A stretch of 54,422 bases of DNA from a virus. Shown here piece by piece: positions 1-54,422 of the stretch. Within the stretch, counting starts at the first letter, position 1. Every line of letters begins with the position of its first letter. The translations under genes and the position numbers were made by a program. The stretch lies in the IMG/VR virus record IMGVR_UViG_3300022745_000041, positions 1 through 54,422 of that record. One strand, written 5' to 3'. The notes beneath the pieces were generated by a model that saw nothing but the letters and a program-made list of their open reading frames with translations, was not told where the DNA came from and did no database searches.

Positions 1-142
1 CTTTGCGATCCAGTCCATGTCGTGATTGCCTGCATCAACTAAATATGCCGCATGTGTTTCGCAGATCATCTCGCCATCGCAATACACTCGCGGCGATAGC
101 ACGCACACAATTGCCTCCCATTCCCCCTGCGTCGTCTTTGCG
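1..142. repeat. Terminal overlap, left copy
   Basis: These 142 bases match 54281-54422 except at positions 121, 124 and 139. All three differences fall in third codon positions of the same reading frame (Gly, Glu and Ala codons) and leave the protein unchanged. The reading frame also continues exactly across the join from position 1 to position 54280. The simplest reading is an assembly overlap of a circular or circularly permuted genome of 54,280 bp, drawn from two near-identical variants. Confidence 0.9.
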
Positions 143-183
143 AATGCCTCACGGACCTCGCTGATGTTGATTGGATCGCTCAC
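1..183 (-). CDS. Coiled-coil protein, N-terminal part (gene crosses contig ends)
   Basis: These are the first 61 codons of the protein that continues at 53486-54280. The GTG start at 183 has a strong GGAGGT ribosome-binding site and overlaps the stop of the upstream membrane-protein gene by GTGA. The ATG found further inside the right-hand copy is not the real start. Joined across the ends, the protein is 325 residues. No family is recognised for this N-terminal part. Confidence 0.8.
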   Translation of the reverse strand, partial: MSDPINISEVREAFAKTTQGEWEAIVCVLSPRVYCDGEMICETHAAYLVDAGNHDMDWIAK

Positions 184-350
184 TTCGCTACCTCCTTCCA
201 TTGCCATTGTCCGGTAGTTTGGCTGTATTCCGCGTGGCCCTGTTTGACGATTTCTTTCATCCAGGCATCCGAGCATTCCACAAATGCAAACCAAGCAACA
301 ATCAATCCCATAATTAAACCTACGACGAAACCTTCTGCTTTATCACTCAC
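180..350 (-). CDS. Small single-pass membrane protein (56 aa)
   Basis: A GTG-initiated gene. The start overlaps the stop of the gene at 347-1084 by GTGA, and its own stop overlaps the next GTG start in the same way, so three genes are tightly coupled. An AGGAGGT site lies 6 bases before the start. Residues 8-24 are hydrophobic (VVGLIMGLIVAWFAFV), followed by a charged, Trp-rich tail ending WQWKEVAK. This is the pattern of a one-pass inner-membrane protein. The function is unknown; small proteins of this type are common in phage accessory regions. Confidence 0.7.
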   Translation of the reverse strand: MSDKAEGFVVGLIMGLIVAWFAFVECSDAWMKEIVKQGHAEYSQTTGQWQWKEVAK

Positions 351-1084
351 GCCAATACCTCCTCTTCAACTTCGCACGGCCCCCACGGTTGATCGGCGGA
401 TGGTCGCCATTGGCACGATTCAAGCTCGTCGTATTTGAAGCGACGGTCATTGAACCACATGTATGCCGTGGTCCACATTGGGAATCCACGCACTGAGTCT
501 TTCATGAATTGCGGGCACGGAGCCTTGTCTAAATCATCCGCACGCAACGGGCGATTGACGGTCTTGAGCTTGCGACAGGATTTTAGCGAACCACGTATCC
601 CGCCTTGGAGATATGCCACCGGAGACGTCTCGTCGAACCCTGTAATCTCGTACCTATTTCCATCACACTCCACGCGATCCCCTACCTTTAGCACGTTGCC
701 GACAGCGTCGGTGTGCTGCGGGATGAGGCGGTATGTGTCGTTGTTTGTTAGAGAATCAGAGTCGTCGCTCCGTGAGCACCAATCGCCAGTAGTTTTGTTT
801 TTGAACTGAAACAGCCGTCCCTCTTTCACGAGCCGCTCGAACTCTTCTCGGTACTCCGGCCCGCTGAACTCGACTCCCTCAGTGATTGTCGCGGGGAGCG
901 GTCGCAGGTCACGGACGTCATCACGATCGTAAAAGTATTTTCCTTCAGTCGTGAACACGCTTAAATCACCGGTTGCGCAACCGATCACGACAACAGGAAA
1001 GTGATCATGCCTTCGCGTCACGCACACAATTTCGACTTCACTCCCACCACTCAAAAACTTCTGGCCGACTTTGATGTCTTTCAT
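347..1084 (-). CDS. Hypothetical protein (245 aa)
   Basis: No family is recognised. The N-terminus (KDIKVGQKFLSG) resembles a small beta-barrel of the SH3-like kind, and a second similar stretch occurs near the middle (VLKVGDRVECDG), so an internal repeat of a barrel domain is possible. The protein is acidic and soluble, with no signal peptide. ATG at 1084 is preferred; a GTG lies one codon upstream. An AAGGGG site precedes the start, within the end of the preceding gene. It lies at the promoter-distal end of the replication cluster, where phages often keep host-interaction genes. Confidence 0.65.
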   Translation of the reverse strand: MKDIKVGQKFLSGGSEVEIVCVTRRHDHFPVVVIGCATGDLSVFTTEGKYFYDRDDVRDLRPLPATITEGVEFSGPEYREEFERLVKEGRLFQFKNKTTGDWCSRSDDSDSLTNNDTYRLIPQHTDAVGNVLKVGDRVECDGNRYEITGFDETSPVAYLQGGIRGSLKSCRKLKTVNRPLRADDLDKAPCPQFMKDSVRGFPMWTTAYMWFNDRRFKYDELESCQWRPSADQPWGPCEVEEEVLA

Positions 1085-1088
1085 CACG

Positions 1089-1277
1089 TTATGCCCCTTT
1101 CTGTTTATTAACTACCCATTGCATCACGCCAACTTCGCACGTCTCGTGATTCTCTCGCCCGTATTCTAGTAGTTTCTTCAGATTGTTATGTAGTTGTTCG
1201 CAGTCTGACCATTTCACATAATTCAACGCGCGTTCGATCATCTGCAACTCAAGCGGCATTAATGTTAGCGTTTTCAT
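1089..1277 (-). CDS. Small hypothetical protein (62 aa)
   Basis: The ATG at 1277 overlaps the stop of the upstream Hjc-like nuclease gene (ATGA) and has a GGGGGCAGAG ribosome-binding site. The protein starts MKTLTLMPLELQMIERAL and is mostly predicted helix; residues 12-35 look amphipathic. No function is recognised. Its coupling to the nuclease gene suggests co-expression only. Confidence 0.6.
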   Translation of the reverse strand: MKTLTLMPLELQMIERALNYVKWSDCEQLHNNLKKLLEYGRENHETCEVGVMQWVVNKQKGA

Positions 1278-1618
1278 CTCTGCCCCCTTTTCTCGCGTCG
1301 CTGTGTCTCCAGCACACTGGCCAACAGGGGTAACCACTCCAGCGGCACCGTGACGAGCCACTGGCTACGATTCTTGCGGTGCAGCACGATTGGGATTTCG
1401 CCAACCGCCGATTCCGCAATTGATTGCCCGACAGCGTTTTCAAGATTGAGCTTCTCGACTCGCTTCACTTCGACGTGAACACCCGTCTGCCCTTTGATGT
1501 CAGGCGAGTCAGCCCCGCCAGCGTGTTGCTGGCCACGGATCATCGGCACGCCGAAAATCTCCGACCATGCCTTTGCCGCCTCCCTCTCGCCCCGACAACC
1601 CTTGTTTCGTGAATTCAT
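1274..1618 (-). CDS. Hjc-like Holliday junction resolvase / PD-(D/E)XK nuclease
   Basis: A 114-residue protein with the layout of archaeal-type Hjc resolvases: an N-terminal KGCRGEREAAKAW helix carrying the early Glu, then DSPDI and VHVEVKRVE, which supply the D-(x)n-E-x-K catalytic triad. Such enzymes cut branched DNA during recombination or packaging. ATG 1618 is chosen because GGGAGG lies just before it; upstream in-frame codons have no such site. It belongs to the replication and recombination cluster, downstream of the putative origin. Assignment to the Hjc-like fold is fairly firm; strict resolvase activity is inferred. Confidence 0.75.
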   Translation of the reverse strand: MNSRNKGCRGEREAAKAWSEIFGVPMIRGQQHAGGADSPDIKGQTGVHVEVKRVEKLNLENAVGQSIAESAVGEIPIVLHRKNRSQWLVTVPLEWLPLLASVLETQRREKRGQR

Positions 1619-1655
1619 CACCAAACCTCCCTGTTTGCGATTTAAGCCACTTGAG

Positions 1656-1844
1656 CTACCTGTCTGACACTTCTTCCGTGTTTGATGCCCCGCGTCGCTC
1701 CTGTGCAATCCTATCACTCAGGGCGAGCATTGCTCTCACGTAAGTAGCCGCCTCATCACAGGTCATATCTTCTGCCCAATCGGAGGTCAAAACCGCAATC
1801 GCAAACGTATCAATCCTTGCTTGTTCGTTCTGCTCTGGAGACAT
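1656..1844 (-). CDS. Small hypothetical acidic protein (62 aa)
   Basis: It starts MSPEQNEQARIDTF with an AAGGAAAGAG ribosome-binding site and is the first gene after the iteron array at 1975-2058. It is helical and rich in Glu, Asp and Ala. No family is recognised. Its expression could be affected by whatever binds the array. Confidence 0.6.
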   Translation of the reverse strand: MSPEQNEQARIDTFAIAVLTSDWAEDMTCDEAATYVRAMLALSDRIAQERRGASNTEEVSDR

Positions 1845-1860
1845 AATCTCTCTTTCCTTA

Positions 1861-1974
1861 GTAAGACCACTAAAACATACTACTAAAAACAGGAGACACT
1901 CAAGACAGGGACTAAAGAACTAAAGTCTTTTTTATTATCATTAACTCTTATTATTAAAGAACTTAACTACTGTT
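1861..1974. other. AT-rich region, candidate DNA-unwinding element
   Basis: This is a markedly AT-rich stretch, including a T-run and TTATTATCATTAACTC-type sequence, with looser copies of the ACTAAAG motif near 1908-1926. It sits directly beside the ordered array of TTTAGGCC repeats. An AT-rich stretch flanked by iterons is the classical arrangement of a theta origin. The unwinding role is inferred from base composition and position. Confidence 0.5.
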
Positions 1975-2058
1975 GGACTTTAGGCCCTTTTGTGGACTTT
2001 AGGCCGGGCCTAAAGTCTTTTCGCGATTACTTTAGGCCCTTTAGGCCCACTTTAGTCC
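1975..2058. repeat. Iteron array, putative replication origin
   Basis: At least five copies of ACTTTAGGCC are packed here in mixed orientation: 1977-1987, 1996-2005, 2007-2016 (inverted), 2029-2039 and 2039-2048 (partial). A variant ACTTTAGTCC follows at 2049-2058. Copies two and three form a near-perfect 23-bp palindrome at 1995-2017, with 11-bp arms and one central base. The array begins at the stop codon of the primase-helicase gene and abuts an AT-rich block. The repeats are seen directly; use as the origin, or as an autoregulatory operator for 1656-1844, is inferred. Confidence 0.7.
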
Positions 2059-4259
2059 TAGACCGACAACGACTGCTCTGCCAGCCGTTTGGTCCATTGG
2101 TCTCGCGAATAATACAGCACTCCGGGACGCCCACCGCTTGAGTTTTGCGGCTCAACGAACAGGCTTCCGGATTCTTGGAGCGTCGCGAGCACGTCTTTTC
2201 TTTCATTGGGTTTCAATTTCTTCAGCGGACTAGGGGAATGCAACATTTCATAACCCGTCACAATTCCCCGCTGTTCAACAAAACGTATCACCCTCAAACA
2301 ATCTCTCTCGAAATCTGACTCTGCGACATATAGGCCAACTTTCACGAGCATCATGTTCGTGAGCCAGTTAGATGTTTTGATTGCTAGGTTGACGTCGTCT
2401 AGTGTAATCGAAGGAGCATGTTGACCGCCACTCCTGGAGCACGCAAACAACAGTGCCAACTTATTGGTACGTTCTGCCGTCCGCTTCCAGATAGCGGCAC
2501 GGAAGTCGTCTTCGCCCGCCATAACCTTCTTATTGATATTGTCTCGATGTTCCGACGATCGTTCCCATGCCTCCAGCGTGTGCATCACAATCAGCGGTGT
2601 ATGTGCTTGGCCAGCCGTTCCGGCAAGGTCGCCGCTATGCGTCTTCAGGTCTAGCCAATGCGTCGCTTGGTCGAGAATGGATTGCGGCACTGATTGCTGG
2701 CTCGGTTCCTGACTGGCGACGTAGCCCCGGCCCTCGAATACCATGCACCGCCCCAGCAATCCCCCTTCGATCAACTCTCGTGTGATGTTCTCCCAAAATC
2801 CGTTCGTTGTGCATGTCCCATACAGCACAACGTTCGGGTATCGGATCGTGACTCGCTTAGTGCTGGCCAGCAATTTCGTCTTATAGAACGTTTGCGATGC
2901 CGGAAACAACGTTAGCAACTCACGCCCGACCGCCACCATGTGCGGTTGCGTCTGTGTGTTACGCATCGATACCAGCATGTGATGAATTTCGTCGATCTGA
3001 AGTAAGCAATTCGGAACTTCCGCAATGTATTTCGTGAGTCCTGAGTCTGAGCCGACATTGTCTTCGGTCAGGTCTTCTTTCTGAATCGCTGTCAGTATTT
3101 TCTTGTTCGTCATGCGTGCCGCGTCTTTACCGGCGCTGGTCTTCTCGACTCCAATCACGTAAACGTTCGGTCGTGTGTTTCGTTTATCAACAACCTTCTG
3201 ACCACAGAGTAGGCTCATCATCGCGATTGCGCCGCTCAACGCGAGTTCCGGCTGCGGGTCGTAAGCCGTGGCCAGCGTGTAATCGACGATCTCGCCAATC
3301 AGTCCTGGCGGACGGAGACAATCAGCGGGAAAGACGTTCGCGAGTTGTTTCGGATCCGGCTTGATCGGCTCAATCACTTTCGGCTGACTCAATAATCCGC
3401 TGATATCGACGTTGCTTGGCTGCTTCTCACGGTTATCAACCAGCAACCATCCTTCCGGCTTATCGCATGGTGTGGTTGCCGCTTGGTTCACTTTGCGAAC
3501 GACTTCGGATTCTGGCCAAGGAGGAAGGCAACTGAGGTTCCACTCTGTGAGATACCCCACCGCCTCCGCTTCGCTCAGATTGAATCCAGTCACGAGGCAA
3601 CGCGCCGCCCATAGCAAGCGATCGTGGCCATGCTGGCCACTAATTGAAACATCGAGCCGAGCCATATAGGAACGGATCCGTTCGTCTAACGGCGTTTGGA
3701 TTGTGTGCTGATAACTCAGTGAGCTTTTCGGAGAACTTGTTGCGGTTTGCTTTTTCTTGTGGTGTTTTGCAAATAGTCGCTGGAGTGCATCACCGGCAAC
3801 ACGTAACGCAGTCGAATCACTGATTTGGTTGCTAGTGAACGTAAAATACCGCTCATGATTGTAGACCTCGACTCCAGGCTGTTTCGATCCGTTTGTTGGC
3901 TTCTCGCCGATCTTAATTTTGTGCCATCCATTCGCTGGCCAGTCTCCTTTGCAAAAAATATGAACACCAGTTCCGCTCGGCGAAATTTCTGTGTAACTCG
4001 CGAAGTCTTCGACGATCTCTTGCGCCCAATCGGCTAACGAGCTGCCGACAATAGCCCCATCTAGGTCGATGCCGACCAATCCATCTTCTTTGCGGAACAT
4101 GAAACCGATGCGGTCGAACGCCTTCACGTCGTCAAACCGTGCCCACGTCGTCGGGTCGTTCGACCTCGCCCGCGTAATACCGTCAGCCTGAAGTGGTACT
4201 TTATTTTCATCCCAGCGCACCCAATTCGGGAGCGAGGCTAATTCTGGCGGGACGTCCAT
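2058..4259 (-). CDS. Primase-polymerase / helicase fusion (replication protein)
   Basis: A 733-residue two-domain replication protein. Residues 1-165 look like a prim-pol (AEP) domain: the metal-binding GIDLDGA motif at 63-69 and SPSGTGVH at 93-100. A helical linker (211-260, with PPWPESEVVRKVNQA) resembles the PriCT region that follows phage prim-pol domains. The C-terminal half has a Walker A-like GVEKTSAGKD at 370-379 and a Walker B-like LLQIDEI near 419-425, as in DUF3987-type primase-associated ATPases. It should prime DNA and unwind or load at the origin. No DNA polymerase gene was found, so the phage probably borrows host polymerase. The putative origin directly follows the stop codon. 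Confidence 0.85.
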   Translation of the reverse strand: MDVPPELASLPNWVRWDENKVPLQADGITRARSNDPTTWARFDDVKAFDRIGFMFRKEDGLVGIDLDGAIVGSSLADWAQEIVEDFASYTEISPSGTGVHIFCKGDWPANGWHKIKIGEKPTNGSKQPGVEVYNHERYFTFTSNQISDSTALRVAGDALQRLFAKHHKKKQTATSSPKSSLSYQHTIQTPLDERIRSYMARLDVSISGQHGHDRLLWAARCLVTGFNLSEAEAVGYLTEWNLSCLPPWPESEVVRKVNQAATTPCDKPEGWLLVDNREKQPSNVDISGLLSQPKVIEPIKPDPKQLANVFPADCLRPPGLIGEIVDYTLATAYDPQPELALSGAIAMMSLLCGQKVVDKRNTRPNVYVIGVEKTSAGKDAARMTNKKILTAIQKEDLTEDNVGSDSGLTKYIAEVPNCLLQIDEIHHMLVSMRNTQTQPHMVAVGRELLTLFPASQTFYKTKLLASTKRVTIRYPNVVLYGTCTTNGFWENITRELIEGGLLGRCMVFEGRGYVASQEPSQQSVPQSILDQATHWLDLKTHSGDLAGTAGQAHTPLIVMHTLEAWERSSEHRDNINKKVMAGEDDFRAAIWKRTAERTNKLALLFACSRSGGQHAPSITLDDVNLAIKTSNWLTNMMLVKVGLYVAESDFERDCLRVIRFVEQRGIVTGYEMLHSPSPLKKLKPNERKDVLATLQESGSLFVEPQNSSGGRPGVLYYSRDQWTKRLAEQSLSV

Positions 4260-4284
4260 GTCCGGATTCTTTCTATCGCGTTAG

Positions 4285-5760
4285 TTATTTGCTTAATGAC
4301 ATCTGCTTAAACATCCGTTCTTGCTGCTCAGTGTCACACTGAATACGTTTCGCCTTTTCAAGCACTGTCTGAATCATCGGAACTTCGATTTCCGTGACCG
4401 GAATATGAACATTGAGCGGTCGAGTTGATCCGATTCGGTTGGAGCGTTTCACGGCTTGCCAAAACTCCTCGTAACTGTCTTGCAGACCGGAGAATACTTG
4501 TCGAGTTGCGATCTGGAGATTCAGCCCAAAACCCAGGATTTTTGGTTTGCTGATCAGGACCTTGACGCGACCCGTTTTGAAGTCATCAATCAATCGCTGG
4601 CGTTCTTCAATCGGAGTGTCGCCGTTAATGGTTGCGGCATTCGGAAACACTTTTTCCATCGACTCCTGCTCGGCGTTGTAGTGGCACCAGATCAGCGTTG
4701 ATTCGTTTGGCCACGACGCCACGAGGTTCCGAATGAACTCCGGCTTCTCGGTCGCGATGTCTTCACCTTTCGACCGCCCCTTCGCGAGTTGCGACAACTT
4801 GCCACGCTGGCCAATGCCGCCGATGCCGTTGACGAACAATCCGCCCGTGATGTTTTGAACTTCCTTGCGTTGCTCGCACGTCAATTCAATGTGGTCGATG
4901 TGAATATTGATCGGTGGAATTGTTTCGCAGTTGTCTTTCCATCCGTAGACCGCTGGATTACTGAGAAACAGGCACCAGTGAGACAGATCTCGATAGAACG
5001 GCCCGATAGCGTGCGGCTTGATCTCCCAGCGGTTCTGAGTCTCACCACGGTTCACAAAGTACCTGGCAAGAAATTCGTTGACAGTCCGAAAGTGATCGCA
5101 AAACACCGCATGATTCGCATACTCAATTCGATCATTTGGCGCAGGTGTCCCGGTCAATGCGAGCTTCCATTCCAGTCCTTTGCCGAGTTCGATCAGTCTT
5201 GTGCCCCATGCCCCGTAATGGCTCTTAAGTAAACTCGATTCATCCAGCATCAGCCCGCCAAGATTTCCGACTTCAATGTCATCGCGGATCGCTTCATAGT
5301 TCGTAATCGCGATGCCTTTCTCGTTAGTCATCCACGATTGCAGCTCAGCAGCCCGAATCTGATTGATGACGAGGTCAGGATAGAAACGTTTAGCTTCTGC
5401 TAACGTCTGTGAAATGACCATCAGCGGAGACACGATCAAGACGAGCTTGTCCGGCATCGCCTGAGCCGCTGCTTGTGCGACCTCCAATAAAATCGAAGTC
5501 TTGCCGAGTCCGCATTCCGCGAAAACCGCAAACTTCCGCTTCCGGATCGCCATTGCGACGATGTCGCGCTGGTAGTCGAATAGGTAATCAGATGGCAACC
5601 ACTCACACTGACGCTCGGCATGTTGTTCGCCGCCGATCGCTTCCGCGTATTCATCGGGAACAACGGCTGTGGTCCCCTTCCATTGGTACGTCGGCACTTT
5701 TTTCAGCCGCAGGAACTTGCGATAGTCCGCCATCGCAGACGTGTTGAAATCAAGCAACAT
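4285..5760 (-). CDS. SNF2-like DEAD-box helicase
   Basis: A 491-residue SF2 ATPase of the SNF2 type common in phages. Walker A is ECGLGKTS (82-89), motif II is LMLDESSLLKS, motif III is LTGTPAPN, and a C-terminal RecA domain ends in QAVKRSNRIGSTRP (motif VI). ATG 5760 is chosen because it overlaps the stop of the DNA methylase gene at 5750-6649 (10 bp overlap) with GAGG upstream. The tight coupling with a methylase is a frequent phage arrangement. The role is probably in replication or recombination remodelling; the exact substrate is unknown. Confidence 0.88.
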   Translation of the reverse strand: MLLDFNTSAMADYRKFLRLKKVPTYQWKGTTAVVPDEYAEAIGGEQHAERQCEWLPSDYLFDYQRDIVAMAIRKRKFAVFAECGLGKTSILLEVAQAAAQAMPDKLVLIVSPLMVISQTLAEAKRFYPDLVINQIRAAELQSWMTNEKGIAITNYEAIRDDIEVGNLGGLMLDESSLLKSHYGAWGTRLIELGKGLEWKLALTGTPAPNDRIEYANHAVFCDHFRTVNEFLARYFVNRGETQNRWEIKPHAIGPFYRDLSHWCLFLSNPAVYGWKDNCETIPPINIHIDHIELTCEQRKEVQNITGGLFVNGIGGIGQRGKLSQLAKGRSKGEDIATEKPEFIRNLVASWPNESTLIWCHYNAEQESMEKVFPNAATINGDTPIEERQRLIDDFKTGRVKVLISKPKILGFGLNLQIATRQVFSGLQDSYEEFWQAVKRSNRIGSTRPLNVHIPVTEIEVPMIQTVLEKAKRIQCDTEQQERMFKQMSLSK

Positions 5761-6649
5761 GAACGGCCTCGCTTTCAGTGTCGTCAAATAGTGTTTTCGC
5801 TTTCGTCTGGTTCTCTGCGACACTGCGCAGGTTCTTTTCGGCGGTCTTCACGTACTCATCTTTGAGTTCGCACCCGTGGAAACATCTCCCGAGCTTCAAA
5901 GCCATATAACCCTCTGATCCGATGCCAGTGAACGGCGAGAACACTAGCTCGCCCGGATTGCTGTAGAGGCGAATGCACCGCTCAATCACGTCGAGCTGAA
6001 GAGGGCAGATGTGCTTCGTATCGTCCTCGCCTTTCGTGCCTCTCACGTTGAGCGTGTTTGTTTCTCGAATATCCATCCAAGCCGCTTCCGCCCAATCAAT
6101 CCACTGATTGCGACTCACTTGTCCAGACGCATCAATCGGAGTTGCGTTCTCGCCCGGCGCACGGAACTTGATGATGTAGTCAGCGATTGTTCCCCGTTGT
6201 TTCGCTCGATCTGATTCTAGTCCCGCGAACTGCAACTCTCGTGACCGTGTCCTGATCGCTTGGGCCTGTGGGTTCTTGCGAATGCACCAATCATATTCGT
6301 AGATCAACCCAGCCCGTTCTCCGATCCGAATGTTGATTCCCCTGAAGTCACACAAGCCAACTCCGCCTGATCGCTTCATCCTTGGTATCTGGCAGACGTG
6401 GACGCAAGCAACTCGCCCTGGCTTCAGCACGCGTGCCAACGCTTTGTAAAAAAACGAAAGATGCACTTTCGCTTCTGTGCCACATGTGTCTGTGTTTCCG
6501 ATGTCCGCCTCGCTTGACGTGTAGGCATATAGCGACGGGAACGGCGGAGAAAAGACCGCCATATCTACGCTGTGTGGAATCATTTCCTCCGCCATGTGCG
6601 GAATGCAGTCTCCGTGGTGAATCGACCAATTAGTAACACTCGCAACCAT
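5750..6649 (-). CDS. DNA (N4/N6-amino) methyltransferase, beta class
   Basis: A 299-residue DNA methylase. The catalytic SPPF motif (34-37) comes first and the SAM-binding FTGIGSEG motif (240-247) comes near the end, which is the beta-class order. S-P-P-F is compatible with cytosine-N4 or adenine-N6 modification. No restriction endonuclease lies beside it, so it probably acts as an orphan methylase for anti-restriction or regulation. The start at 6649 has an AAGGAAGGGG site. It is translationally coupled to the SNF2-like helicase. The target site cannot be read from sequence. Confidence 0.88.
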   Translation of the reverse strand: MVASVTNWSIHHGDCIPHMAEEMIPHSVDMAVFSPPFPSLYAYTSSEADIGNTDTCGTEAKVHLSFFYKALARVLKPGRVACVHVCQIPRMKRSGGVGLCDFRGINIRIGERAGLIYEYDWCIRKNPQAQAIRTRSRELQFAGLESDRAKQRGTIADYIIKFRAPGENATPIDASGQVSRNQWIDWAEAAWMDIRETNTLNVRGTKGEDDTKHICPLQLDVIERCIRLYSNPGELVFSPFTGIGSEGYMALKLGRCFHGCELKDEYVKTAEKNLRSVAENQTKAKTLFDDTESEAVHVA

Positions 6650-6661
6650 AATACTACCCCT

Positions 6662-6677
6662 TCCTTGAGTTAAAACG
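6662..6677. repeat. 16-bp direct repeat flanking pentapeptide cassette (copy 1)
   Basis: TCCTTGAGTTAAAACG is identical to 7365-7380. The second copy contains the stop codon and downstream leader of the helicase gene. This copy lies in the leader of the methylase gene without any coding role. Confidence 0.7.
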
Positions 6678-6708
6678 ACAAATCCACACCGCCAATAGTA
6701 TTAAACAC

Positions 6709-7356
6709 TTAATACGCCTCAGCCTCTTCCCTGGTCACGAAGAAGTGAATTCCTCCAGTGCATTCAATCATGAAATCGTCACACCACTGATCGCAATGAA
6801 CCGTTTCACCGACGCGATATTCTGTCTTGCCGTCGTGTTGACTAATTCCGACTTCGCCGCCAAAGAGTTCCAGCACCTCCACGAACTCAGCGCGACACTT
6901 CCGGCCAAATGCGTTTGATCGCTTGGCGGCCTCTGGTACTTTCAGCTTGACGATCACGCCGTCGTTGCATTTTTTCCAACCGATCACGGAACCCTCTCGC
7001 GGTGCAACGCGAGTTTTCGCGATGGCCAGCTCCACGCCTACCGCCCCGCGTAGGTTCGCATCGAGTAAGTCCGCATCGAGTAAGTTCGCCCCGCATAAGT
7101 CCGCCCCGCATAAGTCCGCCCCGCGTAAGTCCGCATCGAGTAAGTTCGCCCCGCATAAGTCCGCCCCGCGTAAGTTCGCCCCGTGTAAGTTCGCCCCGCA
7201 TAAGTCCGCCCCGCGTAAGTTCGCCCCGTGTAAGTTCGCCCCGCGTAAGTCGGCCCCGCGTAAGTCCGCATCGCATAAGTTCGCCCGAATTCCCGTCGTA
7301 ATTCCTCGCAACCACTCCAGATGTTTTTGTAACACTTCCTTCAAATCAATAACCAT
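6709..7356 (-). CDS. Pentapeptide-repeat protein with C-terminal domain
   Basis: A 215-residue protein. Residues about 23-107 are A(D/N)LxG-type pentapeptide repeats, which fold as a right-handed quadrilateral beta-helix. A C-terminal domain of roughly 100 residues ([18 protein letters not shown] onward) matches the arrangement of phage pentapeptide proteins with a DUF5758-like tail. ATG 7356 has an AAGGAGCGAG site. The repeat DNA is a 15-bp minisatellite (7020-7280). Pentapeptide proteins can mimic DNA and inhibit gyrase, but that function is not shown here. The gene is bracketed by 16-bp direct repeats, suggesting cassette insertion. Confidence 0.82.
7020..7285. repeat. 15-bp tandem minisatellite
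   Basis: Around 17 imperfect units of the type CGCATAAGTCCGCCC, in phase with the pentapeptide code of the gene on the minus strand. Unit variants (CGCGTAAG, CGTGTAAG, TCGAGTAAG) recur in blocks, pointing to expansion by unequal recombination or slippage. Confidence 0.85.
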
Positions 7357-7364
7357 AATCTCGC

Positions 7365-7380
7365 TCCTTGAGTTAAAACG
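7365..7380. repeat. 16-bp direct repeat flanking pentapeptide cassette (copy 2)
   Basis: Identical to 6662-6677. On the minus strand it covers the last Phe codon and stop of the helicase gene plus the ribosome-binding leader of the pentapeptide gene. Confidence 0.7.
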
Positions 7381-9970
7381 GAACCTCTGCCCCAAACTGC
7401 AACCCTGCGTAATCAAACCCGCTCTCGTCATACGCTAACGCGACCGCCTCCTGTTCGTCTGCCCATGTTTCCGGAACGTCGTCAAGCTCTTGCTTGATGA
7501 TCTTGTTGAACCGGCCTTGCGGCACCACCCAAATACGATTCGCAATCGCTACGGCCCCGCGTTTCCAGAAACTAATAGCGCTATCAATTCGGGATTCGTT
7601 AAGGTCTTCTTCGAGCATGGCTTTCGATCGTTCACGCCACCATTGGTCAGCATTGCGCCGAGCAAAACCATCATGGTCTAGGCATACCCATTCGCTAATT
7701 GTCTTAACTGTCAGATTGCCGCCACCTTCTGCTAACTGGCATACATAGTCTATGCGAAGCGTGTTTGGAGCGTCAGGCGCGTTGCGTTTTTCGTGACGGC
7801 TGAACGTCGCGGACTCAACCAGATACTCTGTCGGCTCGACTTGGCTTTCAAGAATTGCTGACGTCGTGTCGGCGTTGGCTTCGTGTTTTGGTTTCGGGGG
7901 ATAGGCGAATTGACATTCCGGACAAACAACAGCGCTGATCGGAATTGCTTCTCCGCAGGCGGGACATTCCTTGGTCGGCATACCGCCGCCGGTTTCCTTC
8001 TTGGGTTTCTCTGGTGGGATTCCGTATGTTGGAGAGTCTATGGGGCCGTGACGTTTAACGTTTTCGCCGAAATCTAGGACCGCACAATCTCGCTTATCAG
8101 GATGAACTCGAAAGCCTCGCCCCACGATCTGCGCGAACAATCCCGGTGATGCTGTGGCGCGGAGAACGCAAATGCAGTCGATTTGCTTCGCGTTGAATCC
8201 GGTCGTGAGAACATCAACGTTGACGAGCCATCGCAATTGGCCGCCCTTGAATCGTTGCAGTGTGTTGGATCGTTCAATTGCTAACGTTCCGCCCGTGACC
8301 AGCCCAACGTCTTCGCCCGACAAACTGGCCAGTCTATCTGCCACATGTTCGGCATGTTTCACGCCGCTACAGAACACAAGGATTGACTTTCGGCCCGTGG
8401 CCTTTTCAATGATTTCAGCAACTGCCGCGTTAACGTTGTCGTCAGTATCGAACAGCGATTCTGCTTGTCCCGCGTCGAACTCGTGAGTTCGTGCCACGAT
8501 CTTGAGACTGCTTGTGTCAAGCTCCGACGTCATCGGCTTATTGACGATCTGGCACAGATATCCTTCGCTCATCAAACGACTAACGCTGGCCGTGTAGCAA
8601 ACTTTTGTCAGCAAGTTTTCAGGTCCGCACAGTGCGCCGGTTCCCGTGCGGAATGGAGTCGCCGTGAGTCCGCCGATAACCATGTGCGGGCACAGAGATT
8701 TCATTCCTTGGAAGAATGTACGGAATCGGCCTTCGCCATCTGGCGGCAAGAGGTGGCAATTGTGAACTAACACGCCGCCAGCAAAGTAAGAAGGGTGTCC
8801 GCTGACTTGCAGATTGTAGACAATTCGCGTGCCTTCTTGTTCGTTACGCGAATCACCTTCCAGCCAAACGAACTCAACAAAGCATCCTTCTTGATGTCCT
8901 GCTGCTTCCGGTTGCCCACATGCCCCGTTCCGTCCACTTCGATTCCAATCTTCAGTTTTTGGTTCCCGATGTCGAGCTTGTAGCAGTGCGGATATCCGTC
9001 CTTCGGCTTTAATTTCGTCGGTATCGCTACCTCTAGTTGCCAGTCCGGCCCCAAGATTTCTGCCAGTAGCGTTACTGGAACGGGAGTTGGTTTTCCGTTG
9101 CCGCCTTGAATGATCGGCTTGTGCCCTTTCCGCTTTTGCGTATCGCTGATCTTTTGTCGGACTTCCGGGCGGCTCGCTGGGTTGTCGTGGAGCTTTGCGC
9201 AGCGAATCGAGCAAAACCTCGTTCGCTCCCAGGTTCTTCGTCCCTGTATTTTCATCACCGGACTTTCTGGGGATCGGCGATAAGCCTTGGGATGAAACAT
9301 CTCGCCACATTTCAGACACAGTTTCGATATCAGCGAGATATTCGCCAACGTGTAAGGAACCAGCGGCAACCCACCCTCTTGCGGTAAAGACTGGATGATT
9401 TGAGGTACATTTGAGACGCAGTCCATTGCTTAATCCAATCGTAATAGGTTGTTTTACTGAAACACTTATGGCATCAACAACACCAACACCACTAGCGTTA
9501 TATACTACATCACCTACGCGAACGAATTCAAGACATTTATTGCCTGACGGAGTTGCGATTGGTGTGTCACCCGTAAAACATTCGTCAATTAAGCAAACAT
9601 CTCGACGTCCAAACAAATGCGACTTATCGAAACAGGACTGAATGCCCGCGAATACAACATCTTGGTCGGTATGCCGCTTGCCGAGTCCTGCGGAGTACAG
9701 CCCGACATCAACGCCCGGCATCAAGGCGCGGCACTCGTCTGCGTTCTGTTGAATCAATTCCTTCGACGGCTGTAACACCATCGCACGCCCGCCGAACGCT
9801 AAGACTTTGCGGAGCACTGCCGCTATCACGAGAGACTTCCCCGCACCGGTTGGTAAAACCACACACGGCGATTCGGTACGCATACCGGCCCATAATGCGT
9901 TAGCCGCTTCCTCTTGGTAGTACCTCAGCGTGATTGCTGATTGCTCGGAGCCGAACGGTAGCGACTGCAT
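7373..9970 (-). CDS. SF2 DEAD/DEAH-box helicase interrupted by an intein
   Basis: The precursor is 865 residues. Removing the intein (residues 131-404) leaves a 591-residue helicase. Walker A PTGAGKS is near residue 41. Motif II is rebuilt as LIDECHLLPP across the splice junction. Motif [13 protein letters not shown], motif [14 protein letters not shown] and motif [10 protein letters not shown] follow. A zinc ribbon CPACG...CPEC comes late in the protein, then a DUF7-like helical tail of unknown role. Inteins prefer such active-site motifs. Splicing is needed to restore the DEAH-type box, so the unspliced protein should be inactive. ATG 9970 follows directly on the stop of the upstream small gene (TAAATG). 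Confidence 0.9.
8759..9580 (-). mobile_element. Intein in helicase motif II (274 aa)
   Basis: The intein starts at Cys1 (codon 9580-9578, [13 protein letters not shown], block A). It has a block B with [12 protein letters not shown], a block F-like [18 protein letters not shown], and block G VLVHN with penultimate His and terminal Asn (codon 8761-8759). The next extein residue is Cys, as required for the canonical splicing reaction. Between blocks B and F the intein frame reads as a polar, low-complexity stretch (residues about 80-235) and contains no LAGLIDADG motif. That region is where a second frame encodes the homing endonuclease. Confidence 0.92.
8767..9426 (-). CDS. Homing endonuclease (Zn finger / NUMOD3 / Vsr-like) nested out of frame in the intein
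   Basis: A 219-residue protein wholly inside the intein DNA, on the same strand but in another frame (intein codons about 52-271). It has CLKC (37-40) with FCSIRC (71-76), a probable zinc finger; a NUMOD3-like [19 protein letters not shown] (86-104); and a nuclease core LDIGN (151-155), IEVDGTGH (162-169), DIKKD (177-181) and GWKVIRVT (188-195). This is the pattern of the Vsr-like EDxHD family of homing endonucleases. The stop lies 6 bases before the last intein codon. The ribosome-binding site before ATG 9426 is weak (GGAT), so internal initiation or a later start is possible. Confidence 0.85.
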   Translation of the reverse strand: MDCVSNVPQIIQSLPQEGGLPLVPYTLANISLISKLCLKCGEMFHPKAYRRSPESPVMKIQGRRTWERTRFCSIRCAKLHDNPASRPEVRQKISDTQKRKGHKPIIQGGNGKPTPVPVTLLAEILGPDWQLEVAIPTKLKPKDGYPHCYKLDIGNQKLKIGIEVDGTGHVGNRKQQDIKKDALLSSFGWKVIRVTNKKARELSTICKSADTLLTLLAAC

Positions 9971-10195
9971 TTATTCAATCCTCCAAACGCTAACCGTGTT
10001 GCCGTTTGTCCGTGTCGTGAATCGTTTGCCCGCTTGCTTCAGCGATGGCTTGCGGCAACACGCCGCAAGCGTTTGCTGAACTTTGCGAACGCTTTGGTTT
10101 TCTGGAACTGTGATTGTGCGGCACTCCATAACACCCAGCGTGTTGAGTTTGTATTTATCCACTGAATACATCGGGGGAGGAATTGTTGCTTGCAT
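9971..10195 (-). CDS. Small basic hypothetical protein (74 aa)
   Basis: ATG 10195 overlaps the preceding stop (TGATG) and has GGAGGTGGAG in front. The protein is basic, with VRKVQQTLAACCRKP and a C-terminal GNTVSVWRIE that looks like a beta-strand. It resembles small phage DNA-binding or regulatory proteins, but no family is recognised. It lies directly before the intein-bearing helicase gene. Confidence 0.6.
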   Translation of the reverse strand: MQATIPPPMYSVDKYKLNTLGVMECRTITVPENQSVRKVQQTLAACCRKPSLKQAGKRFTTRTNGNTVSVWRIE

Positions 10196-10338
10196 CACTC
10201 CACCTCCTCTCTTGCTTTCGCAACGTCGTCATAGTGTTCGTCCTCGTCTTTTACTGTCGTCATCCGTTGCCGTCTGGCACTGGCCACCATTCGGCGCTGT
10301 TTGTCGTCACAGTCGAGCGTGTCGTGTTCGCGTTCCAT
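10195..10338 (-). CDS. Small charged protein (47 aa)
   Basis: Starts MEREHDTLDCDDKQRRMV, with AGGAA nine bases upstream. It consists almost wholly of charged residues (DEDEHYDDVAKAREEVE at the end). An upstream in-frame extension reads as Phe/Ser-rich and is unlikely to be translated. Its stop is coupled to the next start. No function is recognised. Confidence 0.5.
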   Translation of the reverse strand: MEREHDTLDCDDKQRRMVASARRQRMTTVKDEDEHYDDVAKAREEVE

Positions 10339-10475
10339 CGCGGGGATTCCTGAGAAAGAGGGGAAGAAAGAAAACGCAAACGACATCTCGCAACTGTGCT
10401 GCCGTCGTTGACCGGCCTAGTCGCGGAGTTGGGACATCGCCATTCGTCGCGATAGTCGTTTGCGTTTGTGAGAGA

Positions 10476-10555
10476 TTCGCAGGCAGTGCGTGGTAACAGC
10501 CTCGTCCGGTGCGAAAGGTCATAACCTACGGGGTTGGCTGCACACTGCCTGCGAA
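10476..10555 (-). ncRNA. Structured intergenic RNA element B
   Basis: A perfect 13-bp inverted repeat (10476-10488 with 10543-10555) encloses 54 bases, and the loop itself has pairing (AGGT/ACCT and AGCC/GGCT). On the transcribed strand the loop ends GGCTGTTACCACG, a core also found in the elements at 14001-14083 (GGCTGATCCCCACG) and about 12340 (AGCCATACCACGG). It lies directly 3' of the tRNA-like element. The role could be RNA processing, termination or a small RNA; none is proven. Confidence 0.55.
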
Positions 10556-10558
10556 ATT

Positions 10559-10626
10559 GAATCGGGCGGGAGTCGAACCCGCATTGGAAGCTGTCGCTTC
10601 CGTGATACCAATTACACTACCGACTC
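10559..10626 (-). tRNA. tRNA-like element with a 6-nt anticodon loop
   Basis: It has a full 7-bp acceptor stem (GAGTCGG with CCGATTC, one G-U), TA at positions 8-9, a D arm with GG in the loop, and a perfect T arm (GCGGG-TTCGACT-CCCGC). The anticodon arm is abnormal: GGAAG-CGACAG-CTTCC has only six loop bases and lacks U33. The discriminator is A and no CCA is encoded. It may be a decayed tRNA, a tRNA needing an unusual reading, or a tRNA mimic used for RNA processing. No amino acid is assigned. Confidence 0.6.
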
Positions 10627-10633
10627 ACTTGAA

Positions 10634-11125
10634 CTAAGCCGTTGCCCACGGTGCCGATTCGGCTGCCGCAACTGGTGGAACTGACTCATTGGCCAGCGTG
10701 TTGACAGGAGGCGTCGGCATTGCGGTGCCGCTGATCGCCTTCGGCTTTTTCAGGACGTTTTGCAAACCTTCATCAGTCTCGCGGATATCGATGTATCCCA
10801 TGAACGGCTTGCTGATTTGGCCACCAGGACCGTTTAGCAACTGGTTTGAGTCCGTGATCTTGCTAACACCGATCGCCTCACAGATTTTCTTGAGCAAGTT
10901 CTCGCTGATTGCCTGCGCAGTCGCGTTTTTGTTCTTGATGTTCAAGCCTTCAAAAAACGATCGGTTGGCGTACTGTCCCCCGCATACCGTGAATTTCAAG
11001 TTGAGCCGAAGCCCGTCGTTCGCTTTCGTCGGTTTCAGTTCGACGCTACTGATCACGAGTCGTTGTTCCCCTTTCGGAATAACGTCGCTCACAACCTTGC
11101 TTGTGTCAAAATCTAACGCTGCCAT
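10634..11125 (-). CDS. DUF669-family protein, probable ssDNA-binding partner
   Basis: A 163-residue protein with VSDVIPKGEQRLVISSVE and NANDGLRLNLKFTV-type strands near the start and a disordered Ala/Pro C-terminus. This fits the DUF669 family, usually encoded beside a Sak4-like ATPase in phages and thought to act in single-strand annealing or replication. An OB-like fold is plausible from the alternating strands. It follows the ATPase gene with a gap of about 57 bp and has AAAGGG upstream of ATG 11125. Confidence 0.75.
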   Translation of the reverse strand: MAALDFDTSKVVSDVIPKGEQRLVISSVELKPTKANDGLRLNLKFTVCGGQYANRSFFEGLNIKNKNATAQAISENLLKKICEAIGVSKITDSNQLLNGPGGQISKPFMGYIDIRETDEGLQNVLKKPKAISGTAMPTPPVNTLANESVPPVAAAESAPWATA

Positions 11126-11182
11126 AACGTTGCCCTTTCGGAGCTTGAGCCGGTGCCTGTGCGTCTCGACAGAGAACGTCAG

Positions 11183-12013
11183 TTACCCGGCGACTGAGAG
11201 AACGGGAGTTGTCGCGGCCTGTGGCAAATACTGGCCAATCAGGTCGTGATAGGTTGATGTCTTCAAGACCGGGATTTCTTCGGGCAAGTTTCGGATTCGA
11301 GACTTCGCTACGTAGCCCGGTTTCTTCACCGTGAACAAACTGCGATTACCTGACTCCACCGCAACGCCCCGCTGGCGGTTGAAGCCCTCGTCTTTCTGAA
11401 TAACCATCGTGTGATAGTTGAAGAAGAGAAACTCGTCACACCAATCGCGAATGAGTGCCGAAGACTTGGCCTGCAATCGCGGACTGTAGTAGTTGTAAGA
11501 CTCGCCAAGCGGGTCTTGAAACTTTTCGATCTGATAGTGCGACAACAACACGATCTCAAGATTGCGGTTGATGTTGAGCCACTCAAGCGCGTTCAGGATC
11601 GTTTGCCAGACGTCGCACATCAGCCCGACGTCTTTCCCGTAGCCACGGTCTGCGTCTGAATATCGTTGATGTACGTGGGCTTCGACCTTCTTGTGCAGCC
11701 CGTCGATCGTATCAACAACTAACGTTTGGAATGGCAACGTCTGTTGCGACGCCATTCCGCCGATCAATTCCGCGAGCGACAACCCGCTGCCGATTCGGCA
11801 ACCGTTTCGCATATCGCCTATCTCGGAAATCATCGGGAACGATTGCACTCCCTCAATATCTCGCAAACCGTCTTCGGTTGGCAGGAAAACAGGGTTTGGC
11901 CACTTCGCGCCCAGTGATGACTTGCCGATCCCTTCCGGTCCGTAAATCCCTGTTCGTCTCGCCCGCTTCTTAGCGTTCGGATTAAACAGGAGGTCGAGAA
12001 TACTTTCAGACAT
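11183..12013 (-). CDS. Sak4-like RecA-fold ATPase (AAA_24)
   Basis: A 276-residue ATPase. Walker A GPEGIGKSS is at 25-33 and a Walker B strand TLVVDTIDGLH near residue 97. This is the form seen in phage Sak4 recombinases, which help single-strand annealing or recombination with a partner SSB. It pairs here with the DUF669 gene. ATG 12013 has AAGAAGGGG upstream. There is no exonuclease gene of the lambda or RecE type nearby, so the recombination set may be this ATPase, the DUF669 protein and the Hjc-like nuclease. Confidence 0.82.
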   Translation of the reverse strand: MSESILDLLFNPNAKKRARRTGIYGPEGIGKSSLGAKWPNPVFLPTEDGLRDIEGVQSFPMISEIGDMRNGCRIGSGLSLAELIGGMASQQTLPFQTLVVDTIDGLHKKVEAHVHQRYSDADRGYGKDVGLMCDVWQTILNALEWLNINRNLEIVLLSHYQIEKFQDPLGESYNYYSPRLQAKSSALIRDWCDEFLFFNYHTMVIQKDEGFNRQRGVAVESGNRSLFTVKKPGYVAKSRIRNLPEEIPVLKTSTYHDLIGQYLPQAATTPVLSVAG

Positions 12014-12054
12014 AACATACCCCTTCTTAGTTATTGCGTTCGTGAGTGTATCAG

Positions 12055-12285
12055 TTAAACCGCTTGATGTGTTGTTACTGTGTGCGTTTCGAGTTGTTGT
12101 CGTTGCTGACTAAGTCGTTCGAGGAAGCCGTAATAATGCGACTCGATTGCCGCTGCGCTAAGATCATCCAGTGCGTCAAGCTCTGCGATCGCTTCGTCAA
12201 TCACCGCGAGCGACTCTTCGCGGACCTTGCGTCGTTTCTCGTGCATCGCATTGCGCCATTGTTGCGCTTCAGTGCATGTGAACAT
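12055..12285 (-). CDS. Small coiled-coil protein (76 aa)
   Basis: A helical, Glu/Gln/Arg-rich protein (EKRRKVREESLAVIDEAIAE). An ACGGAG site lies about 7 bases before ATG 12285. No family is recognised. It lies between the structured region C and the Sak4-like gene and probably shares their transcript. Confidence 0.6.
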   Translation of the reverse strand: MFTCTEAQQWRNAMHEKRRKVREESLAVIDEAIAELDALDDLSAAAIESHYYGFLERLSQQRQQLETHTVTTHQAV

Positions 12286-12329
12286 CTTTCGTTACTCCGT
12301 TAAATGTTAGTGAAACAAAAGTTGATGCG

Positions 12330-12486
12330 TCCGTGGTATGGCTCCCGTTGCATCCTGCGGTAGGAAATCTCGCGGCACGTTGGCCACGCACCAGGCTCAT
12401 GTGGACCTGAACTTCCCGGTACTCACGGCTTTCCGGCAATCGAGACACTTGCGAACTCGTTAAGGCTATAGCGAGCCTGTTGCGTA
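12330..12486 (-). ncRNA. Structured intergenic region C
   Basis: A gene-free stretch of about 205 bp. It contains ACACTTGCG paired with CGTAAGTGT (12450-12486 region) around an inner CTCG/CGAG hairpin. Upstream on the plus map is a stretch whose minus strand reads GGATGCAAC...GAGCCATACCACGGACGCATC, where GATGC can pair with GCATC. The core GAGCCATACCACG resembles the loops of elements at 10476-10555 and 14001-14083. Boundaries and function are uncertain. Confidence 0.4.
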
Positions 12487-12490
12487 AGTG

Positions 12491-12742
12491 TTATTTATTG
12501 CGTGCGGCAATCATCGCGTCAGCCATGCGGTAGTACATTTCCGCCATGCCTAACAGGGTGTCATCAGTGATAGAACTTCCGATCACTCCAACGTCACTAC
12601 TCTGCGCCGCCCAATCTCCCTGCATGGCCTTCGCGGCGAAGTAATCGCGAAGAGACATGCCTTCTTGCCCGTTGTTGCGGGCGTCGTTCGTGACCGGAAA
12701 CGCAAAGCCACCCGCATTAAGCACTGTGTAGTCGCTACGCAT
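12491..12742 (-). CDS. Hypothetical phage protein (83 aa)
   Basis: Contains the motif GMSLRDYFAAKAMQG, which is widespread in small phage proteins, and a C-terminal helix EMYYRMADAMIAARNK. The family is recognised only as a recurrent phage protein of unknown role. Start 12742 lies two bases after the ParB-like gene stop. Confidence 0.7.
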   Translation of the reverse strand: MRSDYTVLNAGGFAFPVTNDARNNGQEGMSLRDYFAAKAMQGDWAAQSSDVGVIGSSITDDTLLGMAEMYYRMADAMIAARNK

Positions 12743-12744
12743 AC

Positions 12745-13641
12745 TCAGCCTGCCTTTCTTCTTTTCTTCTCAACCCCCAACATGGCATCAACGCAATGCC
12801 ACACATGAATCTCGTCAGCCTCGCCGCTGATGAACTGGCTGAAAGAGACGCAAAAGTCCCGGAATAAATCCGGGCAATCCTCTGACGTAACTGCCGACGT
12901 GAACCACTTCTTCAGCGCCGCCATTGTCATTGTGCGGCCTGACTCGCCCGCTTCTTTGCGTGACTTATCGACGGTTGCCTTAACGTCTGCGGTCGTGACT
13001 TTCGGATCGACGTCGCCTGTTTTGAGCCACTCGTTTTCCAGCCAATTCAATTGGCCAGCATCATCCAGCGAACCAAGCTCCTCCGCAGCCGTTGAACTCA
13101 ATTTGCCTTTGGCCACGAGGTTCTTGATCGGCTCAATAAGATTTAACAGTCGTGATAACTGCCGCACTCGACTGTCGCTCATGCGGTAATGCTTACCGAT
13201 CTCGGCAGATGTCATCTTGTGGACGGATCGCATTACCTCTTGATTGGTCGCATCGTCTAACGGTGTTGTTTGTCGTCGGTGGACGTTCTCAATCACGGTT
13301 CGCAAGAATGCCTGCTTTGCATCGAGCACCTTTTCACTAACGACACTGACCCACAACGGAATCTTGTCGAGGTTGGTACGAGTCTTATTGAGCAACTCAA
13401 TCGCGGCGAACCTCGTGAAGCCACTCAGTAGAGTCAGCGTTCCGGCACTATTACGACTACAAACCACCGGCTGTTGCTGGCCAAAGACGTCGATTGACTC
13501 TGCCATTAACTCAACCGCAAGTTCATCGTTCTGGTCAACACGCCCGCGTTTCGAGCGATCTACTATCAGTTGCGATGTATCGTGCAACCGAAAAGTATCG
13601 TGCCTCTCGGCCTCATAGACTGGATTGATGGTCGGCAACAT
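12745..13641 (-). CDS. ParB-like nuclease/HTH protein
   Basis: A 298-residue protein. The N-terminal ParB-type domain has LLSGFTRFAAIELL (71-84, equivalent to the GxxRxxA box) and ENVHRRQTTPLDDA (118-131). A helix-turn-helix follows (TSAEIGKHYRMSDSRVRQL, 144-162). The C-terminal third is unassigned. ParB-like proteins in phages may segregate plasmid-like prophages or act as regulators and CTP-dependent DNA clamps. No ParA partner was found, so a regulatory or DNA-organising role is more likely. Start 13641 overlaps the preceding stop (TAATG). Confidence 0.82.
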   Translation of the reverse strand: MLPTINPVYEAERHDTFRLHDTSQLIVDRSKRGRVDQNDELAVELMAESIDVFGQQQPVVCSRNSAGTLTLLSGFTRFAAIELLNKTRTNLDKIPLWVSVVSEKVLDAKQAFLRTVIENVHRRQTTPLDDATNQEVMRSVHKMTSAEIGKHYRMSDSRVRQLSRLLNLIEPIKNLVAKGKLSSTAAEELGSLDDAGQLNWLENEWLKTGDVDPKVTTADVKATVDKSRKEAGESGRTMTMAALKKWFTSAVTSEDCPDLFRDFCVSFSQFISGEADEIHVWHCVDAMLGVEKKRRKAG

Positions 13642-13949
13642 TACTCATCATCTCCCATATCGAACTCGAAGCCGTCGTATTCATAGCCGCTGTCGTCTTG
13701 CGTATTGCCAGACGCGTTAGCAGCGATCGTGGCACTGATTGCCGCGCTCGTGCTGCATGGATCGCTTGAGACTGGCCCACGTGGTTCACCGAGTTGCCGC
13801 CTGGAGTTGCGATCACCCGGATGAAAGATCGGGCAGTTGTTTTCGAGCCGCTCAATCATCAGGTTGACCTTCTCGACCGATCCTGGTTGCAGGTCAGTTG
13901 GTTGGTAGTCGTAGCCAGAAGTTTTTTTAGCTTGGTTGCATAATGTCAT
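13641..13949 (-). CDS. Hypothetical protein (102 aa)
   Basis: ATG 13949 has AAGGATGCGAGC upstream; a longer frame upstream runs into the hairpin element and is not used. The protein has a basic middle (IFHPGDRNSRRQLGEP), an Ala/Ser stretch and an acidic C-terminus (EYDGFEFDMGDDE) typical of DNA-mimic or SSB-like tails. It is coupled to the ParB-like gene. No family is recognised. Confidence 0.6.
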   Translation of the reverse strand: MTLCNQAKKTSGYDYQPTDLQPGSVEKVNLMIERLENNCPIFHPGDRNSRRQLGEPRGPVSSDPCSTSAAISATIAANASGNTQDDSGYEYDGFEFDMGDDE

Positions 13950-14000
13950 GCTCGCATCCTTGCGAAATGAGCTTGAAACGTTAGTGTGGAAAGAGAACAG

Positions 14001-14083
14001 AAACCAAACAGCGTGCGCCGTGGGGATCAGCCGCACACTTGCATCCGTGCCAGCGTGTTTTACAACGTCACGCTGTTTGGTTT
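14001..14083 (-). ncRNA. Structured intergenic RNA element A
   Basis: A perfect 15-bp inverted repeat (14001-14015 with 14069-14083) encloses 53 bases. Inside, GTGTGC can pair with GCGCAC around GGCTGATCCCCACG. That core recurs in elements B and C. It lies between the gene at 14099-14284 and the start at 13949. It lacks a following U-run, so it is not a standard terminator; processing or a small RNA is possible. Confidence 0.55.
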
Positions 14084-14098
14084 AGTGCGGTGATAAGA

Positions 14099-14284
14099 TT
14101 ATGCGTTGCAGGCCATTGAATCTTTCATGTCTTGCAACGCGGCACGTCGGGACTCGGAGCGGAGCTTCTCAGTCTTGAGTTGAGCATCTAACGATCGCAA
14201 GCAGCCCCGGATTCTCTTGTTCTCTTTGCGGAGCTTCTCGATTTCCGCCGCTTGAAAGCGAATCGTTTCGACGACGCTTGCCAT
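14099..14284 (-). CDS. Small coiled-coil protein (61 aa)
   Basis: Starts MASVVETIRFQAAEIEKLRK and has clear heptads (EIEKLRKENKRI, LDAQLKTEKLR). It overlaps the end of the gene at 14169-14492 by 116 bp in another frame. The alternative is that the two are one protein split by a frameshift, since the C-terminus of the upstream gene becomes Arg-rich and non-natural after the overlap begins. No strong ribosome-binding site is seen. Confidence 0.5.
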   Translation of the reverse strand: MASVVETIRFQAAEIEKLRKENKRIRGCLRSLDAQLKTEKLRSESRRAALQDMKDSMACNA

Positions 14285-14492
14285 CTCGGTATTTAACCCA
14301 CTCGGCTGCGGACATTGTCGGCCATTGTTCATCGCGAACTCTGGCCAATTCGGCTGACTCAATTGCGCAGGCGTCTGGATGACAGAATCTAAAAGCATCA
14401 ATTGGCTCCTGATAAGCAAGTTTGTGGCGGATATCGTTATTGAGGAAATAATCGTTAGCGGCGTCAATCACATACTGAGGCGACGACAACAT
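14169..14492 (-). CDS. Hypothetical protein (107 aa), C-terminus doubtful
   Basis: ATG 14492 has a GGAGG site eight bases upstream, so this start is firm. The first 70 residues look natural (YVIDAANDYFLNNDIRHKL, SAAEWVKYRD). The rest overlaps the coiled-coil gene in a second frame and reads as an unnatural Arg/Asn/Gln-rich tail. The protein may truly end there, or a frameshift may join it to the coiled coil. No family is recognised. Confidence 0.55.
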   Translation of the reverse strand: MLSSPQYVIDAANDYFLNNDIRHKLAYQEPIDAFRFCHPDACAIESAELARVRDEQWPTMSAAEWVKYRDGKRRRNDSLSSGGNREAPQREQENPGLLAIVRCSTQD

Positions 14493-14608
14493 TTTGCGAG
14501 CCTCCGTTGAGTCTGTTTGCGGTGTCGTTCGAGTTCGCGCTGTAGCGAGCGTTTCGATACGACCCTGGCAACGTGTGACCAATAAGTCTTGAGGCGTAAG
14601 TCTTCCAT
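14468..14608 (-). CDS. Very small basic protein (46 aa)
   Basis: Starts MEDLRLKTYWSHVARVV directly after the duplicated leader that carries CAGGGAG, so initiation is well supported. It is extremely basic, with REL-ERHRKQTQRRL helices, and could bind nucleic acid. Its end overlaps the start of the next gene by 25 bp. No family is recognised. Confidence 0.5.
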   Translation of the reverse strand: MEDLRLKTYWSHVARVVSKRSLQRELERHRKQTQRRLAKCCRRLSM

Positions 14609-14633
14609 AACGTTCGCTCCCTGTTAGTTGCTG
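14609..14633. repeat. 25-bp duplicated leader (copy 1)
   Basis: ACGTTCGCTCCCTGTTAGTTGCTGA on the plus strand also occurs at 14919-14943 with one boundary base shift. On the minus strand each copy encodes the last Ser-Asn and stop of one gene plus the AGGGAG leader of the next. It brackets the gene at 14624-14917. Confidence 0.65.
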
Positions 14634-14917
14634 ACGCTGAGGTCAATCAGAGATTCTGACTCAACCTCGCCACGGTATCGGCACCACGCCGCAAGAAACG
14701 CCTTGGCTTCTGTCTCTGGAATGTAAATCGCATTCGCCCAATCGTTAGCATCAAAGTCCCAACGAGTCTTCGACGTGATGACGCTCAGCCCGTTTGGCTC
14801 AGATTCTGTCATCCTCGGCGGATACGGCCCGCATCTCAGTTTGACGCAGTGCTGCACGTCAGCGAGTGCGACGATGCACGATTTTCCGTCGTAAATTGAT
14901 TCAGTCACAGTCTTCAT
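14624..14917 (-). CDS. Hypothetical protein (97 aa)
   Basis: Starts MKTVTESIYDGKSCIVAL with AGGGAG upstream. It looks like a compact beta-rich protein with IVALADVQHCVKLRCGPYP. It ends in VSN, as does the neighbour gene upstream (AISN), because the junction sequence is duplicated. No function is recognised; it could be a cassette inserted by recombination between short repeats. Confidence 0.6.
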   Translation of the reverse strand: MKTVTESIYDGKSCIVALADVQHCVKLRCGPYPPRMTESEPNGLSVITSKTRWDFDANDWANAIYIPETEAKAFLAAWCRYRGEVESESLIDLSVSN

Positions 14918-14918
14918 A

Positions 14919-14943
14919 CGTTCGCTCCCTGTTAGTTGCTGAT
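14919..14943. repeat. 25-bp duplicated leader (copy 2)
   Basis: Second copy of the junction found at 14609-14633, here between the gene at 14932-15192 and the gene at 14624-14917. Confidence 0.65.
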
Positions 14944-15192
14944 GGCGACAGATTGCGTGAAGGCTTTCGGCTGTCGCGTTGCGGTTCGCTGGCCACGGTT
15001 CGGCGGCTCTTTCGCGAGTTGCTCACCGAGGTATCGCAACCACTCTGATCCAAGGAAGTATTTGCGACTCCCCACCCAGCTAGCTCGCAAGCCGTTGTCT
15101 TCCGCGATTCGGATTGCGTCGCGGCCTAGCCCTGTGATTGCCGAGAACACCTTTGGCTCATACGCCTCATTGGCGTTAATGACTCCGCCCAT
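14932..15192 (-). CDS. Small HTH/excisionase-like protein (86 aa)
   Basis: The first half (KVFSAITGLGRDAIRIAEDNGL then WVGSRKYFLGSEWLRYL) has the helix-turn-helix plus wing order of the MerR/excisionase type of small DNA-binding proteins. The C-terminal third is basic and unstructured. It is the first gene after a promoter-bearing gap and has an AAAGGGG site, so it may regulate this cluster. No integrase gene was found, which argues against a true excisionase role. Confidence 0.6.
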   Translation of the reverse strand: MGGVINANEAYEPKVFSAITGLGRDAIRIAEDNGLRASWVGSRKYFLGSEWLRYLGEQLAKEPPNRGQRTATRQPKAFTQSVAISN

Positions 15193-15293
15193 GATTGTTT
15201 CCCCTTTCCCTGTTTCGCGGTTTCGCGGTCAGTCGCGTCTCAGTCGCATGTCTGACACGATGAATTAGACCCAGTGGCGAAAATAAAAACAAG
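15193..15293 (-). promoter_or_regulatory. Leader and promoter region of the 12-15 kb cluster
   Basis: A gap of about 100 bp. It holds a possible sigma70 promoter on the minus strand (-35 TTGTTT at 15287-15292, 17-bp spacer, -10 TCTAAT at 15264-15269). Downstream come short direct repeats (GCGACTGA twice, CCGCGAAA twice) and an AAGGGG site before ATG 15192. The promoter is a sequence match only; the repeats could be operator half-sites. Confidence 0.5.
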
Positions 15294-15452
15294 CTAAAGC
15301 TGAATGATAGCGCCAAAGAAAATCGACTGATTCAGTTGCAAATCGTTGTCGGCGTTGGGATAAACGATTTTGATAATTTTCAAAAATGTTCCCGGAATGC
15401 CAACGTTTTCGTCGAAGTTAGCGACCTGAAATCGACTATCTGTCAGCCGCAC
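15294..15452 (-). CDS. Possible small protein (52 aa) in frame with the upstream gene
   Basis: A frame starting at GTG 15452 reads RLTDSRFQVANFDEN and ends FFGAIIQL. Its amino-acid pattern looks natural. It is in the same frame as the preceding gene, with only the TGA at 15468-15470 and a few codons between. It has no evident ribosome-binding site. It could be a separate gene, the relic of a longer C-terminus cut by a nonsense mutation, or chance (an open frame of this size is not rare). Confidence 0.35.
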   Translation of the reverse strand: MRLTDSRFQVANFDENVGIPGTFLKIIKIVYPNADNDLQLNQSIFFGAIIQL

Positions 15453-15467
15453 AGTAGACGCAATTGA

Positions 15468-16028
15468 TCAAATCTGCGTGAACGCCGGAACTGGATTTGG
15501 AAAGCGGCCTAGCAATTTCGCCGCGTGATTGTTGTTGTCGGCGTTAAACGGCACGCTTGTGATTGGCCTGTCGTCAGTGCATTTGCCTTGGATCATCGCG
15601 TCACGCAGCACCGTCAGCGAACTGATTGCTTTCGTGACGTGGCTCAGCCCGCTTTCAATATCCGTATCCTCGCCCTCCCACCATTGCGCAAGGTGTCTCA
15701 TCGTGGCGTCGAAATAGACGCTCGCCCGCACGCCGATCGCACGCCAGTTGTGCCGCCCGTACTTCAACCCGCCTTCCATCAAGGCTAGTCCAATCTCTTG
15801 CATGACCGGCATTGGCACGCACGACAGCGGCACTTTCGCGATGCCGATAGCGTCCTTCGGGTTCGATGGCTTTTCGACTTTGTCGTGCGTCACGGTTGTC
15901 GTGCGTATCTGCGGCGCTTCGGTTGCGGTGTAGTCGTCGTTGAGTTGCGTCACGGTGTGACTTTTTCGTCGGCTTGCCGCGATGTCTGCCGCTTCCGCGT
16001 GAATGTAGTTGATGCCTTTGGGTGTCAT
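15468..16028 (-). CDS. dATP/dGTP diphosphohydrolase-like protein (DUF5664/MazZ-type)
   Basis: A 186-residue protein whose central part (KPSNPKDAIGIAKVPLS, then LALMEGGLKYGRHNW and SGLSHVTKAISSLTVLRDA) matches the dATP/dGTP pyrophosphohydrolase family that includes MazZ. Helical Glu/Asp/His residues bind metal in this family. Such enzymes trim nucleotide pools; MazZ serves phages with 2-aminoadenine DNA. No PurZ- or DatZ-like gene and no DNA polymerase is seen, so a modified-base genome is not supported. Coupled by ATGA to the next gene upstream. Confidence 0.75.
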   Translation of the reverse strand: MTPKGINYIHAEAADIAASRRKSHTVTQLNDDYTATEAPQIRTTTVTHDKVEKPSNPKDAIGIAKVPLSCVPMPVMQEIGLALMEGGLKYGRHNWRAIGVRASVYFDATMRHLAQWWEGEDTDIESGLSHVTKAISSLTVLRDAMIQGKCTDDRPITSVPFNADNNNHAAKLLGRFPNPVPAFTQI

Positions 16029-16357
16029 ATTGAAAGCTCCTTGCAGGTTGTGGCGTCAATGAATTTCAGGCCCAAGAATTTGCCCAATGCGACTTCAACC
16101 GCGCAGCCTTTGGAGTTCTCCCATCCGGGCATCAACGCAATCGTGTCGCATTGGTCGATGATGGCCAGAACGTCTCGCCGCATACACCCGCGAACGTCAG
16201 GCGTTGTGGTCGCTGTTGGATCAAATCCGTGGTCACGGTCGAGCTCAGCGGGACTGATAACGCTGTAGCCATGTCCGCGCAGGTAAGCCGCGCACGTATC
16301 GAACGCAGGGAAGTTGTACAGTGGAATTGACCTCATAGGTCCAGCCAGATAAATCAT
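16025..16357 (-). CDS. DUF4406 / nucleoside deoxyribosyltransferase-like protein
   Basis: A 110-residue protein with YLAGPMRSIPLYNFPAFD at the N-terminus, VISPAELDRDHG, and GWENSKGCAVEVALGKFLG. This is the pattern of DUF4406, a small relative of nucleoside 2-deoxyribosyltransferases. The Glu in the CAVEVA segment matches the catalytic position. It probably salvages or remodels nucleotides, which fits the neighbouring dATP/dGTP hydrolase. It overlaps both neighbours by 4 bp. Confidence 0.8.
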   Translation of the reverse strand: MIYLAGPMRSIPLYNFPAFDTCAAYLRGHGYSVISPAELDRDHGFDPTATTTPDVRGCMRRDVLAIIDQCDTIALMPGWENSKGCAVEVALGKFLGLKFIDATTCKELSI

Positions 16358-16560
16358 CGCCCCGCCCCTTTCAGAAGTTCATCCATCCAATTGACGCTCG
16401 GAACTTTCTTCGCGTCGTTCCAAGTCTTAGCCAGCATCCGCCTGAACTCTTCAATCGACAGGCTGAGCCGGTCGGCAGACCTCAGTGATGGATTGCTGGC
16501 CACCAGTGATTGCCAGTAGGAATTGAAGTCGCTCACGATTACCTCGATTGCAGAAGCCAC
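16354..16560 (-). CDS. Small hypothetical protein (68 aa)
   Basis: GTG start at 16560, overlapping the end of the phosphoesterase gene. Helical, with SLSIEEFRRMLAKTWND. No family is recognised. It lies within a chain of overlapping genes for nucleotide and phosphate-ester enzymes. Confidence 0.6.
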   Translation of the reverse strand: MASAIEVIVSDFNSYWQSLVASNPSLRSADRLSLSIEEFRRMLAKTWNDAKKVPSVNWMDELLKGAGR

Positions 16561-17222
16561 GGCTCAAAATACGCTTGTTTTCCGTCACACACGACACCGC
16601 AACCGAGAACCGGCTTGGCTGCGAATCGCTTGCCATAGTCGAACTGCAACTGGCCAGCATCAATTCCGCAACCGACCGATAGGCCGAACACCCGGAACTC
16701 CGGATTCGCCCACCAACGCACGCCCGCTTGGCTGTGGAAATGTCCGACGACCGTTGATCGGAAATTATCTTTGCATTGCAGGAACGCCGCGTTTTGTCCA
16801 CCTTTGCCGCAATCGCCGTGTGAGTACAGCACGCCATCAATCGGGAGCTTGCTAAAGCGTGGGTGTGCCTTCCAGCCGCCGACTTCCCAAACCTCTTCAT
16901 ACGATCGCAGGAGCGTTGTTGGTATGCCCGCCGTCGTGGCTTGTCGTTCCGTCAGCGCGTCGTGATTGCCGATCATCCAATCGACTTTCGGAAACGCTGC
17001 ATGGAGTTGATCGACTTGCTTCTGCGCCCGCTTGAACTCTTCCATCGTGCCTTTGATGTGCGGGCTTTTCTCGTGATAGCTGATTGATGCCCAATCGACC
17101 AAGTCGCCGATGTGAACAACTTTATCTACGCCCCAGCGATCCGCGATACGTTGTAAAAAATCAACGTATCCTTTCCGCATTCCGGGGCAGTGCGTATCAC
17201 CGATCACGAGTACAGTCGCCAT
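16539..17222 (-). CDS. Calcineurin-like metallophosphoesterase
   Basis: A 227-residue protein with the whole motif set of the family: GDTHCP (near 8-13), HIGDLVDW (near 37-44), GNHDA (near 84-88), SHGDCG and GHFHSQ. These bind two metal ions and cleave phosphoesters. ATG 17222 is chosen at MATVLVIGD; the upstream in-frame codons belong to the overlap with the previous gene (26 bp). Phage versions may act on nucleic acid ends or cyclic nucleotides; the substrate is unknown. Confidence 0.87.
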   Translation of the reverse strand: MATVLVIGDTHCPGMRKGYVDFLQRIADRWGVDKVVHIGDLVDWASISYHEKSPHIKGTMEEFKRAQKQVDQLHAAFPKVDWMIGNHDALTERQATTAGIPTTLLRSYEEVWEVGGWKAHPRFSKLPIDGVLYSHGDCGKGGQNAAFLQCKDNFRSTVVGHFHSQAGVRWWANPEFRVFGLSVGCGIDAGQLQFDYGKRFAAKPVLGCGVVCDGKQAYFEPWLLQSR

Positions 17223-17502
17223 CCGTGGCCTGTGTGCTTTCGTTGGTGTAACCGAGCTTTGTGAGTATCCTCGCGGCATCCTCCGCGAATTCTTGCACTA
17301 ACTCTTCTGAGGCGTCCCAATGTGCGGCATGAAGTATTTCATGCAACAGGATTTCAAGTCGATGCTGGCCACTTAGTCGGGAGTCAATGCGGATATGCTT
17401 TCCGGGCGTTGTTGGTGCATCACAGAAGCCCCAGGAGTTGAGACCGTCGCGGATGCGTTCAAAGACTAGCTTCCAGCGTTTACCCCTAACAGTGACATTC
17501 AT
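17197..17502 (-). CDS. Small zinc metallopeptidase-like protein (101 aa)
   Basis: Contains LLHEILHAAHWD with HEILH at 54-58, followed about 14 residues later by EFAEDAARIL, whose Glu could be the third ligand. This is the minimal gluzincin-type set seen in small phage SprT/ImmA-like proteins. A role against a host repressor or in protein processing is possible. ATG 17502 overlaps the stop of the upstream gene. Confidence 0.7.
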   Translation of the reverse strand: MNVTVRGKRWKLVFERIRDGLNSWGFCDAPTTPGKHIRIDSRLSGQHRLEILLHEILHAAHWDASEELVQEFAEDAARILTKLGYTNESTQATDGDCTRDR

Positions 17503-17693
17503 GAGAGGCAATACCCCGTCGCCATACGATCGTTCGGCCCTCTTATATCAGATTTAGTGAGTGGTAGCGAATCGAGAAGCCGCAATAACGTGCGTAACGG
17601 CAGTCCAGTGAGTTGCCGTAACTGTTCTGCTGTGCGTGGCACGTTGAGCCAACGGCGAAGCAGCGTGATGTTGTTGGTGATGAGTTTTGGCAT
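17499..17693 (-). CDS. Small winged-helix-like protein (64 aa)
   Basis: RTAEQLRQLTGLPLRTLLRLLDSLPL reads as a helix-turn-helix of the winged-helix kind. It is coupled to the metallopeptidase gene, so the pair might act like a regulator/protease switch. That is inference only. Confidence 0.55.
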   Translation of the reverse strand: MPKLITNNITLLRRWLNVPRTAEQLRQLTGLPLRTLLRLLDSLPLTKSDIRGPNDRMATGYCLS

Positions 17694-17704
17694 TTTGTGT
17701 TATG

Positions 17705-18490
17705 TTAATAAATTGGCGTCGCTGATGCAGTTGGGGCAAAAACCAAACTACCGCTCGTTGCTCCCGATACTGGAAACCACCGAAATGAGTCACTGCCGCG
17801 AAACTGAAGCGTTCTACGTGAACAGAATCGATAAGTTCGACTCATGCCACCATCTGTTTCAGGAGATGAAACATCTTGGCACATAGGCAACCCTTTATCT
17901 ATGAATGCCATCATTCCCAATGCGTTATCATACGCTAATTCATCAACATTTCCTCCGTGTATCCATCCAAAATTTACCCTCGCTGTGTATTCCGTTCCGT
18001 CAATCTCTAAGCCCTGATAGATCAGGAGTTCAACAACCGCAGTGTCGTACCCACTACCGCAATTGGGGGCGAATCCCGTTCTTCGCCAGTGGCCAACGAA
18101 CGTTCCTCCTAGACCTGACGGAGCAACGACTCCGCTAGGGTAGTCATTTGGACCATAAGGAACACGCTCGGCGATGTGTTCGCCTTCAAAATACTGCCAC
18201 ACAGCATCATATGTTCCACCGCATTCATAGCCGATATATCCTCCGTGCGATGAGCCCGGTAAATAATCTGAAAAAGGAAACAATGAATCTATGTGTATCC
18301 GCCATTGCTGAGGCGCGTTATACATCGGCCAATCGTTGATTCCAGTCGCAGGATCAAAAGGGAGTTGCGTTAAATCGCGACCATCAAATAACACCGCCTC
18401 CCCTGCACTTTCCCGCCTCGGTTGCTGAATAAACCTCGCGACATCTGTTTGCAAGCGAAGCAACTCACGCTCTTTCGATTGCAGCCACAT
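17705..18490 (-). CDS. Hypothetical, possibly structural protein (about 261 aa)
   Basis: No family is recognised. A short N-terminal coiled coil (SKERELLRLQTDVARFI) is followed by a Gly/Tyr/Trp-rich beta domain (GGYIGYECGGTYDAVW, VGHWRRTGFAPNCGSGYD). That layout suggests a virion or receptor-binding protein with a trimeric stalk. The start is uncertain: ATG 18490 lacks a clear ribosome-binding site, and a TTG overlapping the previous stop is an alternative. Its position after the glycosyltransferases fits a tail accessory role. Confidence 0.5.
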   Translation of the reverse strand: MWLQSKERELLRLQTDVARFIQQPRRESAGEAVLFDGRDLTQLPFDPATGINDWPMYNAPQQWRIHIDSLFPFSDYLPGSSHGGYIGYECGGTYDAVWQYFEGEHIAERVPYGPNDYPSGVVAPSGLGGTFVGHWRRTGFAPNCGSGYDTAVVELLIYQGLEIDGTEYTARVNFGWIHGGNVDELAYDNALGMMAFIDKGLPMCQDVSSPETDGGMSRTYRFCSRRTLQFRGSDSFRWFPVSGATSGSLVFAPTASATPIY

Positions 18491-18516
18491 TTCAAATTTT
18501 GGGCAAGGATTTAGGC

Positions 18517-20043
18517 TCAAGCGGCACACATCGCTTTCCGCATCTCCGCGATTGCCCAAACTCGCATATCGTCAGGGAAGTCTTGCTTGAGCGGGTATTG
18601 CGTGAATGTGCCGTCAGGATTTCTGCCAACCGCGAACAAAGCATACTGGCCAGATGTAATGCATTTCTTCATGCTGTCGAGCCAGAAGAAAAGAGCGTCG
18701 GTTTCGATCGGTTCTTCGAGCTTCGCCGGTTTAGACGGCTTCGTTTCATAGTGCTCACACATCAATCGCGCAAACTCCATCGCGCCCGCATCCATGAATG
18801 GCGTGAGCTTGCGTCCGTGTTGGTCGGTCGCATCACCTTGTTCCGCCGCTCGGTCGTAATAGAGTTGGCCAGCCGTGCTATAGGCCGAAGCGTTGCGGCA
18901 GTTCTTACCCGGAGCCGACGACCAGCGGTATCCATATTGCGGCGTCGTGAATTCGCAATAGTCGCCGGGAGGTCCGGCGCATTCCATTAACCGCCGACCG
19001 AACTCCAAGTCGAATCCATCCATTGCCTCTTCGGGATAGCCTCCAACCTCTTCCCATAGGTCGAGATGGAACGCCCACGAGCCATGTAGGCCAGTTGGTA
19101 GCGGGTTTATTTCTTCGCGTAGGTCGGACCATTCGAGCAATCCAACCGGATGCTTCCGGTGACAATCAACAACTTTTCGCGACGGCACACTGTAGCGGTG
19201 ATTTACGAGAACCTTTGCGTGTGCGTCCACGTGGTTCGGTAAATATACGTCATCATCTTCAAGGATCACGACAGCGTCATAGCCTGCGTTTTTTGCAGTG
19301 CGGCATAGGTAGTTGAACTTCTGGCCGAACGTTGCGAAGCGTTTCGGAACGCATAGCATCGACCATTTATCGCCATTTTGCGAATCCCATGACCCGCTGT
19401 CTTCTAGCATAAACAAATGCGTCTCGTGTTCCGTGACTTGTGCTTGGAACTGCGCCAGCGTTGTTTGCAGGCATTCAGGTCTTCGATAGCTTGGGCAGAT
19501 GCAGGCAATGCGGAGCTTCTTTTGTGGCTCAATGCGTTCCATGACAATCAGTCCGTTGTTGTTTTCGTAGCGTTCCACGATCGACCATTCCGGGTGTTTC
19601 GCGTGCCACCGGTTGATCCCGTCTAGCAATCCTGGCCCGCCATCTTCGCCGACAGTTCCAAATGTTTCTGTATCGTGGAACACGAGGTACTTGCGAACCT
19701 TGTCGGCATGTTGCGAGAGTTCCTCGAAAACCTGATAGGACGTGTGTAGCGTGTCAATGAAAAGCATGTCGAAAGGATCTTTGAACATGAGTGCGAGCGT
19801 GTCGCGTTGCATAAACGTGACAGTTTTCGACTGTAGTTTGTCCGCATAACCACTCGCTGGATTGATGTCGAACGACCGGACATAAGCTCCGCTCGCGGCG
19901 AATGCTGTCGTACTCACCGCGTCCCGCGTCCCGAACTCAACAACCTCTTCGCACCTTGACGCAAGCCTGCGCAGCGTTGGCAAATGCTCATTAATGTCTG
20001 ACGGTGTTTCGCACGCGATACGATATAACTCTTCAATCGTCAT
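18517..20043 (-). CDS. Methyltransferase-glycosyltransferase fusion (508 aa)
   Basis: The N-terminal part (about 1-175) has a Rossmann methyltransferase pattern: VVEFGTRDAVSTTAFA, VRSFDINPASG and MLFIDTLHTSYQVFEEL, as in Methyltransf_24-like enzymes. From about residue 178 a family-2 glycosyltransferase follows (IACICPSYRRPECL, then DAVVILEDDDVYLPNHVD with the metal-binding DxD, and GGYPEEAMDGFDLEFGRRL). A C-terminal stretch of about 100 residues is unassigned. The fusion could transfer and methylate a sugar. AAGGAG precedes ATG 20043. It is adjacent to a second glycosyltransferase gene and a Ser/Thr-rich protein gene. Confidence 0.8.
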   Translation of the reverse strand: MTIEELYRIACETPSDINEHLPTLRRLASRCEEVVEFGTRDAVSTTAFAASGAYVRSFDINPASGYADKLQSKTVTFMQRDTLALMFKDPFDMLFIDTLHTSYQVFEELSQHADKVRKYLVFHDTETFGTVGEDGGPGLLDGINRWHAKHPEWSIVERYENNNGLIVMERIEPQKKLRIACICPSYRRPECLQTTLAQFQAQVTEHETHLFMLEDSGSWDSQNGDKWSMLCVPKRFATFGQKFNYLCRTAKNAGYDAVVILEDDDVYLPNHVDAHAKVLVNHRYSVPSRKVVDCHRKHPVGLLEWSDLREEINPLPTGLHGSWAFHLDLWEEVGGYPEEAMDGFDLEFGRRLMECAGPPGDYCEFTTPQYGYRWSSAPGKNCRNASAYSTAGQLYYDRAAEQGDATDQHGRKLTPFMDAGAMEFARLMCEHYETKPSKPAKLEEPIETDALFFWLDSMKKCITSGQYALFAVGRNPDGTFTQYPLKQDFPDDMRVWAIAEMRKAMCAA

Positions 20044-20053
20044 CCCTGACTCC

Positions 20054-21328
20054 TTACGCAGACAACCACGCAGACCCCGGCACAACTGCCATATTTAATT
20101 CTTTCGCAATGGCTGCGATAGATTCAAACGATGGCAGATGACACTCAATCGCATTATCAACATTATGTGTATCGCGACAAGCCTTCATCCATAACATATC
20201 ATTACGAAGTCGGTCGGCTCGGTGCTGTTCCGTGATCTCTGGCGGACAATAAGCCGCGCCTCGATTCCAAAAGTCATGCCATCCGCTCACGTCGCGAAGA
20301 CACACAACCTCGCGTCCCAACGATTTGAATAACCGGCCAATCCATTCATCACCGCCATAGCCTCGCAAGCCCTGCGGAATCTTGCCGCTTGGCCATGCCG
20401 ATCGACGACAAGCGAAGAACCACGCACCGCACATCTCTACCGGGATCGCAGCGAGGTTGCTTGGGTTCGGTTCAATGCTCCACTGGCCAAAGGCATTACC
20501 CCAAGTTGGTTTCATGCCGGTTGCCATCACCTCGCCGCCATCGCTCAGCAGTTTTGCCGTGGCCAGCCCGTCGAAATCGAGATTGTCGGCAAACCATTGA
20601 ATGAGCCTGAACAACGCACCCGGTTCGATCAAGACGTGAGAGTCAATTACGATAACAATCTCGCCCGCCGCGTGATCGAATACCGCCGCCTTGGGCGGGA
20701 ATGTTCCGCGTTGCGTGCATTCAACAACGCGAACAACGCCCGGATTCTGTCCGGAGATGTGGTCGAGATGTTTACGTTGTTCCGCGTCTGATCCATTATC
20801 GACGATAATGATTTCGGTGTCGGCCATGACCTCCGCGTGAAACATTAACAGCGATCGCACCACCCATCGCACCCGCATTGCATCATCCACTGACGCCATT
20901 CCGATTGTCAATTTTTTCGTCGGCAACTTGTGTGGTTGGCGTAGCGTGCATGTCGAGCACGCTATCGGAGCTTCCGTCCCGTCTGCTGGAGTCACGGGCA
21001 AGATTGTGCATAGTGAACCAACCTGCGAACCATGCTGGCATTGAAACAACGGCATCATCCGCCCGCCGTTAGCTTTCTCCTCTGGTGTCGATGCGCAGGT
21101 CTTGCACTTGATTTCTCCGTTTGGCTTGCGGTGAATACAGCGGCAACCGTCTAGTTGCGCGGATTGCATCGCCCACGAACGCCGGTATTGCTCCAACGTC
21201 GGTTTTCCGGTGTATGGTTTTGTTTCCGTTTCGTCGTGCGGATCAATGCCGTTATAGATACGGAGCACGCCATCGCTTGGCGGATAGAAGCCGAACTCTT
21301 CTCTGAAATGTGCTTTACCGAGTTGCAT
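20054..21328 (-). CDS. GT2 glycosyltransferase with Cys-rich N-terminal domain
   Basis: A 424-residue protein. Residues about 40-130 have spaced Cys pairs (CRCIH, CKTC, CSTC), likely zinc ribbons. A GT-A domain then starts TIGMASVDDAMRVRWVV, with TEIIIVDNGSD and VIVIDSHVLIEPGAL; the DSH triad is the metal-binding form typical of polypeptide GalNAc-transferases. GGDEWIGRLFKSLGREV matches the acceptor-side motif. The likely reaction is transfer of a sugar to Ser/Thr of a protein or to a glycan. AGGGGAAGCAAGG lies before ATG 21328. The next gene upstream encodes a mucin-like Ser/Thr tract. Confidence 0.8.
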   Translation of the reverse strand: MQLGKAHFREEFGFYPPSDGVLRIYNGIDPHDETETKPYTGKPTLEQYRRSWAMQSAQLDGCRCIHRKPNGEIKCKTCASTPEEKANGGRMMPLFQCQHGSQVGSLCTILPVTPADGTEAPIACSTCTLRQPHKLPTKKLTIGMASVDDAMRVRWVVRSLLMFHAEVMADTEIIIVDNGSDAEQRKHLDHISGQNPGVVRVVECTQRGTFPPKAAVFDHAAGEIVIVIDSHVLIEPGALFRLIQWFADNLDFDGLATAKLLSDGGEVMATGMKPTWGNAFGQWSIEPNPSNLAAIPVEMCGAWFFACRRSAWPSGKIPQGLRGYGGDEWIGRLFKSLGREVVCLRDVSGWHDFWNRGAAYCPPEITEQHRADRLRNDMLWMKACRDTHNVDNAIECHLPSFESIAAIAKELNMAVVPGSAWLSA

Positions 21329-21348
21329 CCTTGCTTCCCCTGTTTTGT

Positions 21349-22008
21349 TTAACTATTGCTGCAAGTTCCGTTGTATGTTTGACCCATAAACGTTCCTGTT
21401 GCGACAACGGTTCCCGTCAGCGTGCTATAAAGTTTGTCGTCAGTATCGCCAAACGCCGATCCATTCGCATAAGTAATGCTGCAAGCAAGCGTACATCCAG
21501 AGCATGTGTCGTTTATCATCGCCCAAAAGCCTGCAAAATAAGTCCAATCACATGCACCGGAGCAACCCCCGGAGGTCGATGATGAGCTGGACGTAGACGA
21601 GGAACTGGACGAAGATGAACTGCTGGACGAAGATGAGCTGGAAGTCGTTGTCGTGGTTGAGGTTGTGGACGACGACGATGATGACGACGAGGAACTGGAC
21701 GAAGATGAACTACTGGACGAAGATGAGCTGGAAGTCGTTGTCGTGGTTGAGGTTGTGGACGACGACGATGATGACGACGAGGAACTGGACGAAGATGAAC
21801 TGCTGGACGAAGATGAGCTGGAAGTCGTTGTCGTGGTTGAGGTTGTGGAACTTGTCGGCCCCGGCTTCTTTTGCAACAACGCTTGACCGCTCGATTCGGC
21901 CCGTGGTGCCGTTGATATCGCGTTGAAGACATCTCGCTTGAGTGCCGCGAAGCCATGCTCCAGGCGTTCCATGCGTTGCTGTTGAGTTAGTCCAGTGATG
22001 TTGTACAT
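21349..22008 (-). CDS. Mucin-like Ser/Thr-rich virion protein (219 aa)
   Basis: The N-terminus (1-50) has a helical MYNITGLTQQQRMERLEHGF start. Residues 52-147 are almost purely Ser and Thr (about 96 residues), arranged as three 30-residue blocks. A Cys-rich domain of 72 residues follows, with six cysteines and two NGS/NGT-type sites, and looks like a secreted beta domain. It starts at TAATG directly after the hub gene, so it is likely a tail-tip spike or fibre. The Ser/Thr tract is an ideal O-glycan acceptor, and two glycosyltransferase genes follow at once. Glycosylation is inferred, not shown. Confidence 0.7.
   Translation of the reverse strand: MYNITGLTQQQRMERLEHGFAALKRDVFNAISTAPRAESSGQALLQKKPGPTSSTTSTTTTTSSSSSSSSSSSSSSSSSSSSSSTTSTTTTTSSSSSSSSSSSSSSSSSSSSSSTTSTTTTTSSSSSSSSSSSSSSSSTSSSSSTSGGCSGACDWTYFAGFWAMINDTCSGCTLACSITYANGSAFGDTDDKLYSTLTGTVVATGTFMGQTYNGTCSNS
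21598..21866. repeat. Three 90-bp tandem repeats
   Basis: Blocks beginning at 21601, 21691 and 21781 are nearly identical (one base difference noted, CTGCTG/CTACTG), encoding the Ser/Thr blocks on the minus strand. Identity at the DNA level, not only in amino acids, points to recent expansion. The other strand gives acidic open frames, which are shadows. Confidence 0.9.
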
Positions 22009-24356
22009 TAGCCTTGACGCTCCCCTGTTTGGGGATCGAAGTAGCCGACGAATGTGGTCCGTGTTCCACTCGCGAAATCTCGACCAAGCAACGCTTGTTG
22101 TTGATCGGTCAGGCCGTGCGCTCTCGCCGCGTCTGGCAAACTCCTTGGCGTGAATTCCACGAATGACGTCGTGCGATAAGTCGGCACCAACGGCTTGATC
22201 TTCAATGCTTTCTTGAGTGCGTCAACATCTTGCCCCATGATCTGCAATTGATCGGAACTCATAACGAGCGTTGTCGTCTGATCGGTGAAGTTGTATTCCG
22301 TTTCCGTGAGCCATGCCCCGGCGGATTCCCAGCCCGTTGTGAGCGTTGCTCCGTCAGCGTCAACAGCTTCGATGTTGATTCGCTTCGAGAGAAACAGATA
22401 GTCCCATTTCATCCCTGAGATATTACACCCGCCCGCGAAGATAATATCACACAGTTGAGCGTGAAGGTTAGTGGCCAGTGCCGTATATTGCGCAACACGG
22501 TCTAAGCCCCACGATATAGCATCGCCTGCGGTATGCGTTGCTGTTGCTGCCGATGTTGTCCATGTCAAACCGCTAATGCCTGTCACCGTTAGCGTTTCGC
22601 TGCCAATCAATGCCGTGAATGGCGTTGCCGGGAAGCCGATTGAACTTGTGACAGCGAACGACGTCGCGCCGATAGAAGTGCTGGCCGTGATAGTTGTCAT
22701 CTGTCCTGACAGTGACGGATTCCGCATGTATTCGAGCGAAAGCAACTCATCGTTGATGCGTTTTGTCTTGCTGATGTTAGCCACGCTGTATGCGGTCCCG
22801 CTGTAGCCGCTTGACGGATAGCGGACCATCAACGGATTTCCAGGCGTGCAATAAATCAACTTCACGTCATCGGGCACTTCGCTATGCGGCCCCGTGAGTC
22901 CGCCCACAAGTGGCGGGTTTGGGTTGTAGCGATTGGCGTAGACGCCATCCGGCCAATAGATAACGCCATCACGATAGTCGAAAGACGCCCCACGCACGGT
23001 CTGCCACCGACCGTCGCCCATGTTGTTATGTGGCCAGCGTGCTAGAAAACAAGGTTGATAGGTCGTTTCGTAACCTGTGCTATGGATCGTGTAGCCGGTA
23101 CTCGGTGAACCCGATATCGCGTCCACGTTCGGCGCGGTGTACGGGTCTTTCATAAGCGGGAGAATCCGCCGTTTGTTGGTATCAGTGACTTGGTATCGGT
23201 TCTTGCCGTAAACGAGCACGCCCGCACCCCAGGACTCCAGAACCGGCCCCGTCGATATGTCCGTGAGTCCGCCGTTCAACAGCGTGCATTCGGCACCGGG
23301 ATAGATCGTCGCTCCGCTTGCGTGCGCGTACTGTGTTGCAACCACGGTCAGTGTTGTGCCGCTGATGCCCGTGATCTCGATAACCTCGCCGTCACAGATT
23401 GCGAAGCCGGGATCAGTGAAGCCGGTTGCGGACGTGACGCTCAGTGTTGTGGCACCGGCGGAAGCACTACTGGCCAGTGTGGTCGAGATTGTCGGGTGAG
23501 CGTGGTATTCATCCCATTGAATCGCAACTGGCGGACCATAGATTTCAACAGCCGTGTAGCGATCCTCAACCGACCGATGCAATTGAAACGATAACACAAC
23601 GTCCGTCGCGGTCGGATCGTTCAACGTCAAGTCGACTTCGGTTGCCGACTTCAGATTGACGATCCGCCAGTAGCGTGTTCCCGGCTCCCATACTAGCCGA
23701 TGCGTTGGGTAGTATTGCCTCAAGAGTCTTTGAATCGCGGAACGAACGCCCTCAGATTCACAGACGAACTTCTCTTGCGGGATCGTTGTGAGGGCGTTCA
23801 AGTCGCCGATGACATACGGCACGTCACCATAGTTGCAACTGTATTCAGACCGCAGCGCCACAGTCTGGTAGTCGAGCATCAATTTAATGATCTTGCCGAC
23901 CGTCAGGCCGTAATCGGCTTGCCATATCCAGTCTTGATCATTATCCACCCAGCAATTGACCGCAAAGAATGGTCGCCCGCCCGTGACAGGAACCGGCAAG
24001 CCACCACTGAGTTCCCAGCCATATGACATTAGCGGGAAGTTGGTGTAGCCAGTGGGATCAATCGCGGTGAACTTCACACCGATCGAATCGCTGCCGGGTT
24101 CGATATGCACGATCCCTTCAAACAACGGATCGACGCCACTCGCGTAATCGTCGGCGCGTAGCCGAATCAGTACGTGATCAGCCACGTTACCGATCGTTGA
24201 ACCGCTGATGATGTGCTGCGGCACCTGAGCCGAGAACGTCAGCGTGTGCGGGTTCGTCATCGACGTTTTCAAGACAATGTCGCAAATGCCAGCGGCGTCA
24301 ATGTCGATCGACTGCCAAGCAGAACCATCCCAGCGATCGAGATACGGAATAGACAA
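22008..24356 (-). CDS. Tail hub/baseplate protein (782 aa)
   Basis: A large protein with an N-terminal strand-rich region (PYLDRWDGSAWQSIDID, DPLFEGIVHIEPGSD) of the kind found in hub proteins. It is followed by central domains with repeated TTLSVTSATGF and TSFAVTSSIGF motifs (paired beta modules) and a C-terminal part with YRTTSFVEFTPRSLPD. It lies after the tape-measure gene, as tail-tip genes do. The start is TTG at 24356, preceded by a hairpin whose loop carries GGGGC. An ATG in another frame nearby is not used. Function within the tip is inferred from order. Confidence 0.72.
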   Translation of the reverse strand: MSIPYLDRWDGSAWQSIDIDAAGICDIVLKTSMTNPHTLTFSAQVPQHIISGSTIGNVADHVLIRLRADDYASGVDPLFEGIVHIEPGSDSIGVKFTAIDPTGYTNFPLMSYGWELSGGLPVPVTGGRPFFAVNCWVDNDQDWIWQADYGLTVGKIIKLMLDYQTVALRSEYSCNYGDVPYVIGDLNALTTIPQEKFVCESEGVRSAIQRLLRQYYPTHRLVWEPGTRYWRIVNLKSATEVDLTLNDPTATDVVLSFQLHRSVEDRYTAVEIYGPPVAIQWDEYHAHPTISTTLASSASAGATTLSVTSATGFTDPGFAICDGEVIEITGISGTTLTVVATQYAHASGATIYPGAECTLLNGGLTDISTGPVLESWGAGVLVYGKNRYQVTDTNKRRILPLMKDPYTAPNVDAISGSPSTGYTIHSTGYETTYQPCFLARWPHNNMGDGRWQTVRGASFDYRDGVIYWPDGVYANRYNPNPPLVGGLTGPHSEVPDDVKLIYCTPGNPLMVRYPSSGYSGTAYSVANISKTKRINDELLSLEYMRNPSLSGQMTTITASTSIGATSFAVTSSIGFPATPFTALIGSETLTVTGISGLTWTTSAATATHTAGDAISWGLDRVAQYTALATNLHAQLCDIIFAGGCNISGMKWDYLFLSKRINIEAVDADGATLTTGWESAGAWLTETEYNFTDQTTTLVMSSDQLQIMGQDVDALKKALKIKPLVPTYRTTSFVEFTPRSLPDAARAHGLTDQQQALLGRDFASGTRTTFVGYFDPQTGERQG

Positions 24357-24361
24357 GTTGG

Positions 24362-24382
24362 CATCTCAGTGCCCCTGAGATG
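24362..24382 (-). promoter_or_regulatory. RBS-containing hairpin before the hub gene
   Basis: A perfect 8-bp stem CATCTCAG/CTGAGATG holds GGGCA in the loop, so the AGGGG ribosome-binding site spans the stem edge and the loop. The TTG start lies five bases beyond the stem. The same layout precedes the portal gene (48922-48943), with shared CTCAGGGGCA and CTGAG. Translational control by folding or a binding protein is inferred. Confidence 0.65.
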
Positions 24383-24407
24383 TTGTGTGGTTGTGTTATT
24401 CAAAAAA

Positions 24408-24650
24408 TCAGTTTGCTGCCGGTTCGTATCGCCTCTCGAAAACGTCGGCAGCACACGGGTAAGCTCGCGTTCCGTCGCCGGGAGGGTCTTCAAGAATGAC
24501 GTACTCGCCAGAATTCACGTCCACCTCTTGCCCTTGGATCGTGACGACGTATGCGGTCCCGTCTTCTCGCGTTCGCACACCAATTGGCGATGTTGCTGGA
24601 TGCTCGAAGCGGTTTGCTTCAACGATGACTGTCTTGCTTCTGTACTTCAT
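24408..24650 (-). CDS. Phage protein of the PGDYG-like type (80 aa)
   Basis: Begins MKYRSKTVIVEANRFE and ends YPCAADVFERRYEPA, with SGEYVILEDPPGDG between. This matches a widespread small phage protein, annotated in many genomes only as a conserved domain (PGDYG-like), with unknown function. The ribosome-binding site AAGGGG is strong. It lies between tape measure and hub, so it may help tail assembly or be an accessory. Confidence 0.75.
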   Translation of the reverse strand: MKYRSKTVIVEANRFEHPATSPIGVRTREDGTAYVVTIQGQEVDVNSGEYVILEDPPGDGTRAYPCAADVFERRYEPAAN

Positions 24651-24659
24651 GTTATCCCC

Positions 24660-24740
24660 TTATCGTTTCGGCGGAGACCAAGGAGGCGGAGGCATCGGAG
24701 GTCTGTCTGAATTGCGTGGCAACGGTTGTTTTGAACCCAT
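24660..24740 (-). CDS. Possible tiny Pro-rich protein (26 aa)
   Basis: Reads MGSKQPLPRNSDRP then PPPPWSPPKR and stop. The stop runs into the AAGGGG of the next gene. It has no good ribosome-binding site, and it could be a non-coding spacer. Its unusual but orderly composition makes it worth listing. Confidence 0.35.
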   Translation of the reverse strand: MGSKQPLPRNSDRPPMPPPPWSPPKR

Positions 24741-24750
24741 ACAGAACCAC

Positions 24751-27700
24751 TTATACCCCAGCCGAACTAATGGCGCGCAGTCTAGCAGAATTATCTTCTC
24801 GTGCGAACTGCGCTGCCGTGTTATTGATATGACCTGTGATCTGAGCCACTACGTCATGCAGTGCAACATGCCGATTCGCTTGGTCGGTGACTAGCTTCGT
24901 GAGCGATCCCAGCGCTGCGACAACTTCCGCGTTCGCTTGTGCCTGAGCGTTAGCCATTTTGGCCATCGCGGACTCTGCGTTTTTCAGTGCTGCCGCCGAG
25001 GGGTCTTGTCCGCTCGGCGTCCGTTTAGTATCCGCTACACGATCAACATCTTGCTGGCCAGTGATCTCGGCCCGCTTCTCAGTTCTAGCCGTAACAACAA
25101 CTTCACGAGGTTTCGTCAGGTCATCAAGCTCCGCTTTTGCGTCCGCGTCGTCGATCTCGACCGGCATTGCGATCGTATCACAGCCACCGGCTCCGTTGAG
25201 TGCTTCGGGTTGCTGTGGTTGCGGGTCGGGTTGATTGTCTTCACCGAACAACACCGGTTCACGCTTGCGAACCAACGGTTGATTGTCGTCGAACAGCGGT
25301 TGCAACGGTTTCGGCAATTTCGGGCCGACAGGACGCCTACGAATCTCGGCAATTTCTTGCTCAGCCTTACGCATCCTGTGAATTAAAGCCGCCATCTCTT
25401 TGCCGTTATTTGGCAGCGGAATATCGTTTTGCTCCGCGTACTGAATGGCTTTGTCTTCGGCGTCAATCGGGTCGGCTTCTGGCTCGATTTCAACCGGCTT
25501 GGCTGGTTGCTCAAGTTTTTCTTTCGCTTTACGGAAGTCGATCGCGTCCCGATCTTGGTGTTGCCTTCGGTTCGCGTCGCCTTCCGCTTGTCGGTCAGCT
25601 TTTCGGTTCTCTACATCTTGCTGCTTGGCCCGTGCGGCATCGCGACGACGTTGCGCCACCTCGGCGGCATCACGAGGCGGATTAAGGTCATTAAGCCGCT
25701 TCTCGGCATCTGCTTTCTCGCGGTCGGCGTCCGCTTTCTGCTGAGCCATTAACCGCAATGCCTGCGCGGCCTGTGGATCAATTTGGCCACGGCGTTCGGC
25801 ATCATCAACAGCACGCTGCGCAATGCGGTTCCTGGCGTCTGCAAGTTGCCCGCCAGCTTCGCCGCGTTGTTTGTCTTGCTGGAATTTATCAAACGCATTC
25901 CGCCGAACGTCTTTGACGTCTTCGGGCTTCACGTCACGCCCGGCTTTCTTCTCGGCATCGCGAAAATTCTTTTCTGCGTCGTCTTGGACCTGCCTTGCGG
26001 CGTTTCGCTCGATGTCCTTTGGCTTCACGTTCTCGACAAGTTTTTCGCCAATCGCTGCCATGCGAGGGTCAGCTTTGAGCGCTGCTTGAAGCCTCGCGAT
26101 TCTGTCGGCCTCTTTTTGTTCCGCGAGCCGCTTTTCAACTGCGTCAGCGTCGAGCAATGCTTTCTCGCGAGCTTTACCGACCGCTTGTTCTGCCGTGATT
26201 CGCAATTGTCGTAATCGCTCGACATCTTCCACCGCTTGCCGCTGTTGTCGCGTCCGATTCTCAATCGCCTGTTTTTGCAAGTCAGCTTCTGCCTTCAGCC
26301 GCTCTTGCGTGGCTGCCTGCCATGCTGCCTGTGTCTCCTTGCGTGCTGCCACGTCTTTAGCGGTTACTCCAGCGTCGGCCTTAGCGTCCGCGTCTCTCGC
26401 GATTTGTTCACGTTTTTTAGCTTCACTCAGTGCGGCTTGCTTGTCGTCCATCAACCGTTGATCAAGGCTGGCCAGTTTCTCTGCCTGCGATTTTTGCAAT
26501 GCTTCTTGCTCAGCGATTGATTGTCGTCGCGTGGCAGCCTCGGTCTCGATTTGTGTCATCACGGCTGCGTTGTAATCATCGCGAGCTTTCTTCTTTTGCT
26601 CGTCTGTCAAGGCCGTGTTTGATTGCGCAGCATCAGCGACAAACTTCGCGACCTCAACCGCTCGATTGGCGTGTTCGTTGAGCCTCTCACGGTTGAGTTC
26701 TGCATTACGGCGATCTTGCTCAGCTTGCGGGTCATCGGTTCCTTTTGTGATACGTGATCGCTCTTGCTCGATTGACAGAATCTCTTGGAGCAAACCAGCC
26801 TGCCTGCGAAATTCGGTGTTTTGCTCACGTTGCTTCGTGAGCGATATATCAACCGCTTGTACGTTTTCAGTAATTAGGTTTTTGTGATCTTGTTCCACTT
26901 GACGTCGATCATCTGCGATGCGTTTTTTTTCGCGGTCAAGTTCCGCCTCTTGTTTAGGTGCCGATCGTTGCATGACCTGCAATCGTTGTCGCGCTTCAGC
27001 AAGCTCTCGCTCGGCATCCTGAATTTCCGCGATAGTTCTGAGCCGTTTTCGATGTTGTTCCTCATATTGGATTTGTTCAGCCAATGCGGTTGCTTTATTT
27101 TTTGCAACGATTGAATCAACCTGCGCCTGCGCTGCCTTCAGTACCTCGATTTCCTTTTCGCGGTTCTTCTTTAATCGTTCCGGATCGGCCCCATCCGCAA
27201 TTGCTTCCTTCGGCACAAAGTTGCCAATGTTCTTTCCGCCGTTTTCGATATCGAACTCAATATCGCTAATGAGTTTTTTGATCTCAGATAGCGATGTGAT
27301 TTCTTTCAAATGTTGCTGCTGTTTGCTGACCGCTCTCGCGGCATCGGCATCATCTAACGACTCAAAGGCTTTCTTTCGTTCCGCTACTTTTTCAATCTGA
27401 TCGGCAAGCTGTTTTGCTTCCGCTGTTGCAGCAAAAAAGTAATCCCCCATCTTTGCGAAAACGCCGAAACGTTGCTCAAGTTGATTCAGTCCCACTGCCA
27501 GAATAGAAACAACGCCAGCAAGACCAGCGCCGAGTCCCAGCGATTGCAAAAGCCCAGGGATGTTGTTCACGATCCCGCGTAGGCCATACTGTAGGTCGTC
27601 GGCGGCATAAGCAAGCTGCATTATACCTTGGCCGGATAGCCCGCCCGCCTTATTGATCTGACCACCAGCCGTATTCATCGCCGATCCGGCGCGATGCGCC

Positions 27701-28878
27701 GCCGCACCGACGGCATCTAAGCTGGCCACTGATTGTTGATTCGCCTTAATGAGCCGCTGAGCCTCTTGGCCAGCCTGTCCCTCTTGGTTTGCCAGATATC
27801 CAAATTCATGAGCAGCACGAAGAGCGGAACGGGCAACGTTCTCTTCCTCGGTCGCAAGATGCCGAAAATCAGCCGCCACGGAATCAAATCCGTCTGCCTG
27901 AGCAAGCAGGCTGGCGATTTGCGATCGTGCCGCCTCGGAATTGTTTCCCGTCTTGCGGATCGCTTCAGCGGCCTCGCGCGCCTTGCTTGCTAGATGATCG
28001 TTATTGTCGGCTGATGCCCAAAACTCAGTCGCTTTCGTTGCCGCCGTGACAGCCTCTTCTGATACCTTGCGAAATTCGCTAAGCGTCTTTTCAACGCCAG
28101 CCGCTTCGATAGTCGCGGTCGCTTTGACGGCGTCAATCTCTTTGATTTTGGCTTCAAGTATCTCGACCGCATTCGAGCCGCGCAGAACGTCTTTCGTGAT
28201 GTTGTCGGCAATCAAACCGAGCGGTGCCGCGTTCGGATTGATGTCCGCCGCGTCACGTAATGAGTCTGCAAACTGGAGCGCCGCGACTTGATCCTTACGA
28301 AGCACGTCTTCGATCCGCTTCAGCATCGCGAGTTCAGATTCGCTGAATCCTTTCGCGTGATCAGCCGCAAGCGATCGCATCGCCTCGTGAAGAATCTCGG
28401 TTGATTTCGCGAGCTTTGCCGTAAGCGCATCGGCTTGCTTCAGTGCCGCTTGCCGCGCGGTGTCGTCAACGGGCGGCACTGCTGCCGTGTCAATCGGCTG
28501 AACATCATTGACAACCTTTTGCACAACCGGCGGAGGCGTGTCGCGAATGATTGCTTGAGCCGCTTCCGCCGCTTGTTGTTGCCCTGGCGTTAGCGGCTTG
28601 GTCGCGTTGTCGAGAAACTTCGCTTCGGCGGCTTTGTGGCGTTGCTGGAGTTGCTCAAACTCAGCCGCCGTTTTCGCGAACTTCTCATGTTGAATATCGA
28701 GAAAGATTGCCGCGTTGTCACGTGCGAACTTCTCTTCAATCGCACGTTGTTGCGCCAGCATCTCTTGATGCTTTTGGTCAAGCGTCTGTTTTGTGGACTC
28801 CGCACCGGCCACAACACTGGCGTTGCCCGCTTGCGTTTGATCGTCAACACCAACTTGAATATCGACACGATTAGCCAT
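24751..28878 (-). CDS. Tape-measure protein (1375 aa)
   Basis: The longest gene in the window. It is almost entirely helical, with very long Glu/Lys/Arg/Gln heptad repeats, and has a hydrophobic stretch near residues 450-470 (GLGAGLAGVVSILAVGLNQL) that can serve as the membrane-inserting part. It sets tail length; at about 1.5 angstroms per residue the tail would be roughly 200 nm. The C-terminal 200 residues are more globular (PVGPKLPKPLQPLFDDNQP). Start ATG 28878 follows the previous stop directly (TAAATG), so it is coupled. Confidence 0.88.
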   Translation of the reverse strand: MANRVDIQVGVDDQTQAGNASVVAGAESTKQTLDQKHQEMLAQQRAIEEKFARDNAAIFLDIQHEKFAKTAAEFEQLQQRHKAAEAKFLDNATKPLTPGQQQAAEAAQAIIRDTPPPVVQKVVNDVQPIDTAAVPPVDDTARQAALKQADALTAKLAKSTEILHEAMRSLAADHAKGFSESELAMLKRIEDVLRKDQVAALQFADSLRDAADINPNAAPLGLIADNITKDVLRGSNAVEILEAKIKEIDAVKATATIEAAGVEKTLSEFRKVSEEAVTAATKATEFWASADNNDHLASKAREAAEAIRKTGNNSEAARSQIASLLAQADGFDSVAADFRHLATEEENVARSALRAAHEFGYLANQEGQAGQEAQRLIKANQQSVASLDAVGAAAHRAGSAMNTAGGQINKAGGLSGQGIMQLAYAADDLQYGLRGIVNNIPGLLQSLGLGAGLAGVVSILAVGLNQLEQRFGVFAKMGDYFFAATAEAKQLADQIEKVAERKKAFESLDDADAARAVSKQQQHLKEITSLSEIKKLISDIEFDIENGGKNIGNFVPKEAIADGADPERLKKNREKEIEVLKAAQAQVDSIVAKNKATALAEQIQYEEQHRKRLRTIAEIQDAERELAEARQRLQVMQRSAPKQEAELDREKKRIADDRRQVEQDHKNLITENVQAVDISLTKQREQNTEFRRQAGLLQEILSIEQERSRITKGTDDPQAEQDRRNAELNRERLNEHANRAVEVAKFVADAAQSNTALTDEQKKKARDDYNAAVMTQIETEAATRRQSIAEQEALQKSQAEKLASLDQRLMDDKQAALSEAKKREQIARDADAKADAGVTAKDVAARKETQAAWQAATQERLKAEADLQKQAIENRTRQQRQAVEDVERLRQLRITAEQAVGKAREKALLDADAVEKRLAEQKEADRIARLQAALKADPRMAAIGEKLVENVKPKDIERNAARQVQDDAEKNFRDAEKKAGRDVKPEDVKDVRRNAFDKFQQDKQRGEAGGQLADARNRIAQRAVDDAERRGQIDPQAAQALRLMAQQKADADREKADAEKRLNDLNPPRDAAEVAQRRRDAARAKQQDVENRKADRQAEGDANRRQHQDRDAIDFRKAKEKLEQPAKPVEIEPEADPIDAEDKAIQYAEQNDIPLPNNGKEMAALIHRMRKAEQEIAEIRRRPVGPKLPKPLQPLFDDNQPLVRKREPVLFGEDNQPDPQPQQPEALNGAGGCDTIAMPVEIDDADAKAELDDLTKPREVVVTARTEKRAEITGQQDVDRVADTKRTPSGQDPSAAALKNAESAMAKMANAQAQANAEVVAALGSLTKLVTDQANRHVALHDVVAQITGHINNTAAQFAREDNSARLRAISSAGV

Positions 28879-29610
28879 TTATTGCAACCAGTCTTTCAGT
28901 ACGATATCAGCCCAATCGCGGCCCGCTGTTTCGGCCTCGATTCGCCACGGGTCGGGCATGTCTGTCGGTAGTATTTGACGCTCAGCATCGAACGCCGCGC
29001 TATAGGTGCGATTATAGCCGATTGTCACCGTGCCCGCATTAACGATAAACAGGTTAGCGCCAAGACTATCGGAAGGAGTTCTTGACCAACTGTTCTCGCC
29101 GCTGTTCGGATCAGTAAAGCCGGGGCTTGCAGAGTTGATTTGCAGGCCAGTATCAACGCCGATTTCGGCTGAGGATTCTTCGTGATCAATCAAGCCTTGC
29201 AGCTTGGCGGACAGGTCTTTTCGTTCGCGTTGGAGTTGCTCAATCGCGTCATCACCGCGAATCTTTTTCCCTTGCCGCGTGATGTGATTTTTGAATCGCT
29301 CCGGGTCTGCAATTCGTCGCTTGATGTCGTCGGCTTTCTTGCGACGTTGCTCCACGATCGCACGCGCAGCCGCCCGCCGTCGCACCCTCGCTTCAAGTGT
29401 CGCTCGCGACAAATCCCGCCAGACAATTCCATCCTCAGACGATTGCTTGCGTGCCTTCGCCCGATACGCTTCCTGCACATTGGCCAGTACGGAAACGCCA
29501 ACCGCCATCGCCATTTCCGGCGCACGCTTGCGGAGTTCCTCAACAGCCCCCTTGGTGGCAAGGCCAGCTTGCTTAGCAAGCGTGTCGAGTGTCCAAATGA
29601 GTGCTGGCAT
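28879..29610 (-). CDS. Tail completion/virion morphogenesis-like protein (243 aa)
   Basis: A basic helical N-terminal half (EQRRKKADDIKRRIADPERF) is followed by SAEIGVDTGLQINS and GYNRTYSAAFDAERQILPTD-type sequence. This resembles the end of phage Mu gpG / P2 gpS-like tail completion proteins, which carry a similar late motif. The position just before the tape measure supports a tail role. Distant similarity only; confidence is moderate. Confidence 0.55.
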   Translation of the reverse strand: MPALIWTLDTLAKQAGLATKGAVEELRKRAPEMAMAVGVSVLANVQEAYRAKARKQSSEDGIVWRDLSRATLEARVRRRAAARAIVEQRRKKADDIKRRIADPERFKNHITRQGKKIRGDDAIEQLQRERKDLSAKLQGLIDHEESSAEIGVDTGLQINSASPGFTDPNSGENSWSRTPSDSLGANLFIVNAGTVTIGYNRTYSAAFDAERQILPTDMPDPWRIEAETAGRDWADIVLKDWLQ

Positions 29611-29613
29611 GTG

Positions 29614-32600
29614 TTACCCCACAGAGAAGAACGTCAGCGTGGGGAGTCCGACCGGCGTTTGGCCGTTGACCTTGATTGCATCGGCTTTGATGTTACCTGC
29701 CTCTGTGAGTGTGTCCGGCAATCGACTCGACAGATTCGCCAACATGCCTGTGACGCTATCGCCGTCAACGCTGATTTGATCATTGACCACAAGACTGTTG
29801 CCGATGCTCATTCCGCCATCAATCTTCAGTGAGTTCGCGAGATGGATATCGTAGGAGGTGTCCGAACCAATCTGAATACCGTCACTCGACACACCGTTGA
29901 TCCAAACACCAACGGCACCCTGAATAGACAAGCCTTTTCCAGTTCCTGACCCAACAATCTTAACACCCTCATTGTCTCCGCTTGCAGAAATATCTAGCGC
30001 GGGCGATCCTGTGCCGCCATAGATGCCAAAGCCGGGATTTGTTCCGCTGGAATACGCGACCAGCCCGTAGCTACCGCCAACTACTAATCCGCAGCCGCCT
30101 GCCTGCGACTCCAGGAACGCACCGTCAGACGTCGCAGACGTGGCATAAATACCTCGCCCTGACGTCGAACCACTGGCAATCTTAAGTCCGTCACCATACT
30201 GGCCAGCGGAAATATGAACGCCTTCGCCAGTCCCATTTCCGGTGATTGAAACCGCCGCAGTATCGGCGATTGACTGCGTGATGTTTAGTCCAGCTTCGAG
30301 GTTCACGGCACCGTCAATTTTCAATCCGTGAACGTGAGCAGCCCACCCTTCACCACCAGAGAGGATGTCGAGACCACAGCCAGCGCCGTTCGTCTGCAAC
30401 GTCACTGCCGATCCTGTTGACTGACCGCCCCATATATGCAGGCCGCTTGAATCATGTCCCGCATAAAGGACAACCGCGTCAGAACTGACAGACTGAGCGT
30501 AGATCGCGTTCTGCTGAGCAAAGATGTCGAACCCGTTTTGGCCAGCATACATCAGCACGCAGTGGCCGCTATCGGAGTGCATATCCAATGCAGGTCCAGC
30601 CCCGTTGCCAACCAGCCTTAATGCCGTGGCGTTCGTGGCGCTCGGCGACACAACGACCGACCCCGTAAACGTGATGTCGTTCGGCTGGGCCGCATTCAGG
30701 GTCACATCAGCAACTACCGGTTTACCGCCAGTCAGCGTCACTGCCGATTCATTGCTACCTGCGTCTTGGAATGCAGCGGTTGCTACGACCGGCAACCCAG
30801 TGCTATCGGAGTTCAATACGGGTTGGCTGTTCCACTTAGACACCTCGACTCGCAGATGCCCATTGCCGTCCTCTGCTGCTGTTTCCCCATTGATTTGCGT
30901 GACGTTCGCTTGGACCGTAGTTCCTTGCGGCATCACATAGTCACCACTCACGAACGAGACGACACCAGCAGTGCCGGTATCTACCGCCACGTCATGCCCG
31001 TTGATTCCCATCAACTCTGCTTGCACGCCTCGCCCGTTATTGACGACTCGGCCAGAGAGGTCAGTCAGTGTGGTCTCGTCAGCAATGTTGTTCGCAGGCA
31101 ACTTGTTGTAGATCGCCGTCAGATTTGTTCGGTCGGTAGAACTAAAAGAAACCGATCCATTAGCATTAACCTGTGGCTGAGTCACTGCCACGAAATTGGA
31201 CGCCACGGAATTTGTCGTTGTCGTTCCAGCGAACTTCATGACGAGCGGCTCAAGCGTTGCATTGCTGGCCACGGTATATGTTGCCGTGTAAGTTCCGGTT
31301 GATCCATGAGTCCATCCGCTGAAATGCGCGCTGCGGTCGGTGCCGACTGCATTGGTGATCGTGCTCGTGATTATCCCGCCGTCAGCATCCTGTAGTTGTC
31401 CGTTTTCATTCCAGATGTACAGAGTCAATGGGTAAGCGGTGTCTGTTCCTTCGACTGGATAAACAAGCGACGTCACAACCAAGGCGTTCGGCATCGACTG
31501 CGTGAAGTTCACGATATCGGCATGAGACGAGACATTGCCGCCCACATTCAGATTATCGAGATACCCACCACGAGCCGAAGTTAATCGACCAAGCAAAGTT
31601 GTTGTTCCCGCTGTATCGGAATTCAGCGTGACAGTGGAATTGATTGCGTTCGCCGTTGTCTGCAACGCTGACACAGCAGACGCAGACGCCAGCGTTGATC
31701 CGGGGTCATGGCCAGCCAGAGTTCCGAGATTCGTTGCGAGCGTCCCTGTCCACGTTGCCGTTGAAAGCGCCGTCGCCGCCAGTGCCGCGTTATCCGTGCC
31801 TCGCATGTCTGTGTTGGTCGTCGTTGTATCCACCAGTGTAACGCGGGCCAGCGTTGCCGCTTTCTGTGTGGTCGTGAAGTCCATTGCCGCGTTGAACGCA
31901 AACGACGACGAATTTAGAGCATACGCCCCACCAGTGACCTGAGCCTGAGTGAGCGTCGAGGTTCCTCGGCTGCTGATTGTCGCATCGAGATACGTTCCGG
32001 TCGCCGAGTTGATCGTGTTTGCCGTTGTCTGCAATGTGGACAGTGCCGTTGCCGTTGCCGCTGCCGCCGTCCCGCCTACGTACACACCGACAGTTACGCC
32101 AGCCGCGCAAGTCACGGTCTGCGTTTTGATAGTCTGCAAATCTGCCGCAACATTGCCGGTGACATCGGAAGCCGCCAGCGTCGCCGGAACCTTACCACTC
32201 GAAAGGTTGACCTGCCCTGTGCCAGTGCCGACCGACAACAACACGCTCGCACCAAGATCACGAGCCGTTTGGGCAGTAGCTGCCCCTGATGGACCAGCCT
32301 TCACCGTCGTTGAATCAACCAGGCCAGACGAGTCAATCACCATATCCTTAGTGTCAGTCCAGATCACACCCTTCGCAGCAACGCTGCTCACTGTCGCTGA
32401 AATCTCAAGATCGACGACATCGCCAACCGCCAACGTCGGAAGCGTCACCTGTGCTTTGTATGATCCCGTTGCCACGTTCGTGACCGTCACGGTCGCCGCA
32501 TCAGCAACGCCATTCACATACAGCGTACCTGTTGGCAGTGAGTCTGCATTCGAGGCGGCACCTGTTGAAAAAACCGATGTCGTGAACTTCTTGGTAATGC

Positions 32601-32622
32601 TTTGGCCAGACCTGACTGACAT
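29614..32622 (-). CDS. Large tail-fibre protein (1002 aa)
   Basis: The N-terminal 100 residues form a beta domain (TLYVNGVADAATVTVTNV). A long repetitive middle follows, rich in Thr/Ala, with recurrent TTANTINS and TTLGTLAG-type motifs. The C-terminal third has glycine-rich short repeats (VSSDAVVLYAGHDSSGLH, GNGTGEGVHISAGQYGDGL) of a beta-helix or beta-prism. It ends with VNGQTPVGLPTLTFFSVG. This is the usual build of a trimeric tail fibre. It starts at TAAATG with GGGGG upstream. Host-receptor binding is inferred. Confidence 0.75.
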   Translation of the reverse strand: MSVRSGQSITKKFTTSVFSTGAASNADSLPTGTLYVNGVADAATVTVTNVATGSYKAQVTLPTLAVGDVVDLEISATVSSVAAKGVIWTDTKDMVIDSSGLVDSTTVKAGPSGAATAQTARDLGASVLLSVGTGTGQVNLSSGKVPATLAASDVTGNVAADLQTIKTQTVTCAAGVTVGVYVGGTAAAATATALSTLQTTANTINSATGTYLDATISSRGTSTLTQAQVTGGAYALNSSSFAFNAAMDFTTTQKAATLARVTLVDTTTTNTDMRGTDNAALAATALSTATWTGTLATNLGTLAGHDPGSTLASASAVSALQTTANAINSTVTLNSDTAGTTTLLGRLTSARGGYLDNLNVGGNVSSHADIVNFTQSMPNALVVTSLVYPVEGTDTAYPLTLYIWNENGQLQDADGGIITSTITNAVGTDRSAHFSGWTHGSTGTYTATYTVASNATLEPLVMKFAGTTTTNSVASNFVAVTQPQVNANGSVSFSSTDRTNLTAIYNKLPANNIADETTLTDLSGRVVNNGRGVQAELMGINGHDVAVDTGTAGVVSFVSGDYVMPQGTTVQANVTQINGETAAEDGNGHLRVEVSKWNSQPVLNSDSTGLPVVATAAFQDAGSNESAVTLTGGKPVVADVTLNAAQPNDITFTGSVVVSPSATNATALRLVGNGAGPALDMHSDSGHCVLMYAGQNGFDIFAQQNAIYAQSVSSDAVVLYAGHDSSGLHIWGGQSTGSAVTLQTNGAGCGLDILSGGEGWAAHVHGLKIDGAVNLEAGLNITQSIADTAAVSITGNGTGEGVHISAGQYGDGLKIASGSTSGRGIYATSATSDGAFLESQAGGCGLVVGGSYGLVAYSSGTNPGFGIYGGTGSPALDISASGDNEGVKIVGSGTGKGLSIQGAVGVWINGVSSDGIQIGSDTSYDIHLANSLKIDGGMSIGNSLVVNDQISVDGDSVTGMLANLSSRLPDTLTEAGNIKADAIKVNGQTPVGLPTLTFFSVG

Positions 32623-33735
32623 TTAATCAATCCCCCGTATCATTGAAGTTCCGAGAACCGTTCCGGCTCCACCGCCACCGCCGCCTGCGTCTTGATGCTG
32701 CCAAGCCCCGCCATCGAGATAAGCCGGATGACCAGCCCCACGCACCAACGCACCGCCACCTGACGTATTGTTGAGTGTCAGGTCGGTTGACGACGTGAAT
32801 GGGTCCGCGGTGAGCGTCACTCCGTAGCGGTTTATCCAGTTACCGAGATCCGCATCAGAAACGCCCATATTGCCGATGAAGTTATTAAACTGATTGTTGG
32901 AACTCACTGTCCCGTTGGCGCTATACCACTGCGAAGAGCCACCGCTTCCCCACGCAACATTATTGGCAATGCAATGAAACGAACCAGTTGTTGCGGTTGT
33001 CTTGAGATAATTGTTTGTGATGTTTCTGAAAGAGCATCCAAAAACAGCATTCAGCCCGGTGCTTGCGCCAGACGATGTCACCCCAAATCCTGCATCTTGC
33101 AAAACACACGCGATGACTCGCCCGCTTGCTCCACTTAGATCAACACAACCACCACCGCTTGTATTGCCGGTTATTTTGCACAGATAGATCAAACCAGCCG
33201 CGTTTGATTGAATTGCCTTCGCTGATGAGCTACTGCTTACACACGATATGTCACAGTCTATTAACACCCCCGTTCCTATAGTGATTGCGATTGCGGATGC
33301 GCTCGTTGCATGGGTGTTGGCGATGACGCAACGCCGCACCACCATCGAAGCGTTTCCAACAAGGCTTGTTCCGGAAATAGCTGACGTTAAGCTGATATGT
33401 TCACAAATGCAGTTAGACGGAAGGGTCAATTTTCCGGTCGTGTAGGTGATTGTTGGAAAATTAGTTGTCACCAAAGAACCGCCACGAGTTCTTCCGTTTG
33501 CCTCCAGGTCATCAAGCGCGGAATTGATTCCGCGAATCGACATCGGATTCGCAGTCGTTGCATTGTTCGTGAAAGTGTCGCTATTCGTCGTCCGCGTGAT
33601 CGCCCCTTGAACGTTCGCCCGCTGACCCGCCGACAAACTCGTCAGCATCGTGACCCATGACCAAGCATTTGCGAGCGAAGACCCGTCTGCGGTTCCCGCT
33701 CCTGCGTTGGTCACATATTTTTCAGTGAATGCCAT
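32623..33735 (-). CDS. Beta-helix tail protein (370 aa)
   Basis: Sequence pattern of a right-handed parallel beta-helix: runs such as LPSNCICEHISLTSAIS, MVVRRCVIANTHATSASA and GVLIDCDISCVSSSS, spaced by about 20-25 residues. The C-terminus is glycine-rich (QDAGGGGGGAG). Such proteins are tail spikes or fibres that bind or cleave glycans; no catalytic residues are identified. It lies between the collagen-like and the large fibre genes. Confidence 0.72.
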   Translation of the reverse strand: MAFTEKYVTNAGAGTADGSSLANAWSWVTMLTSLSAGQRANVQGAITRTTNSDTFTNNATTANPMSIRGINSALDDLEANGRTRGGSLVTTNFPTITYTTGKLTLPSNCICEHISLTSAISGTSLVGNASMVVRRCVIANTHATSASAIAITIGTGVLIDCDISCVSSSSSAKAIQSNAAGLIYLCKITGNTSGGGCVDLSGASGRVIACVLQDAGFGVTSSGASTGLNAVFGCSFRNITNNYLKTTATTGSFHCIANNVAWGSGGSSQWYSANGTVSSNNQFNNFIGNMGVSDADLGNWINRYGVTLTADPFTSSTDLTLNNTSGGGALVRGAGHPAYLDGGAWQHQDAGGGGGGAGTVLGTSMIRGID

Positions 33736-34335
33736 TTACGCCGTTGCCTCAAAAATCAATTCGAGCGTTACTGCGTCGATGCCGCTAACGGAATCGACGT
33801 GAACCGCGAAGATATCGTTCGCCGCAATCGCGGCTGACCATCCGGGTAAAGTGTCTGTCGATGCCGTCTTTGTGTCCGTGAGCGTTGGTTTGTCGTCAGT
33901 GATTGCGTCCGCGATCGTGGGCATTGTTTGGCCGAATGATCGCTTCCAAACATCAACAACAATCGAGCCAGCGTCAGAACTGGCCAGTCTCCAGCCTGTC
34001 AACGTTCCGCCGAACGGACAGATTCCATACGCCGTCGATCCAACCGCAATTCCACCACCCTGGCCATCGAATCGGACAGTGATAACGCGGACGATCGCAC
34101 CGTCGCCGGGAGGTCCGGTTTCACCTCGTGGGCCTTGCTCGCCTTGCGGGCCTTGTTCACCGGGTGGGCCTTGCTCGCCTTGTGGTCCAGGCTCACCATC
34201 GGCTCCCGCCGGTCCCTGCGGTCCAGTCCCGCCGCTCAGTACGATCGTTTGCGACTCAGCGACGGTTGTGACGCCAATCGCGTCATCAACGGGAGTGACG
34301 ACAATCTGAGTGGTTTCAACAACGACGTTCGCCAT
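33736..34335 (-). CDS. Collagen-like tail-fibre protein (199 aa)
   Basis: Residues 35-76 contain uninterrupted G-x-y triplets ([19 protein letters not shown] onward), which form a collagen triple helix. The N-terminal part (1-34) is an anchor with strands. The C-terminal 120 residues form a beta domain ending LELIFEATA, resembling trimeric fibre heads. This is a common phage fibre design. It sits in the fibre cluster. Confidence 0.8.
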
Positions 34336-34336
34336 G

Positions 34337-34654
34337 TTAAGCCCTCACGCTAATTAGGCCCGAGAGGTACTCCGCACCGTCAACGACGCGCAGGAAATAA
34401 CGCACGATCCCGACAGATAGGCTTGCTGTATCGGCGGATGACAACGCAATCGAAATCGACGTTGTTGCACCCGGCGTTCCGATCGTGATGTTTGTCGGGC
34501 TAACGTATGTCACGAGCGTCGTGTCGCTGAACTGTTCTCGCAGAATCCAACGCACGGTTTTGCCGCTCAGATTCTCCGGGAGCGTGATTGTTTTGCTCCA
34601 CGGATAACCTATGATAATTCCGTTGTCGTCGATGTAGTCATACTTGCCAGCCAT
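34337..34654 (-). CDS. Small beta-rich fibre-associated protein (105 aa)
   Basis: Reads TITLPENLSGKTVRWILREQ and ISIALSSADTASLSVGIVRYF, an immunoglobulin-like or BppU-N-like beta sandwich of the kind used as fibre adaptors in phages. It lies directly before the collagen-like gene in transcription, separated by one base. Adaptor role inferred. Confidence 0.6.
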   Translation of the reverse strand: MAGKYDYIDDNGIIIGYPWSKTITLPENLSGKTVRWILREQFSDTTLVTYVSPTNITIGTPGATTSISIALSSADTASLSVGIVRYFLRVVDGAEYLSGLISVRA

Positions 34655-34694
34655 AGCGTGACACTTTAGCAGTTATGGTGTGTGAGTGCTATTC

Positions 34695-34985
34695 CTATTC
34701 GCCATCCTCTTCCGACAGCCATCCCCATAACATCCATAGCGTCGAAAGTACCTGATAGATCAGATACAGCGAACCAGGATCGAAGAAGCCGCAACGTTGC
34801 GAAACGGCTTCCTTGCATCGTTCCAGATGCTCTTTTGCATCGCCGCCGCACGGAAACGGGTTCTCGTCAAGCCAATCACAAGCCGCGTCGTGTGACTCGT
34901 TGGCCACCTTGTAGCGTGCATCATGCAGGCCATACGGGGCGCAACATTTCAAGCGTGATTCTTCGCGGGTAGGTCCGTGGCTCAT
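34695..34985 (-). CDS. Cys-rich protein with a C-terminal membrane segment (96 aa)
   Basis: The N-terminal two thirds have six cysteines (LKCCAPYG, AACDWLD, FPCGG, ERCKEAV and others). The C-terminus (LYLIYQVLSTLWMLWGWLS) is a probable membrane helix followed by an acidic tail. It overlaps the thioredoxin lipoprotein gene by 4 bp, so disulfide handling may link the two. No family is recognised. Confidence 0.55.
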   Translation of the reverse strand: MSHGPTREESRLKCCAPYGLHDARYKVANESHDAACDWLDENPFPCGGDAKEHLERCKEAVSQRCGFFDPGSLYLIYQVLSTLWMLWGWLSEEDGE

Positions 34986-35860
34986 TGCGTTACCTCGAAT
35001 TGAATGTCCGGCAGCCCATCAATCAACACATTTCCGCGAGTCTCGCCAATCACAGCTTTCCGAACTCGCCCATTGAACGAGACATGCGGAAGCGTCGATT
35101 CATCAAATTCAATCACAACATCTTGGCCAGCCTGACTCACACTTGCGATCAGCCCGTGAGTCGGTGCGTTGACGCTCATTCCGTAAGGAAGCCGTAGACC
35201 TTTATCTGACAAGAGTTGTTTGACTTGCTGAACAGTTGCACGAATTGGGAGCTTGGCTCCGCTTGATAAGCCGTAGGCTTGTTGTGATACCGGCGCGGCA
35301 TATGTCGGAAACGATTTCCGCCACATGCGGACGAAACCATCAATGCCCGGCCAAGGCTCTTCTTTGCTTGGCGCAAACGCCACCCACTTGGCTTCAACTG
35401 GCCAGTGAAGTGTCGGCAAAGACGTCACCCATTCCGGCCTCTTGTCGTCGTCGTCTTTGATCTCAACCGTAAACGGCAATTCGTTCTTGCAGGCGTCAAT
35501 TTCTTTCAAGATCGCTTTGCATGGCGCGCACCATTTCGCAGACCAGAAAATAACAGCGGGCCTCTTCTCGACCACTGCTGCTACTTCGTTCGCACATCCG
35601 ATACATTTGCACGACTGGCCACACTGGCAAGCAATTCGCTTGAGCTTGCCGCTTGACCGATCGTTGACATATCGAGAACCTCCACACTGGCAAGCAGTGG
35701 GTTTTGGCTTCACGGGTTCGATGTTCGGTTGCGTCTCTCCGTGAACCATTAACGCCAGTTCGCTTGCCGCGAAGCATTTGGCAGGCTCGATATCGTTTGC
35801 GGTCGCCGGTTTCATGCAACCCGACGTCAGGAACATCAACAGCACTGCTAAGACTCGCAT
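34982..35860 (-). CDS. Thioredoxin-like lipoprotein (292 aa)
   Basis: It has a signal peptide with lipobox LTSGC (Cys15). A Cys-rich region follows (CQCGGSRY, CQCGQSCKCIGC, 57-89), probably zinc- or metal-binding. A thioredoxin domain with WCAPCK (110-115) comes next, then LPTLHWPV, where the cis-Pro belongs. A C-terminal domain of about 100 residues is unassigned. It would sit on the cell surface or periplasmic membrane and reduce or shuffle disulfides. This is unusual for a phage. It is flanked by a papain-like protease gene and a Cys-rich membrane protein gene. Confidence 0.82.
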   Translation of the reverse strand: MRVLAVLLMFLTSGCMKPATANDIEPAKCFAASELALMVHGETQPNIEPVKPKPTACQCGGSRYVNDRSSGKLKRIACQCGQSCKCIGCANEVAAVVEKRPAVIFWSAKWCAPCKAILKEIDACKNELPFTVEIKDDDDKRPEWVTSLPTLHWPVEAKWVAFAPSKEEPWPGIDGFVRMWRKSFPTYAAPVSQQAYGLSSGAKLPIRATVQQVKQLLSDKGLRLPYGMSVNAPTHGLIASVSQAGQDVVIEFDESTLPHVSFNGRVRKAVIGETRGNVLIDGLPDIQFEVTQ

Positions 35861-35864
35861 TCCA

Positions 35865-36680
35865 TCACCCTCCCGTCAGCATTCCGCAACGATATTCACG
35901 CACGCGCCATTCGACGATATCCGACAACAACACGACTTCCGAGCCGTGAAGATCAATCCAATGTTGCACAACGTCAGGCGTCGCTGTCCAAAAGCCTCGC
36001 TCATGAACATCTTCACCCCACGAATTGATGCCCTCGAAAGTACCGTCAGCCGCGTAGCCCGTGATCGTCATGCAGTGCATTCCAAGCATTGAGCCGCTTG
36101 AGACAGTTCGCATCGTCCAGTGCGATGAGTCACGCATCGCGGTTGTGATCGGCACGCCGATCATTGCAACGCCCTTGCGTGTCCCGATGTAGTTCCTGAC
36201 GTCGTCAGGATTGCGAGGAATTGAATGTTGCAGGAGCTTATGTTGGCCAGCGTAGGCTTCGTATTCATCAGGAAACGAGCGGGGATACATATTTGAGTAT
36301 GGATAGAGTGATTCAAGCACTCCGCCGCCCAATTGCTCGAGCGCTTTGCGTGCTCCCGATATCGCCGCGCCGTGATCTCCGCCGAAATAACCTGACTGAA
36401 GTTGAGCCGCTAAATACAGCCACAACGGAGACGGATCGACGTCTTGCCCGCCGTCAAGATGGTTGAGGATACGCACCGCCGCCCACGCGCCGTGACCAAC
36501 GCAACTATTCACGTGCGATCCTGTCGGATCGTCACCTTGATTGCGAGGCGTTAGCCAATCGCGTTGGCTGACACTGTCGGGGATAGAGACAGCACCGCAG
36601 AGAGAATCCAATGCGGCAAGATCGCTGGCTTGGCTATGCAGGAATTCAAGGTCTTCAAGATCGTGGCGATAACCAAACAT
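35865..36680 (-). CDS. Papain-family (C1A-like) cysteine protease
   Basis: A 271-residue protein with all catalytic positions: RNQGD (oxyanion Gln48), NSCVGHGAW (Cys60), GMHCMTITGY (His202) and GINSWGED (Asn219). Such proteases are rare in phages. No signal peptide is seen, so release would depend on a holin or on the particle. It is placed amid membrane and lipoprotein genes with no muralytic gene in sight, which suggests a lysin-like or maturation role. Start at 36680, with a weak upstream site. Confidence 0.82.
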   Translation of the reverse strand: MFGYRHDLEDLEFLHSQASDLAALDSLCGAVSIPDSVSQRDWLTPRNQGDDPTGSHVNSCVGHGAWAAVRILNHLDGGQDVDPSPLWLYLAAQLQSGYFGGDHGAAISGARKALEQLGGGVLESLYPYSNMYPRSFPDEYEAYAGQHKLLQHSIPRNPDDVRNYIGTRKGVAMIGVPITTAMRDSSHWTMRTVSSGSMLGMHCMTITGYAADGTFEGINSWGEDVHERGFWTATPDVVQHWIDLHGSEVVLLSDIVEWRVREYRCGMLTGG

Positions 36681-36685
36681 CTGCG

Positions 36686-37066
36686 CTACTCACTAACGAT
36701 ATCGGCGGTTTCAATCGAGCAATCAATCAAGTCTGGACTATCGAAATCAACCACGAACGCCATCACTTCTTCAACCTCGTGCGGCCCGTCAACAAATCGT
36801 GTGACCGACACTCGGCAGCTCAGTAGTGAATCAAGCCCATCCTCTTCGAGCATCCCTCCGAACTGGCCAAAGAGGCAAGCGCGGGCAACGTCTTTCGCGA
36901 TCGCTTCGTGAATGTCGATATCGTGCGGATCGCACTGATAGCCTTGACCGGCATATAGCCCGCCGATTTGCGGTTGTTGTGCTCTTGCTTCATAGATGGC
37001 CACAATGCCGCCGATCAGCCCATCGGGAATAGAGGTAAGCGAAAACAAACAGCGCTGAGCAGCCAA
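36686..37066 (-). CDS. Hypothetical protein (126 aa)
   Basis: TTG start directly after the preceding TGA. The sequence has DIDIHEAIAKDVARACLFGQ and an acidic C-terminal strand set (EVMAFVVDFDSPDL). No family is recognised. It is tightly packed between the small 60-residue gene and the papain-like protease gene, so probably part of the same functional set. Confidence 0.55.
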   Translation of the reverse strand: MAAQRCLFSLTSIPDGLIGGIVAIYEARAQQPQIGGLYAGQGYQCDPHDIDIHEAIAKDVARACLFGQFGGMLEEDGLDSLLSCRVSVTRFVDGPHEVEEVMAFVVDFDSPDLIDCSIETADIVSE

Positions 37067-37249
37067 TCAGCGATCCCACATCGGCAACCCTTCGCCAAGA
37101 TACTCAAGCGTTGGTTTCAGTCGCTCGTAAGTATCAGAATTTGGCGGAACGTCCGTCATGTCCGACAAAACTCGTTCGTGTAACTGAATGCGAAAATTCA
37201 TGTCGTCGTTCGCGAGATTCAATTCAGCGTCAGTAATTCCGTGCAACAT
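37067..37249 (-). CDS. Small acidic protein (60 aa)
   Basis: Starts MLHGITDAELNLANDD with AAGGGGCGATATG upstream. Mostly helical and acidic. No function is recognised. It is coupled to the following gene. Confidence 0.55.
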   Translation of the reverse strand: MLHGITDAELNLANDDMNFRIQLHERVLSDMTDVPPNSDTYERLKPTLEYLGEGLPMWDR

Positions 37250-37264
37250 ATCGCCCCTTCCGTA

Positions 37265-37708
37265 TTAAAGTTCATCAGCCACACCTTGCAACAACGCCAT
37301 TACCTTCGCTCGGAGCTCCGCAGTAAGCGGTTGATCAGACGCTCCAATCGCAGCAATCCAGCGATCGTCCAGATTTTGAGAGAACTCAGCGGTCGCCAGC
37401 GTGTTTGGTCCGGCCATTCGATAGCGATTGAGTCGTCCGACATACTCGGCGGCGTCAACAGTTGATCGCAGTAGAGGCGAGGAAATTGTTCCATCGTAGG
37501 CCACCGCTTTCGCTGCTGTGCTGTAAATCGCCTTCAGTTGCGGGCGAGCTTCTTTTGCAACCAAACTGGCCAGTGTTGATGCCGATTTATCCTGGATTGT
37601 GTGGCTTTGCTTAATGCAGCCGTTGAGCACAATCGGAAGCAACGCCACACTGACCAGTATTGGTCGCAAAAAGAAACGTCGTACCCATTCGGGAACGCAG
37701 TATCGCAT
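37265..37708 (-). CDS. Lipoprotein (147 aa), possible outer-membrane spanin-like
   Basis: The start at 37708 overlaps the stop of the membrane-protein gene (TAATG). The N-terminus has a basic region, a hydrophobic core (FLRPILVSVALLPIVL) and lipobox LNGC (Cys31). The mature part is helical, rich in Ala and Lys. A lipoprotein directly after small membrane proteins fits an outer-membrane spanin (Rz1-like) or a superinfection lipoprotein. Similarity to known spanins was not verified. Confidence 0.6.
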   Translation of the reverse strand: MRYCVPEWVRRFFLRPILVSVALLPIVLNGCIKQSHTIQDKSASTLASLVAKEARPQLKAIYSTAAKAVAYDGTISSPLLRSTVDAAEYVGRLNRYRMAGPNTLATAEFSQNLDDRWIAAIGASDQPLTAELRAKVMALLQGVADEL

Positions 37709-38028
37709 TACTGCCCCTCGTGTTTCGGCAACGTTCTTGCCGCATTCCATAAGACGCCAATAGCATTCTTGACATCATCGCCTTCAAGAATTCCGTCAAG
37801 GTGATACAGAGCGTCGATCGTTTTGTTATGTAGATCAGACATCACCGGAGCAACGGACGGAACCGGCACATAGCTTCCGCCGTGAATCAGCCCAATCGCG
37901 GAAACGATCAACGGCAACACCGCTGATTCCTGCACTTCGATCCCGCACATCTTGAGCAATAGCGTGACGATTGCAGCCGCCATTGCGGCCCAACCACTAC
38001 CCTGGGTTGCATACTTGAGCCACTTCAT
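37708..38028 (-). CDS. Small membrane protein, holin candidate (106 aa)
   Basis: Two hydrophobic stretches (GWAAMAAAIVTLLLKMCG and AVLPLIVSAIGLIHGGSY) flank a short loop, with a charged C-terminus. ATG 38028 overlaps the previous stop (ATGA) and has GGAGG upstream. Two-helix membrane proteins in a lysis region are typical holins, but no family is recognised. Confidence 0.6.
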   Translation of the reverse strand: MKWLKYATQGSGWAAMAAAIVTLLLKMCGIEVQESAVLPLIVSAIGLIHGGSYVPVPSVAPVMSDLHNKTIDALYHLDGILEGDDVKNAIGVLWNAARTLPKHEGQ

Positions 38029-38246
38029 CCGATTGCCTCCAGTAATTCCGCTCGTTTTCGGTCCATCTTTTTGTTGAATCGGTCGAGTCTCTTTTGCAGC
38101 AACTTCAACCGATTCGGTCCCTGTCCAACTATCGGACTCGTCACCGGCCCAGGATTGATTCCGTGTCGTCGGCACCAACGAGCCGAGCGAGTTGATTCCG
38201 CTGATTTTTTGGGTGGTTTTACTTCTTCGATTGCTGCCGGACTCAT
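38025..38246 (-). CDS. Small basic protein (73 aa)
   Basis: Lys/Arg-rich, with KLLQKRLDRFNKKMDRKRAELLEAI, a helical tail. The leader has GGGG near the start. It overlaps the holin-like gene by 4 bp. No family is recognised; DNA- or membrane-binding is possible. A long hairpin (38279-38341) precedes it. Confidence 0.55.
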   Translation of the reverse strand: MSPAAIEEVKPPKKSAESTRSARWCRRHGINPGPVTSPIVGQGPNRLKLLQKRLDRFNKKMDRKRAELLEAIG

Positions 38247-38278
38247 ACACTACCCCGATAACCCCTGTGATATAAGAA

Positions 38279-38341
38279 TCCCCGGCAGTCTCTACGTGAT
38301 TGGAACCAGGGGCGTAATTCCGCAACGGAGACTGCCGGGGA
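38279..38341 (-). ncRNA. Long hairpin element D (14-bp stem)
   Basis: A perfect 14-bp inverted repeat TCCCCGGCAGTCTC / GAGACTGCCGGGGA encloses 35 bases that include CTGGTTCCAATC, a T-loop-like sequence. On the minus strand it ends GCCGGGGATTCTTATAT, which repeats the leader of the connector gene at 41780 (GCCGGGGTTCTTATATG). It lies between the stop at 38349 and the start at 38246. There is no U-run long enough for a standard terminator. It could be an RNA processing site or a translational switch. Confidence 0.6.
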
Positions 38342-38348
38342 ACTATCG

Positions 38349-38564
38349 TTAGGTTGCCGCAATGGCAACCGGAGACTTTCCCTCAATCGCGTCTGCGATC
38401 GTGTCGCAGAGCTTGTCGAGGTCTTCCGCAAACGGCGCGAACGCGCTGTGTAGAGAGTCCGTTTTCGCCTCCTCACCAAGTCGGCGAAGCCCGATGATCA
38501 CGGCCCGCTTGACGAGCGGTTGCAAGATCGGCCAGAAGCGAATCAAGAGATAAGAAACATTCAT
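38349..38564 (-). CDS. Small hydrophobic-helix protein (71 aa)
   Basis: Starts MNVSYLLIRFWPILQPLV with AAGGGG upstream. The N-terminal 28 residues form an amphipathic or membrane-binding helix, and the rest is acidic (EDLDKLCDTIADAIEG). No family is recognised. It might be part of the lysis group, as an anti-holin or membrane modulator. Confidence 0.55.
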   Translation of the reverse strand: MNVSYLLIRFWPILQPLVKRAVIIGLRRLGEEAKTDSLHSAFAPFAEDLDKLCDTIADAIEGKSPVAIAAT

Positions 38565-38591
38565 AGAAACCCCTTCCGTGGGATAAGGCAA

Positions 38592-38876
38592 TCACTTGCC
38601 TGCAATTCCATTCGCACGTTGTTCGTTAGCCGCACGTTTTTCAGAGCAGCATGAATTAAGTGTTTCTTGGAAACCCTTAATCATCGCTGCTTGTTCCGAA
38701 TGCCGCTCTTTCCACATACCGTCAATCGTTGCAATATGTGTATTGCCGATTTGGTAGACACCCATAAGACCGCAAAGCAATAAGAGCGCGACTGGTCCTT
38801 GTTTGGCCACTTGTTCTATCAAGTAGCCTGATGCCGAAAAGGCTTGACCTGTGCTCTGTGGTGTCTCGTTAGTCAT
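38592..38876 (-). CDS. Single-pass membrane protein (94 aa), lysis candidate
   Basis: The start at MTNETPQSTGQAF is the most plausible. A membrane helix (GPVALLLLCGLMGVYQIG) is followed by a helical periplasmic domain with a CC pair near the C-terminus (NSCCSEKR). The single N-terminal helix plus periplasmic coil is the build of inner-membrane spanins, and a lipoprotein gene lies 1 kb downstream. No specific family is recognised. Confidence 0.55.
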   Translation of the reverse strand: MTNETPQSTGQAFSASGYLIEQVAKQGPVALLLLCGLMGVYQIGNTHIATIDGMWKERHSEQAAMIKGFQETLNSCCSEKRAANEQRANGIAGK

Positions 38877-38899
38877 TATGGTTGATTCCACGCAGATTG

Positions 38900-39811
38900 T
38901 TATATCAGACTCCACGTTTGACCGACAGCCACCGTGGAAGAATTTGGCTTGAGGCAACTCATTGTGATCGGTTGCCAGTTGTAATCGTCGGGCGTCACGG
39001 AATCGTTGGCGTCGATAATTGCGAGGCGATTGAACGACAGCACAACTTGCGTTGCGTTTCCGCTCGCGCCTGTTCCCGCGTGCAATCCAGAGAGAGTCAG
39101 GCTCGCGGTCTTATGTGAGATTGATGATAGCCGTTGCAGAACCGCCATAGCACTGGATGACTTGAGCGGCTTAATCGTTAGTGATTGCTGACAGCCAGTA
39201 GATCGCAATGACGACGGCTCATAACCTGCGTTGTACTTCAGCGAAAGGTTATGTCGGATCGTATAGCTAAATGACTCGATCGGCAGTGACGAGCCGTCAA
39301 ACGTCAGCGCAACATCCGCGAAGAGAAACTCAAGACATTGGCCGCGATTGTCCGGCAACGCGGTACTGAGCACGCTGGCCAGTTCTTTTTTACCAACAAG
39401 CGTCAGCGATAGCGTCACGCCGTTCGGATCGCCGGAAAGCGTTGCTTCATCCACCCGAAGCCCTGCCCACCGTGAGGCACTAACGTTGTCGATCCAATGC
39501 AGTGATTTACTAGACCCGTCGGCGGTTTCGGGAGAACTGAACGCCCACTCAATCAGATATTGCGCGAACGACTGACTAGCCGATGGTGCCCAAAATCCAT
39601 AGAGCGGACACGAGATTGTCCCACCGATCTTCCGCCTGACCTTCTCCGCGTATTTCGGCTGCCGGATGCCCGCGTAACCTTTCGCTTCGCGAGTCTCGAC
39701 ATCGGCCTTCAGTGCAAAATTCGTCAGCGGAATATATCGGTCAACGTCGCCGCCGACCGTCCCCCAGGACGATTCGGATTGAAAGACTGCGAATGATTTT
39801 GCGGATGTCAT
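38900..39811 (-). CDS. Tail-tube protein, paralogue 1 (303 aa)
   Basis: Starts MTSAKSFAVFQSESSWG. It shares many blocks with the next gene upstream: the xxDDRxxxLExLFxDxxLxxxGS type stretch (ALPDNRGQCLEFLFADVAL versus ALPDDRNGLLEMLFSDTVL), LSLKY/IKPLF and LSGLHAGT/IKGLHSGT. Both have the size and beta-strand pattern of phage tail-tube proteins of the tubular long-tail type. A terminator hairpin lies just before its start, so it is likely expressed at a different level from its paralogue. Confidence 0.72.
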   Translation of the reverse strand: MTSAKSFAVFQSESSWGTVGGDVDRYIPLTNFALKADVETREAKGYAGIRQPKYAEKVRRKIGGTISCPLYGFWAPSASQSFAQYLIEWAFSSPETADGSSKSLHWIDNVSASRWAGLRVDEATLSGDPNGVTLSLTLVGKKELASVLSTALPDNRGQCLEFLFADVALTFDGSSLPIESFSYTIRHNLSLKYNAGYEPSSLRSTGCQQSLTIKPLKSSSAMAVLQRLSSISHKTASLTLSGLHAGTGASGNATQVVLSFNRLAIIDANDSVTPDDYNWQPITMSCLKPNSSTVAVGQTWSLI

Positions 39812-39825
39812 TTGCTTACCAATGC

Positions 39826-39861
39826 AAAAGCCCGCCACATCCTTCGATTTGGCGGGCTTTT
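39826..39861 (-). terminator. Rho-independent terminator between tail-tube genes
   Basis: A perfect 12-bp inverted repeat AAAAGCCCGCCA / TGGCGGGCTTTT with a 12-base loop. Both ends have A/T runs, so it can act in either direction. On the minus strand it would stop some transcription after the upstream tail-tube gene (39877-40839), lowering downstream expression. Confidence 0.85.
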
Positions 39862-39876
39862 GTCGTTAGTTATTTG

Positions 39877-40839
39877 CTACACCGTATCCCAAACAGGAAC
39901 GCACGTATTATCGCTCGTGTCAGGCTTCAGGAGGTGCATCTTGATCGCCTGGAAGCCGAAATCGTCCAGACCGATATCGTCGCTTGCTTCGTCCAACACT
40001 GACCGGGCAAAAGTGAACTGGCCAGTGGTGTAGGTGTCGGCGGCAGTCCCGCTGTGCAAGCCTTTGATAGTCAGGATGCTTTCAAGTTCAGTATTGTCCT
40101 GCAACCGCAAGTATGCGTCGTAGGTAGCGGCAGTCTTGAGCGGCTTGAACGACAGCGTCTGCTTGTTGTACTGAGCCGAAACTTGATTCGGTCGGTTGCC
40201 GTTGAGAAACAGCGGCTTGATGCCGTAGTCCACTTCCCAACTGAATTCCGACATATCGACAGCCGAACCACCGATACTCAATACCGTATCGGAGAACAGC
40301 ATTTCTAGCAGACCATTTCGATCGTCAGGCAACGCTGACGCTGAGCCTTGCAAGACGATCTGCGTTTTGCCAATACAGTCGAGCGTCAACTCCAGGAAAC
40401 CATCGCTTGCAGAGCCTTTCAGGGTCGCTTTATTGACTCGCAACCCGCTGTCTTCGTGGCCTGTGACAGTCGTGCCGCTGCCGTCCTTGTGGATGTCAAA
40501 CGCGCGGAACGACGGGCGAGGGTCGAGCGTTTCTGGCGTATCGGTCACGAGGTCAAGAAAGTATTGAGCGATCGACACCGCAGGACTCGACAAGTAGGCA
40601 CCGTAGAGCGGCATCACGATCGAACCGCTCACAAGGCTATTCGGCGATTGGCTATGGTGAGACTGGCCACGACCAGCAATCGGTCGATGCTGTGCGGAAT
40701 TGCGCTTCAACGCAACGCCGTAACTCTTGGTCGGAGCGTGAACCAAAACAGGAGTCGAAGGGCGAGTGCCCCAAGCGGCACCAGTGCCGGTTTCTTTCTC
40801 AAAATACTGATAACGCTTAGCGCCTAAGACGTGAGACAT
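39877..40839 (-). CDS. Tail-tube protein, paralogue 2 (320 aa)
   Basis: Paralogue of 38900-39811 (shared blocks listed there). It is transcribed first and followed by the terminator, fitting the abundant main tube protein. The N-terminus is longer (SHVLGAKRYQYFEKETG) and has a disordered loop near SPNSLVSGSIV. The other copy may cap or decorate the tube, or form its distal rings. Confidence 0.75.
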   Translation of the reverse strand: MSHVLGAKRYQYFEKETGTGAAWGTRPSTPVLVHAPTKSYGVALKRNSAQHRPIAGRGQSHHSQSPNSLVSGSIVMPLYGAYLSSPAVSIAQYFLDLVTDTPETLDPRPSFRAFDIHKDGSGTTVTGHEDSGLRVNKATLKGSASDGFLELTLDCIGKTQIVLQGSASALPDDRNGLLEMLFSDTVLSIGGSAVDMSEFSWEVDYGIKPLFLNGNRPNQVSAQYNKQTLSFKPLKTAATYDAYLRLQDNTELESILTIKGLHSGTAADTYTTGQFTFARSVLDEASDDIGLDDFGFQAIKMHLLKPDTSDNTCVPVWDTV

Positions 40840-40854
40840 AGCATCCGTGCTTTC

Positions 40855-41334
40855 TTAATGCTGGAAAGGAATTCTTAGCACCAATACCATCGTGGTTTTG
40901 ATACACTGAATCTTGTTGGTGTCATCTAGGATGACTGGCTGATAGGTCGTCTGCTGTCCCGCTATGCGCGGGTCATAAGAGGCCATGATTGTCGAGCCGC
41001 TATCGGGACTCATCTTGGCCCGTGCGAAAGCCCGTTTCAGTTTGAACAGGTTTCGCATGGGCGTTAGGACATTCCAGTCCTTTGTATAGGTCACGATTGA
41101 CAGTCGAAGATTGTCTGTGTCTTTCGTGTTGACGGTCGGCTCCATCAGGGAGTCGCTCGGCATAATCCAGATTGAATCGAGGTCGCTGAAGCTTGGCGTT
41201 GTGCCAGCAACTAACGGGCTTTCACCCATGAATTTGAATCTGCGATTGAACAGCGTCGCTGTGTCTTCGTGTTTTTCAATGGCGTTCCACGTGGCGATCA
41301 ATGCGTCAGCTTGTGCGTCGTAATACTCACTCAT
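40855..41334 (-). CDS. Tail terminator-like protein (159 aa)
   Basis: Gene order (after the connector and before the tail tube) fits a tail terminator. The sequence (SEYYDAQADALIATWN, KDTDNLRLSIVTYT, TTYQPVILDD) shows a short helix then strands, as in tail-terminator folds, but no motif is diagnostic. It overlaps the connector gene by 4 bp. Confidence 0.55.
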   Translation of the reverse strand: MSEYYDAQADALIATWNAIEKHEDTATLFNRRFKFMGESPLVAGTTPSFSDLDSIWIMPSDSLMEPTVNTKDTDNLRLSIVTYTKDWNVLTPMRNLFKLKRAFARAKMSPDSGSTIMASYDPRIAGQQTTYQPVILDDTNKIQCIKTTMVLVLRIPFQH

Positions 41335-41780
41335 GATTCATCGTCGCAGCACTGAAGATTGACGACCGTGATTCCCTTCACGCCATATCCCGGCGTCGCC
41401 ATGTATGGTTGAATCGTGATTTTGGTTAGCCCCGGTATAAGAAGCTGGCCAGCGTGGACTAATGCGAGTTGATCCCTCGCCCGCTTACAGGCAAGCAAAA
41501 AACTCTCAGGTGCCGCGCGTCCACCGTTTTCGCAGACCTCGACGACTGTTATGTCTCTCGCGATATAGTTCAGCCACGCATTGCCACGTGCTAACGTTGT
41601 GTCGTACCACTGCTGAATCGCAGCATCTATTTCTGTATCTGTTCTGAGTATTCCAGGCGTGACGTAGCGAGCGATCTCCGCCGAGGTCACGGTGTCGCCG
41701 CCGTCGCGATTAACAGCCCAATCCAAGCCCGCTAACGTGAGCCGTGATTGCAGGTCAGTGAATGAGCAGTAAGACGACAT
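41331..41780 (-). CDS. Head-tail connector, DUF1320/gp36-like (149 aa)
   Basis: Reads SSYCSFTDLQSRLTLAGLDW and then ILRTDTEIDAAIQQWYDTTL, as in the Mu gp36/DUF1320-type connectors that begin YCTxxDL and have an acidic helix. It attaches the head to the tail. ATG 41780 has its GGGG site inside the 3' strand of the tRNA-like element, so folding could mask initiation. Confidence 0.72.
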   Translation of the reverse strand: MSSYCSFTDLQSRLTLAGLDWAVNRDGGDTVTSAEIARYVTPGILRTDTEIDAAIQQWYDTTLARGNAWLNYIARDITVVEVCENGGRAAPESFLLACKRARDQLALVHAGQLLIPGLTKITIQPYMATPGYGVKGITVVNLQCCDDES

Positions 41781-41785
41781 ATAAG

Positions 41786-41857
41786 AACCCCGGCGGGACT
41801 CGAACCCACTTCTCCGCGTTAGTAGTGCGGTGTTCTGCCTGTTGAACTAGCTGGGAT
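41786..41857 (-). tRNA. Degenerate tRNA-like element
   Basis: It has a good T arm (GTGGG-TTCGAGT-CCCGC, one G-U), a D arm (GTTC-AACAGGCA-GAAC) and an anticodon arm CCGCA-CTACTAA-CGCGG. The acceptor stem pairs only 5 of 7. The loop CTACTAA would give anticodon ACT, which bacteria rarely use (A34), and the stem closes with an A-C mismatch. No CCA is encoded. It lies between capsid and connector genes, six bases from the next start codon. It may be a tRNA relic or a tRNA-shaped translational or processing signal. Confidence 0.45.
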
Positions 41858-41865
41858 AAGGAGTG

Positions 41866-41889
41866 CCCCGGCGGAGAGTTCCGCCGAGG
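41866..41889 (-). terminator. Strong hairpin after the major capsid gene
   Basis: A 10-bp stem (one G-U) CCTCGGCGGA / TCCGCCGGGG with a 4-base loop, 20 bp after the capsid stop. No U-run follows. The 5' strand can instead pair with GAGTCCCGCCGGGG of the tRNA-like element (13 of 14 positions), giving two exclusive folds. A transcript-stabilising end or attenuator is inferred. Confidence 0.6.
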
Positions 41890-41910
41890 TCTTGCCGAGC
41901 ACGGCCATCG

Positions 41911-43017
41911 TTACGCACTGAAGACGGTTGGCATGTAAATACTATTTGGATTGGCGAACCCAAGCCCGAAGTTGTCACCGAGGTACAGCGAGCATTGAGC
42001 CAGTGGAGTCACCTTCACTTGCGCGAATCCGAACATGCCGACCACTGGCTTCATGGTCGCCAACGCGGATTCGAGATTGTCGAACACGCCGAGCGTGGTC
42101 GGAACGTCTTGAGTCCCTTCAACGCATCGTTTCCAAGGTCCGTTTGGCGGGCAAATGATCGCTTGGCGAAGCGGGATCAGCGGGTACTGAGTGCCACCGG
42201 CGGAAGTCCAGTAACCTTCGACTCCAACAATGTTCCAACCGAAGTAGTTGGTAATCTTGCCGGAGTTGATCACTTGCTCGTTCGTGACCTTGTTCAGCGT
42301 AGCCCACGCTTGGAACTTGGTGTTCAAGAGCAACTTCGGCAATCGCAGGCGATTGATATAGACCGTGTTAGGAGCTTCGCTCCCGGCCTTCACAGAAGCG
42401 TCACGGAAACCTTCCAATTCTTGGAAGATGTCGGTCGTGGTCGTATCCCAAGCGCCCGTCGTGAGCGATCCACAGTTGCCGCGATGCGAGTCCGCAACTT
42501 GGTAGTCAGCCACAACTGCTGCGCCGGTCGTGGTCAGCGCGCCAGTCGTCGCGTGAACTGTCGGCATAATGGGATCGAAATTGCTATCGAGACAACTAAC
42601 GCCGAACGTCATCGCTTGACCGACCAACACTTCGCGAAGCAACTTTTGCCGACGTCCGGCTTCCTCAATGGTCGCTGCAACCCATTCCTGACCAATTTGT
42701 CGAATGCCGGGATCGTTGCTGCGAAGGAATCGCAGAGTGTCGTTAGGCATCGTCAGTTCGTTGAAAGAATTGAACAGACTGAACGACTTTTTAGACGCAC
42801 CGGGACCGTTTTGCCGCTTCGGCATCGATCCGCGAGTATTGGCAGGGTTCGGTACATTGCTGCGAGTCAGCGAGAAGATCGTGACATCGTCGCTCACGGT
42901 CGATTTGACATCAGACCAGAACGTATCGAGCATCGGAGTGCCGACCATCGTTGGCGCGTTGCGATAGCTGGCAGAAATGTCACGGAAGTCCAGCATTGTT
43001 TGGAGAGAATCAGCCAC
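41911..43017 (-). CDS. Major capsid protein, gpE-like (368 aa)
   Basis: Reads DFRDISASYRNAPTMVGTPM at the start and TIFSLTRSNVPNPANTRG later, with LYLGDNFGLGFANPNSIYM near the end. The size and gene context (protease, decoration, capsid, connector) fit the HK97-fold gpE family. The start is GTG 43017 with AAAGGTG upstream; an upstream TTG in frame is not used. It has its own terminators on both sides (43070-43096 and 41866-41889). Confidence 0.82.
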   Translation of the reverse strand: MADSLQTMLDFRDISASYRNAPTMVGTPMLDTFWSDVKSTVSDDVTIFSLTRSNVPNPANTRGSMPKRQNGPGASKKSFSLFNSFNELTMPNDTLRFLRSNDPGIRQIGQEWVAATIEEAGRRQKLLREVLVGQAMTFGVSCLDSNFDPIMPTVHATTGALTTTGAAVVADYQVADSHRGNCGSLTTGAWDTTTTDIFQELEGFRDASVKAGSEAPNTVYINRLRLPKLLLNTKFQAWATLNKVTNEQVINSGKITNYFGWNIVGVEGYWTSAGGTQYPLIPLRQAIICPPNGPWKRCVEGTQDVPTTLGVFDNLESALATMKPVVGMFGFAQVKVTPLAQCSLYLGDNFGLGFANPNSIYMPTVFSA

Positions 43018-43036
43018 GGAAGTACACCTTTGCAAC

Positions 43037-43058
43037 TGGCCACGAGTTATGCGGCAAG
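43037..43058. repeat. Duplicated leader (capsid copy)
   Basis: CTGGCCACGAGTTATGCGGCAA resembles CTGGCCGCGAGTTATGCGGCAA at 43759-43780 (one base different). Each lies about 20 bp before the start of its gene. Duplicated leaders are also found at 14609/14919 and 6662/7365. Confidence 0.6.
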
Positions 43059-43069
43059 GCAGGGTTGAT

Positions 43070-43096
43070 GAAAATCCGCCCTGAGAATCAAGGCGG
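43070..43096 (-). terminator. Terminator after the decoration-protein gene
   Basis: A 9-bp stem CCGCCTTGA / TCAGGGCGG (one G-U) with a 3-base loop, followed on the minus strand by ATTTTC. It sits between the decoration and capsid genes and could be a partial terminator. Confidence 0.65.
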
Positions 43097-43111
43097 AGAC
43101 GTGTTCAGGGA

Positions 43112-43744
43112 TTAGAGATTTTGCTGACGATCCGACCAGATGAACGCCGACAGGCGAGCGGCGGTATCGGCACGAGCAGCCGTGAGATCGCCCAAGACGT
43201 TGTCTTGGATCACATAGCCACCTGCCAAGATTGTTCCAGCCTTGTCGTACAGCGTTGAGATGTACGGTTCGCCGGATTGCAGTCGCACGGCAAATTGCAG
43301 AACGCCCTTGCAGGTTTCGTAACCGGCTCCGGCTGTTCCTCGACTGATGACCGCCTCGCCGTCTGCGATCGTTTTTGCCGCAAACGTGATGGCGTCGGTC
43401 GTGTAGTCAATCGTCAGGATCGTGACGTCGTCGCCACCAATCGTGATTAAATCGCCAACCTTGAAGAATCGGCTGTCTGTCAGCACGCAAGTGGTGACGC
43501 CCGTTCCTCCGCCGCTGGCAACCGTGGTCCGCTTGAGCGGTGCCCACTTGCCGCTGGCAGTATTCTGAGCCATCAAGCAACCTGCCCGAAGCTCATCTGT
43601 GCGGCCTGTATTCTTGCCGTCGATGGCGACTGCACTGTCGATCACGACAGGACCGGGCAAGACAATCTTGCCTTCATCGCTCATCAGAATTTCGCGTGGT
43701 GTCACGCCGCTATCAATTGTCCGTTGACCTGGAATGCTAAACAT
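43112..43744 (-). CDS. Head decoration-like protein (210 aa)
   Basis: Reads FSIPGQRTIDSGVTPREIL at the start and has KIVLPGPVVIDSAVAIDGK-type strands, then VLQFAVRLQSGEPYIS. This fits a lambda gpD-like or HDPD-type capsid stabiliser, longer than gpD. ATG 43744 has AGGAAAGAG upstream; the earlier in-frame ATG lacks this. The position between protease and capsid agrees with a decoration protein. Confidence 0.65.
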   Translation of the reverse strand: MFSIPGQRTIDSGVTPREILMSDEGKIVLPGPVVIDSAVAIDGKNTGRTDELRAGCLMAQNTASGKWAPLKRTTVASGGGTGVTTCVLTDSRFFKVGDLITIGGDDVTILTIDYTTDAITFAAKTIADGEAVISRGTAGAGYETCKGVLQFAVRLQSGEPYISTLYDKAGTILAGGYVIQDNVLGDLTAARADTAARLSAFIWSDRQQNL

Positions 43745-43758
43745 CTTTGTACTCTTTC

Positions 43759-43780
43759 CTGGCCGCGAGTTATGCGGCAA
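43759..43780. repeat. Duplicated leader (decoration copy)
   Basis: See 43037-43058. One base differs between the copies. Confidence 0.6.
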
Positions 43781-43803
43781 AGGAGTCTTGAAATCGTCTA
43801 AAA

Positions 43804-44772
43804 CTACACACCGGCACGAGGCATCAGCTTGACGTCGATACCCTTAGCCTTGAGTCGTGCTTCGATCACGGCATCGGATTCAATAGCGTTGCCTTTGTCG
43901 CCCACGCTTGGCTCGTTAGCGTTTGCCAAGCCTTGCACACCTGATTCACTGGCCAACATAATCAGACCATCAAGCGGAGCGAGAATCGCGAGGTTGTACG
44001 CAACGACGGAACCAAGTTCCTCGTATTGCTTGAGCGTTGCGGCGTTGATCTTCTTGGCGTCAAACAAGCCCTTGAGCTTGCCGCTCCAAGCGTCCTTCGC
44101 TTCATTGGCTTTCTTCGCGACCGTTTCGGCCTTGAACGCTGTGAATTCATTCGACAGCGTGATGATCGTTTCGGCTAACGTCTTGTTAGTAGCCGCAATG
44201 CCTTCAAGAGTCGCCTTCAGCTCAGGTGTCATGTTGTCCTCATCCTCTAGGGATTCATTCGAGAGTGTCAGAAACGGACCTTGGCCCGTTACCACTGGTT
44301 GATCGACAATCGCGACGTGAAGTAGCGCGAGTGCGTATTTTGTTTTGTCACCTGCGGTCCAATCGGGCTGAACGCCAACCGAGACTTGATGGGCAGGGTT
44401 TTCGAGTTGCTTGGCTTGGTCTGCCGTCATGTATGACGAGCAATAGAGCACGCCGTCTTGCGTGAAGACTTGGTCGATCGGTGCGATTGCGTTCTTGGCT
44501 TCGACGGCGTGTTGACCACCGGGGCCGCCGTCAGGACGTGAACCCCAGTAGAGGTTGCACGGAACGCCATTGGCCTTCATGGCCGCAAAGTCGTTAGACA
44601 ACGTCTTGAGCGTGTCTTCAGTGACAACCCAATCCCGTTGACCAGCTTTCCATGTACCAACACGCAACACGTCTTTCACCACTCGCACACCGCGAGACGA
44701 ATCAAGCGGCGTCAGTCCGGATAGCACCGGCTGAGCAACATTTGTCGATTGAGCGAGGGTGTAGAAGATCAA
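43804..44772 (-). CDS. Prohead protease/scaffold fusion (Mu gpI-like)
   Basis: The N-terminal half resembles Mu gpI-type proteases (VLRVGTWKAGQRDWVVTE, NLYWGSRPDGGPGGQHA, HQVSVGVQPDWTAG). The C-terminal half is a Lys/Glu/Ala-rich helical scaffold. An internal ATG (44232) with GAGGATGAGGAC upstream begins MTPELKATLEGIAAT and could make a separate scaffold protein, as Mu makes gpZ within gpI. TTG 44772 with AAGGAAGG is the best start; ATG 44808 is an alternative. Confidence 0.8.
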   Translation of the reverse strand: MIFYTLAQSTNVAQPVLSGLTPLDSSRGVRVVKDVLRVGTWKAGQRDWVVTEDTLKTLSNDFAAMKANGVPCNLYWGSRPDGGPGGQHAVEAKNAIAPIDQVFTQDGVLYCSSYMTADQAKQLENPAHQVSVGVQPDWTAGDKTKYALALLHVAIVDQPVVTGQGPFLTLSNESLEDEDNMTPELKATLEGIAATNKTLAETIITLSNEFTAFKAETVAKKANEAKDAWSGKLKGLFDAKKINAATLKQYEELGSVVAYNLAILAPLDGLIMLASESGVQGLANANEPSVGDKGNAIESDAVIEARLKAKGIDVKLMPRAGV

Positions 44773-44850
44773 GAGAAAGCCTTCCTTGGCGGTTATGTAT
44801 TGCATCATGCAATAAGCCAAAGGTCTAAGTCCTGATTGCCAGTGTCAAGC

Positions 44851-44889
44851 GCTCGTCAAAAATAATTTTGGATTGGTTGCTTGACGAGC
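44851..44889. promoter_or_regulatory. Operator-like inverted repeat in the divergent gap
   Basis: GCTCGTCAA (44851-44859) and TTGACGAGC (44881-44889) form a perfect 9-bp inverted repeat over a 21-bp spacer. The right arm covers the -35 of the plus-strand promoter. The left arm plus a nearby TTGACA could serve the minus strand, but no good -10 is seen there. Confidence 0.55.
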
Positions 44890-44909
44890 TTGCGGTAGGT
44901 CGATACAAA
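44881..44909 (+). promoter_or_regulatory. Sigma70-type promoter for plus-strand genes
   Basis: -35 TTGACG (44881-44886), 17-bp spacer, -10 TACAAA (44904-44909), with start expected near 44916, about 39 bp before ATG 44955. The -35 lies inside the inverted repeat, so repression is possible. Confidence 0.7.
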
Positions 44910-44954
44910 TAGAGCCGTGACGGGAATAAAACCACTAACGTAAAGGGAATAAAG

Positions 44955-45155
44955 ATGAACAACGAACAACGGCCACGAGTGCTTGCTGATGGGGTCACAC
45001 CGAAACACGAGCGAGACGCAAGATTGATGGCAGATCGTGGCGTCAAGTCGCAAGCGGCAATCATCGCCGAATACGAGGCTTCGCAGTCTTTTCACGTGGT
45101 GCCATTCGGCCAGTGGCGTGAGTATTTCAGAAAGGAGCAACACGCCAATGGCTAA
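44955..45155 (+). CDS. Small plus-strand protein (66 aa)
   Basis: Starts MNNEQRPRVLADGVTPKHE with AAAGGG upstream. Its C-terminus overlaps the next gene (AATGGCTAA). It is charged and helical. Divergent from the protease gene, it reads against all other genes in the region. With the inverted repeat in front, an immunity or regulatory role is possible, but no family is recognised. Confidence 0.7.
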   Translation: MNNEQRPRVLADGVTPKHERDARLMADRGVKSQAAIIAEYEASQSFHVVPFGQWREYFRKEQHANG

Positions 45156-45345
45156 GAAGAAAAGCTCCGCTGCTCAAGCCCTCTCGGCACTACGCTGGAA
45201 GGGCAAAACAGCGGCACAAAAGAAGGCACATAGCGAGGCGATGAATGCCGCTCGCATGGCTAAGACAACACCGGAGCAACGGGTTGCAGCGGCGAAGAAA
45301 GCGGTTGCGGCGCGGATCGCGAAGCGGAATAAAGAAGGGCGTTAA
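45148..45345 (+). CDS. Histone-H1-like basic protein (65 aa)
   Basis: Very rich in Lys, Ala and Arg (MAKKKSSAAQALSALRWKG, and AAAKKAVAARIAKRNKEG). It resembles the basic tails of bacterial H1-like proteins (HctB/AlgP type), so it is likely to bind DNA. AAAGGAG precedes ATG 45148. Its stop TAA and the stop of the convergent minus-strand gene share the bases TTAA (45342-45345). Confidence 0.75.
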   Translation: MAKKKSSAAQALSALRWKGKTAAQKKAHSEAMNAARMAKTTPEQRVAAAKKAVAARIAKRNKEGR

Positions 45346-46391
45346 GCCCCGTACTTCGCCAGCGTCTCTGGCGGCAACTGATCCACCTGCACCGCCTGAA
45401 GCTCTTTCCGCTGCCGCTTCGCTTCCGTGTACGGAGTGATCGAACAGCGGCAACTGTAGTCGTTCAGCGCCCGCTTGGCGACTGCATAGGCTTCGCTGCC
45501 AACCTCAAACAACAGGCCATCGAGTGGCCTGTGGGTTGCGCGAGTACGGGTGTCATGAGCGGAATGAAATAGCACATACGGAAACTGCGTCTTAACGACC
45601 GGCTTCTCAAGCGTCATCGTTGAACCGTGAATAAACGCTTGATGCGTCGAAGTCCGGAAGGCGTTTTGCAGTTCTGGCTTCGTCGCGTCAATTGTGTCTT
45701 TGATTCGCTTATGGAATTCTGCAAACGATTCTCCGGCTGGGAACCCAATCGCGATCTCATCACGCAAGCGTGTCACCGCTTCCAGCGATTTCCAGCGCGG
45801 CAACTGTTCGCCGCGTGCTTGCTTCTGGATTTCATCCGCGCTGTAAACGTCACGATCCATCAACCAGCGTGCCGCCGTCTCAACCCACGGGAATCGGTTC
45901 TTTTGCAGCGGCCCCAGCGCATCGAGCGTGATGAGCTTCGGTTCGCGAGACTCGCCCCACACCGCGACCGCACCAGCGATCCAGCTTGATAACTCGGATT
46001 GAGCCACCAGCTTGTCAAGTTTTTCCGCAACGAAACCGAGTGGCTGGCCAGCAACTAACGCATCTTCGATCTCTTGATAGAGTCCGTTGAGGTATCGAAT
46101 TGTTTCGTCCGCGAGTTCGTCAGCGTTAGGCGTTTCTGGCGGTGTTGGTTCGCTGTGCGGGCTGTGTGGGCGGTTGATGTTCAGCGTGGGGATGGCGTCT
46201 ATAGAGAGCGATAGTGGCCCTGTCGGTCCAATATCCCAAGCGCCGCTCCCCTTCTCGCGTAACTCGGCAAACGACCAATCGCCCCATAGTTCACCAGGCT
46301 GAACTACGTGTGACCAATCGCCTATAATTCCACCTTGCTCAATACGGGCGCGAAGCGTGACTTGGTTTTCGCTGACGGTTGCATAAATCAA
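45342..46391 (-). CDS. Minor head protein, Mu gpF-like (349 aa)
   Basis: The C-terminal half has the Mu F-type core: FRTSTHQAFIHGSTMTLEKP, FHSAHDTRTRATHRPLDG and SCRCSITPYTEAKRQRK, which form the SPP1 gp7/Mu F fold. The N-terminal half has an accessory strand region (EQGGIIGDWSHVVQPGELW). It is needed for DNA ejection or head assembly. TTG 46391 with GAAGGAGG is the start and overlaps the previous stop. It follows the portal as in Mu-like heads. Confidence 0.85.
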   Translation of the reverse strand: MIYATVSENQVTLRARIEQGGIIGDWSHVVQPGELWGDWSFAELREKGSGAWDIGPTGPLSLSIDAIPTLNINRPHSPHSEPTPPETPNADELADETIRYLNGLYQEIEDALVAGQPLGFVAEKLDKLVAQSELSSWIAGAVAVWGESREPKLITLDALGPLQKNRFPWVETAARWLMDRDVYSADEIQKQARGEQLPRWKSLEAVTRLRDEIAIGFPAGESFAEFHKRIKDTIDATKPELQNAFRTSTHQAFIHGSTMTLEKPVVKTQFPYVLFHSAHDTRTRATHRPLDGLLFEVGSEAYAVAKRALNDYSCRCSITPYTEAKRQRKELQAVQVDQLPPETLAKYGA

Positions 46392-46678
46392 GCTGCATCC
46401 TCCTTCGGTTCCGCCGCTGCATGTCGCGATAACTTGACGAGCGTTGCCATTGTAGCCGCGTTGCGCAAGTGGTGTTCATACCACATTCGGTCGCCAGCGT
46501 TTTTCGATGCACGCTTCCGCCACGTCTCTGCGGTTGCGAGTAGCTCGTTGAGTATTGCATTAACCATGTTTTCCGAACATCTATCGACTAAATGTCGAAT
46601 CAAACGGCTCTCAACGTAATGCTCTGCCGATCGGTCTTCGATTGCTGCCACGAGCTTGATTGCGTCAATTGCTTTCAT
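46388..46678 (-). CDS. Small helical protein (96 aa)
   Basis: Starts MKAIDAIKLVAAIEDRSAE and is helical throughout, with a basic middle (ATAETWRKRASKNAGDRMW). It overlaps both neighbours by 4 bp. No family is recognised; a head-associated accessory is possible. Confidence 0.6.
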   Translation of the reverse strand: MKAIDAIKLVAAIEDRSAEHYVESRLIRHLVDRCSENMVNAILNELLATAETWRKRASKNAGDRMWYEHHLRNAATMATLVKLSRHAAAEPKEDAA

Positions 46679-47472
46679 CGTTTTCCCCGTCTTGGCTTCT
46701 GCTCTGCGGTCAGTTCTTTAATCTTCTTAACCGTGTTCGGGAAGGATATCGAGAACTCTTGAGCCGACATAGCTCCTCCACCATGTAAGGACGCAAAGCC
46801 TTCTGCGAACGCCTCGCTGTAACCGGCGTCTGAGGCGTGGAATCGACCGCTCACGGCATTGCGTGCCGGTTGAATGAAGTAACTCATTTTCCCGGCTTCT
46901 CCGTTTAGCGAATAGCCATCGGCCTCAAATTTACTTCCGCTGCCGTGCATGATCGCCAACAAATCCGCTCGATACGCGGTTCTGAAATCGTCTCGCTGCG
47001 ATATGCGATGGTCTAGGAAATTATCATCAACCGCATGACCGATTTCGTGTCGCATCACCCCGGCTGGGTCGCGTGTTTTTGTGCGTGCTGTCGATGGCCC
47101 CTCGTGCTCGGCAACAAAGGCTTGTTTAGTGTGCGGAATATACGCCGCCCCGACTTCGTGTAACGATCCGCTCCAATAACCACGAGGCTTATCGTTCATG
47201 TCGTAATGAGCTGAGAGCACATCGGACGCATCTTTTGCCGCAATCGTCTTCACGCCTTTCGACTTCAAGACGGCAGCTATATGCGGCGGAATTGACTTCA
47301 CGGCCTGGCTAGTTGCCGCAACGAATTGAGGGTTAGGGCTACCAGCACTCTCAACTCCGTGAATCGAACTGGCCGCCCGCTTCACACCCGCCTTGCTCAC
47401 CCCTCGCCGCGCATACTGATTACTCCCAATACCACCGCCCTTGCCTGTGATGCGTTGCCCCGGCTTTGTCAC
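46675..47472 (-). CDS. Lethal-factor-like (ATLF-type) metalloprotease
   Basis: A 265-residue protein with HEIGHAVDD (142-150) and SEAFAEGFA (219-227); the distance and the second Glu fit the zinc site of ATLF-type peptidases. Small phage proteins of this kind sit between portal and minor head genes. It might be an injected or capsid-associated protease. The GTG start overlaps the portal stop (GTGA). A basic glycine-rich N-terminus (KGGGIGSNQYARRG) is probably flexible. Confidence 0.75.
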   Translation of the reverse strand: MTKPGQRITGKGGGIGSNQYARRGVSKAGVKRAASSIHGVESAGSPNPQFVAATSQAVKSIPPHIAAVLKSKGVKTIAAKDASDVLSAHYDMNDKPRGYWSGSLHEVGAAYIPHTKQAFVAEHEGPSTARTKTRDPAGVMRHEIGHAVDDNFLDHRISQRDDFRTAYRADLLAIMHGSGSKFEADGYSLNGEAGKMSYFIQPARNAVSGRFHASDAGYSEAFAEGFASLHGGGAMSAQEFSISFPNTVKKIKELTAEQKPRRGKR

Positions 47473-48917
47473 GACATTACGTCGAGCACCGACCGCAGCG
47501 CGTCCGACTTTTTTTTTACAGCTAGCTCGTAAGGCTCATTCGCTTGGAACAACGGATCAGCGTTCGGACCATACTGCTGTTGTGTCTGCTCGCGCATGGC
47601 CTGCTTATCCGCCTTTACCTGCGCAAACGCAGCATCAAGCCGCTCAACATAATCACGGGCCAGTGGAACGCCAGCATTGGCCAGTATGGTCGCAACGTCG
47701 ATCGCTCCTGACTCTAGCAGCGGCCCCCATTGCGGCATTGCCATGATAGCTTTAACCGTCTCGACCATCAGGCCATCAGTGATGCGTGACGTTGGCGTTA
47801 CCGTGATTTTTGGAGGCTTGCCAGGGTAGTTCGCAGGCCCGTAGACACGATTGACGATCGCTTCAAATTGGCTCGTCAGTTGCGAGCCAAGCGAATCGCA
47901 CTTACTGAGAACAACAAACATACGCACCGTCTGTGATGCGTATGAACCTGTTTCAGTGTCCATAGTAACCGATTCGTGAACGCCGAACGCCCGCGACATC
48001 TTTGCGTCAATCAGATTGTCGATAATCTCCAACGGCTTCGCATCCAGCGATCTCGCTTCGTGCGTGATGTCGATCTGATACTTGCCCTCCATGCCCGGTG
48101 TGCTGTGTGCATCGTTGGGCAGGATCGTCAGACCGCCTGCGGTCTTGTTGGCATGGTATTGCGCTGCGATCAGCTTGTGGTTGTTGACCACTCGGCCAGT
48201 TTCATCAACCGCAGTTGCCGGAGCGTGAATTGTCGGACCATCAACGGCCCAACGCGCAACGAACACCTGGATGAGTTGATCTGTCTCTTTGCGTCGCTTG
48301 CGGACCTCAGCCGGAGCGCCTAAGAATAGCGAACGACCATGCGGTTCAAGCGGTGTGGCACTAATCGCAAACCAGCACGATTGCTCTGGCGGTATCACGA
48401 AATCTGAGCCGTCAATCGTGACTCGAATGCCACCGAACTGGCCAGAACTGTCGAGCACCAATTCCGTCGCTCGTGCTCCGTTGATGTGCTTCGGTAGCTG
48501 TTTGAACTGCTTAATGACCGTGATCGGAACGCCGCTAACCTCATCGTTTTCAATGACTAATTCAAACGGCAATCCTCCCCACGTGAACACGCCGTGTTCC
48601 GGGTCGCAGAACTTTTCGAGAGTCTCAAGCCAAAGACGATTGAGGTCGTCTTCGATCGCCTCGGCGGTTGCGTCACCTTCCGGCGCGTCAACGTTTATCG
48701 TGACATCACCACGTTTGACGCTCGATAGCAACACGTCCTGCGTAATGACCACCATCGGGTCTTTGCGCATGTCGCAGACAAGCTCCGCGAGGTCGCGAAT
48801 CGGCTCTGGCTGTACAACTCCGGCGATAACCGGATCAACGGCTTTTGCCGCATCGGCGCTAGCGGTTTGCTTGCTGCCAAACAGTCTACGGGTTGCGTCT
48901 CGGAGTTCTGCGAGCAT
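47469..48917 (-). CDS. Portal protein (DUF935/Mu gp29-like)
   Basis: A 482-residue protein with motifs shared by phage portal proteins: MRKDPMVVITQDVLLSSV, FTWGGLPFELVIEND and GRSLFLGAPAEVRKRRKETD, and SRAFGVHESVTMDTETGSY late. It forms the 12-fold ring at the head vertex. It follows the terminase cluster and is followed by the metalloprotease and minor head genes. A hairpin with the ribosome-binding site precedes ATG 48917. Confidence 0.85.
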   Translation of the reverse strand: MLAELRDATRRLFGSKQTASADAAKAVDPVIAGVVQPEPIRDLAELVCDMRKDPMVVITQDVLLSSVKRGDVTINVDAPEGDATAEAIEDDLNRLWLETLEKFCDPEHGVFTWGGLPFELVIENDEVSGVPITVIKQFKQLPKHINGARATELVLDSSGQFGGIRVTIDGSDFVIPPEQSCWFAISATPLEPHGRSLFLGAPAEVRKRRKETDQLIQVFVARWAVDGPTIHAPATAVDETGRVVNNHKLIAAQYHANKTAGGLTILPNDAHSTPGMEGKYQIDITHEARSLDAKPLEIIDNLIDAKMSRAFGVHESVTMDTETGSYASQTVRMFVVLSKCDSLGSQLTSQFEAIVNRVYGPANYPGKPPKITVTPTSRITDGLMVETVKAIMAMPQWGPLLESGAIDVATILANAGVPLARDYVERLDAAFAQVKADKQAMREQTQQQYGPNADPLFQANEPYELAVKKKSDALRSVLDVMS

Positions 48918-48921
48918 TAGT

Positions 48922-48943
48922 CACTCAGTTTTGCCCCTGAGTG
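48922..48943 (-). promoter_or_regulatory. RBS-containing hairpin before the portal gene
   Basis: A perfect 7-bp stem CACTCAG/CTGAGTG around GGGCAAAA; the start codon lies four bases beyond the stem. Compare 24362-24382 before the hub gene: same CTCAGGGGCA and CTGAG. The two share sequence and spacing although far apart, so a common regulator or a folding switch is plausible. Confidence 0.65.
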
Positions 48944-48954
48944 TTTAGCGTTAG

Positions 48955-49248
48955 TTAATTCACGGAAGCCACAACGTGATCAATCTCACCGCTCGGCATG
49001 GTATCGCCGTCACGTCCGATGGTTCCAATGCTCTGCTCTACGTGCAGTTCAGGCAAATGCTTCTCAGCCTCAATTGACTTCGCGGCAACCTCGCACGCTG
49101 ACGCCAGAACTTTTCGCGACGTTTCACCAACAGCCACTTCCACGATTGTCCCCGGCTCATCGCCCATATCGACCGTGACCTGCATGACAACACCATCAAC
49201 CGGCTCGCCGCCAATGCGACTAATCTTCATTCCACGTTCCAACATCAT
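48955..49248 (-). CDS. Hypothetical head-region protein (97 aa)
   Basis: A small acidic protein with MQVTVDMGDEPGTIVEVAVGE, strand-rich. It resembles an OB-like or decoration-type barrel but has no diagnostic motif. It lies between terminase and portal. Confidence 0.55.
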   Translation of the reverse strand: MMLERGMKISRIGGEPVDGVVMQVTVDMGDEPGTIVEVAVGETSRKVLASACEVAAKSIEAEKHLPELHVEQSIGTIGRDGDTMPSGEIDHVVASVN

Positions 49249-49290
49249 ATAACCTCGCTGCGCGGTATTGCGTGAGGCATACGTTAGCGG

Positions 49291-49527
49291 TTAATGATGT
49301 TGAGTGCTAGGCGTTAGTTGCTCTTTCAGCAGCGCATTCTCTGCCAACAACGCCTCCCACTGAGCTTTATCAACCAATGCGTAGCCGTCGCGGCCTTCGT
49401 ATGTCGTGCGGATATCGGTGAGTCGCAGGACGAAACGAGCGAGGCGTCGACCTGCGTCAAATACTTTCCGCAGGTTGTTTGGACCGTTCTGGAGAATGTA
49501 TTCTGCGTCTTCGAGAAATGAATTCAT
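49291..49527 (-). CDS. Small hypothetical protein (78 aa)
   Basis: ATG 49527 overlaps the stop of the upstream gene (ATGA) and has AGGGGGCGATTC in front. It is helical, with LEDAEYILQNGPNNLRKVF. No function is recognised. Confidence 0.6.
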   Translation of the reverse strand: MNSFLEDAEYILQNGPNNLRKVFDAGRRLARFVLRLTDIRTTYEGRDGYALVDKAQWEALLAENALLKEQLTPSTQHH

Positions 49528-49781
49528 GAATCGCCCCCTATTTCGTTGTCTTCTAGCCACTCGAAAGACTCGTTGTATTCGGCTTGAGCGGCAATGAGGG
49601 TGTCCACAAAGTGAACCGGTTTTAATCCGTGTTCAAAACAGTCGGTAATAAACTCAAGATGTTGCTCCCAAGCTCCGTCTTTCATGCCTTCAAAAACGCA
49701 TGTGAGTTCAATCTCTTCTTGCGACATAATGTAATCGCATGCCCATTCGTAGGCTTGGTCTTTTAGCTCTTCTCTGGTCAT
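49524..49781 (-). CDS. Small acidic protein (85 aa)
   Basis: Starts MTREELKDQAYEWACDYI with GGAGCATGAA upstream. Acidic and helical; no family is recognised. Coupled to the terminase gene on one side and the 78-residue gene on the other. Confidence 0.6.
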   Translation of the reverse strand: MTREELKDQAYEWACDYIMSQEEIELTCVFEGMKDGAWEQHLEFITDCFEHGLKPVHFVDTLIAAQAEYNESFEWLEDNEIGGDS

Positions 49782-49782
49782 T

Positions 49783-51141
49783 TCATGCTCCTGTGTGCCA
49801 CGTGACCGGCCCTGACTGCATCACCAGCTTATTGTAAGCACCGCTTGCAGCGTCGGCTTGATCATCATGAACTCCGCTCCAACACTGCGTGAGTTCGTCT
49901 ATGAAAGCACGATTCCACGGTGCCCGCAATAGGCGGACTTGCTTTTGCTCAGTCCTGGCCTGTAGCGGACGTGCGCGAATGCTTTTCTCTTTGCTCATCG
50001 TCTCTACACGACAGCCATACTTGGCCCACCGCATGACGTTAATTTCTCCGACCGTCTTTCCAGCCCCTCCCCCTTCACGCTCAATCCATTGTTCGCATTT
50101 CAGGCCATGCTGATCGAAGTCCCGTTTCATCGTGGCTTCAATCTGAGCGTCGCGAGTTGATGCCGTCCACTGCCCGCGAACCACGTCCAGGACGTAAACA
50201 AACCCGTCTCCGCCGTCAGCCATCAACACTCCGACCGTGTAGTCACCATCTTTGCTGCTTGCCGTGTCCCAATACCGCACAACCTTCGCAATCTTGGCGG
50301 GTTCGATATCAACAATCTGGTTAATGTCGTCATGCTTGAAGAACAGCCCGCCTTCCGGAATCGGGTTCCCCATATACATGGCGGACCAAAAGTAACTACC
50401 GAGCAACGCCTTTGTTCTCAGTAGCTTATCGAATGAATGAAGCTCCGGACACAACGCCTCGCCGCGTTCGTTAATTGCTGGCAAGAGCAACTTACGAACA
50501 GGAATCCCTTGATCCTTGCAGACCTCATGCAACTGGCCAGTGAGGTCATTCACATGCCAGCGTGTCTGCATGATGATGACCGCTGAATCTTGTTGCAGTC
50601 GCGTATATGCCGACGATAGGAACTGATTCCAGACCGTCTCGCGAACCACTGCTGAACTGGCTTGCTCGTGATTGCTATATGGATCATCGAAGATGAATAG
50701 GTTTGCCCCCTTGCCTGTCGTTGACGAACTTCCACCTGTGCTCATCTCGCCGCGATGCCCCTCCACACCCCACCAGTCTGACCGCTTCAGTGATTTACTA
50801 ACACGTAGCCCTGTCGTTTCTGACATCGACGCGAAGACGTTGCGAGCTTTCGCGCCCCAGCTTGCCGCGAAGTCGCTTGCGTAACTGTTGAGGATGACCC
50901 TCCTGTCTGGCCAAAGACTCATGAGCCAAGCGGGCGTATATTTCGACATCAATTCGCTTTTGCCGTGTTGTGGCGGAACAGATACCGTCAGAATTCGGCA
51001 ATCGTCAACGCCCATGACGGTGTCAATGATTGCGTTATTGATCGCTTGCAAGTGCGGATACGGTTTCCACTGGCCACCGCTTGCGGCTTGAGCGTAACCA
51101 GCGGGCGTTGCTATTCGGCGGACGGATTCGAGGTCAAGCAT
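49783..51141 (-). CDS. Terminase large subunit (452 aa)
   Basis: Walker A PPQHGKSE (56-63), Walker B LFIFDDPY (148-155) and the RNase H-like nuclease with RYWDTASSKDGDY (289-301) and GVHDDQADA near the end. This is the typical ATPase/nuclease that cuts and pumps the DNA. It follows the putative small subunit with the 63-residue gene between. With no cos site recognised, headful packaging fits the circular assembly, but this is inferred. Confidence 0.92.
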   Translation of the reverse strand: MLDLESVRRIATPAGYAQAASGGQWKPYPHLQAINNAIIDTVMGVDDCRILTVSVPPQHGKSELMSKYTPAWLMSLWPDRRVILNSYASDFAASWGAKARNVFASMSETTGLRVSKSLKRSDWWGVEGHRGEMSTGGSSSTTGKGANLFIFDDPYSNHEQASSAVVRETVWNQFLSSAYTRLQQDSAVIIMQTRWHVNDLTGQLHEVCKDQGIPVRKLLLPAINERGEALCPELHSFDKLLRTKALLGSYFWSAMYMGNPIPEGGLFFKHDDINQIVDIEPAKIAKVVRYWDTASSKDGDYTVGVLMADGGDGFVYVLDVVRGQWTASTRDAQIEATMKRDFDQHGLKCEQWIEREGGGAGKTVGEINVMRWAKYGCRVETMSKEKSIRARPLQARTEQKQVRLLRAPWNRAFIDELTQCWSGVHDDQADAASGAYNKLVMQSGPVTWHTGA

Positions 51142-51144
51142 GAA

Positions 51145-51336
51145 TTATTCGATTGGGTCGTGATTTAGCGGCACGTGATCCAATGCGTTGAGCGCTTCTT
51201 GCACGTCGGCAAGTTGCCGCTCGTACTTGTCCGTTGGGATCGCTTGTGCAAAATAGTCGCTATTTTCTTTGCACTTACGGATCAGTGATTTCAAATATGA
51301 TTCACGCTCTTCGAGAATTTCAATCGCATGATTCAT
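51145..51336 (-). CDS. Small coiled-coil protein (63 aa)
   Basis: Starts MNHAIEILEERESYLKSL and is helical with Glu/Lys/Arg heptads; Glu/Asn/Asp at the end. Overlaps the previous gene (ATGA). It may be a terminase accessory; unproven. Confidence 0.55.
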   Translation of the reverse strand: MNHAIEILEERESYLKSLIRKCKENSDYFAQAIPTDKYERQLADVQEALNALDHVPLNHDPIE

Positions 51337-51740
51337 CCCCCGATCCTTTCAGTTAGTGCCGCCCGCCCCTCCGGTGTCTTCAGTAACTCAATCGCTACGT
51401 CTCTCGCTGTTGGGCCTGCGTTATTATTGACCGCTAATCCGACATTTACCTGATTTTGCGGTAACGGAGCGTCCAAGTTAGTCACCGCGATGTTAATCTT
51501 GTCGCTGTCTTGCAGTATTTTCATGGCAGCAATGACATCGCCCGGCTTTCCTCCCGATTGCACCATGCGAAACGCTTCTGCGAGTACCGCTCCTCGCATC
51601 TCTGCCGTGACTGGCCAACGTCTACGGATCGCACGCCTTGCAAGCCGAGCTGTTGCGTGATCTGTCAAAACATCATTGCCCTGACCCCGGAATCCGTGCG
51701 ACGGTTGGTGTACTAATTCTGTAGTATTTGCATCTTCCAT
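51333..51740 (-). CDS. Putative terminase small subunit (135 aa)
   Basis: Its position before the large subunit and its size fit a small terminase. The sequence has HATARLARRAIRRRWPVTA then GGKPGDVIAAMKILQDSDK, basic helices fit for DNA binding, followed by a disordered and then helical C-terminus (AIELLKTPEGRAALTERI) that could contact the large subunit. No diagnostic motif. Confidence 0.55.
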   Translation of the reverse strand: MEDANTTELVHQPSHGFRGQGNDVLTDHATARLARRAIRRRWPVTAEMRGAVLAEAFRMVQSGGKPGDVIAAMKILQDSDKINIAVTNLDAPLPQNQVNVGLAVNNNAGPTARDVAIELLKTPEGRAALTERIGG

Positions 51741-51775
51741 GATGCCACCATCGTATCATGATTGCATCTTCGTGA

Positions 51776-52072
51776 CTATTGCGGACCAATGACCCGCTGC
51801 CATTTGGCCGACTCGAAATAATTGGCGGTTTGACCATCCGAACACGCCAGCCCAACTCCAGGAATCATGAACAGTGACACGCAATCGGGATCATCGTCTT
51901 CGGGCATCTGCATCCACCACCATCCCGGCCCGTCCGGTGCGTCGAGCCACTGGTTGATGAAATGCTTCGCAAGGATTTTCTCAAGGTCGTTCGGATAGGC
52001 CAAGCCCAGCGATTGGCAGAGTTGATCTACCTCTCTGGCCACCGACACGATTCGCTCATTGATTGTTTTCAT
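51776..52072 (-). CDS. Hypothetical protein (98 aa)
   Basis: Trp-rich middle (DGPGWWWMQMPEDDDPD) and a helical N-terminus. No family is recognised. The gap to the next gene is about 35 bp. It could be a small accessory in the packaging cluster. Confidence 0.6.
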   Translation of the reverse strand: MKTINERIVSVAREVDQLCQSLGLAYPNDLEKILAKHFINQWLDAPDGPGWWWMQMPEDDDPDCVSLFMIPGVGLACSDGQTANYFESAKWQRVIGPQ

Positions 52073-52121
52073 GTCATCGCCCTGCCGGATGTTTTACTGC
52101 GTCTGCGCCGTCTAAAAAGCG

Positions 52122-52337
52122 TTAGCCGGACTGCCGCCGCTTCCAATCTCTGAAGCCTTTCGACCGTCGCAAGGCTTCCTCGATCGCTCCCGTCTTGCTT
52201 TCAACGGTCGCGAGGTATTCCGCCAGCTCGAGGTCAACCTTGATCGCGAGTGGTATCTTCACTTCATCGGGGCGGGCTTTTCGGCCCGCCCCTTTTCGCT
52301 TCCCGCCGTGCTTCCCGCCGTGCTTAGTCTGCCGCAT
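52122..52337 (-). CDS. Ribbon-helix-helix-like DNA-binding protein (71 aa)
   Basis: Has the start GGKHGGKRKGAGRKARP then VKIPLAIKVDLELAEYLATV and IEEALRRSKGF, the order of an arm, a ribbon strand and two helices in RHH proteins. It probably regulates a promoter nearby, perhaps the one at 52629-52655. Overlaps the previous gene. Confidence 0.65.
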   Translation of the reverse strand: MRQTKHGGKHGGKRKGAGRKARPDEVKIPLAIKVDLELAEYLATVESKTGAIEEALRRSKGFRDWKRRQSG

Positions 52338-52581
52338 GGTATTTCACCGTTGCTCCGACGCCTTTCGCTCGCCATTGGTTTGCCACATCGTCCGCCCCGT
52401 GACCGTCTGCCGCGAAGTAAGCCACTGTCGCAACGTAGAGCCACTGGCGGAATGTTCGCGTCCCGTATTTCTTGAACCCGTTCGGCCTGGCTTCAATCTT
52501 ACTCTTGTCGATGCCCGCGACTTTCAGTGCTGTTTTTGTGCTGGCGTAAACTTGAACGTAGGTGAAATCGAATTGGTTCAT
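52324..52581 (-). CDS. Hypothetical protein (85 aa)
   Basis: Starts MNQFDFTYVQVYASTKTAL with AAGGAA upstream. It is basic and compact, with a strand-helix pattern. It is the first gene of the rightmost operon after a 265-bp gap with a promoter. No family is recognised. Confidence 0.6.
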   Translation of the reverse strand: MNQFDFTYVQVYASTKTALKVAGIDKSKIEARPNGFKKYGTRTFRQWLYVATVAYFAADGHGADDVANQWRAKGVGATVKYHAAD

Positions 52582-52846
52582 TTGTCGGTTCCTTGTGTTG
52601 CTGGGTTGGTTTCAACTCTGGTACACAAGTTATCGGCGTGTTTGATTAGCGTCAATACCCTTTTCAAGATTCCGAACGGATTTCGGCTAACAAGTATTTG
52701 GGCCTGACGGAGTACCGCAGGCCAAAACTTGCGTTCTGCGGACAAAATCACCGTCTCTCCGATGTGTCACGACTCAACGAATCCCGCTCGTTAGTGACAT
52801 GCCAGCCAACCGCCGTCGTTCACTGTTGGCCCTCGGCGGGGTAGCT
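52582..52846 (-). promoter_or_regulatory. Promoter and hairpin gap upstream of the packaging operon
   Basis: A 265-bp gap with no convincing gene. On the minus strand it has -35 TTGACG (52650-52655) and a -10-like GATAAC (52629-52634) with a short 15-bp spacer. An imperfect 13-bp hairpin at 52692-52730 (AAGT-TTTGGGCCTG / CAGGCCAAAACTT) lies upstream. The rest shows no clear features. Confidence 0.5.
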
Positions 52847-53089
52847 TCACTTTCCGGCTGGCCGGCTCCCCAATTCTTTCTCGCACAAGATCGTCGAAAC
52901 ATCGTCAATGTGCAGGCAGTCCACCATGCAGGCGTAATCGTTCGGCGGCTGAATGACTGCGATGTTTCCGTTGCAGTAGTCGTTGCCCGGCGTCGCGCTA
53001 TGAAGGACTCCGAAGGCCACAACCTTGCCGCCGTCGAGCTTCACGATCTTGTCACCGTTCTTGGCCTCGCGGCCGTTTCTGTAGTGCAT
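52847..53089 (-). CDS. Conserved small phage protein (80 aa)
   Basis: Starts MHYRNGREAKNGDKIVKL with GGAGTTGGTG upstream. It has a recurring pattern of small phage proteins (REAKNGDKV, then GNDYCNGNIAVI). It is beta-rich. The function is unknown; the family is recognised only as widespread in phages. Confidence 0.65.
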   Translation of the reverse strand: MHYRNGREAKNGDKIVKLDGGKVVAFGVLHSATPGNDYCNGNIAVIQPPNDYACMVDCLHIDDVSTILCEKELGSRPAGK

Positions 53090-53187
53090 CACCAACTCCA
53101 TTGAACCGCAGAACAAAAAATTCAAAACGACGGGCGGTAACGTCTGTCTCGAATCGCGGGGTCGCTCGCCCGCGTTTTAATTTGGCG

Positions 53188-53482
53188 TTAGACGCAAACT
53201 GCCTCCAGCTCCTTCTGTCGCTCTTCAAGCCGTTCTTCGACGATCAACACGAACGCCTCACGAAATCGCGGCCCCAACTCCTGCAAGATGTCAGCGCTAC
53301 ATGCTCGCTGCAAATTCTTCCCGTCGCTGCCGTACCAGACGGCCCAGTCCACGAAGTCGAACCGCAATGAATTCGTCTTGCGGCCAACGTCGATAGCTTC
53401 CTTCAATCGCCTGATTTCTTGACCGAGTGCCTCGGCTCTGGCCACGATGTCTTTTCACTCTCTGAAGCTCTGCCACGTCCAT
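53188..53482 (-). pseudogene. Small coiled-coil gene with a one-base frameshift
   Basis: ATG 53482 has AAGGGG upstream and reads MDVAELQRVK. At an A4 run (plus 53453-53456) a one-base shift carries on to VARAEALGQEIRRLKEAID and the rest of the natural-looking protein (about 97 residues if joined). Removing one base restores the frame. It could be a sequencing error in a homopolymer, a real mutation, or a programmed shift; no stem-loop of the usual kind follows. Confidence 0.55.
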
Positions 53483-53485
53483 CGC

Positions 53486-54422
53486 TTAACCCCTTGCGTC
53501 TAACAATTTCTTCTTGCGGATTCGTCCATGAACCGCAAAAGAAAGGCGTTCGTTGATCGTCTTCACTTTGTGCCCCGTCGCTCGCAGCAGGTCGAGCACT
53601 TGGCCGCGTGTTTTGATGCCAAACCAGTCAGCACCCTGCATGTACCATGTGCCAGTTTCGTCAAATCCCCACAGTCTCAGATTCCCGATTTGCTCGTTGT
53701 CATTGCCTTCCGAGTGCGGATAAACATCGTCAGGCACTCGCACGCTTCCGATGCTTCGCAGCCATTCGCGAGTAACCGGCTTCGCACGCTCCGTAATCTC
53801 GGCCTTCGCTGCGGCGATGGCCTCATCACGCAGGTCAAACCAGTTCTTGCCATCAACATCATCGACAAACATACCGAAGTCTTGAATCGACACGGCCTCT
53901 AAGAGAGTTATCAACCGCTCATTCACCGGCTGCGATTGCTGCTCACAAAATGCGTCAGCGATTACTGATTCACTCCAGCCAGCGACACGGTCGAACTCTT
54001 TGGTTGCGTTGGATAGCTCCAGCTTGAGCCGCTCAACTTCTTTTGCCAGTTCGTCACGCTGACCGACCAGCATCTCCGCCACGCTTGGCCCAACCTGCGA
54101 ATAGTTGTTGCCGGTTCTGATCTCATGCAGGTCCGCAAGTCCCCTATCCGAGTCGGCGGTTATTTCCGACTCAATCGCAACAGCGGCTCGCCAGTATTCG
54201 CCAAGTTCGGCTTGTTGTTTCGCGACGGTTTCCCGCAACCGTTCAAGCTCGTCGAGCATCGCGAGATAGTCGTTGTGGACCTTTGCGATCCAGTCCATGT
54301 CGTGATTGCCTGCATCAACTAAATATGCCGCATGTGTTTCGCAGATCATCTCGCCATCGCAATACACTCGCGGCGATAGCACGCACACAATTGCCTCCCA
54401 CTCGCCCTGCGTCGTCTTCGCG
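53486..54422 (-). CDS. Coiled-coil protein, C-terminal part (gene crosses contig ends)
   Basis: Continues the gene at 1-183 (total 325 residues). The middle has several coiled-coil segments (LDELERLRETVAKQQAE, KEVERLKLELSNATKEF) and the C-terminus has a globular domain (LRLWGFDETGTWYMQGA, FAVHGRIRKKKLLDARG). No family is recognised. Bases 54281-54422 repeat the first codons. Confidence 0.7.
   Translation of the reverse strand, partial: AKTTQGEWEAIVCVLSPRVYCDGEMICETHAAYLVDAGNHDMDWIAKVHNDYLAMLDELERLRETVAKQQAELGEYWRAAVAIESEITADSDRGLADLHEIRTGNNYSQVGPSVAEMLVGQRDELAKEVERLKLELSNATKEFDRVAGWSESVIADAFCEQQSQPVNERLITLLEAVSIQDFGMFVDDVDGKNWFDLRDEAIAAAKAEITERAKPVTREWLRSIGSVRVPDDVYPHSEGNDNEQIGNLRLWGFDETGTWYMQGADWFGIKTRGQVLDLLRATGHKVKTINERLSFAVHGRIRKKKLLDARG
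54281..54422. repeat. Terminal overlap, right copy
   Basis: Matches 1-142 except for three synonymous third-position differences. See the left copy. Confidence 0.9.

Follow-up and report, generated by a model that had tools for sequence, protein, structure and literature searches.

TGGCCA as a strongly over-represented palindrome and candidate alternate HIP in a 54-kb phage genome

IMGVR_UViG_3300022745_000041 is a stand-alone virus record of 54,422 bp, and the window analysed here is this record at its full length. Every identified gene lies on the minus strand, and the replication block of the phage comprises a primase, two helicases and a DNA methyltransferase. The genes referred to below are:

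5750..6649, minus strand, DNA methyltransferase of the N6_N4_Mtase type (PF01555), 299 aa, motif SPPF
12745-13641, minus strand, ParB-HTH protein (ParB HTH domain match)
39877-40839, minus strand, tail tube protein
45342-46391, minus strand, Mu F-like head protein
47469-48917, minus strand, Mu-type portal candidate (score below the Pfam cut-off)
49783-51141, minus strand, terminase large subunit

At megablast sensitivity the first 25 kb of the phage DNA matched no phage record. The terminase shares 41% identity with that of the nearest viral contig found (L005) and 35% with those of Acinetobacter phages, and no viral-contig relatives of the portal, the primase or the capsid-position proteins were found.

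The first-pass annotation had reported about 74 copies of the palindrome TGGCCA and about 18 copies of the octamer CTGGCCAG in this DNA. Our counts are 75 and 18, respectively, at the following positions:

TGGCCA, start positions, part 1: 1318, 1530, 2608, 2864, 3269, 3513, 3625, 3634, 3936, 4708, 4808, 7023, 8326, 10281, 10690, 10818, 11232, 11897, 12381
TGGCCA, start positions, part 2: 13052, 13110, 13478, 14342, 14990, 16162, 16497, 16651, 17366, 18090, 18647, 18866, 20390, 20484, 20560, 22472, 23031, 23471, 24960
TGGCCA, start positions, part 3: 25055, 25784, 26469, 27723, 27767, 29481, 30200, 30539, 31266, 31709, 32603, 33981, 34061, 34901, 35124, 35399, 35616, 36244, 36864
TGGCCA, start positions, part 4: 36997, 37567, 38804, 39376, 40019, 40664, 41446, 43037, 43950, 46045, 47678, 48439, 50534, 50908, 51071, 51612, 52036, 53439
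2863..2870, CTGGCCAG
3935..3942, CTGGCCAG
8325..8332, CTGGCCAG
16650..16657, CTGGCCAG
18646..18653, CTGGCCAG
23470..23477, CTGGCCAG
25054..25061, CTGGCCAG
26468..26475, CTGGCCAG
30199..30206, CTGGCCAG
33980..33987, CTGGCCAG
35398..35405, CTGGCCAG
37566..37573, CTGGCCAG
39375..39382, CTGGCCAG
40018..40025, CTGGCCAG
41445..41452, CTGGCCAG
46044..46051, CTGGCCAG
48438..48445, CTGGCCAG
50533..50540, CTGGCCAG

TGGCCA thus occurs about once per 726 bp (1,378/Mb), in genic as well as in intergenic DNA, with 66 of the 75 sites inside and nine outside the called genes. Base composition predicts 15.1 copies, a first-order Markov model 12.5 and a second-order model 20.7; for CTGGCCAG the corresponding expectations are 1.1, 0.6 and 1.1. 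Under the second-order model, for which the first-pass annotation had named a ratio near one as the outcome that would speak against an excess, the 6-mer is 3.63 times and the 8-mer 16.3 times as frequent as expected, and the excess stands. No other of the 64 six-base palindromes is as strongly enriched. The sites are spread evenly over the window (4–11 per bin in nine equal bins), and their spacing is rather more even than random, as judged by the coefficient of variation (CV 0.795, P = 0.026) and by the longest gap of 2,215 bp (P = 0.010), although both P values are modest and uncorrected. By contrast, the spacing of TCGCGA is clustered (CV 1.27).

As most sites are genic, codon use has to be considered. 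When the synonymous codons were shuffled within each of the 45 called genes, which keeps the proteins and the codon usage of each gene, 400 shuffles gave 20.0 ± 4.0 genic TGGCCA sites (maximum 32) vs 66 observed, and 1.9 ± 1.3 copies of CTGGCCAG vs 18. The excess is found in all three frames (9, 24 and 33 sites vs 3.3, 8.0 and 8.7 in the shuffles, i.e. 2.7- to 3.8-fold), in line with the earlier observation that the sites are widely spread and lie in different frames. In addition, alanine is encoded by GCC in 24 of 44 xTG-GCC-Axx contexts, where this choice completes TGGCCA, vs 18% elsewhere; glycine by GGC in 33 of 44 xxT-GGC-CAx contexts vs 37% elsewhere; and proline following TGG by CCA in 9 of 13 cases vs 23% elsewhere. 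The half-site controls are flat or reversed, with GCC in 7 of 74 xTG-Ala-[CGT] and GGC in 11 of 54 xx[ACG]-Gly-CAx contexts. Silent positions in all three frames therefore lean toward completing TGGCCA. Codon use, already regarded as a poor cause by the first-pass annotation, is rejected together with base composition on the grounds of the Markov models, the synonymous shuffles and the silent-site tests.

The unit of the enrichment can be delimited as well. From the 12 non-palindromic NGGCCN contexts 11.0 TGGCCA sites are predicted, so that the 75 observed sites correspond to a 6.8-fold excess (bootstrap 3.9–13.0), whereas the sister palindromes AGGCCT (0 vs 11.3 expected), CGGCCG (1 vs 23.7) and GGGCCC (0 vs 4.7) together reach 1 vs 40. 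The enrichment thus belongs to the entire palindrome TGGCCA. The statement that phages usually avoid GGCC sites holds for these other GGCC palindromes of the present genome, in which 33 of the 64 six-base palindromes stay below 0.2 of expectation; the next-most enriched palindromes with at least 10 copies, GATATC, TGCGCA, TCGCGA and TCATGA, reach ratios of only 1.5–1.9. Among 46 viral loci gathered irrespective of TGGCCA the palindrome-specific ratio never exceeds 1.92, with 0.80 as the median. The flanks contribute little: at position −1 C is common and A is rare, and the purine at position −2 reflects a genome-wide habit before CTGG. If the outer C and G of CTGGCCAG were independent, 44 × 36 / 75 = 21 octamers would be expected, and 18 are seen. 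RCTGGCCAGY, which covers 16 of the 18 octamers, was considered as an extended unit and dropped, given that a purine is preferred before CTGG throughout the window and that the choice of one outer base does not depend on the other. Hence CTGGCCAG is no symmetric unit of its own, and it is the 6 bp of TGGCCA that form the unit. The enrichment is a real and strong feature that concerns only this one palindrome, and selection or directed conversion targets the palindrome in its entirety, at silent positions of every frame and genome-wide.

These results bear directly on the view that no force acts on TGGCCA itself and that the excess simply follows from composition, codon use or an exemption of this site from palindrome avoidance. 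Such a cause does account for many CTGGCCAG-rich bacterial genomes, in which the second-order ratio is about one, but in the phage a 3- to 7-fold excess persists in the codon-preserving shuffles, in the silent-site tests and in the context model, which takes the avoidance of the sister palindromes into account, and we regard this explanation as very improbable.

The DNA methyltransferase of the phage (5750-6649) is a candidate for the cause: it might modify TGGCCA, the sites having accumulated for self-protection or regulation. The enzyme is an N6/N4 aminomethyltransferase, and its SPPF motif is of the type linked to N4-methylcytosine. The known methylation of TGGCCA is indeed m4C (PMC10287943). 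Furthermore, in the six contigs that carry the closest relatives of the enzyme TGGCCA is the sole GGCC palindrome that is not avoided (33 vs 33.1 expected, as compared to 0 vs 4.0, 8 vs 27.9 and 0 vs 4.3 for the other three). However, TGGCCA is also the least-avoided GGCC palindrome in contigs picked irrespective of this methyltransferase gene. Relatives with 65–82% identity are common in viral contigs, and in 80 such contigs 262 TGGCCA sites are seen vs 266 expected. As the aligned relatives hardly differ in the central region that separates motif IV from motif I and should determine the specificity, they are likely to share the same specificity; the relatives with the same recognition region do not share the enrichment that a TGGCCA-modifying enzyme would lead one to expect. 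Among 19 TGGCCA-rich virus records PF01555 is found in one and PF00145 in one, an absence that weighs little since records can be fragments; among 29 other virus records, which can be fragments too, PF01555 occurs in three and PF00145 in two. The single DNA methyltransferase of the phage is thus probably not the cause of the TGGCCA excess, and accumulation of the sites around this enzyme appears unlikely.

A spaced three-copy pattern was used to find TGGCCA-rich virus contigs and genomes. These scans yielded GC-rich virus contigs in which the second-order ratio is about 3–7 and the palindrome-specific ratio 1.4–3.9, values that are inflated because the contigs were chosen by the motif; L159, likewise picked by the motif, has a palindrome-specific ratio of 15 and holds tandem copies. 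The findings suggest that the feature extends beyond this record. L005, the nearest viral relative by its terminase, has no palindrome-specific excess (17 seen vs 25.3 expected).

Some P2-like phages of enterobacteria are TGGCCA-rich as well: ESSI-2 and ESSI2_ev129 have 44 and 49 sites vs 18.8 and 18.9 expected, whereas P2 itself avoids TGGCCA (1 vs 12 expected). Short fragments aside, the enriched P2-like records carry a Dam-type D12 methyltransferase which P2 does not have. The recognition loop of this enzyme, compared unaligned to Dam of E. coli, presumably resembles that of the GATC-specific Dam. With such a Dam-like loop, and with palindrome-specific ratios of only 1.0–1.4 in ESSI-2 and ESSI2_ev129, the D12 methyltransferase was rejected as a candidate.

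The sharp boundary of the site is also informative with regard to DNA-binding proteins. An abundant dimeric protein with a role in nucleoid structure, packaging or partition might bind TGGCCA, and the ParB HTH domain match in the phage protein at 12745-13641 provides a candidate; the sites are palindromic and dispersed, and their spacing is somewhat even. Yet nucleoid, packaging and partition proteins generally bind longer sites with more degeneracy, and ParB has only a few sites. In the phage, the information lies almost entirely within the 6 bp and single-base variants of TGGCCA are not enriched. We consider a binding protein unlikely, slightly more so than a role of the phage methyltransferase. 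A directed mutational bias, for instance very-short-patch-like repair, could turn near-sites into TGGCCA with no benefit to phage or host. Some words that are one base off are in fact depleted (TGTCCA 1 vs 7.2 expected, TGGACA 8 vs 16.9, TGGCCC 2 vs 9.6, TGGCCG 11 vs 20.1), but the substrates of T:G correction are not clearly so (TGGTCA 18 vs 15.0, TGACCA 7 vs 10.9), and we consider such a bias still less probable than a binding protein.

Almost all information being limited to 6 bp, the site looks like that of a type II methyltransferase or restriction enzyme. Since the phage methyltransferase is an unlikely cause and a sharply bounded 6-bp palindrome is the type of sequence that methyltransferases recognise, we prefer the explanation that TGGCCA is an alternate HIP driven by the host, whose methylation or repair environment imposes the sites, and put its probability at roughly 40%. 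The force on TGGCCA would then come from the host. The host bacterium would methylate TGGCCA, so that the sites remain uncut there, and a process linked to this methylation, either methyl-directed repair or the restriction of DNA that lacks the mark, would favour retention and gain of sites to a density of about one every kilobase. The phage genome would by now be in equilibrium with this process. Points for the host explanation are the palindrome-specific excess, the silent-site tests, the even spread, the density within the HIP range and the existence of orphan TGGCCA methyltransferases; points against it are that none of the sampled CTGGCCAG-rich genomes shares the signature and that L005 lacks a palindrome-specific excess. 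Alternatively, the phage lineage might have a HIP system of its own, in which selection on the phage genome keeps the sites as a self-mark, for protection, for repair or to set the spacing for packaging, while neither the composition of the host nor the known phage methyltransferase plays a part; we judge this about as unlikely as a role of that enzyme.

A match of the same k-mer in candidate hosts, proposed in the first-pass annotation as a check, did not emerge: no host with a matching excess robust to the Markov models was found among about 1,300 bacterial genomes, a minor part of bacterial diversity. The genomes scanned comprised 399 of Burkholderiales, 292 of Cyanobacteriota, 217 of Actinomycetota, 217 of the Arsukibacterium order, 136 of the order of an alpha-proteobacterial MAG, which were scanned with CTGGCCAG alone, and 44 reached via loci. 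RCTGGCCAGY, with 16 copies or 294/Mb in the window, reaches at most about 140/Mb in the first four groups and in 20 genomes reached via loci, and at most about 68/Mb in the 292 genomes of Cyanobacteriota. In the alpha-proteobacterial order the CTGGCCAG density of one of the 136 genomes (384/Mb) exceeds the 331/Mb of the window and another has 260/Mb; in samples of these two the second-order ratio was 1.3 and 1.2, respectively, and the palindrome-specific ratio 1.5 and 0.6, and both were rejected. The genome that exceeds the phage in 8-mer density is thus compositional. The sampled CTGGCCAG-rich genomes as a whole have second-order ratios of about 0.5–1.8 and palindrome-specific ratios of 0.3–1.7, and none has the phage signature; the enriched genomes found by the spaced-copy pattern and sampled are mostly compositional. 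If the host is found, phages could be assigned to it with the TGGCCA excess as a marker.

The closest known parallels are HIP1 and the alternate HIPs of cyanobacteria, which occur at 500–2,500/Mb and always together with a methyltransferase that can modify them (Elhai 2015, PMC4390886). The HIPs listed there are GCGATCGC, GGGATCCC, TCGATCGA, GGCGCC, rCCGGy and GCsGC; TGGCCA is not included, phages are not mentioned in the main text, and methylation-dependent mismatch repair is proposed as the maker of the sites. Like a HIP, TGGCCA is a GC-rich palindrome, the most over-represented of its class, far above the expectation from composition (75 vs 15.1, and 18 vs 1.1 for CTGGCCAG), independent of codon use and reading frame as judged by the shuffles and silent-site tests, and distributed genome-wide in even bins with mild under-dispersion at a density of 1,378/Mb, inside the HIP range. 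It behaves as a HIP in every testable statistic, and our best guess is that it is a HIP-like iterated palindrome, an alternate HIP. Unlike the cyanobacterial HIPs, TGGCCA is in excess in a phage, and the one phage methyltransferase is judged unlikely to recognise it. Of the resemblance to HIP1 suggested earlier, density, spread and palindromic nature hold up, whereas a link to cyanobacteria is not established.

Our literature searches, confined to open-access papers, turned up no phage reported to be rich in TGGCCA. The identical 6-bp site is known from orphan bacterial methyltransferases with no known partner nuclease: MT2 of Acinetobacter baumannii A118 produces m4C at position 4 of TGGCCA (PMC10287943), and for M.CmuRB25ORF22915P of Chania recognition of TGGCCA has been predicted from the sequence (PMC5005818). 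Both are bacterial genes, and the phage window has no MethyltransfD12 match. If methylation of TGGCCA proved true, it would tie the site excess to its modification in a virus. As the function of HIPs is still unsettled, a 54-kb phage with HIP-like statistics for another palindrome offers a small test system, in which the palindrome is uncoupled from cyanobacterial chromosomes. With regard to the avoidance of restriction sites by prokaryotic viruses (PMC6286503), the phage likewise avoids 33 of the 64 six-base palindromes, but it does the opposite with TGGCCA, contrary to the rule of phage site avoidance.

Palindrome avoidance in the window is very broad, as 33 of the 64 six-base palindromes occur at less than 0.2 of expectation and many of these low-count words are absent altogether (CAGCTG, CTGCAG, GTGCAC, TTCGAA, and GGCGCC). 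Among the P2-like phages, TGGCCA is found 44 times in ESSI-2 and 49 times in ESSI2_ev129, with about 19 copies expected in each, whereas P2 has 1 copy versus 12 expected. A Dam-type methyltransferase is present in both enriched phages and absent from P2. The excess of the extended form RCTGGCCAGY in 4.1 Mb of Arsukibacterium ikkense is unusual, with 336 copies versus 5 of the reversed control.

Further genes of note in the window are:

4285–6649, minus strand: helicase and methyltransferase genes (identity to proteins of contig L076)
7373–9970, minus strand: helicase gene with a near-threshold intein-splicing domain match (domain search)
41785–41857, minus strand: predicted tRNA gene (tRNA prediction)
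10557–10627, minus strand: predicted tRNA gene (tRNA prediction)

The anticodons assigned to the two tRNA genes are odd ("act"; "undetermined").

In the helicase encoded at 7373–9970 the intein-splicing match is near-threshold (34.5 bits versus a cut-off of 35.8) and comprises residues 164–404, located between the two helicase domains; this region is possibly an intein.

Identity to the L076 counterparts is 72% for the other helicase and 77% for the methyltransferase, whereas none of the other window proteins tested matched the 21 kb covered of this contig. Both genes form a replication module which seems to move between unrelated phages. The gene order of the window resembles that of Synechococcus phage S-LBS1, namely helicase–methyltransferase–helicase–VRR-NUC.

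Follow-up and report, generated by a model that had tools for sequence, protein, structure and literature searches.

A repeat array and the AT-rich block that divides it, directly behind the primase-helicase gene of a tailed phage, probably form a phage replication origin that is bound, melted and primed by the product of that gene (2058–4259, minus strand). We think it likely that this is an origin of the bipartite kind used by satellites (PICI-like), here found in complete tailed phages and built from a repeated word that changes fast. A sequence-only reading had proposed an origin at this place, and comparison supports it. Arrays stand at the same position in relatives, an inverted two-sided layout recurs among them, and the protein resembles a self-initiator.

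The window, a virus record of 54,422 bp analysed at full length, reads as a closed tailed-phage genome of ~54.28 kb because its ends overlap by 142 bp. Its final 142 bases repeat the first 142 with three differences (54281–54422 versus 1–142), which reflect either strain variation or an assembly flaw. The main genes lie on the minus strand. Head genes and a large terminase (terL, 49783–51141, PHROGs) are encoded, as is a ParB-like protein (12745–13641) recognized by annotation matches, and a tRNA is the sole Rfam match. The closed 54 kb genome, its own large terminase and its head genes rule out that the window is itself a PICI, that is, a phage-dependent satellite. Neither a single-protein scan of viral contigs nor a profile scan of genome contigs found close relatives of the window, and its word in palindromic arrangement had no match in viral contigs.

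The array occupies 1909–2058 and begins at the primase-helicase stop codon (TAG at 2060–2058). It comprises eight copies of ACTTTAGGCC: four are exact, two have one mismatch each, and the other two are inverted and have two mismatches each. Counting away from the gene, unit 1 (ACTTTAGTCC, one mismatch, 2049–2058, plus strand) touches the stop codon and is followed by unit 2 (CCTTTAGGCC, one mismatch, 2038–2047, plus) and the four exact copies: unit 3 (2029–2038, plus), unit 4 (2007–2016, inverted, minus), unit 5 (1996–2005, plus) and unit 6 (1977–1986, plus). Units 4 and 5 together make a perfect palindrome of 23 bp at 1995–2017. The proposed melting region is an AT-rich block at 1927–1975 that is 80% AT, against 51% for 1976–2058. 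On its far side lie unit 7 (1917–1926) and unit 8 (1909–1918, an 8-bp step from unit 7), both on the minus strand with two mismatches and inverted to most near-side units. Past these, the next small ORF (62 residues, 1656–1844, minus) runs in the same direction as the primase-helicase gene and closes the intergenic region on that side. The sequence-only reading had described five or more copies after the stop codon, two of them forming the palindrome, beside an AT-rich block; each element is present, with the near-side copies (four exact, two with one mismatch) lying within 1977–2058. It had overlooked the two inverted copies beyond the block.

The repeats are concentrated well beyond chance. 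Of the 13 CTTTAG/CTAAAG hexamers in the 54,422 bp, 8 fall within 1912–2055. Over the first 300 bp beyond the stop codon, repeated 8-mers gave a score of 51, against 2.4 ± 2.1 in dinucleotide shuffles (0 of 200 reached 51). Stronger repeat clusters were found genome-wide only inside ORFs, at ~7.0–7.2 kb, where pentapeptide repeats are encoded, and at 21.5–21.8 kb. The units follow one another at steps of 8, 60, 19, 11, 22, 9 and 11 bp in mixed orientation. Because the steps are irregular, these are not classical in-phase iterons, and irregular steps together with mixed orientation rule out a classical plasmid iteron origin of regular direct repeats in helical phase.

The 733-residue primase-helicase (Pfam DUF3987; PHROGs DNA primase) combines three parts. 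Its N-terminal primase-polymerase domain (residues 1–171, 3747–4259, minus) is homologous to the NrS-1-like primase-polymerases by sequence, profile and structure, and is of AEP type. Searches with phmmer matched NrS-1 at 8e-16 and PDB chain 7ola at 5e-8, and a profile of 53 relatives matched 7ola at E 6.6e-56; we take 7ola, listed under the name 'DNA primase', to be a SaPI5 primase-helicase. The predicted structure of the domain aligns with NrS-1 at Z 19.0 (rmsd 2.5, 158 residues aligned). Structural alignment with VIA-align places the AAA+ motor (residues 318–643, 2331–3308, minus) close to yeast CMG chain 5 (Z 18.3, rmsd 3.6, 268 aligned, 15% identity), a likeness to MCM helicases that holds at fold level only and does not make the protein an MCM. 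At the C-terminus, a winged helix (~645–718, 2106–2327, minus), the proposed repeat reader, is predicted both in the full-length AlphaFold model (mean pLDDT 79.7, pTM 0.61, three parts) and when the segment is modelled alone (mean pLDDT 84.7). Structure searches matched it to winged helices of a generic kind, none of them specific (best Foldseek E 3.5e-3; VIA Z as high as 9.1), so that the predicted fold is clear whereas no family can be assigned.

Arrays recur at this position in relatives, a check that the sequence-only reading had named. The starting set was 6 annotated phages plus 80 IMG/VR loci matched by a profile of the primase-helicase. We scored repeated 8-mers over 300 bp on either side of the gene, after it and before it, and called an array where the score beat all 200 shuffles. 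Near-duplicates were dropped before counting (5 of 72 in a first sample, 41 of 145 in a larger set), and loci with less than 300 bp after the stop codon were excluded. The first sample (the window, the phages and the first-profile matches) was gathered before any relative's array was known and is the less biased; 22 of its 67 non-redundant loci, window included, have an array after the stop codon, against 2 of 66 before the start. The larger set adds two further scans and leans towards array bearers, the profile for the last scan having been built from array-bearing loci. There, 35 of 104 non-redundant loci (the window among them) have an array behind the stop codon. The corresponding counts are 1 of 102 for the region before the gene and 3 of 98 for the stretch 600–900 bp after it. 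The remaining 69 of 104 have no array behind the stop codon by the shuffle criterion over 300 bp. Among relatives without one within 300 bp after the primase gene are the Septimatrevirus phages KP1 and Kaya (L010 and L014), whose origin may lie elsewhere.

The layout recurs while the word varies from phage to phage. The repeated word is TGTTTTCGG in Achromobacter phage phiAxp-1, CTTTCGTCA in L016, AAATAGTAT in L035 and TATCCTATT in L024, and other loci differ again; words were taken as the most repeated 9-mer, which can be a poor pick in AT-rich arrays such as that of L043. Across the 27 arrays with at least four copies, inversion of copies across the largest gap exceeds that in label shuffles (0 of 3000 as strong). 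Steps of 8–11 bp are common, with 9 bp the commonest (32 of 147). phiAxp-1 has the clearest layout, with five copies one way, a 79-bp gap and five copies the opposite way. The window array matches this two-sided inverted layout except for unit 4, which departs from the pattern of one direction per arm and makes the palindrome. Some arrays fall outside the layout; those of L042, L082 and L029 run in one direction only.

We propose that the protein initiates replication on the array. The product of 2058–4259 would bind the repeats through its C-terminal winged helix, and its MCM-like AAA+ rings would assemble on the two inverted arms and melt the AT block between them. The N-terminal primase-polymerase of the same protein would then lay primers, and replication would start bidirectionally. 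Related arrangements are described for satellites. The C-terminal domain of SaPI Rep binds iterons directly downstream of its gene (available text of PMC7581432), and PICI origins, as described in the accessible part of PMC6092414, consist of an AT-rich region flanked by two iteron sets, with a rep-ori plasmid test in E. coli. The window resembles these in having its array immediately 3' of an initiator-like gene with the first unit at the stop codon, in its order of units 1–6, AT block and units 7–8 (the last two degenerate), and in a predicted C-terminal winged helix as the proposed iteron binder. Unlike these satellites, it is the whole genome of a tailed phage that encodes a terminase of its own; its word is phage-specific, and its helicase is of the DUF3987 family. 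We found no description of an array behind DUF3987 phage primases in the open-access literature.

Several other replicons share parts of this design. Phage P4 alpha unites primase, helicase and origin binder in one protein. The available text of PMC4234260 compares P4 alpha with pRN1 and gives the alpha primase as Toprim type; the window primase-polymerase differs in being AEP/NrS-1-like by phmmer and profile, and the P4 type was rejected. ORF904 of the crenarchaeal plasmid pRN1 likewise carries an AEP primase, a helicase and a C-terminal winged helix on a single chain, and the plasmid origin follows the ORF904 gene on its 3' side; that origin is a stem-loop of ~100 nt described without iterons, whereas repeats dominate the window (PMC4234260, in part). 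NrS-1 polymerase shares the homologous N-terminal primase-polymerase, and the full protein is a ring-forming primase-polymerase/helicase, but the accessible part of PMC7102993 describes its Tail region (619–718) as a novel fold, where the window protein has a predicted winged helix, and its putative origin as two 8-nt recognition sites, where the window has an array. In SCCmec, which has a putative origin, the helicase Cch2 uses its C-terminal domain to bind short direct repeats located downstream of the Cch2 operon (sections of PMC7581432 available). Priming there falls to another complex, CCPol-MP, and SCCmec is a chromosomal cassette.

Could the array instead regulate transcription? The sequence-only reading had allowed for an autoregulatory operator, which finds no support and is unlikely for the primase-helicase promoter because the array sits behind the gene. 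In the form that concerns the small genes at 1844 and below, a repressor or activator on the repeats would act on these and not on the primase-helicase promoter. The array does occupy the leader of the gene that comes next in this direction, and its perfect palindrome is operator-like. At 19 of 30 array loci, crude ORF calling gives a next ORF (at least 80 residues) that is co-directional. At the other 11 it points the opposite way, however. For L020 and L023 that ORF is a confirmed UvrD-helicase gene running towards the array, which therefore lies between two gene ends. A promoter and terminator scan of 1500–2500, covering sigma-70-like promoters, found neither. We consider regulation of the small genes unlikely.

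We weighed two further readings. In an origin of the pRN1 type, the cruciform or hairpin formed by inverted copies would matter and the word would not, and a stem-loop located 3' of similar proteins has indeed been proposed to serve pRN1 and BIP-1 (PMC4234260, in the text available). The minus strand of the array folds better than shuffles as DNA (−23.5 kcal/mol, z −3.48; 1 of 200 as good), but this z-score is not independent evidence because any inverted copies fold, and folding cannot separate the readings. The arrays of L042 and L082 hold copies in a single direction only, and the iterons of the window do not fit the class of stem-loop origins that pRN1 represents; we regard this reading as very unlikely. 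Alternatively, the array might serve packaging (as a pac/cos site) or partition (as a parS-like site), with the small terminase or the phage ParB-like protein binding it. Clustered repeats occur generally at such sites, and the phage encodes both a ParB-like protein and a large terminase. Yet the array lies ~10.7 kb from the parB-like gene and, around the closed map, ~5.2 kb from terL. The phiAxp-1 array also follows the primase gene, ~11.6 kb from terL in a genome with no ParB annotated, and tblastn of the window ParB matched none of the other loci, which are mostly pieces of 4–10 kb. A packaging or partition role is highly improbable.

GC skew, another check named by the sequence-only reading, shows no switch where the array lies, either in the window or in phiAxp-1. 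Skew in the window is negative almost throughout, with detrended extremes at 7.7 and 46.2 kb and not at 2 kb; it largely tracks gene direction and lends no support to the origin reading.

The predicted winged helix is likely the reader of the word. L016 and L095 are the nearest relatives by motor domain, and their proteins are 64–96% identical per 50-residue bin except in the last bin, at 42%. Their DNA further downstream is nearly identical. Between the two, every repeat has been replaced, CTTTCGTCAA in one standing for AATAGTTCAA in the other, while the general arrangement of inverted pairs, AT block and tandem pair is kept. Where motor similarity exceeds 0.8, the two pairs with C-terminal similarity of 0.81–0.82 have agreeing words (L050/L105, L055/L134), and the three pairs at 0.58–0.64 have different ones (L050/L083, L083/L105, L147/L152). 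A first covariation test on 19 arrays related the word to the C-terminus given the helicase (r 0.37, 6 of 2000 permutations). We rely over it on a larger test of 27 arrays that corrected the words for composition and controlled for both other domains. There the correlation of word similarity with the C-terminus was weak (r 0.134; 87 of 2000 permutations), and that with the N-terminus was of about the same size (r 0.122; 139 of 2000). Some pairs have a common word despite unlike C-termini, among them L084/L109 (C-terminal score 0.36). Covariation of the word with the C-terminus is thus suggestive only.

A more general class is a tentative proposition, and we lean against it for now. It would be a lock-and-key origin widespread in tailed phages, in which a primase-polymerase/MCM-like self-initiator reads inverted arms, built from a short word, around a melting block, and word and winged helix are swapped wholesale between close relatives. 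If true, each phage would have a private replicon identity, possibly avoiding cross-recognition by relatives or satellites, and the PICI-type origin would not be peculiar to satellites. A PICI-like origin in tailed-phage genomes would link satellites with phages. The unannotated intergenic DNA behind primase-helicase genes would offer predictable, testable origins in many uncultivated phages, and a joint change of word and winged helix would make origin specificity directly testable by domain swaps.

Some relatives have further sequence features around the primase gene. A second element independent of the word, GCTAAGTNNTTGA, occurs within 300 bp after the primase stop codon at 16 of 104 loci, including L024, L066, L081, L084 and L132. 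The count of 22 sites stands against an expectation of 0.92 based on the remaining sequence of the loci, and four loci have it in both orientations. The element, which may act as a common origin box or as a site of priming, is absent from the 9 kb of the window that the search covered. Kaya has a high repeat score in the region before its primase gene.

Other genes of the window are of separate interest. A helicase gene (7373–9970, minus) contains an intein-like segment at 8759–9481 (PF14890, residues 164–404, just below the cut-off). Wholly inside this segment, in a different reading frame, lies a 219-residue ORF (8767–9426, minus) with a DUF559 nuclease-like domain, possibly a homing endonuclease nested out of frame in an intein. 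The gene at 15468–16028 (minus) encodes a dATP/dGTP diphosphohydrolase N-terminal domain (PF18909), and an imperfect repeat family of eight copies (21557–21849) lies inside the ORF at 21349–22008, whose Pfam matches are weak.

Follow-up and report, generated by a model that had tools for sequence, protein, structure and literature searches.

Inteins usually include their endonuclease as a domain within a single polypeptide, and in the classical LAGLIDADG and HNH inteins the nuclease gene lies between two halves that bear the Hint splicing blocks. Another kind of intein-associated nuclease, Vsr-like, reportedly occurs with the split inteins of the fractured genes of Dassa 2009, where a phage DNA-metabolism gene is present as two ORFs flanking a free-standing nuclease. 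In ShiLan, a phage gene conceals a homing-type nuclease in another reading frame while its own frame remains open; the nuclease starts near the beginning of the insertion and stops right at its end. I-Bth0305I, an EDxHD homing endonuclease (PDB 3r3p), is listed as a mobile intron protein.

The element described here lies in a viral DNA stretch of 54,422 nucleotides, all of which was analysed and which we call the window. It shares the hidden frame, the open host frame and the placement of start and stop with ShiLan, whereas the ShiLan insertion has no splicing domain, is thought to be retained in the protein, encodes an HNH rather than a Vsr-like nuclease in the third frame and has no ribosome-binding site that was found. 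The window element instead has a bona fide Hint intein as container, with the nuclease start and stop in its splicing blocks, and its nuclease is not of the HNH type. With the fractured genes it has in common the nuclease superfamily, a phage DNA-metabolism host gene and the association with an intein, but its precursor is a single uninterrupted one that overlaps the nuclease; a related locus, L183, shows both features. Like classical inteins, it has Hint blocks and a nuclease gene that lies between the two halves; unlike theirs, its nuclease uses a different frame and would be made as a polypeptide of its own, and the in-frame linker is predicted to be disordered. The likeness to I-Bth0305I is in the fold of the catalytic domain; that protein is not intein-borne. 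We consider it highly probable that the locus is a dual-coded mobile intein, combining a splicing intein frame with an internally initiated free homing endonuclease. Its features, all on the minus strand, are as follows.

7373..9970 (−): ORF of 865 aa for a predicted helicase, carrying the in-frame intein (phrog_16 and RadD-like NF053632 profiles)
9581..9970 (−): N-extein, ending in ...LIDE (Walker B) (alignment)
8759..9580 (−): predicted intein of 274 aa, Cys1...Asn274 (alignment, intein profiles, AF2 Hint fold)
9356..9580 (−): predicted Hint N-terminal half, intein residues 1-75, with the TSNH block (pLDDT >95)
8759..8863 (−): predicted Hint C-terminal half, intein residues 240-274, ending in VLVHN (block alignment, AF2 model)
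7373..8758 (−): C-extein, first residues CHLLPP (Cys+1), stop included (alignment)
8767..9426 (−): nested +1-frame ORF for a predicted endonuclease, 219 aa plus stop (ORF, DUF559, alignment, AF2, fold search)
9199..9318 (−): putative zinc-finger cysteines, nuclease C37, C40, C72 and C76 (nearly invariant in alignment)
8827..8991 (−): predicted Vsr-like EDxHD core, nuclease D152, E163, D165, H169 and D177 (DUF559, alignment, fold)
9424..9426 (−): likely nuclease start ATG, within AAT GG, the Asn-Gly codons in the intein LSNG loop (conserved position within the clade)
9434..9436 (−): weak Shine-Dalgarno-like GGA; relatives have GGAG or GAGG at the site (clade comparison)
8767..8769 (−): nuclease stop TAG, from the Leu-Val codons (TTA GTT) of the intein LVHN (codon comparison)

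The host ORF matched the phage helicase family phrog_16 (E 3e-74) and, below the cut-off of that profile, the RadD-like NF053632 (E 9e-69), and its product is predicted to be a RadD-like SF2 helicase related to phrog_16. It lies within the span of a replication module (2058-12013) with a primase, a phrog_62 helicase, a methyltransferase-like ORF, an ssDNA-binding-like gene and Sak4. Directly downstream, overlapping the end of the helicase ORF, is a pentapeptide-repeat protein gene (6709-7431 (−)), whose repeats give rise to long spurious ORFs in other frames. Elsewhere the window encodes a terminase large subunit (49783-51141 (−)), and ARAGORN called a tRNA with an odd two-base anticodon (10557-10627 (−)) and a tRNA-Ser(act) (41785-41857 (−)).

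The intein is inserted in the helicase Walker B / DE^CH box (LIDE^CFTG...VLVHN^CHLL). As claimed in an earlier note on this DNA, it comprises 274 residues, running exactly from 9580 down to 8759, and its class 1-type splicing residues are complete: Cys1, the T-S-N-H block, the penultimate His, the terminal Asn and Cys+1. Pfam Intein_splicing matched at E 2e-8 (34.5 bits, slightly below the cut-off of 35.8), and TIGR01445 (5e-5) and TIGR01443 (8e-4) matched as well. An AlphaFold model adopts the Hint fold, with pLDDT >95 at residues 1-90 and about 250-274, and its top PDB match is the gp41-1 intein (6qaz); the linker, mostly at pLDDT <55, is predicted to be disordered at about residues 140-230. 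An in-frame endonuclease domain is absent from this intein and from the relatives examined, and the host frame is uninterrupted, so that the helicase is encoded by one ORF, not two. Sequence and model together point to a Hint intein of class 1 type that is predicted to splice.

About 220 codons are common to the intein and the nested ORF, which is present on the same strand with the 219 residues described before. Its product matched DUF559 at 31.1 bits (cut-off 20.6), with a weak match to MTES_1575, in Pfam. The AF2 model has a pLDDT of 88, with low confidence in the first 30 residues, and Foldseek placed the I-Bth0305I catalytic domain first (3r3p, probability 0.99, E 0.015), a match that taken alone gives moderate support. 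In a profile search against solved structures, 3hrl (8e-10) and 3r3p (0.005) were recovered. The four zinc-finger cysteines are conserved in 90% or more of alignment rows and the EDxHD residues are near-invariant. We therefore agree with the Vsr-like assignment made in the note, borne out by both family and structure matches, and with its zinc finger, predicted here from four near-invariant cysteines and the model. The third label, a NUMOD3-like motif, had been given by eye; a Pfam search for NUMOD3 found no match in the window nuclease or ten relatives, and we drop it. The nested ORF is thus predicted to encode a zinc-finger/DUF559 endonuclease with a Vsr-like EDxHD core, that is, a PD-(D/E)XK core of the Vsr type.

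The same arrangement recurs widely. In Vibrio, Corynebacterium and Pseudomonas phage isolates, relatives sit under genes annotated as helicase or hypothetical; searches of phages for free-standing relatives with three nuclease queries gave 40 records each, and in all 8 fetched the nuclease was nested, +1 to the helicase, with no free-standing relative among them. Viral contigs yielded 317 stretches encoding nuclease relatives, the best 80 of which were all nested in +1. Among 21 bacterial-genome matches, 11 were nested in +1 and the other ten were weak, ordinary DUF559 proteins, not nested. Every strong nuclease relative (99/99) lies in +1 inside an open container frame. Single-sequence search of the viral contigs with the window nuclease returned no matches, and searches of bacterial genomes in one family and one order returned nothing beyond the two seed genomes. 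As these searches started from the nuclease, a second was seeded by the intein N-block only. It added 79 loci, some on contigs already found by the nuclease searches, of which 78 have a nuclease in +1 at >30 bits; these are nested except for the fractured L183, and L160 retains only a remnant. As the profile was built from nested members, this shows tight association rather than the absence of other states.

The combined set holds 176 loci with 138 distinct nucleases, falling into 106 clusters at 70% identity. The nuclease frame is exactly +1 relative to the intein at related loci, is wholly covered by an open intein frame at 175 of the 176 (the exception being L183) and is retained down to about 30% identity. 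The host genes are SF2 helicases, SNF2 proteins, terminase-like genes and, in three bacterial MAGs, DnaX; for L181 and L183 the terminase name was given by eye, with no terminase match in Pfam. The majority of loci are known from MAGs or metagenomic virus contigs, and isolates are represented by the Vibrio, Corynebacterium and Pseudomonas phages and one plasmid, RHOApe of Rhodovastum atsumiense, where the +1 nuclease is nested in an SNF2 gene and the intein ends in HN^S (L205). On a side note, L058, L060 and L061 carry a 1390-aa ORF with helicase and N6_N4 methylase domains and a second Hint segment near residue 989. By sequence comparison, dual coding appears conserved in over a hundred divergent viruses. 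The suggestion that an out-of-frame nest is new holds in so far as ShiLan was the only comparable published case found in full-text searches of open-licence papers, an earlier report elsewhere being possible; however, the nest is no one-off: its lineage is widespread and occupies several host genes.

The signals that would delimit the nuclease gene are built from intein codons. In the clade of the window, a conserved Hint loop supplies the start ATG through its [ND]-G codons, frequently preceded at short distance by GGAG or GAGG, and the Asn or Asp codon at this site ends in T at 45 of 50 loci, compared with 238 of 469 in exteins (p 2e-8). The commonest nuclease stop is a TAG made from the Leu-Val of LVHN, and TTA or CTA encodes that leucine at 62 of 97 loci versus 20% of extein leucines (p 3e-20). 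The codon patterns suggest that start, often with a Shine-Dalgarno sequence, and stop lie within codons of conserved splicing blocks. A later start is possible, given the weak Shine-Dalgarno of the window and the low confidence of the nuclease model over its first 30 residues. Programmed +1 frameshifting could instead yield the nuclease as an intein-nuclease fusion, which would fit a nuclease that is always in +1, with the Hint-N half providing the N-terminus; however, Shine-Dalgarno-like sites with a start codon are enriched upstream of the zinc finger (98/127 loci of all clades, against 42/126 in the control) and the ATG of the [ND]G loop is conserved, and we hold this mode of expression to be unlikely, a live but minor rival to internal initiation.

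To quantify how readily one frame leaves another open, the residues of one protein were fixed and codons drawn from the host gene. With the window intein fixed, the nuclease frame stayed open in 0.7% of trials, and with the nuclease fixed, the intein frame stayed open in 0 of 300, so that the double open frame is more than chance. Across loci, the respective probabilities were 0.037 (mean) and 0.0015, and the third frame was open at 0 of 128 loci. Differences in 26 independent pairs were then assigned to intein-frame codon positions 1/2/3. Exteins (.34/.24/.58) and Hint-N (.29/.23/.52) had a normal third-position excess; in the linker overlap (.42/.22/.21) the excess shifted to position 1 of the intein codons, equivalent to position 3 of the nuclease, and in the Hint-C overlap (.19/.16/.21) all three positions were low. 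These patterns indicate that both frames are under constraint; together with the Vsr-like match and the retention of the second frame in relatives, they mean that the reading of the earlier note survived those of its refuting conditions that can be computed. A nuclease ORF that is open by chance or as a relic, beside an intein functional alone, draws on the occasional openness of +1 given intein residues (the 0.037 above); it is contradicted by conservation in the middle of the element, higher in the nuclease than in the intein frame, by codon periodicity that tracks the nuclease and by the near-invariant zinc and EDxHD residues. We rejected this reading for the window as very improbable, and from sequence the nested nuclease appears to be no chance ORF.

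Equally improbable, and rejected for the window as the host frame runs uninterrupted there and through the intein at 175/176 loci, is a truly fractured host gene with a two-piece intein acting in trans and a free-standing nuclease as in the Dassa 2009 genes, a form that L183 exactly displays.

In L183, a terminase-like locus, the intein halves are separate ORFs with the nuclease between them. The host frame between the halves is filled with stops (31), which makes this locus a natural control for the frame constraint. Two inteins are visible by eye in L183 1479-5777, the fractured one and an apparently in-frame LAGLIDADG-type one. In the tree, L183 sits on a long branch beside the outgroup, and as this placement is unsafe we claim no direction of change: fractured split-intein genes and the overprinted class may be linked through a readable intein frame that was either lost or gained.

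Filled and empty alleles of the dual-coded intein are found in closely related phages. The element is present in Corynebacterium phage phi673 and missing from phi674 by an exact 906-bp absence, with flanks that align gap-free over 1895 nt at 99% identity (19 mismatches). Seven of the 19 mismatches lie in the 80 nt immediately 3' of the site and include the Val-to-Cys switch at the +1 codon; such a cluster is expected for co-conversion. The 2018 genome paper on these phages records the intein in one and not in the other, and a term search in it turned up nothing on a nuclease nested in that helicase. Empty alleles also occur in Vibrio phages, and intein-free alleles with seamless host sequence exist among relatives; near the window none was found, the spliced window helicase as query matching only 4 distant loci. 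L160 and L177 are deletion forms, mini-inteins with nuclease remnants. At the same DE^CHH site, Vibrio phages K459, K453 and 268E42.1 (L197, L199 and L200) have a 150-aa mini-intein with no nuclease trace, which may be a different intein. Distances of the nuclease correlated with those of Hint-N (Spearman 0.49) more than Hint-N with extein distances (0.19), in line with joint movement of intein and nuclease.

In the dual-coded model, the helicase frame would yield a Hint splicing domain of class 1 type with a long disordered linker, and the intein would excise itself to restore the helicase DECH motif. The +1 frame, from an internal start in Hint-N codons to the stop in LVHN codons, would yield a free zinc-finger/Vsr-like (EDxHD) endonuclease, and the intein linker would be a by-product translation of its gene. 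The endonuclease would cut intein-free alleles of the host gene, into which repair would copy the intein (homing), and it probably spreads the intein in this way. Splicing, internal initiation and cleavage of the empty site are steps that we infer.

We think it likely that these loci represent a previously unreported class of homing element with a wide distribution, where one strand encodes both a self-splicing intein and, overprinted on it, a separate homing endonuclease, with the ribosome-binding site, start and stop of the nuclease inside catalytic motifs, so that neither is easily lost without harm to the other. As two proteins share about 220 codons, retention of the nuclease may be coupled to splicing, and overprinting may counter the decay that homing endonucleases usually undergo and may let a nuclease be expressed from within phage replication genes with no need for an additional gene. 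The homologues of the element number more than a hundred, and it offers a natural large overlapping-gene pair for the study of dual coding. How split inteins arose can be tested with the fractured and mini forms, and homing itself directly with the phi673/phi674 pair in Corynebacterium glutamicum.

Follow-up and report, generated by a model that had tools for sequence, protein, structure and literature searches.

Bacterial serine-rich repeat adhesins are encoded by a Ser-rich acceptor gene followed by genes for dedicated glycosyltransferases (GTs), and their glycans are built stepwise, by initiation and extension. The initiating enzymes are of the GtfA/GtfB type, which have a GT-B fold, and these systems also include accessory secretion and anchoring to the cell wall. 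In animals, polypeptide GalNAc-transferases usually have a C-terminal lectin domain of the ricin type. Phages, too, may decorate their own particles: the mycobacteriophages Che8, Corndog and Myrna are reported to use GTs of their own to glycosylate capsid and tail-tube proteins (Freeman et al. 2023, as described in PMC12363180 and PMC12619734). Here, we analysed a window of 54,422 bases, the whole record of a tailed phage of uncultured origin, in which the terminase is located at 49783-51141 and transcription runs mostly on the minus strand. On this strand, a tape-measure-like gene, a 782-residue gene, a Ser/Thr protein, a first GT and a methyltransferase-GT fusion follow one another in this order:

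24751-28878, minus strand: long gene, presumed tape measure
22008-24356, minus strand: gene of 782 amino acids, last of the presumed tail genes, directly upstream of the Ser/Thr gene
21349-22008, minus strand: mucin-like Ser/Thr protein of 219 amino acids, presumed glycan acceptor (open reading frame)
21571-21855, minus strand: tract of 95 consecutive Ser/Thr codons, residues 52-146
21596-21849, minus strand: 90-bp tandem repeat within the Ser/Thr tract, 2.8 copies, 98% matches
21352-21570, minus strand: Cys-rich C-terminal module (CSGACDW...) of the CxGxCxW type, scored with the module profile
20054-21328, minus strand: GT-A glycosyltransferase of 424 amino acids, polypeptide-GalNAc-transferase-like, presumed initiating enzyme (Pfam GT2, profile against the PDB, AlphaFold model)
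20636-20644, minus strand: D229-S-H231, motif of the metal-binding type, D and H invariant in an alignment of 46 sequences
20276-20356, minus strand: GGDE...H351 block, residues 325-351, equivalent of GGEN...R.GH.F in GalNAc-transferases
18517-20043, minus strand: methyltransferase-GT fusion of 508 amino acids, start ATG 20043 (AlphaFold model, VIA)
19519-20043, minus strand: class I O-methyltransferase-like domain, residues 1-175
18520-19518, minus strand: second GT-A domain, with a DDD motif, presumed to act in glycan extension

The window resembles the adhesin loci in that a Ser-rich gene is followed by GT genes, but nothing in it matched GtfA/GtfB-type initiation, cell-wall anchoring or accessory secretion. 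From the sequences, their homologies, the folds and the conserved pairing of the genes, we read the three genes, with a probability of roughly three in four, as a phage O-glycosylation cassette that would initiate, extend and cap glycans on a virion protein, namely on its Ser/Thr tract. The Ser/Thr gene starts on the stop codon of the 782-residue gene (TAATG) and ends 20 bp before the first GT, and the most likely start of the fusion, ATG 20043, is preceded by the ribosome-binding site GGAG; given these features, the Ser/Thr gene, the GT and the fusion look like one operon. Its position after the tail genes makes the Ser/Thr gene a candidate structural gene, and the gene order would place its product at the tail tip. 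A host in the Planctomycetota is suggested by the matches to Gemmata and other genomes. Elsewhere in the window, a collagen-like triple-helix repeat protein (33736-34335, Pfam 9.3e-7) represents a second presumed virion protein of low complexity. A helicase-like gene (ResIII/Helicase_C, 7373-9970) has an apparent intein at residues 164-404 (Intein_splicing 2.1e-8). There is also a 15-bp tandem repeat at 7041-7286, with the consensus CCGCCCCGCGTAAGT in about 16 copies, which overlaps the open reading frame 6709-7431.

The original prediction described about 96 nearly continuous Ser/Thr residues; the tract in the 219-residue open reading frame is in fact uninterrupted and comprises 95 residues, 71 Ser and 24 Thr, while the phage background is 7% Ser and 7% Thr. 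The protein is comparable with mucins, both being Ser/Thr-rich tandem-repeat proteins. All ten Ser/Thr codons occur within the tract, and TCN and AGY codons are mixed inside a repeat unit, which argues for selection on the protein, that is on Ser/Thr identity, and not for one simple codon repeat. Furthermore, the near-identity of the 90-bp units points to recent growth of the tract by duplication. The last 73 residues of the protein, CSGACDWTYFAGFW...C, carry the CxGxCxW module, which is also found between the poly-Thr linkers of proteins from phage contigs and Gemmata prophages. Against a profile made solely of modules from GT-retrieved loci, this C-terminal end of the window protein scored 13.9 bits, whereas the highest score among 2000 shuffles was 8.4; against a profile of all modules it scored 16.0 bits, compared with 9.1 for the shuffles. 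Of the 119 Ser/Thr-rich genes in GT-anchored loci, 12 had CxGxC.[WFY], and of the 2133 other genes there, none did. Matches of the Ser/Thr protein to SOG2, Presenilin and MutL (Pfam, NCBIfam) were rejected as artefacts of low complexity. Poly-Ser/Thr linkers can also work without sugar, which counts against a glycan acceptor.

The Ser/Thr gene is followed by the GT2 enzyme with a DSH motif that had been predicted: the product of 20054-21328 exceeds the Pfam cut-off for GT2 (1.3e-9) and has the motif D229-S-H231. Pfam GT2 was matched by all 46 aligned relatives (E<=0.1), to which the window enzyme is just 25-32% identical, and the residues invariant in this alignment include D229, H231, G325, G326 and H351. 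In comparisons of the family profile with the PDB, TarP, TarS and other GT-A enzymes matched the N-terminal half, and polypeptide GalNAc-transferases matched over nearly the full length; the full-length profile placed TarP and TarS above GALNT7. With the profile of the C-terminal half, six sequences of the PDB reached E<=10, and every one was a polypeptide GalNAc-transferase (best GALNT7, 9e-4), and the GGDE...H351 block aligned with GALNT7, T10, T4, TgT3 and PGANT9. The AlphaFold model of the enzyme has a mean pLDDT of 66.6, with a core mostly above 90 at residues 141-260. In Foldseek, GalNAc-T2 accounted for the first nine matches of this model (4.6e-13), and it was again the top match in VIA, where 268 residues aligned with Z 20.8 and rmsd 4.2; WrtF, RmlT and some further GT-A enzymes lie within one Z unit of this value, which amounts to a tie.

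Both programs therefore recover a GT-A fold, and the alignments recover the D-x-H motif and the C-terminal His of the GGE...GH.F block. With the eukaryotic polypeptide GalNAc-transferases (CAZy family GT27), the window enzyme appears to have in common the GT-A fold, the D-x-H motif and a GGE(N/E) block with a conserved C-terminal His. It differs from them in its low identity (12-17%) and in the ricin-type lectin domain, of which the Pfam scan found no match at the C-terminus; it is also encoded by a phage, with the genes of enzyme and presumed acceptor adjacent. The predicted likeness to GalNAc-transferases holds at the level of profile and fold, but not as an exclusive one, given the Z tie with WrtF and RmlT and the higher rank of TarP and TarS with the full profile, and the sequence matches are statistically modest. 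In motif and modelled fold, the enzyme resembles GT27, a likeness short of established membership of that family. Another reading is DNA hypermodification by phage glycosyltransferases, to which a weak match to TAGT (TET-associated GT) could point. We regard such a role as highly improbable here: the TAGT match is not significant (E 0.094), the enzyme genes come after tail genes, the Pfam scans of a subset of ORFs contained no TET or hydroxymethylation gene, and the profile of the C-terminal half of the first GT comes closest to protein O-glycosyltransferases. The first GT also has a Cys-rich N-terminal extension with zinc-ribbon-like spacing (residues 1-135, 20924-21328). The fusions of loci L094, L097 and L364 end in a Cys-rich tail of a different kind (CxxC...CGC...).

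The methyltransferase-GT2 fusion that had been proposed next to the GT lies at 18517-20043, outside 20054-22008, and the AlphaFold model bears out both of its parts. Residues 1-176 matched O-methyltransferases in VIA (8c9v, Z 19.0; MeT1, 17.5; MycF, 16.5), and residues 175-375 matched GT-A enzymes (Z 18). MeT1 and MycF are sugar O-methyltransferases, and the domain also resembles O-methyltransferases of small molecules. In sequence, the methyltransferase part falls under the Pfam cut-off (21.2 against 26.3 bits); it has the class I fold and retains SAM motif I, EFGTRDAVST. This motif looks degenerate in several homologous domains, and methylation is therefore perhaps not universal. By profile, the second GT matched heparosan synthase (1.4e-12). 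In other phages, homologues of the methyltransferase domain are fused to the GalNAc-transferase-like GT instead, which ties the three activities together.

Scans with single sequences yielded no relatives, whether in viral contigs (GT, fusion, upstream tail gene and Cys module as queries) or in phage records (GT, fusion and tail gene). For this reason, profiles and a degenerate DNA pattern for Ser/Thr-CxGxCxW were used. Among terminase relatives (L002-L067) and their larger records, homologues of the cassette were not detected. The DNA pattern of the module first yielded L091/L097, which are Gemmata-type prophages, and L094; most of its matches in genome contigs were chance frames and were discarded. 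In L091/L097 and L094, homologues of the window enzymes are encoded after a poly-Thr protein, with values of 1.6e-24 for the first GT against L094, 1.1e-24 for the methyltransferase domain against L097 and 2.9e-24 for the second GT against L094. In L094, a Sulfotransfer_2 domain (5.1e-12) fused to Methyltransf_24 is encoded at 3239-4381, directly downstream of a GT-methyltransferase, in a phage that also has a poly-Thr protein; a sulfated phage glycan, as a further decoration, is possible there.

These loci had been chosen by way of the Ser/Thr protein, so the test of the association was made on loci retrieved with the GT alone. Two GT-only scans of uncultured viral contigs gave 338 and 359 confirmed relatives, and 151 loci were analysed, with a Ser/Thr-rich gene defined as one with at least 15 Ser/Thr in 25 residues on the same strand and with loci clustered at 70% GT identity. 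Co-occurrence had been proposed as a check, and it is strong: a Ser/Thr-rich gene was located at position -1 in 16/40 lineages, at -2 in 6/38 and at -3 in 6/37, compared with 1/148 at positions +1 to +5 (Fisher test for -1, 1.3e-8). With clusters at 95%, the -1 gene was Ser/Thr-rich in 35/77 (1.6e-18), and cut-offs of 13 and 17 Ser/Thr gave a similar enrichment. Such a gene was found within three genes upstream in 23/40 lineages and downstream in 2/40; about 40% of lineages have none within three genes upstream, and some of these contigs end early. The background, from 590 kb of terminase-anchored phage loci, was one Ser/Thr-rich gene in 868. The GTs that seeded the family profile had come from searches by way of Ser/Thr proteins, and this seeding by itself can hardly explain the positional enrichment. 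Genes were called as longest ORFs, and such calls are unreliable in loci of high GC. In L211 and L267, Ser/Thr-rich proteins have all three catalytic domains encoded next to them, and profile matches show the same for L214/L360 and L216. Read by eye, the upstream proteins are otherwise dissimilar (esterase-like, protease-like, leucine-rich-like, beta-repeat) and have only the Ser/Thr tract in common, which is what a role of the tract as substrate would predict. The co-occurrence supports GT and Ser/Thr protein as a putative pair of enzyme and acceptor.

This recurrent pairing with proteins of dissimilar architecture has to be weighed against the mycobacteriophage precedent. The GTs there are reported to be likewise phage-encoded and to act on structural proteins of the phage, but the acceptors are capsid and tail-tube proteins. 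The window enzymes might similarly glycosylate other virion proteins, capsid or tail tube, with the Ser/Thr protein as a bystander; in favour of this, Che8, whose virion proteins are reported to be glycosylated (PMC12363180), has a GT2-Methyltransf_24 fusion. This fusion has the same pair of domains as the second window enzyme, in reverse order, and is a weak relative of its GT (15 bits). The pairing itself speaks against such an arrangement, and no GalNAc-transferase-like GT was detected in the Che8 GT cluster; we consider it improbable.

In Planctomycetota genomes, nine members of the GT family were found in 7 of 392 genomes. A Ser/Thr-rich frame was present within 1.5 kb of 7/9 members but of 2/30 other GT2 genes (Fisher 7.5e-5), the latter drawn from four of the seven genomes; these counts take any reading frame, so that shadow frames are possible in either set. 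A Gemmata genome has two copies of the GT, each preceded by a poly-Thr CxGxCxW protein. In L364, a high-GC Gemmata locus, the poly-Thr gene is visible on direct reading and is missed by the longest-ORF caller. Two members, L372 and L377, have no called Ser/Thr-rich gene nearby; in L372, the next gene after the GT encodes a nucleotide-sugar transferase-methyltransferase protein. In a Planctomycetota genome, a 2573-residue RHS-repeat protein (L376, 2-7720) is directly downstream of the family GT. The association with this family, and not with other GT2 genes of the same phylum, is left unexplained if the enzymes act on the host surface instead, modifying a lipid-linked or polysaccharide glycan for superinfection exclusion or serotype conversion, with the Ser/Thr protein an unmodified flexible linker that is the last tail gene by chance. 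GT2 domains are common in the synthesis of surface glycans, the second GT resembles heparosan and chondroitin synthases and TarS, and there is a weak PHROG match to GtrB-like enzymes (1.1e-5). However, neither enzyme has a strongly hydrophobic segment (maximum KD19 1.53 and 0.74), unlike the membrane-bound GtrB, and we consider action on the host surface unlikely.

For the cassette on a virion protein, we infer the identity of the acceptor, the order of the steps, the sugar, the methylation, the location in the virion and the benefit. The Ser/Thr protein would be a virion protein, probably of the distal tail, with its 95-residue linker as acceptor. The first GT, which has the DSH, GGDE and His351 motifs, would use a nucleotide sugar of the host to attach the first sugar to Ser/Thr. 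Of the domains of the fusion, the DDD-type GT would extend the glycan and the methyltransferase would cap it with an O-methyl group. The benefit may be a rigid, protease-resistant linker, shielding or contact with a receptor.

In 50,697 phage records, tblastn with three members as queries did not detect the GT family, and one query found nothing in plasmids. The literature searched, which excluded subscription papers and preprints, contained no description of a mucin-like/GalNAc-transferase pairing in phages, which is not proof of novelty. Since the same pairing occurs in many uncultured phages, phages probably make sugar-coated tail proteins of their own. We lean slightly towards a wider view: uncultured tailed phages, including phages and prophages of Planctomycetota, would have a dedicated mucin-type O-glycosylation. 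Their tail operon would encode a GT27-like initiator and, next to it, the Ser/Thr tandem-repeat protein that it modifies; extension, methylation and, in the one phage L094, a sulfotransferase would be added, and the phage collections examined to date would lack the system. If this is true, an enzyme family different from those described, together with a mucin-like acceptor, would be widespread in uncultured phages, and bacterial viruses would provide small counterparts of the enzymes with which mucin glycosylation begins. The Gemmata prophages would offer a direct test system, and the adjacent pairs of acceptor and enzyme ready-made substrates. The view of tail proteins, of host binding and of shielding from proteases or antibodies would change accordingly.

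Follow-up and report, generated by a model that had tools for sequence, protein, structure and literature searches.

A papain-like C1 protease in a candidate holin-released lysis cassette of an IMG/VR phage

In the classical holin-endolysin-spanin cassette, small membrane proteins, a lipoprotein and a signal-less enzyme are encoded in one late cluster. The C39 domain of mycobacteriophage LysA is one muralytic enzyme with a papain fold. Phages and archaeal viruses use papain-like folds to cut wall peptides, for example in CHAP, NlpC/P60 and the C71 enzymes PeiW and PeiP (PMC10318531). CHAP, NlpC/P60, LysA C39 and PeiW/PeiP share the broad fold of the protease studied here, whereas their families are different. 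Xylellain (PDB 3ois) is a bacterial member of the same papain family C1. In Alicyclobacillus phage MMB025 (PV686781), a C1 papain-like domain is found in a protein annotated as an endolysin, which, if the annotation is correct, would be a precedent for C1 enzymes in lysis. Our literature searches, which covered papain-like lysis cassettes and phages of planctomycetes, found no usable description.

We analysed a viral DNA stretch of 54,422 nucleotides (IMG/VR record IMGVR_UViG_3300022745_000041, positions 1 to 54,422; hereafter the window) that encodes a C1 protease. Its locus resembles the classical cassette in having small membrane proteins, a lipoprotein and a signal-less enzyme in one late cluster, but the enzyme is a C1 protease, an exported thioredoxin is present and no muralytic enzyme was recognised. 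The protease is similar to xylellain in fold, size and the Cys, His and Asn residues. It differs from xylellain in sequence (~20% identity), in a 6-residue insertion between Gln48 and Cys60, and in being phage-borne within a cassette that contains an exported thioredoxin. The C1 domain of MMB025 is fused to glycoside-hydrolase-like and peptidoglycan-binding domains, whereas the window C1 stands alone. We put the probability that this C1 protease is the lytic enzyme, or an essential part, of a holin-released protease cassette at about 0.5.

The minus strand at 35865-36680 carries a complete ORF of 271 amino acids, and the plus strand of this interval has no coding frame and many stops. Searched alone, the window protein gave a subthreshold match to PF00112 (E 0.13, 12.8 bits against a cut-off of 20.7) and matched xylellain with E 0.007. 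Single-protein searches of IMG/VR, GTDB genomes and INPHARED returned no relative, and the alignment-led search alone succeeded. A tblastn search with the window protein yielded 43 viral loci that were confirmed as relatives (best E 1e-10). Profiles made without the window protein recognised it as their sole match among the window's proteins (E 1.9e-16 and 2.4e-20), and none of 200 shuffled copies matched the same profiles. Given the viral tblastn loci, the independent-profile matches and the shuffled controls, the papain match is above chance. C1 relatives matched PF00112 with E 1.2e-10, and profile A5, built from a nine-member family, matched xylellain (8e-37), cathepsin K (9e-21) and other cathepsins (near 1e-20).

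A structure predicted from an alignment of 25 sequences, 24 of them viral relatives, had a pLDDT of 72.6 and a pTM of 0.76; prediction without the alignment gave a low pLDDT of 34.9. The model superposed on xylellain 3ois with a Z score of 22.5 over 227 residues, and on many papains and cathepsins with Z scores of 16-18. Pfam detected neither CHAP or NlpC/P60 nor any other known muralytic domain in the protein, and the families listed up to E 1 were C1 only. By family and predicted fold, the gene product is a genuine papain-like C1 protease, with proteolysis itself being a predicted activity. A preliminary description had placed a papain gene at these positions; its coordinates agree with the intact minus-strand ORF, and the papain relationship is borne out by the profiles and the model.

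Cys60, His202 and Asn219 occur in papain order, with an NSWG motif at Asn219, and are invariant in the 25- and 9-sequence alignments. Gln48 aligns as the oxyanion residue, 12 residues ahead of Cys60 as against 6 in relatives. Because the 6-residue insertion is required, Gln48 is tentatively assigned as the fourth catalytic position. The preliminary description had counted all four catalytic positions; three of them are invariant, and the fourth is right only if the insertion is accepted. No signal peptide was predicted for the window C1, whose N-terminus lacks a hydrophobic stretch.

Transcription around the protease runs from right to left, and the genes, all on the minus strand, follow in the order 38592-38876, 37708-38028, 37265-37708, two small ORFs, C1, a thioredoxin lipoprotein and fibre genes. 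The first encodes a 94-aa protein in which sequence inspection identified one hydrophobic segment and a charged tail, a possible lysis accessory. The second encodes a holin-like protein of 106 aa with two transmembrane segments predicted from hydropathy, and the third a predicted lipoprotein (lipobox VLNGC), with no function assigned, placed like the lipoprotein of a related contig, G019. Between this lipoprotein and the protease lie a 60-aa ORF (37067-37249) and a gene for a 126-aa protein (36686-37066) with no Pfam or PHROG match. Positioned 4 nt downstream of the protease, 34982-35860 encodes a predicted exported lipoprotein (lipobox LTSGC) with a thioredoxin domain; its CxxC site is WCAPC and its match to Pfam Thioredoxin falls just under the cut-off (E 0.00018, 21.9 bits against 23.5). 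Further downstream, 29614-32622 encodes a fibre-like protein with a 398-residue stretch 77% identical to G019. The fibre gene is a mosaic whose pieces are 77-88% identical to contigs otherwise little related to the window. Placing the protease in a lysis region, as was originally done, agrees with the topology of these proteins and with the relatives described below, although of the window's own small membrane proteins that at 37708-38028 has no PHROG holin match, that at 38592-38876 has no PHROG match at all, and neither matches a known holin family.

The virion genes of the window comprise a Mu-like portal with Mu F type genes and two tail-tube paralogues, the latter adjoining each other (38900-39838 and 39877-40839, minus strand) and belonging to one Pfam family. 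The portal gene occupies 47469-48917 and the presumed major capsid gene, assigned from position and inspection, 41911-43035. C1 is encoded between tail tube and fibre genes, and fibre genes are found near C1 in several contigs, as might be expected of a virion-associated or maturation protease that processes, for example, the long fibre or the tape measure, or is ejected into the host. However, the usual slot for head maturation, from the portal (47469) to the major capsid (41911), is elsewhere. C1 accompanies exported and membrane genes rather than head genes, and in the related contig G024 DNA metabolism genes occupy one side of it. We consider a virion-associated role very unlikely. Capsid maturation is disfavoured, and with it the earlier proposal of a virion-maturation enzyme, by the position of C1 outside the portal-to-capsid interval and by the exported and membrane genes that accompany it.

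Contigs sharing a piece of the window fibre were searched for C1, and a further scan yielded 45 more loci. G019 and the window have a common order of holin-like protein, lipoprotein, C1, thioredoxin lipoprotein and fibre. The thioredoxin lipoproteins of the two are 26.8% identical, and the sequence similarity between their holin-like proteins and between their lipoproteins is not significant. In G022, C1 is flanked by an exported protein and an exported thioredoxin, in that order. G018 combines a PHROG holin match (E 2.1e-14), an exported protein and C1 in one cassette.

Phylogenetic analysis of 77 C1 proteins with FastTree placed the window enzyme in a phage-borne clade (28 tips, support 0.96), where G024 and G019 are its neighbours (0.71). 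This clade holds nearly all module-borne enzymes and is separate from xylellain-like viral proteases. An exported ORF adjoins C1 in 22 of 26 clade members as compared with 9 of 44 other C1 loci (Fisher p 2e-7), and a small membrane ORF lies within 2.2 kb of C1 in 23/26 and 25/44, respectively (p 0.007); these p-values are guides only, as some of the contig sampling started from module members. In most relatives the exported protein is an anchored or exported partner. A profile of the C-terminal domain of this partner identified 36 ORFs among 247 loci, several contigs being near-duplicates, and all 36 were directly upstream of a C1 gene, often overlapping it by 4 nt. This common partner is absent from the window and G019. 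The C1 of G018 falls in the xylellain branch, yet its partner is the same as that of clade members, which suggests that the partner is able to work with either C1 lineage. A profile of the window's thioredoxin lipoprotein matched only at five distinct loci (the window, G019, G022, L216 and L221), immediately downstream of C1 in each, five being the number of loci behind the window's thioredoxin link. For the partner domain itself, hhalign gave no support for a thioredoxin fold (probability 1.6), at which weak PDB hits (E 0.055 and 0.25) no more than hint, and we do not propose it.

Collectively, these data support a module of two or three parts, set among small membrane proteins: a signal-less C1 protease, a partner that is either anchored or exported and, as a third part present in some phages, an exported thioredoxin. 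Such a module might serve envelope remodelling or host takeover, with partner, thioredoxin and protease altering surface or periplasmic proteins, for instance in superinfection exclusion or in blunting host defence. The link of C1 is strongest to exported proteins and weaker to small membrane proteins, and xylellain-like C1 genes in other phages sit in non-lysis surroundings, both of which would suit this role. However, a C1 protease without a signal peptide would not meet its exported partners absent a membrane pore, and the cassette is a neighbour of the fibre genes in the late region and, in G018, includes a confident holin. We regard envelope remodelling as unlikely.

A Pfam scan of the 70 predicted proteins of the window found no muralytic families, and searches of its six frames with PF01510, PF13539 and PF00959 gave no match. 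The initial observation that no lysozyme, amidase or transglycosylase is encoded thus holds at the sensitivity of Pfam, which overlooks divergent lysins, small ORFs and subthreshold domains; at that sensitivity, no muralytic gene was found among the unassigned window proteins either. For 187 proteins (110-420 aa) from six near-complete carriers, there was no muralytic Pfam family among the matches listed, which in one of the scans were the best 25 of 30 families. Amidase_2 and Phage_lysozyme were absent from 35 C1-bearing contigs. Classical lysins, represented by three families at curated cut-offs, were detected in 0/10 C1 carriers and in 6/35 other contigs, the contigs being possibly incomplete. 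These counts fit the idea that C1 and classical lysins exclude each other but are too thin as proof. Because most C1-negative contigs likewise lack all three tested families, lysin absence in the carriers does not prove that C1 is the lytic enzyme. Outside the clade, two C1 carriers contain other wall-enzyme-like genes, recognised by eye (M15-like in L238, glucosaminidase-like in L225), so that the chief lytic role there may fall to an enzyme other than C1.

The same searches bear on whether C1 is an ordinary accessory protease (moron) that sits near lysis genes while one of the unassigned proteins is the true lysin. Many window proteins are without a family, the sensitivity of Pfam is limited, and G001, the closest terminase relative of the window, has no C1. 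However, neither the strict partner linkage nor a well-supported clade extending over divergent phages is expected of a passing moron, and no lysin was recognised in the six near-complete carriers. An accessory protease appears distinctly unlikely to us. The original reading of C1 as a lysin is strengthened by a recurrent cassette of membrane proteins, exported partner, C1 and sometimes thioredoxin, found in many contigs in which no muralytic enzyme was recognised, one of them with a confident holin match.

The window itself gives no host assignment. The sole host marker found was TIGR02996, detected in G018 only among 34 contigs, and the host is perhaps a Gemmata-type member of the Planctomycetota. 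Planctomycetota have peptidoglycan that is sensitive to lysozyme (PMC4432640). The earlier suggestion of a host with a protein-rich envelope is a weak premise, because the only host hint points to bacteria with peptidoglycan. For the same reason, C1 is no less likely to cut peptidoglycan peptides than a protein wall. Should the hosts prove to be Planctomycetota, the system would also bear on what holds their envelope together.

We infer lysis by C1 in the window from its family, predicted fold and Cys/His/Asn residues, from its linkage and from the absence of a recognised muralytic family. In the proposed mechanism, the signal-less protease would accumulate in the cytoplasm until the small holin-like membrane protein opens the inner membrane. 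The protease would then enter the periplasm and cleave peptide bonds in either peptidoglycan peptides or envelope proteins. The exported thioredoxin lipoprotein may protect the catalytic cysteine from oxidation in the periplasm, an oxidising compartment, or may open disulfides of the substrate. In most relatives, the gene for the anchored or exported partner lies just upstream of C1 and overlaps it, and its product probably holds the protease in position or regulates it. We know of no member of this C1 clade with established lytic or proteolytic activity.

A more doubtful, though possible, extension is that of a widespread phage system, in which C1 would be the sole lytic enzyme, helped by a partner that is anchored and a thioredoxin that is exported, and proteolysis together with disulfide reduction would open the envelope in place of a classical muralytic enzyme. 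A recognisable lysin is often missing in phages of poorly cultured environmental bacteria. If the lysis reading is true, C1, exported partner and thioredoxin would constitute an exit route for some such phages, provide a rule by which lysis genes could be searched for and named in contigs of uncultured phages, and yield candidate envelope-cutting enzymes of a new class.

Several other genes were observed in the window, all on the minus strand. A helicase gene (7373-9970) is split by an intein, with matches to Pfam Intein_splicing and Hint. In the tail region, 18517-21328 contains glycosyltransferase and methyltransferase-like genes. The protein encoded at 21349-22008 has very long Ser/Thr tracts. 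A HEIGH metallopeptidase-like protein with a weak ATLF match (E 0.008) is encoded at 46675-47472, between the portal and Mu F genes. Among the related contigs, L180:12076-13977 (G018) and 49257-52214 of G001 carry phage-borne CxxCH-type haem motifs and may encode cytochromes.
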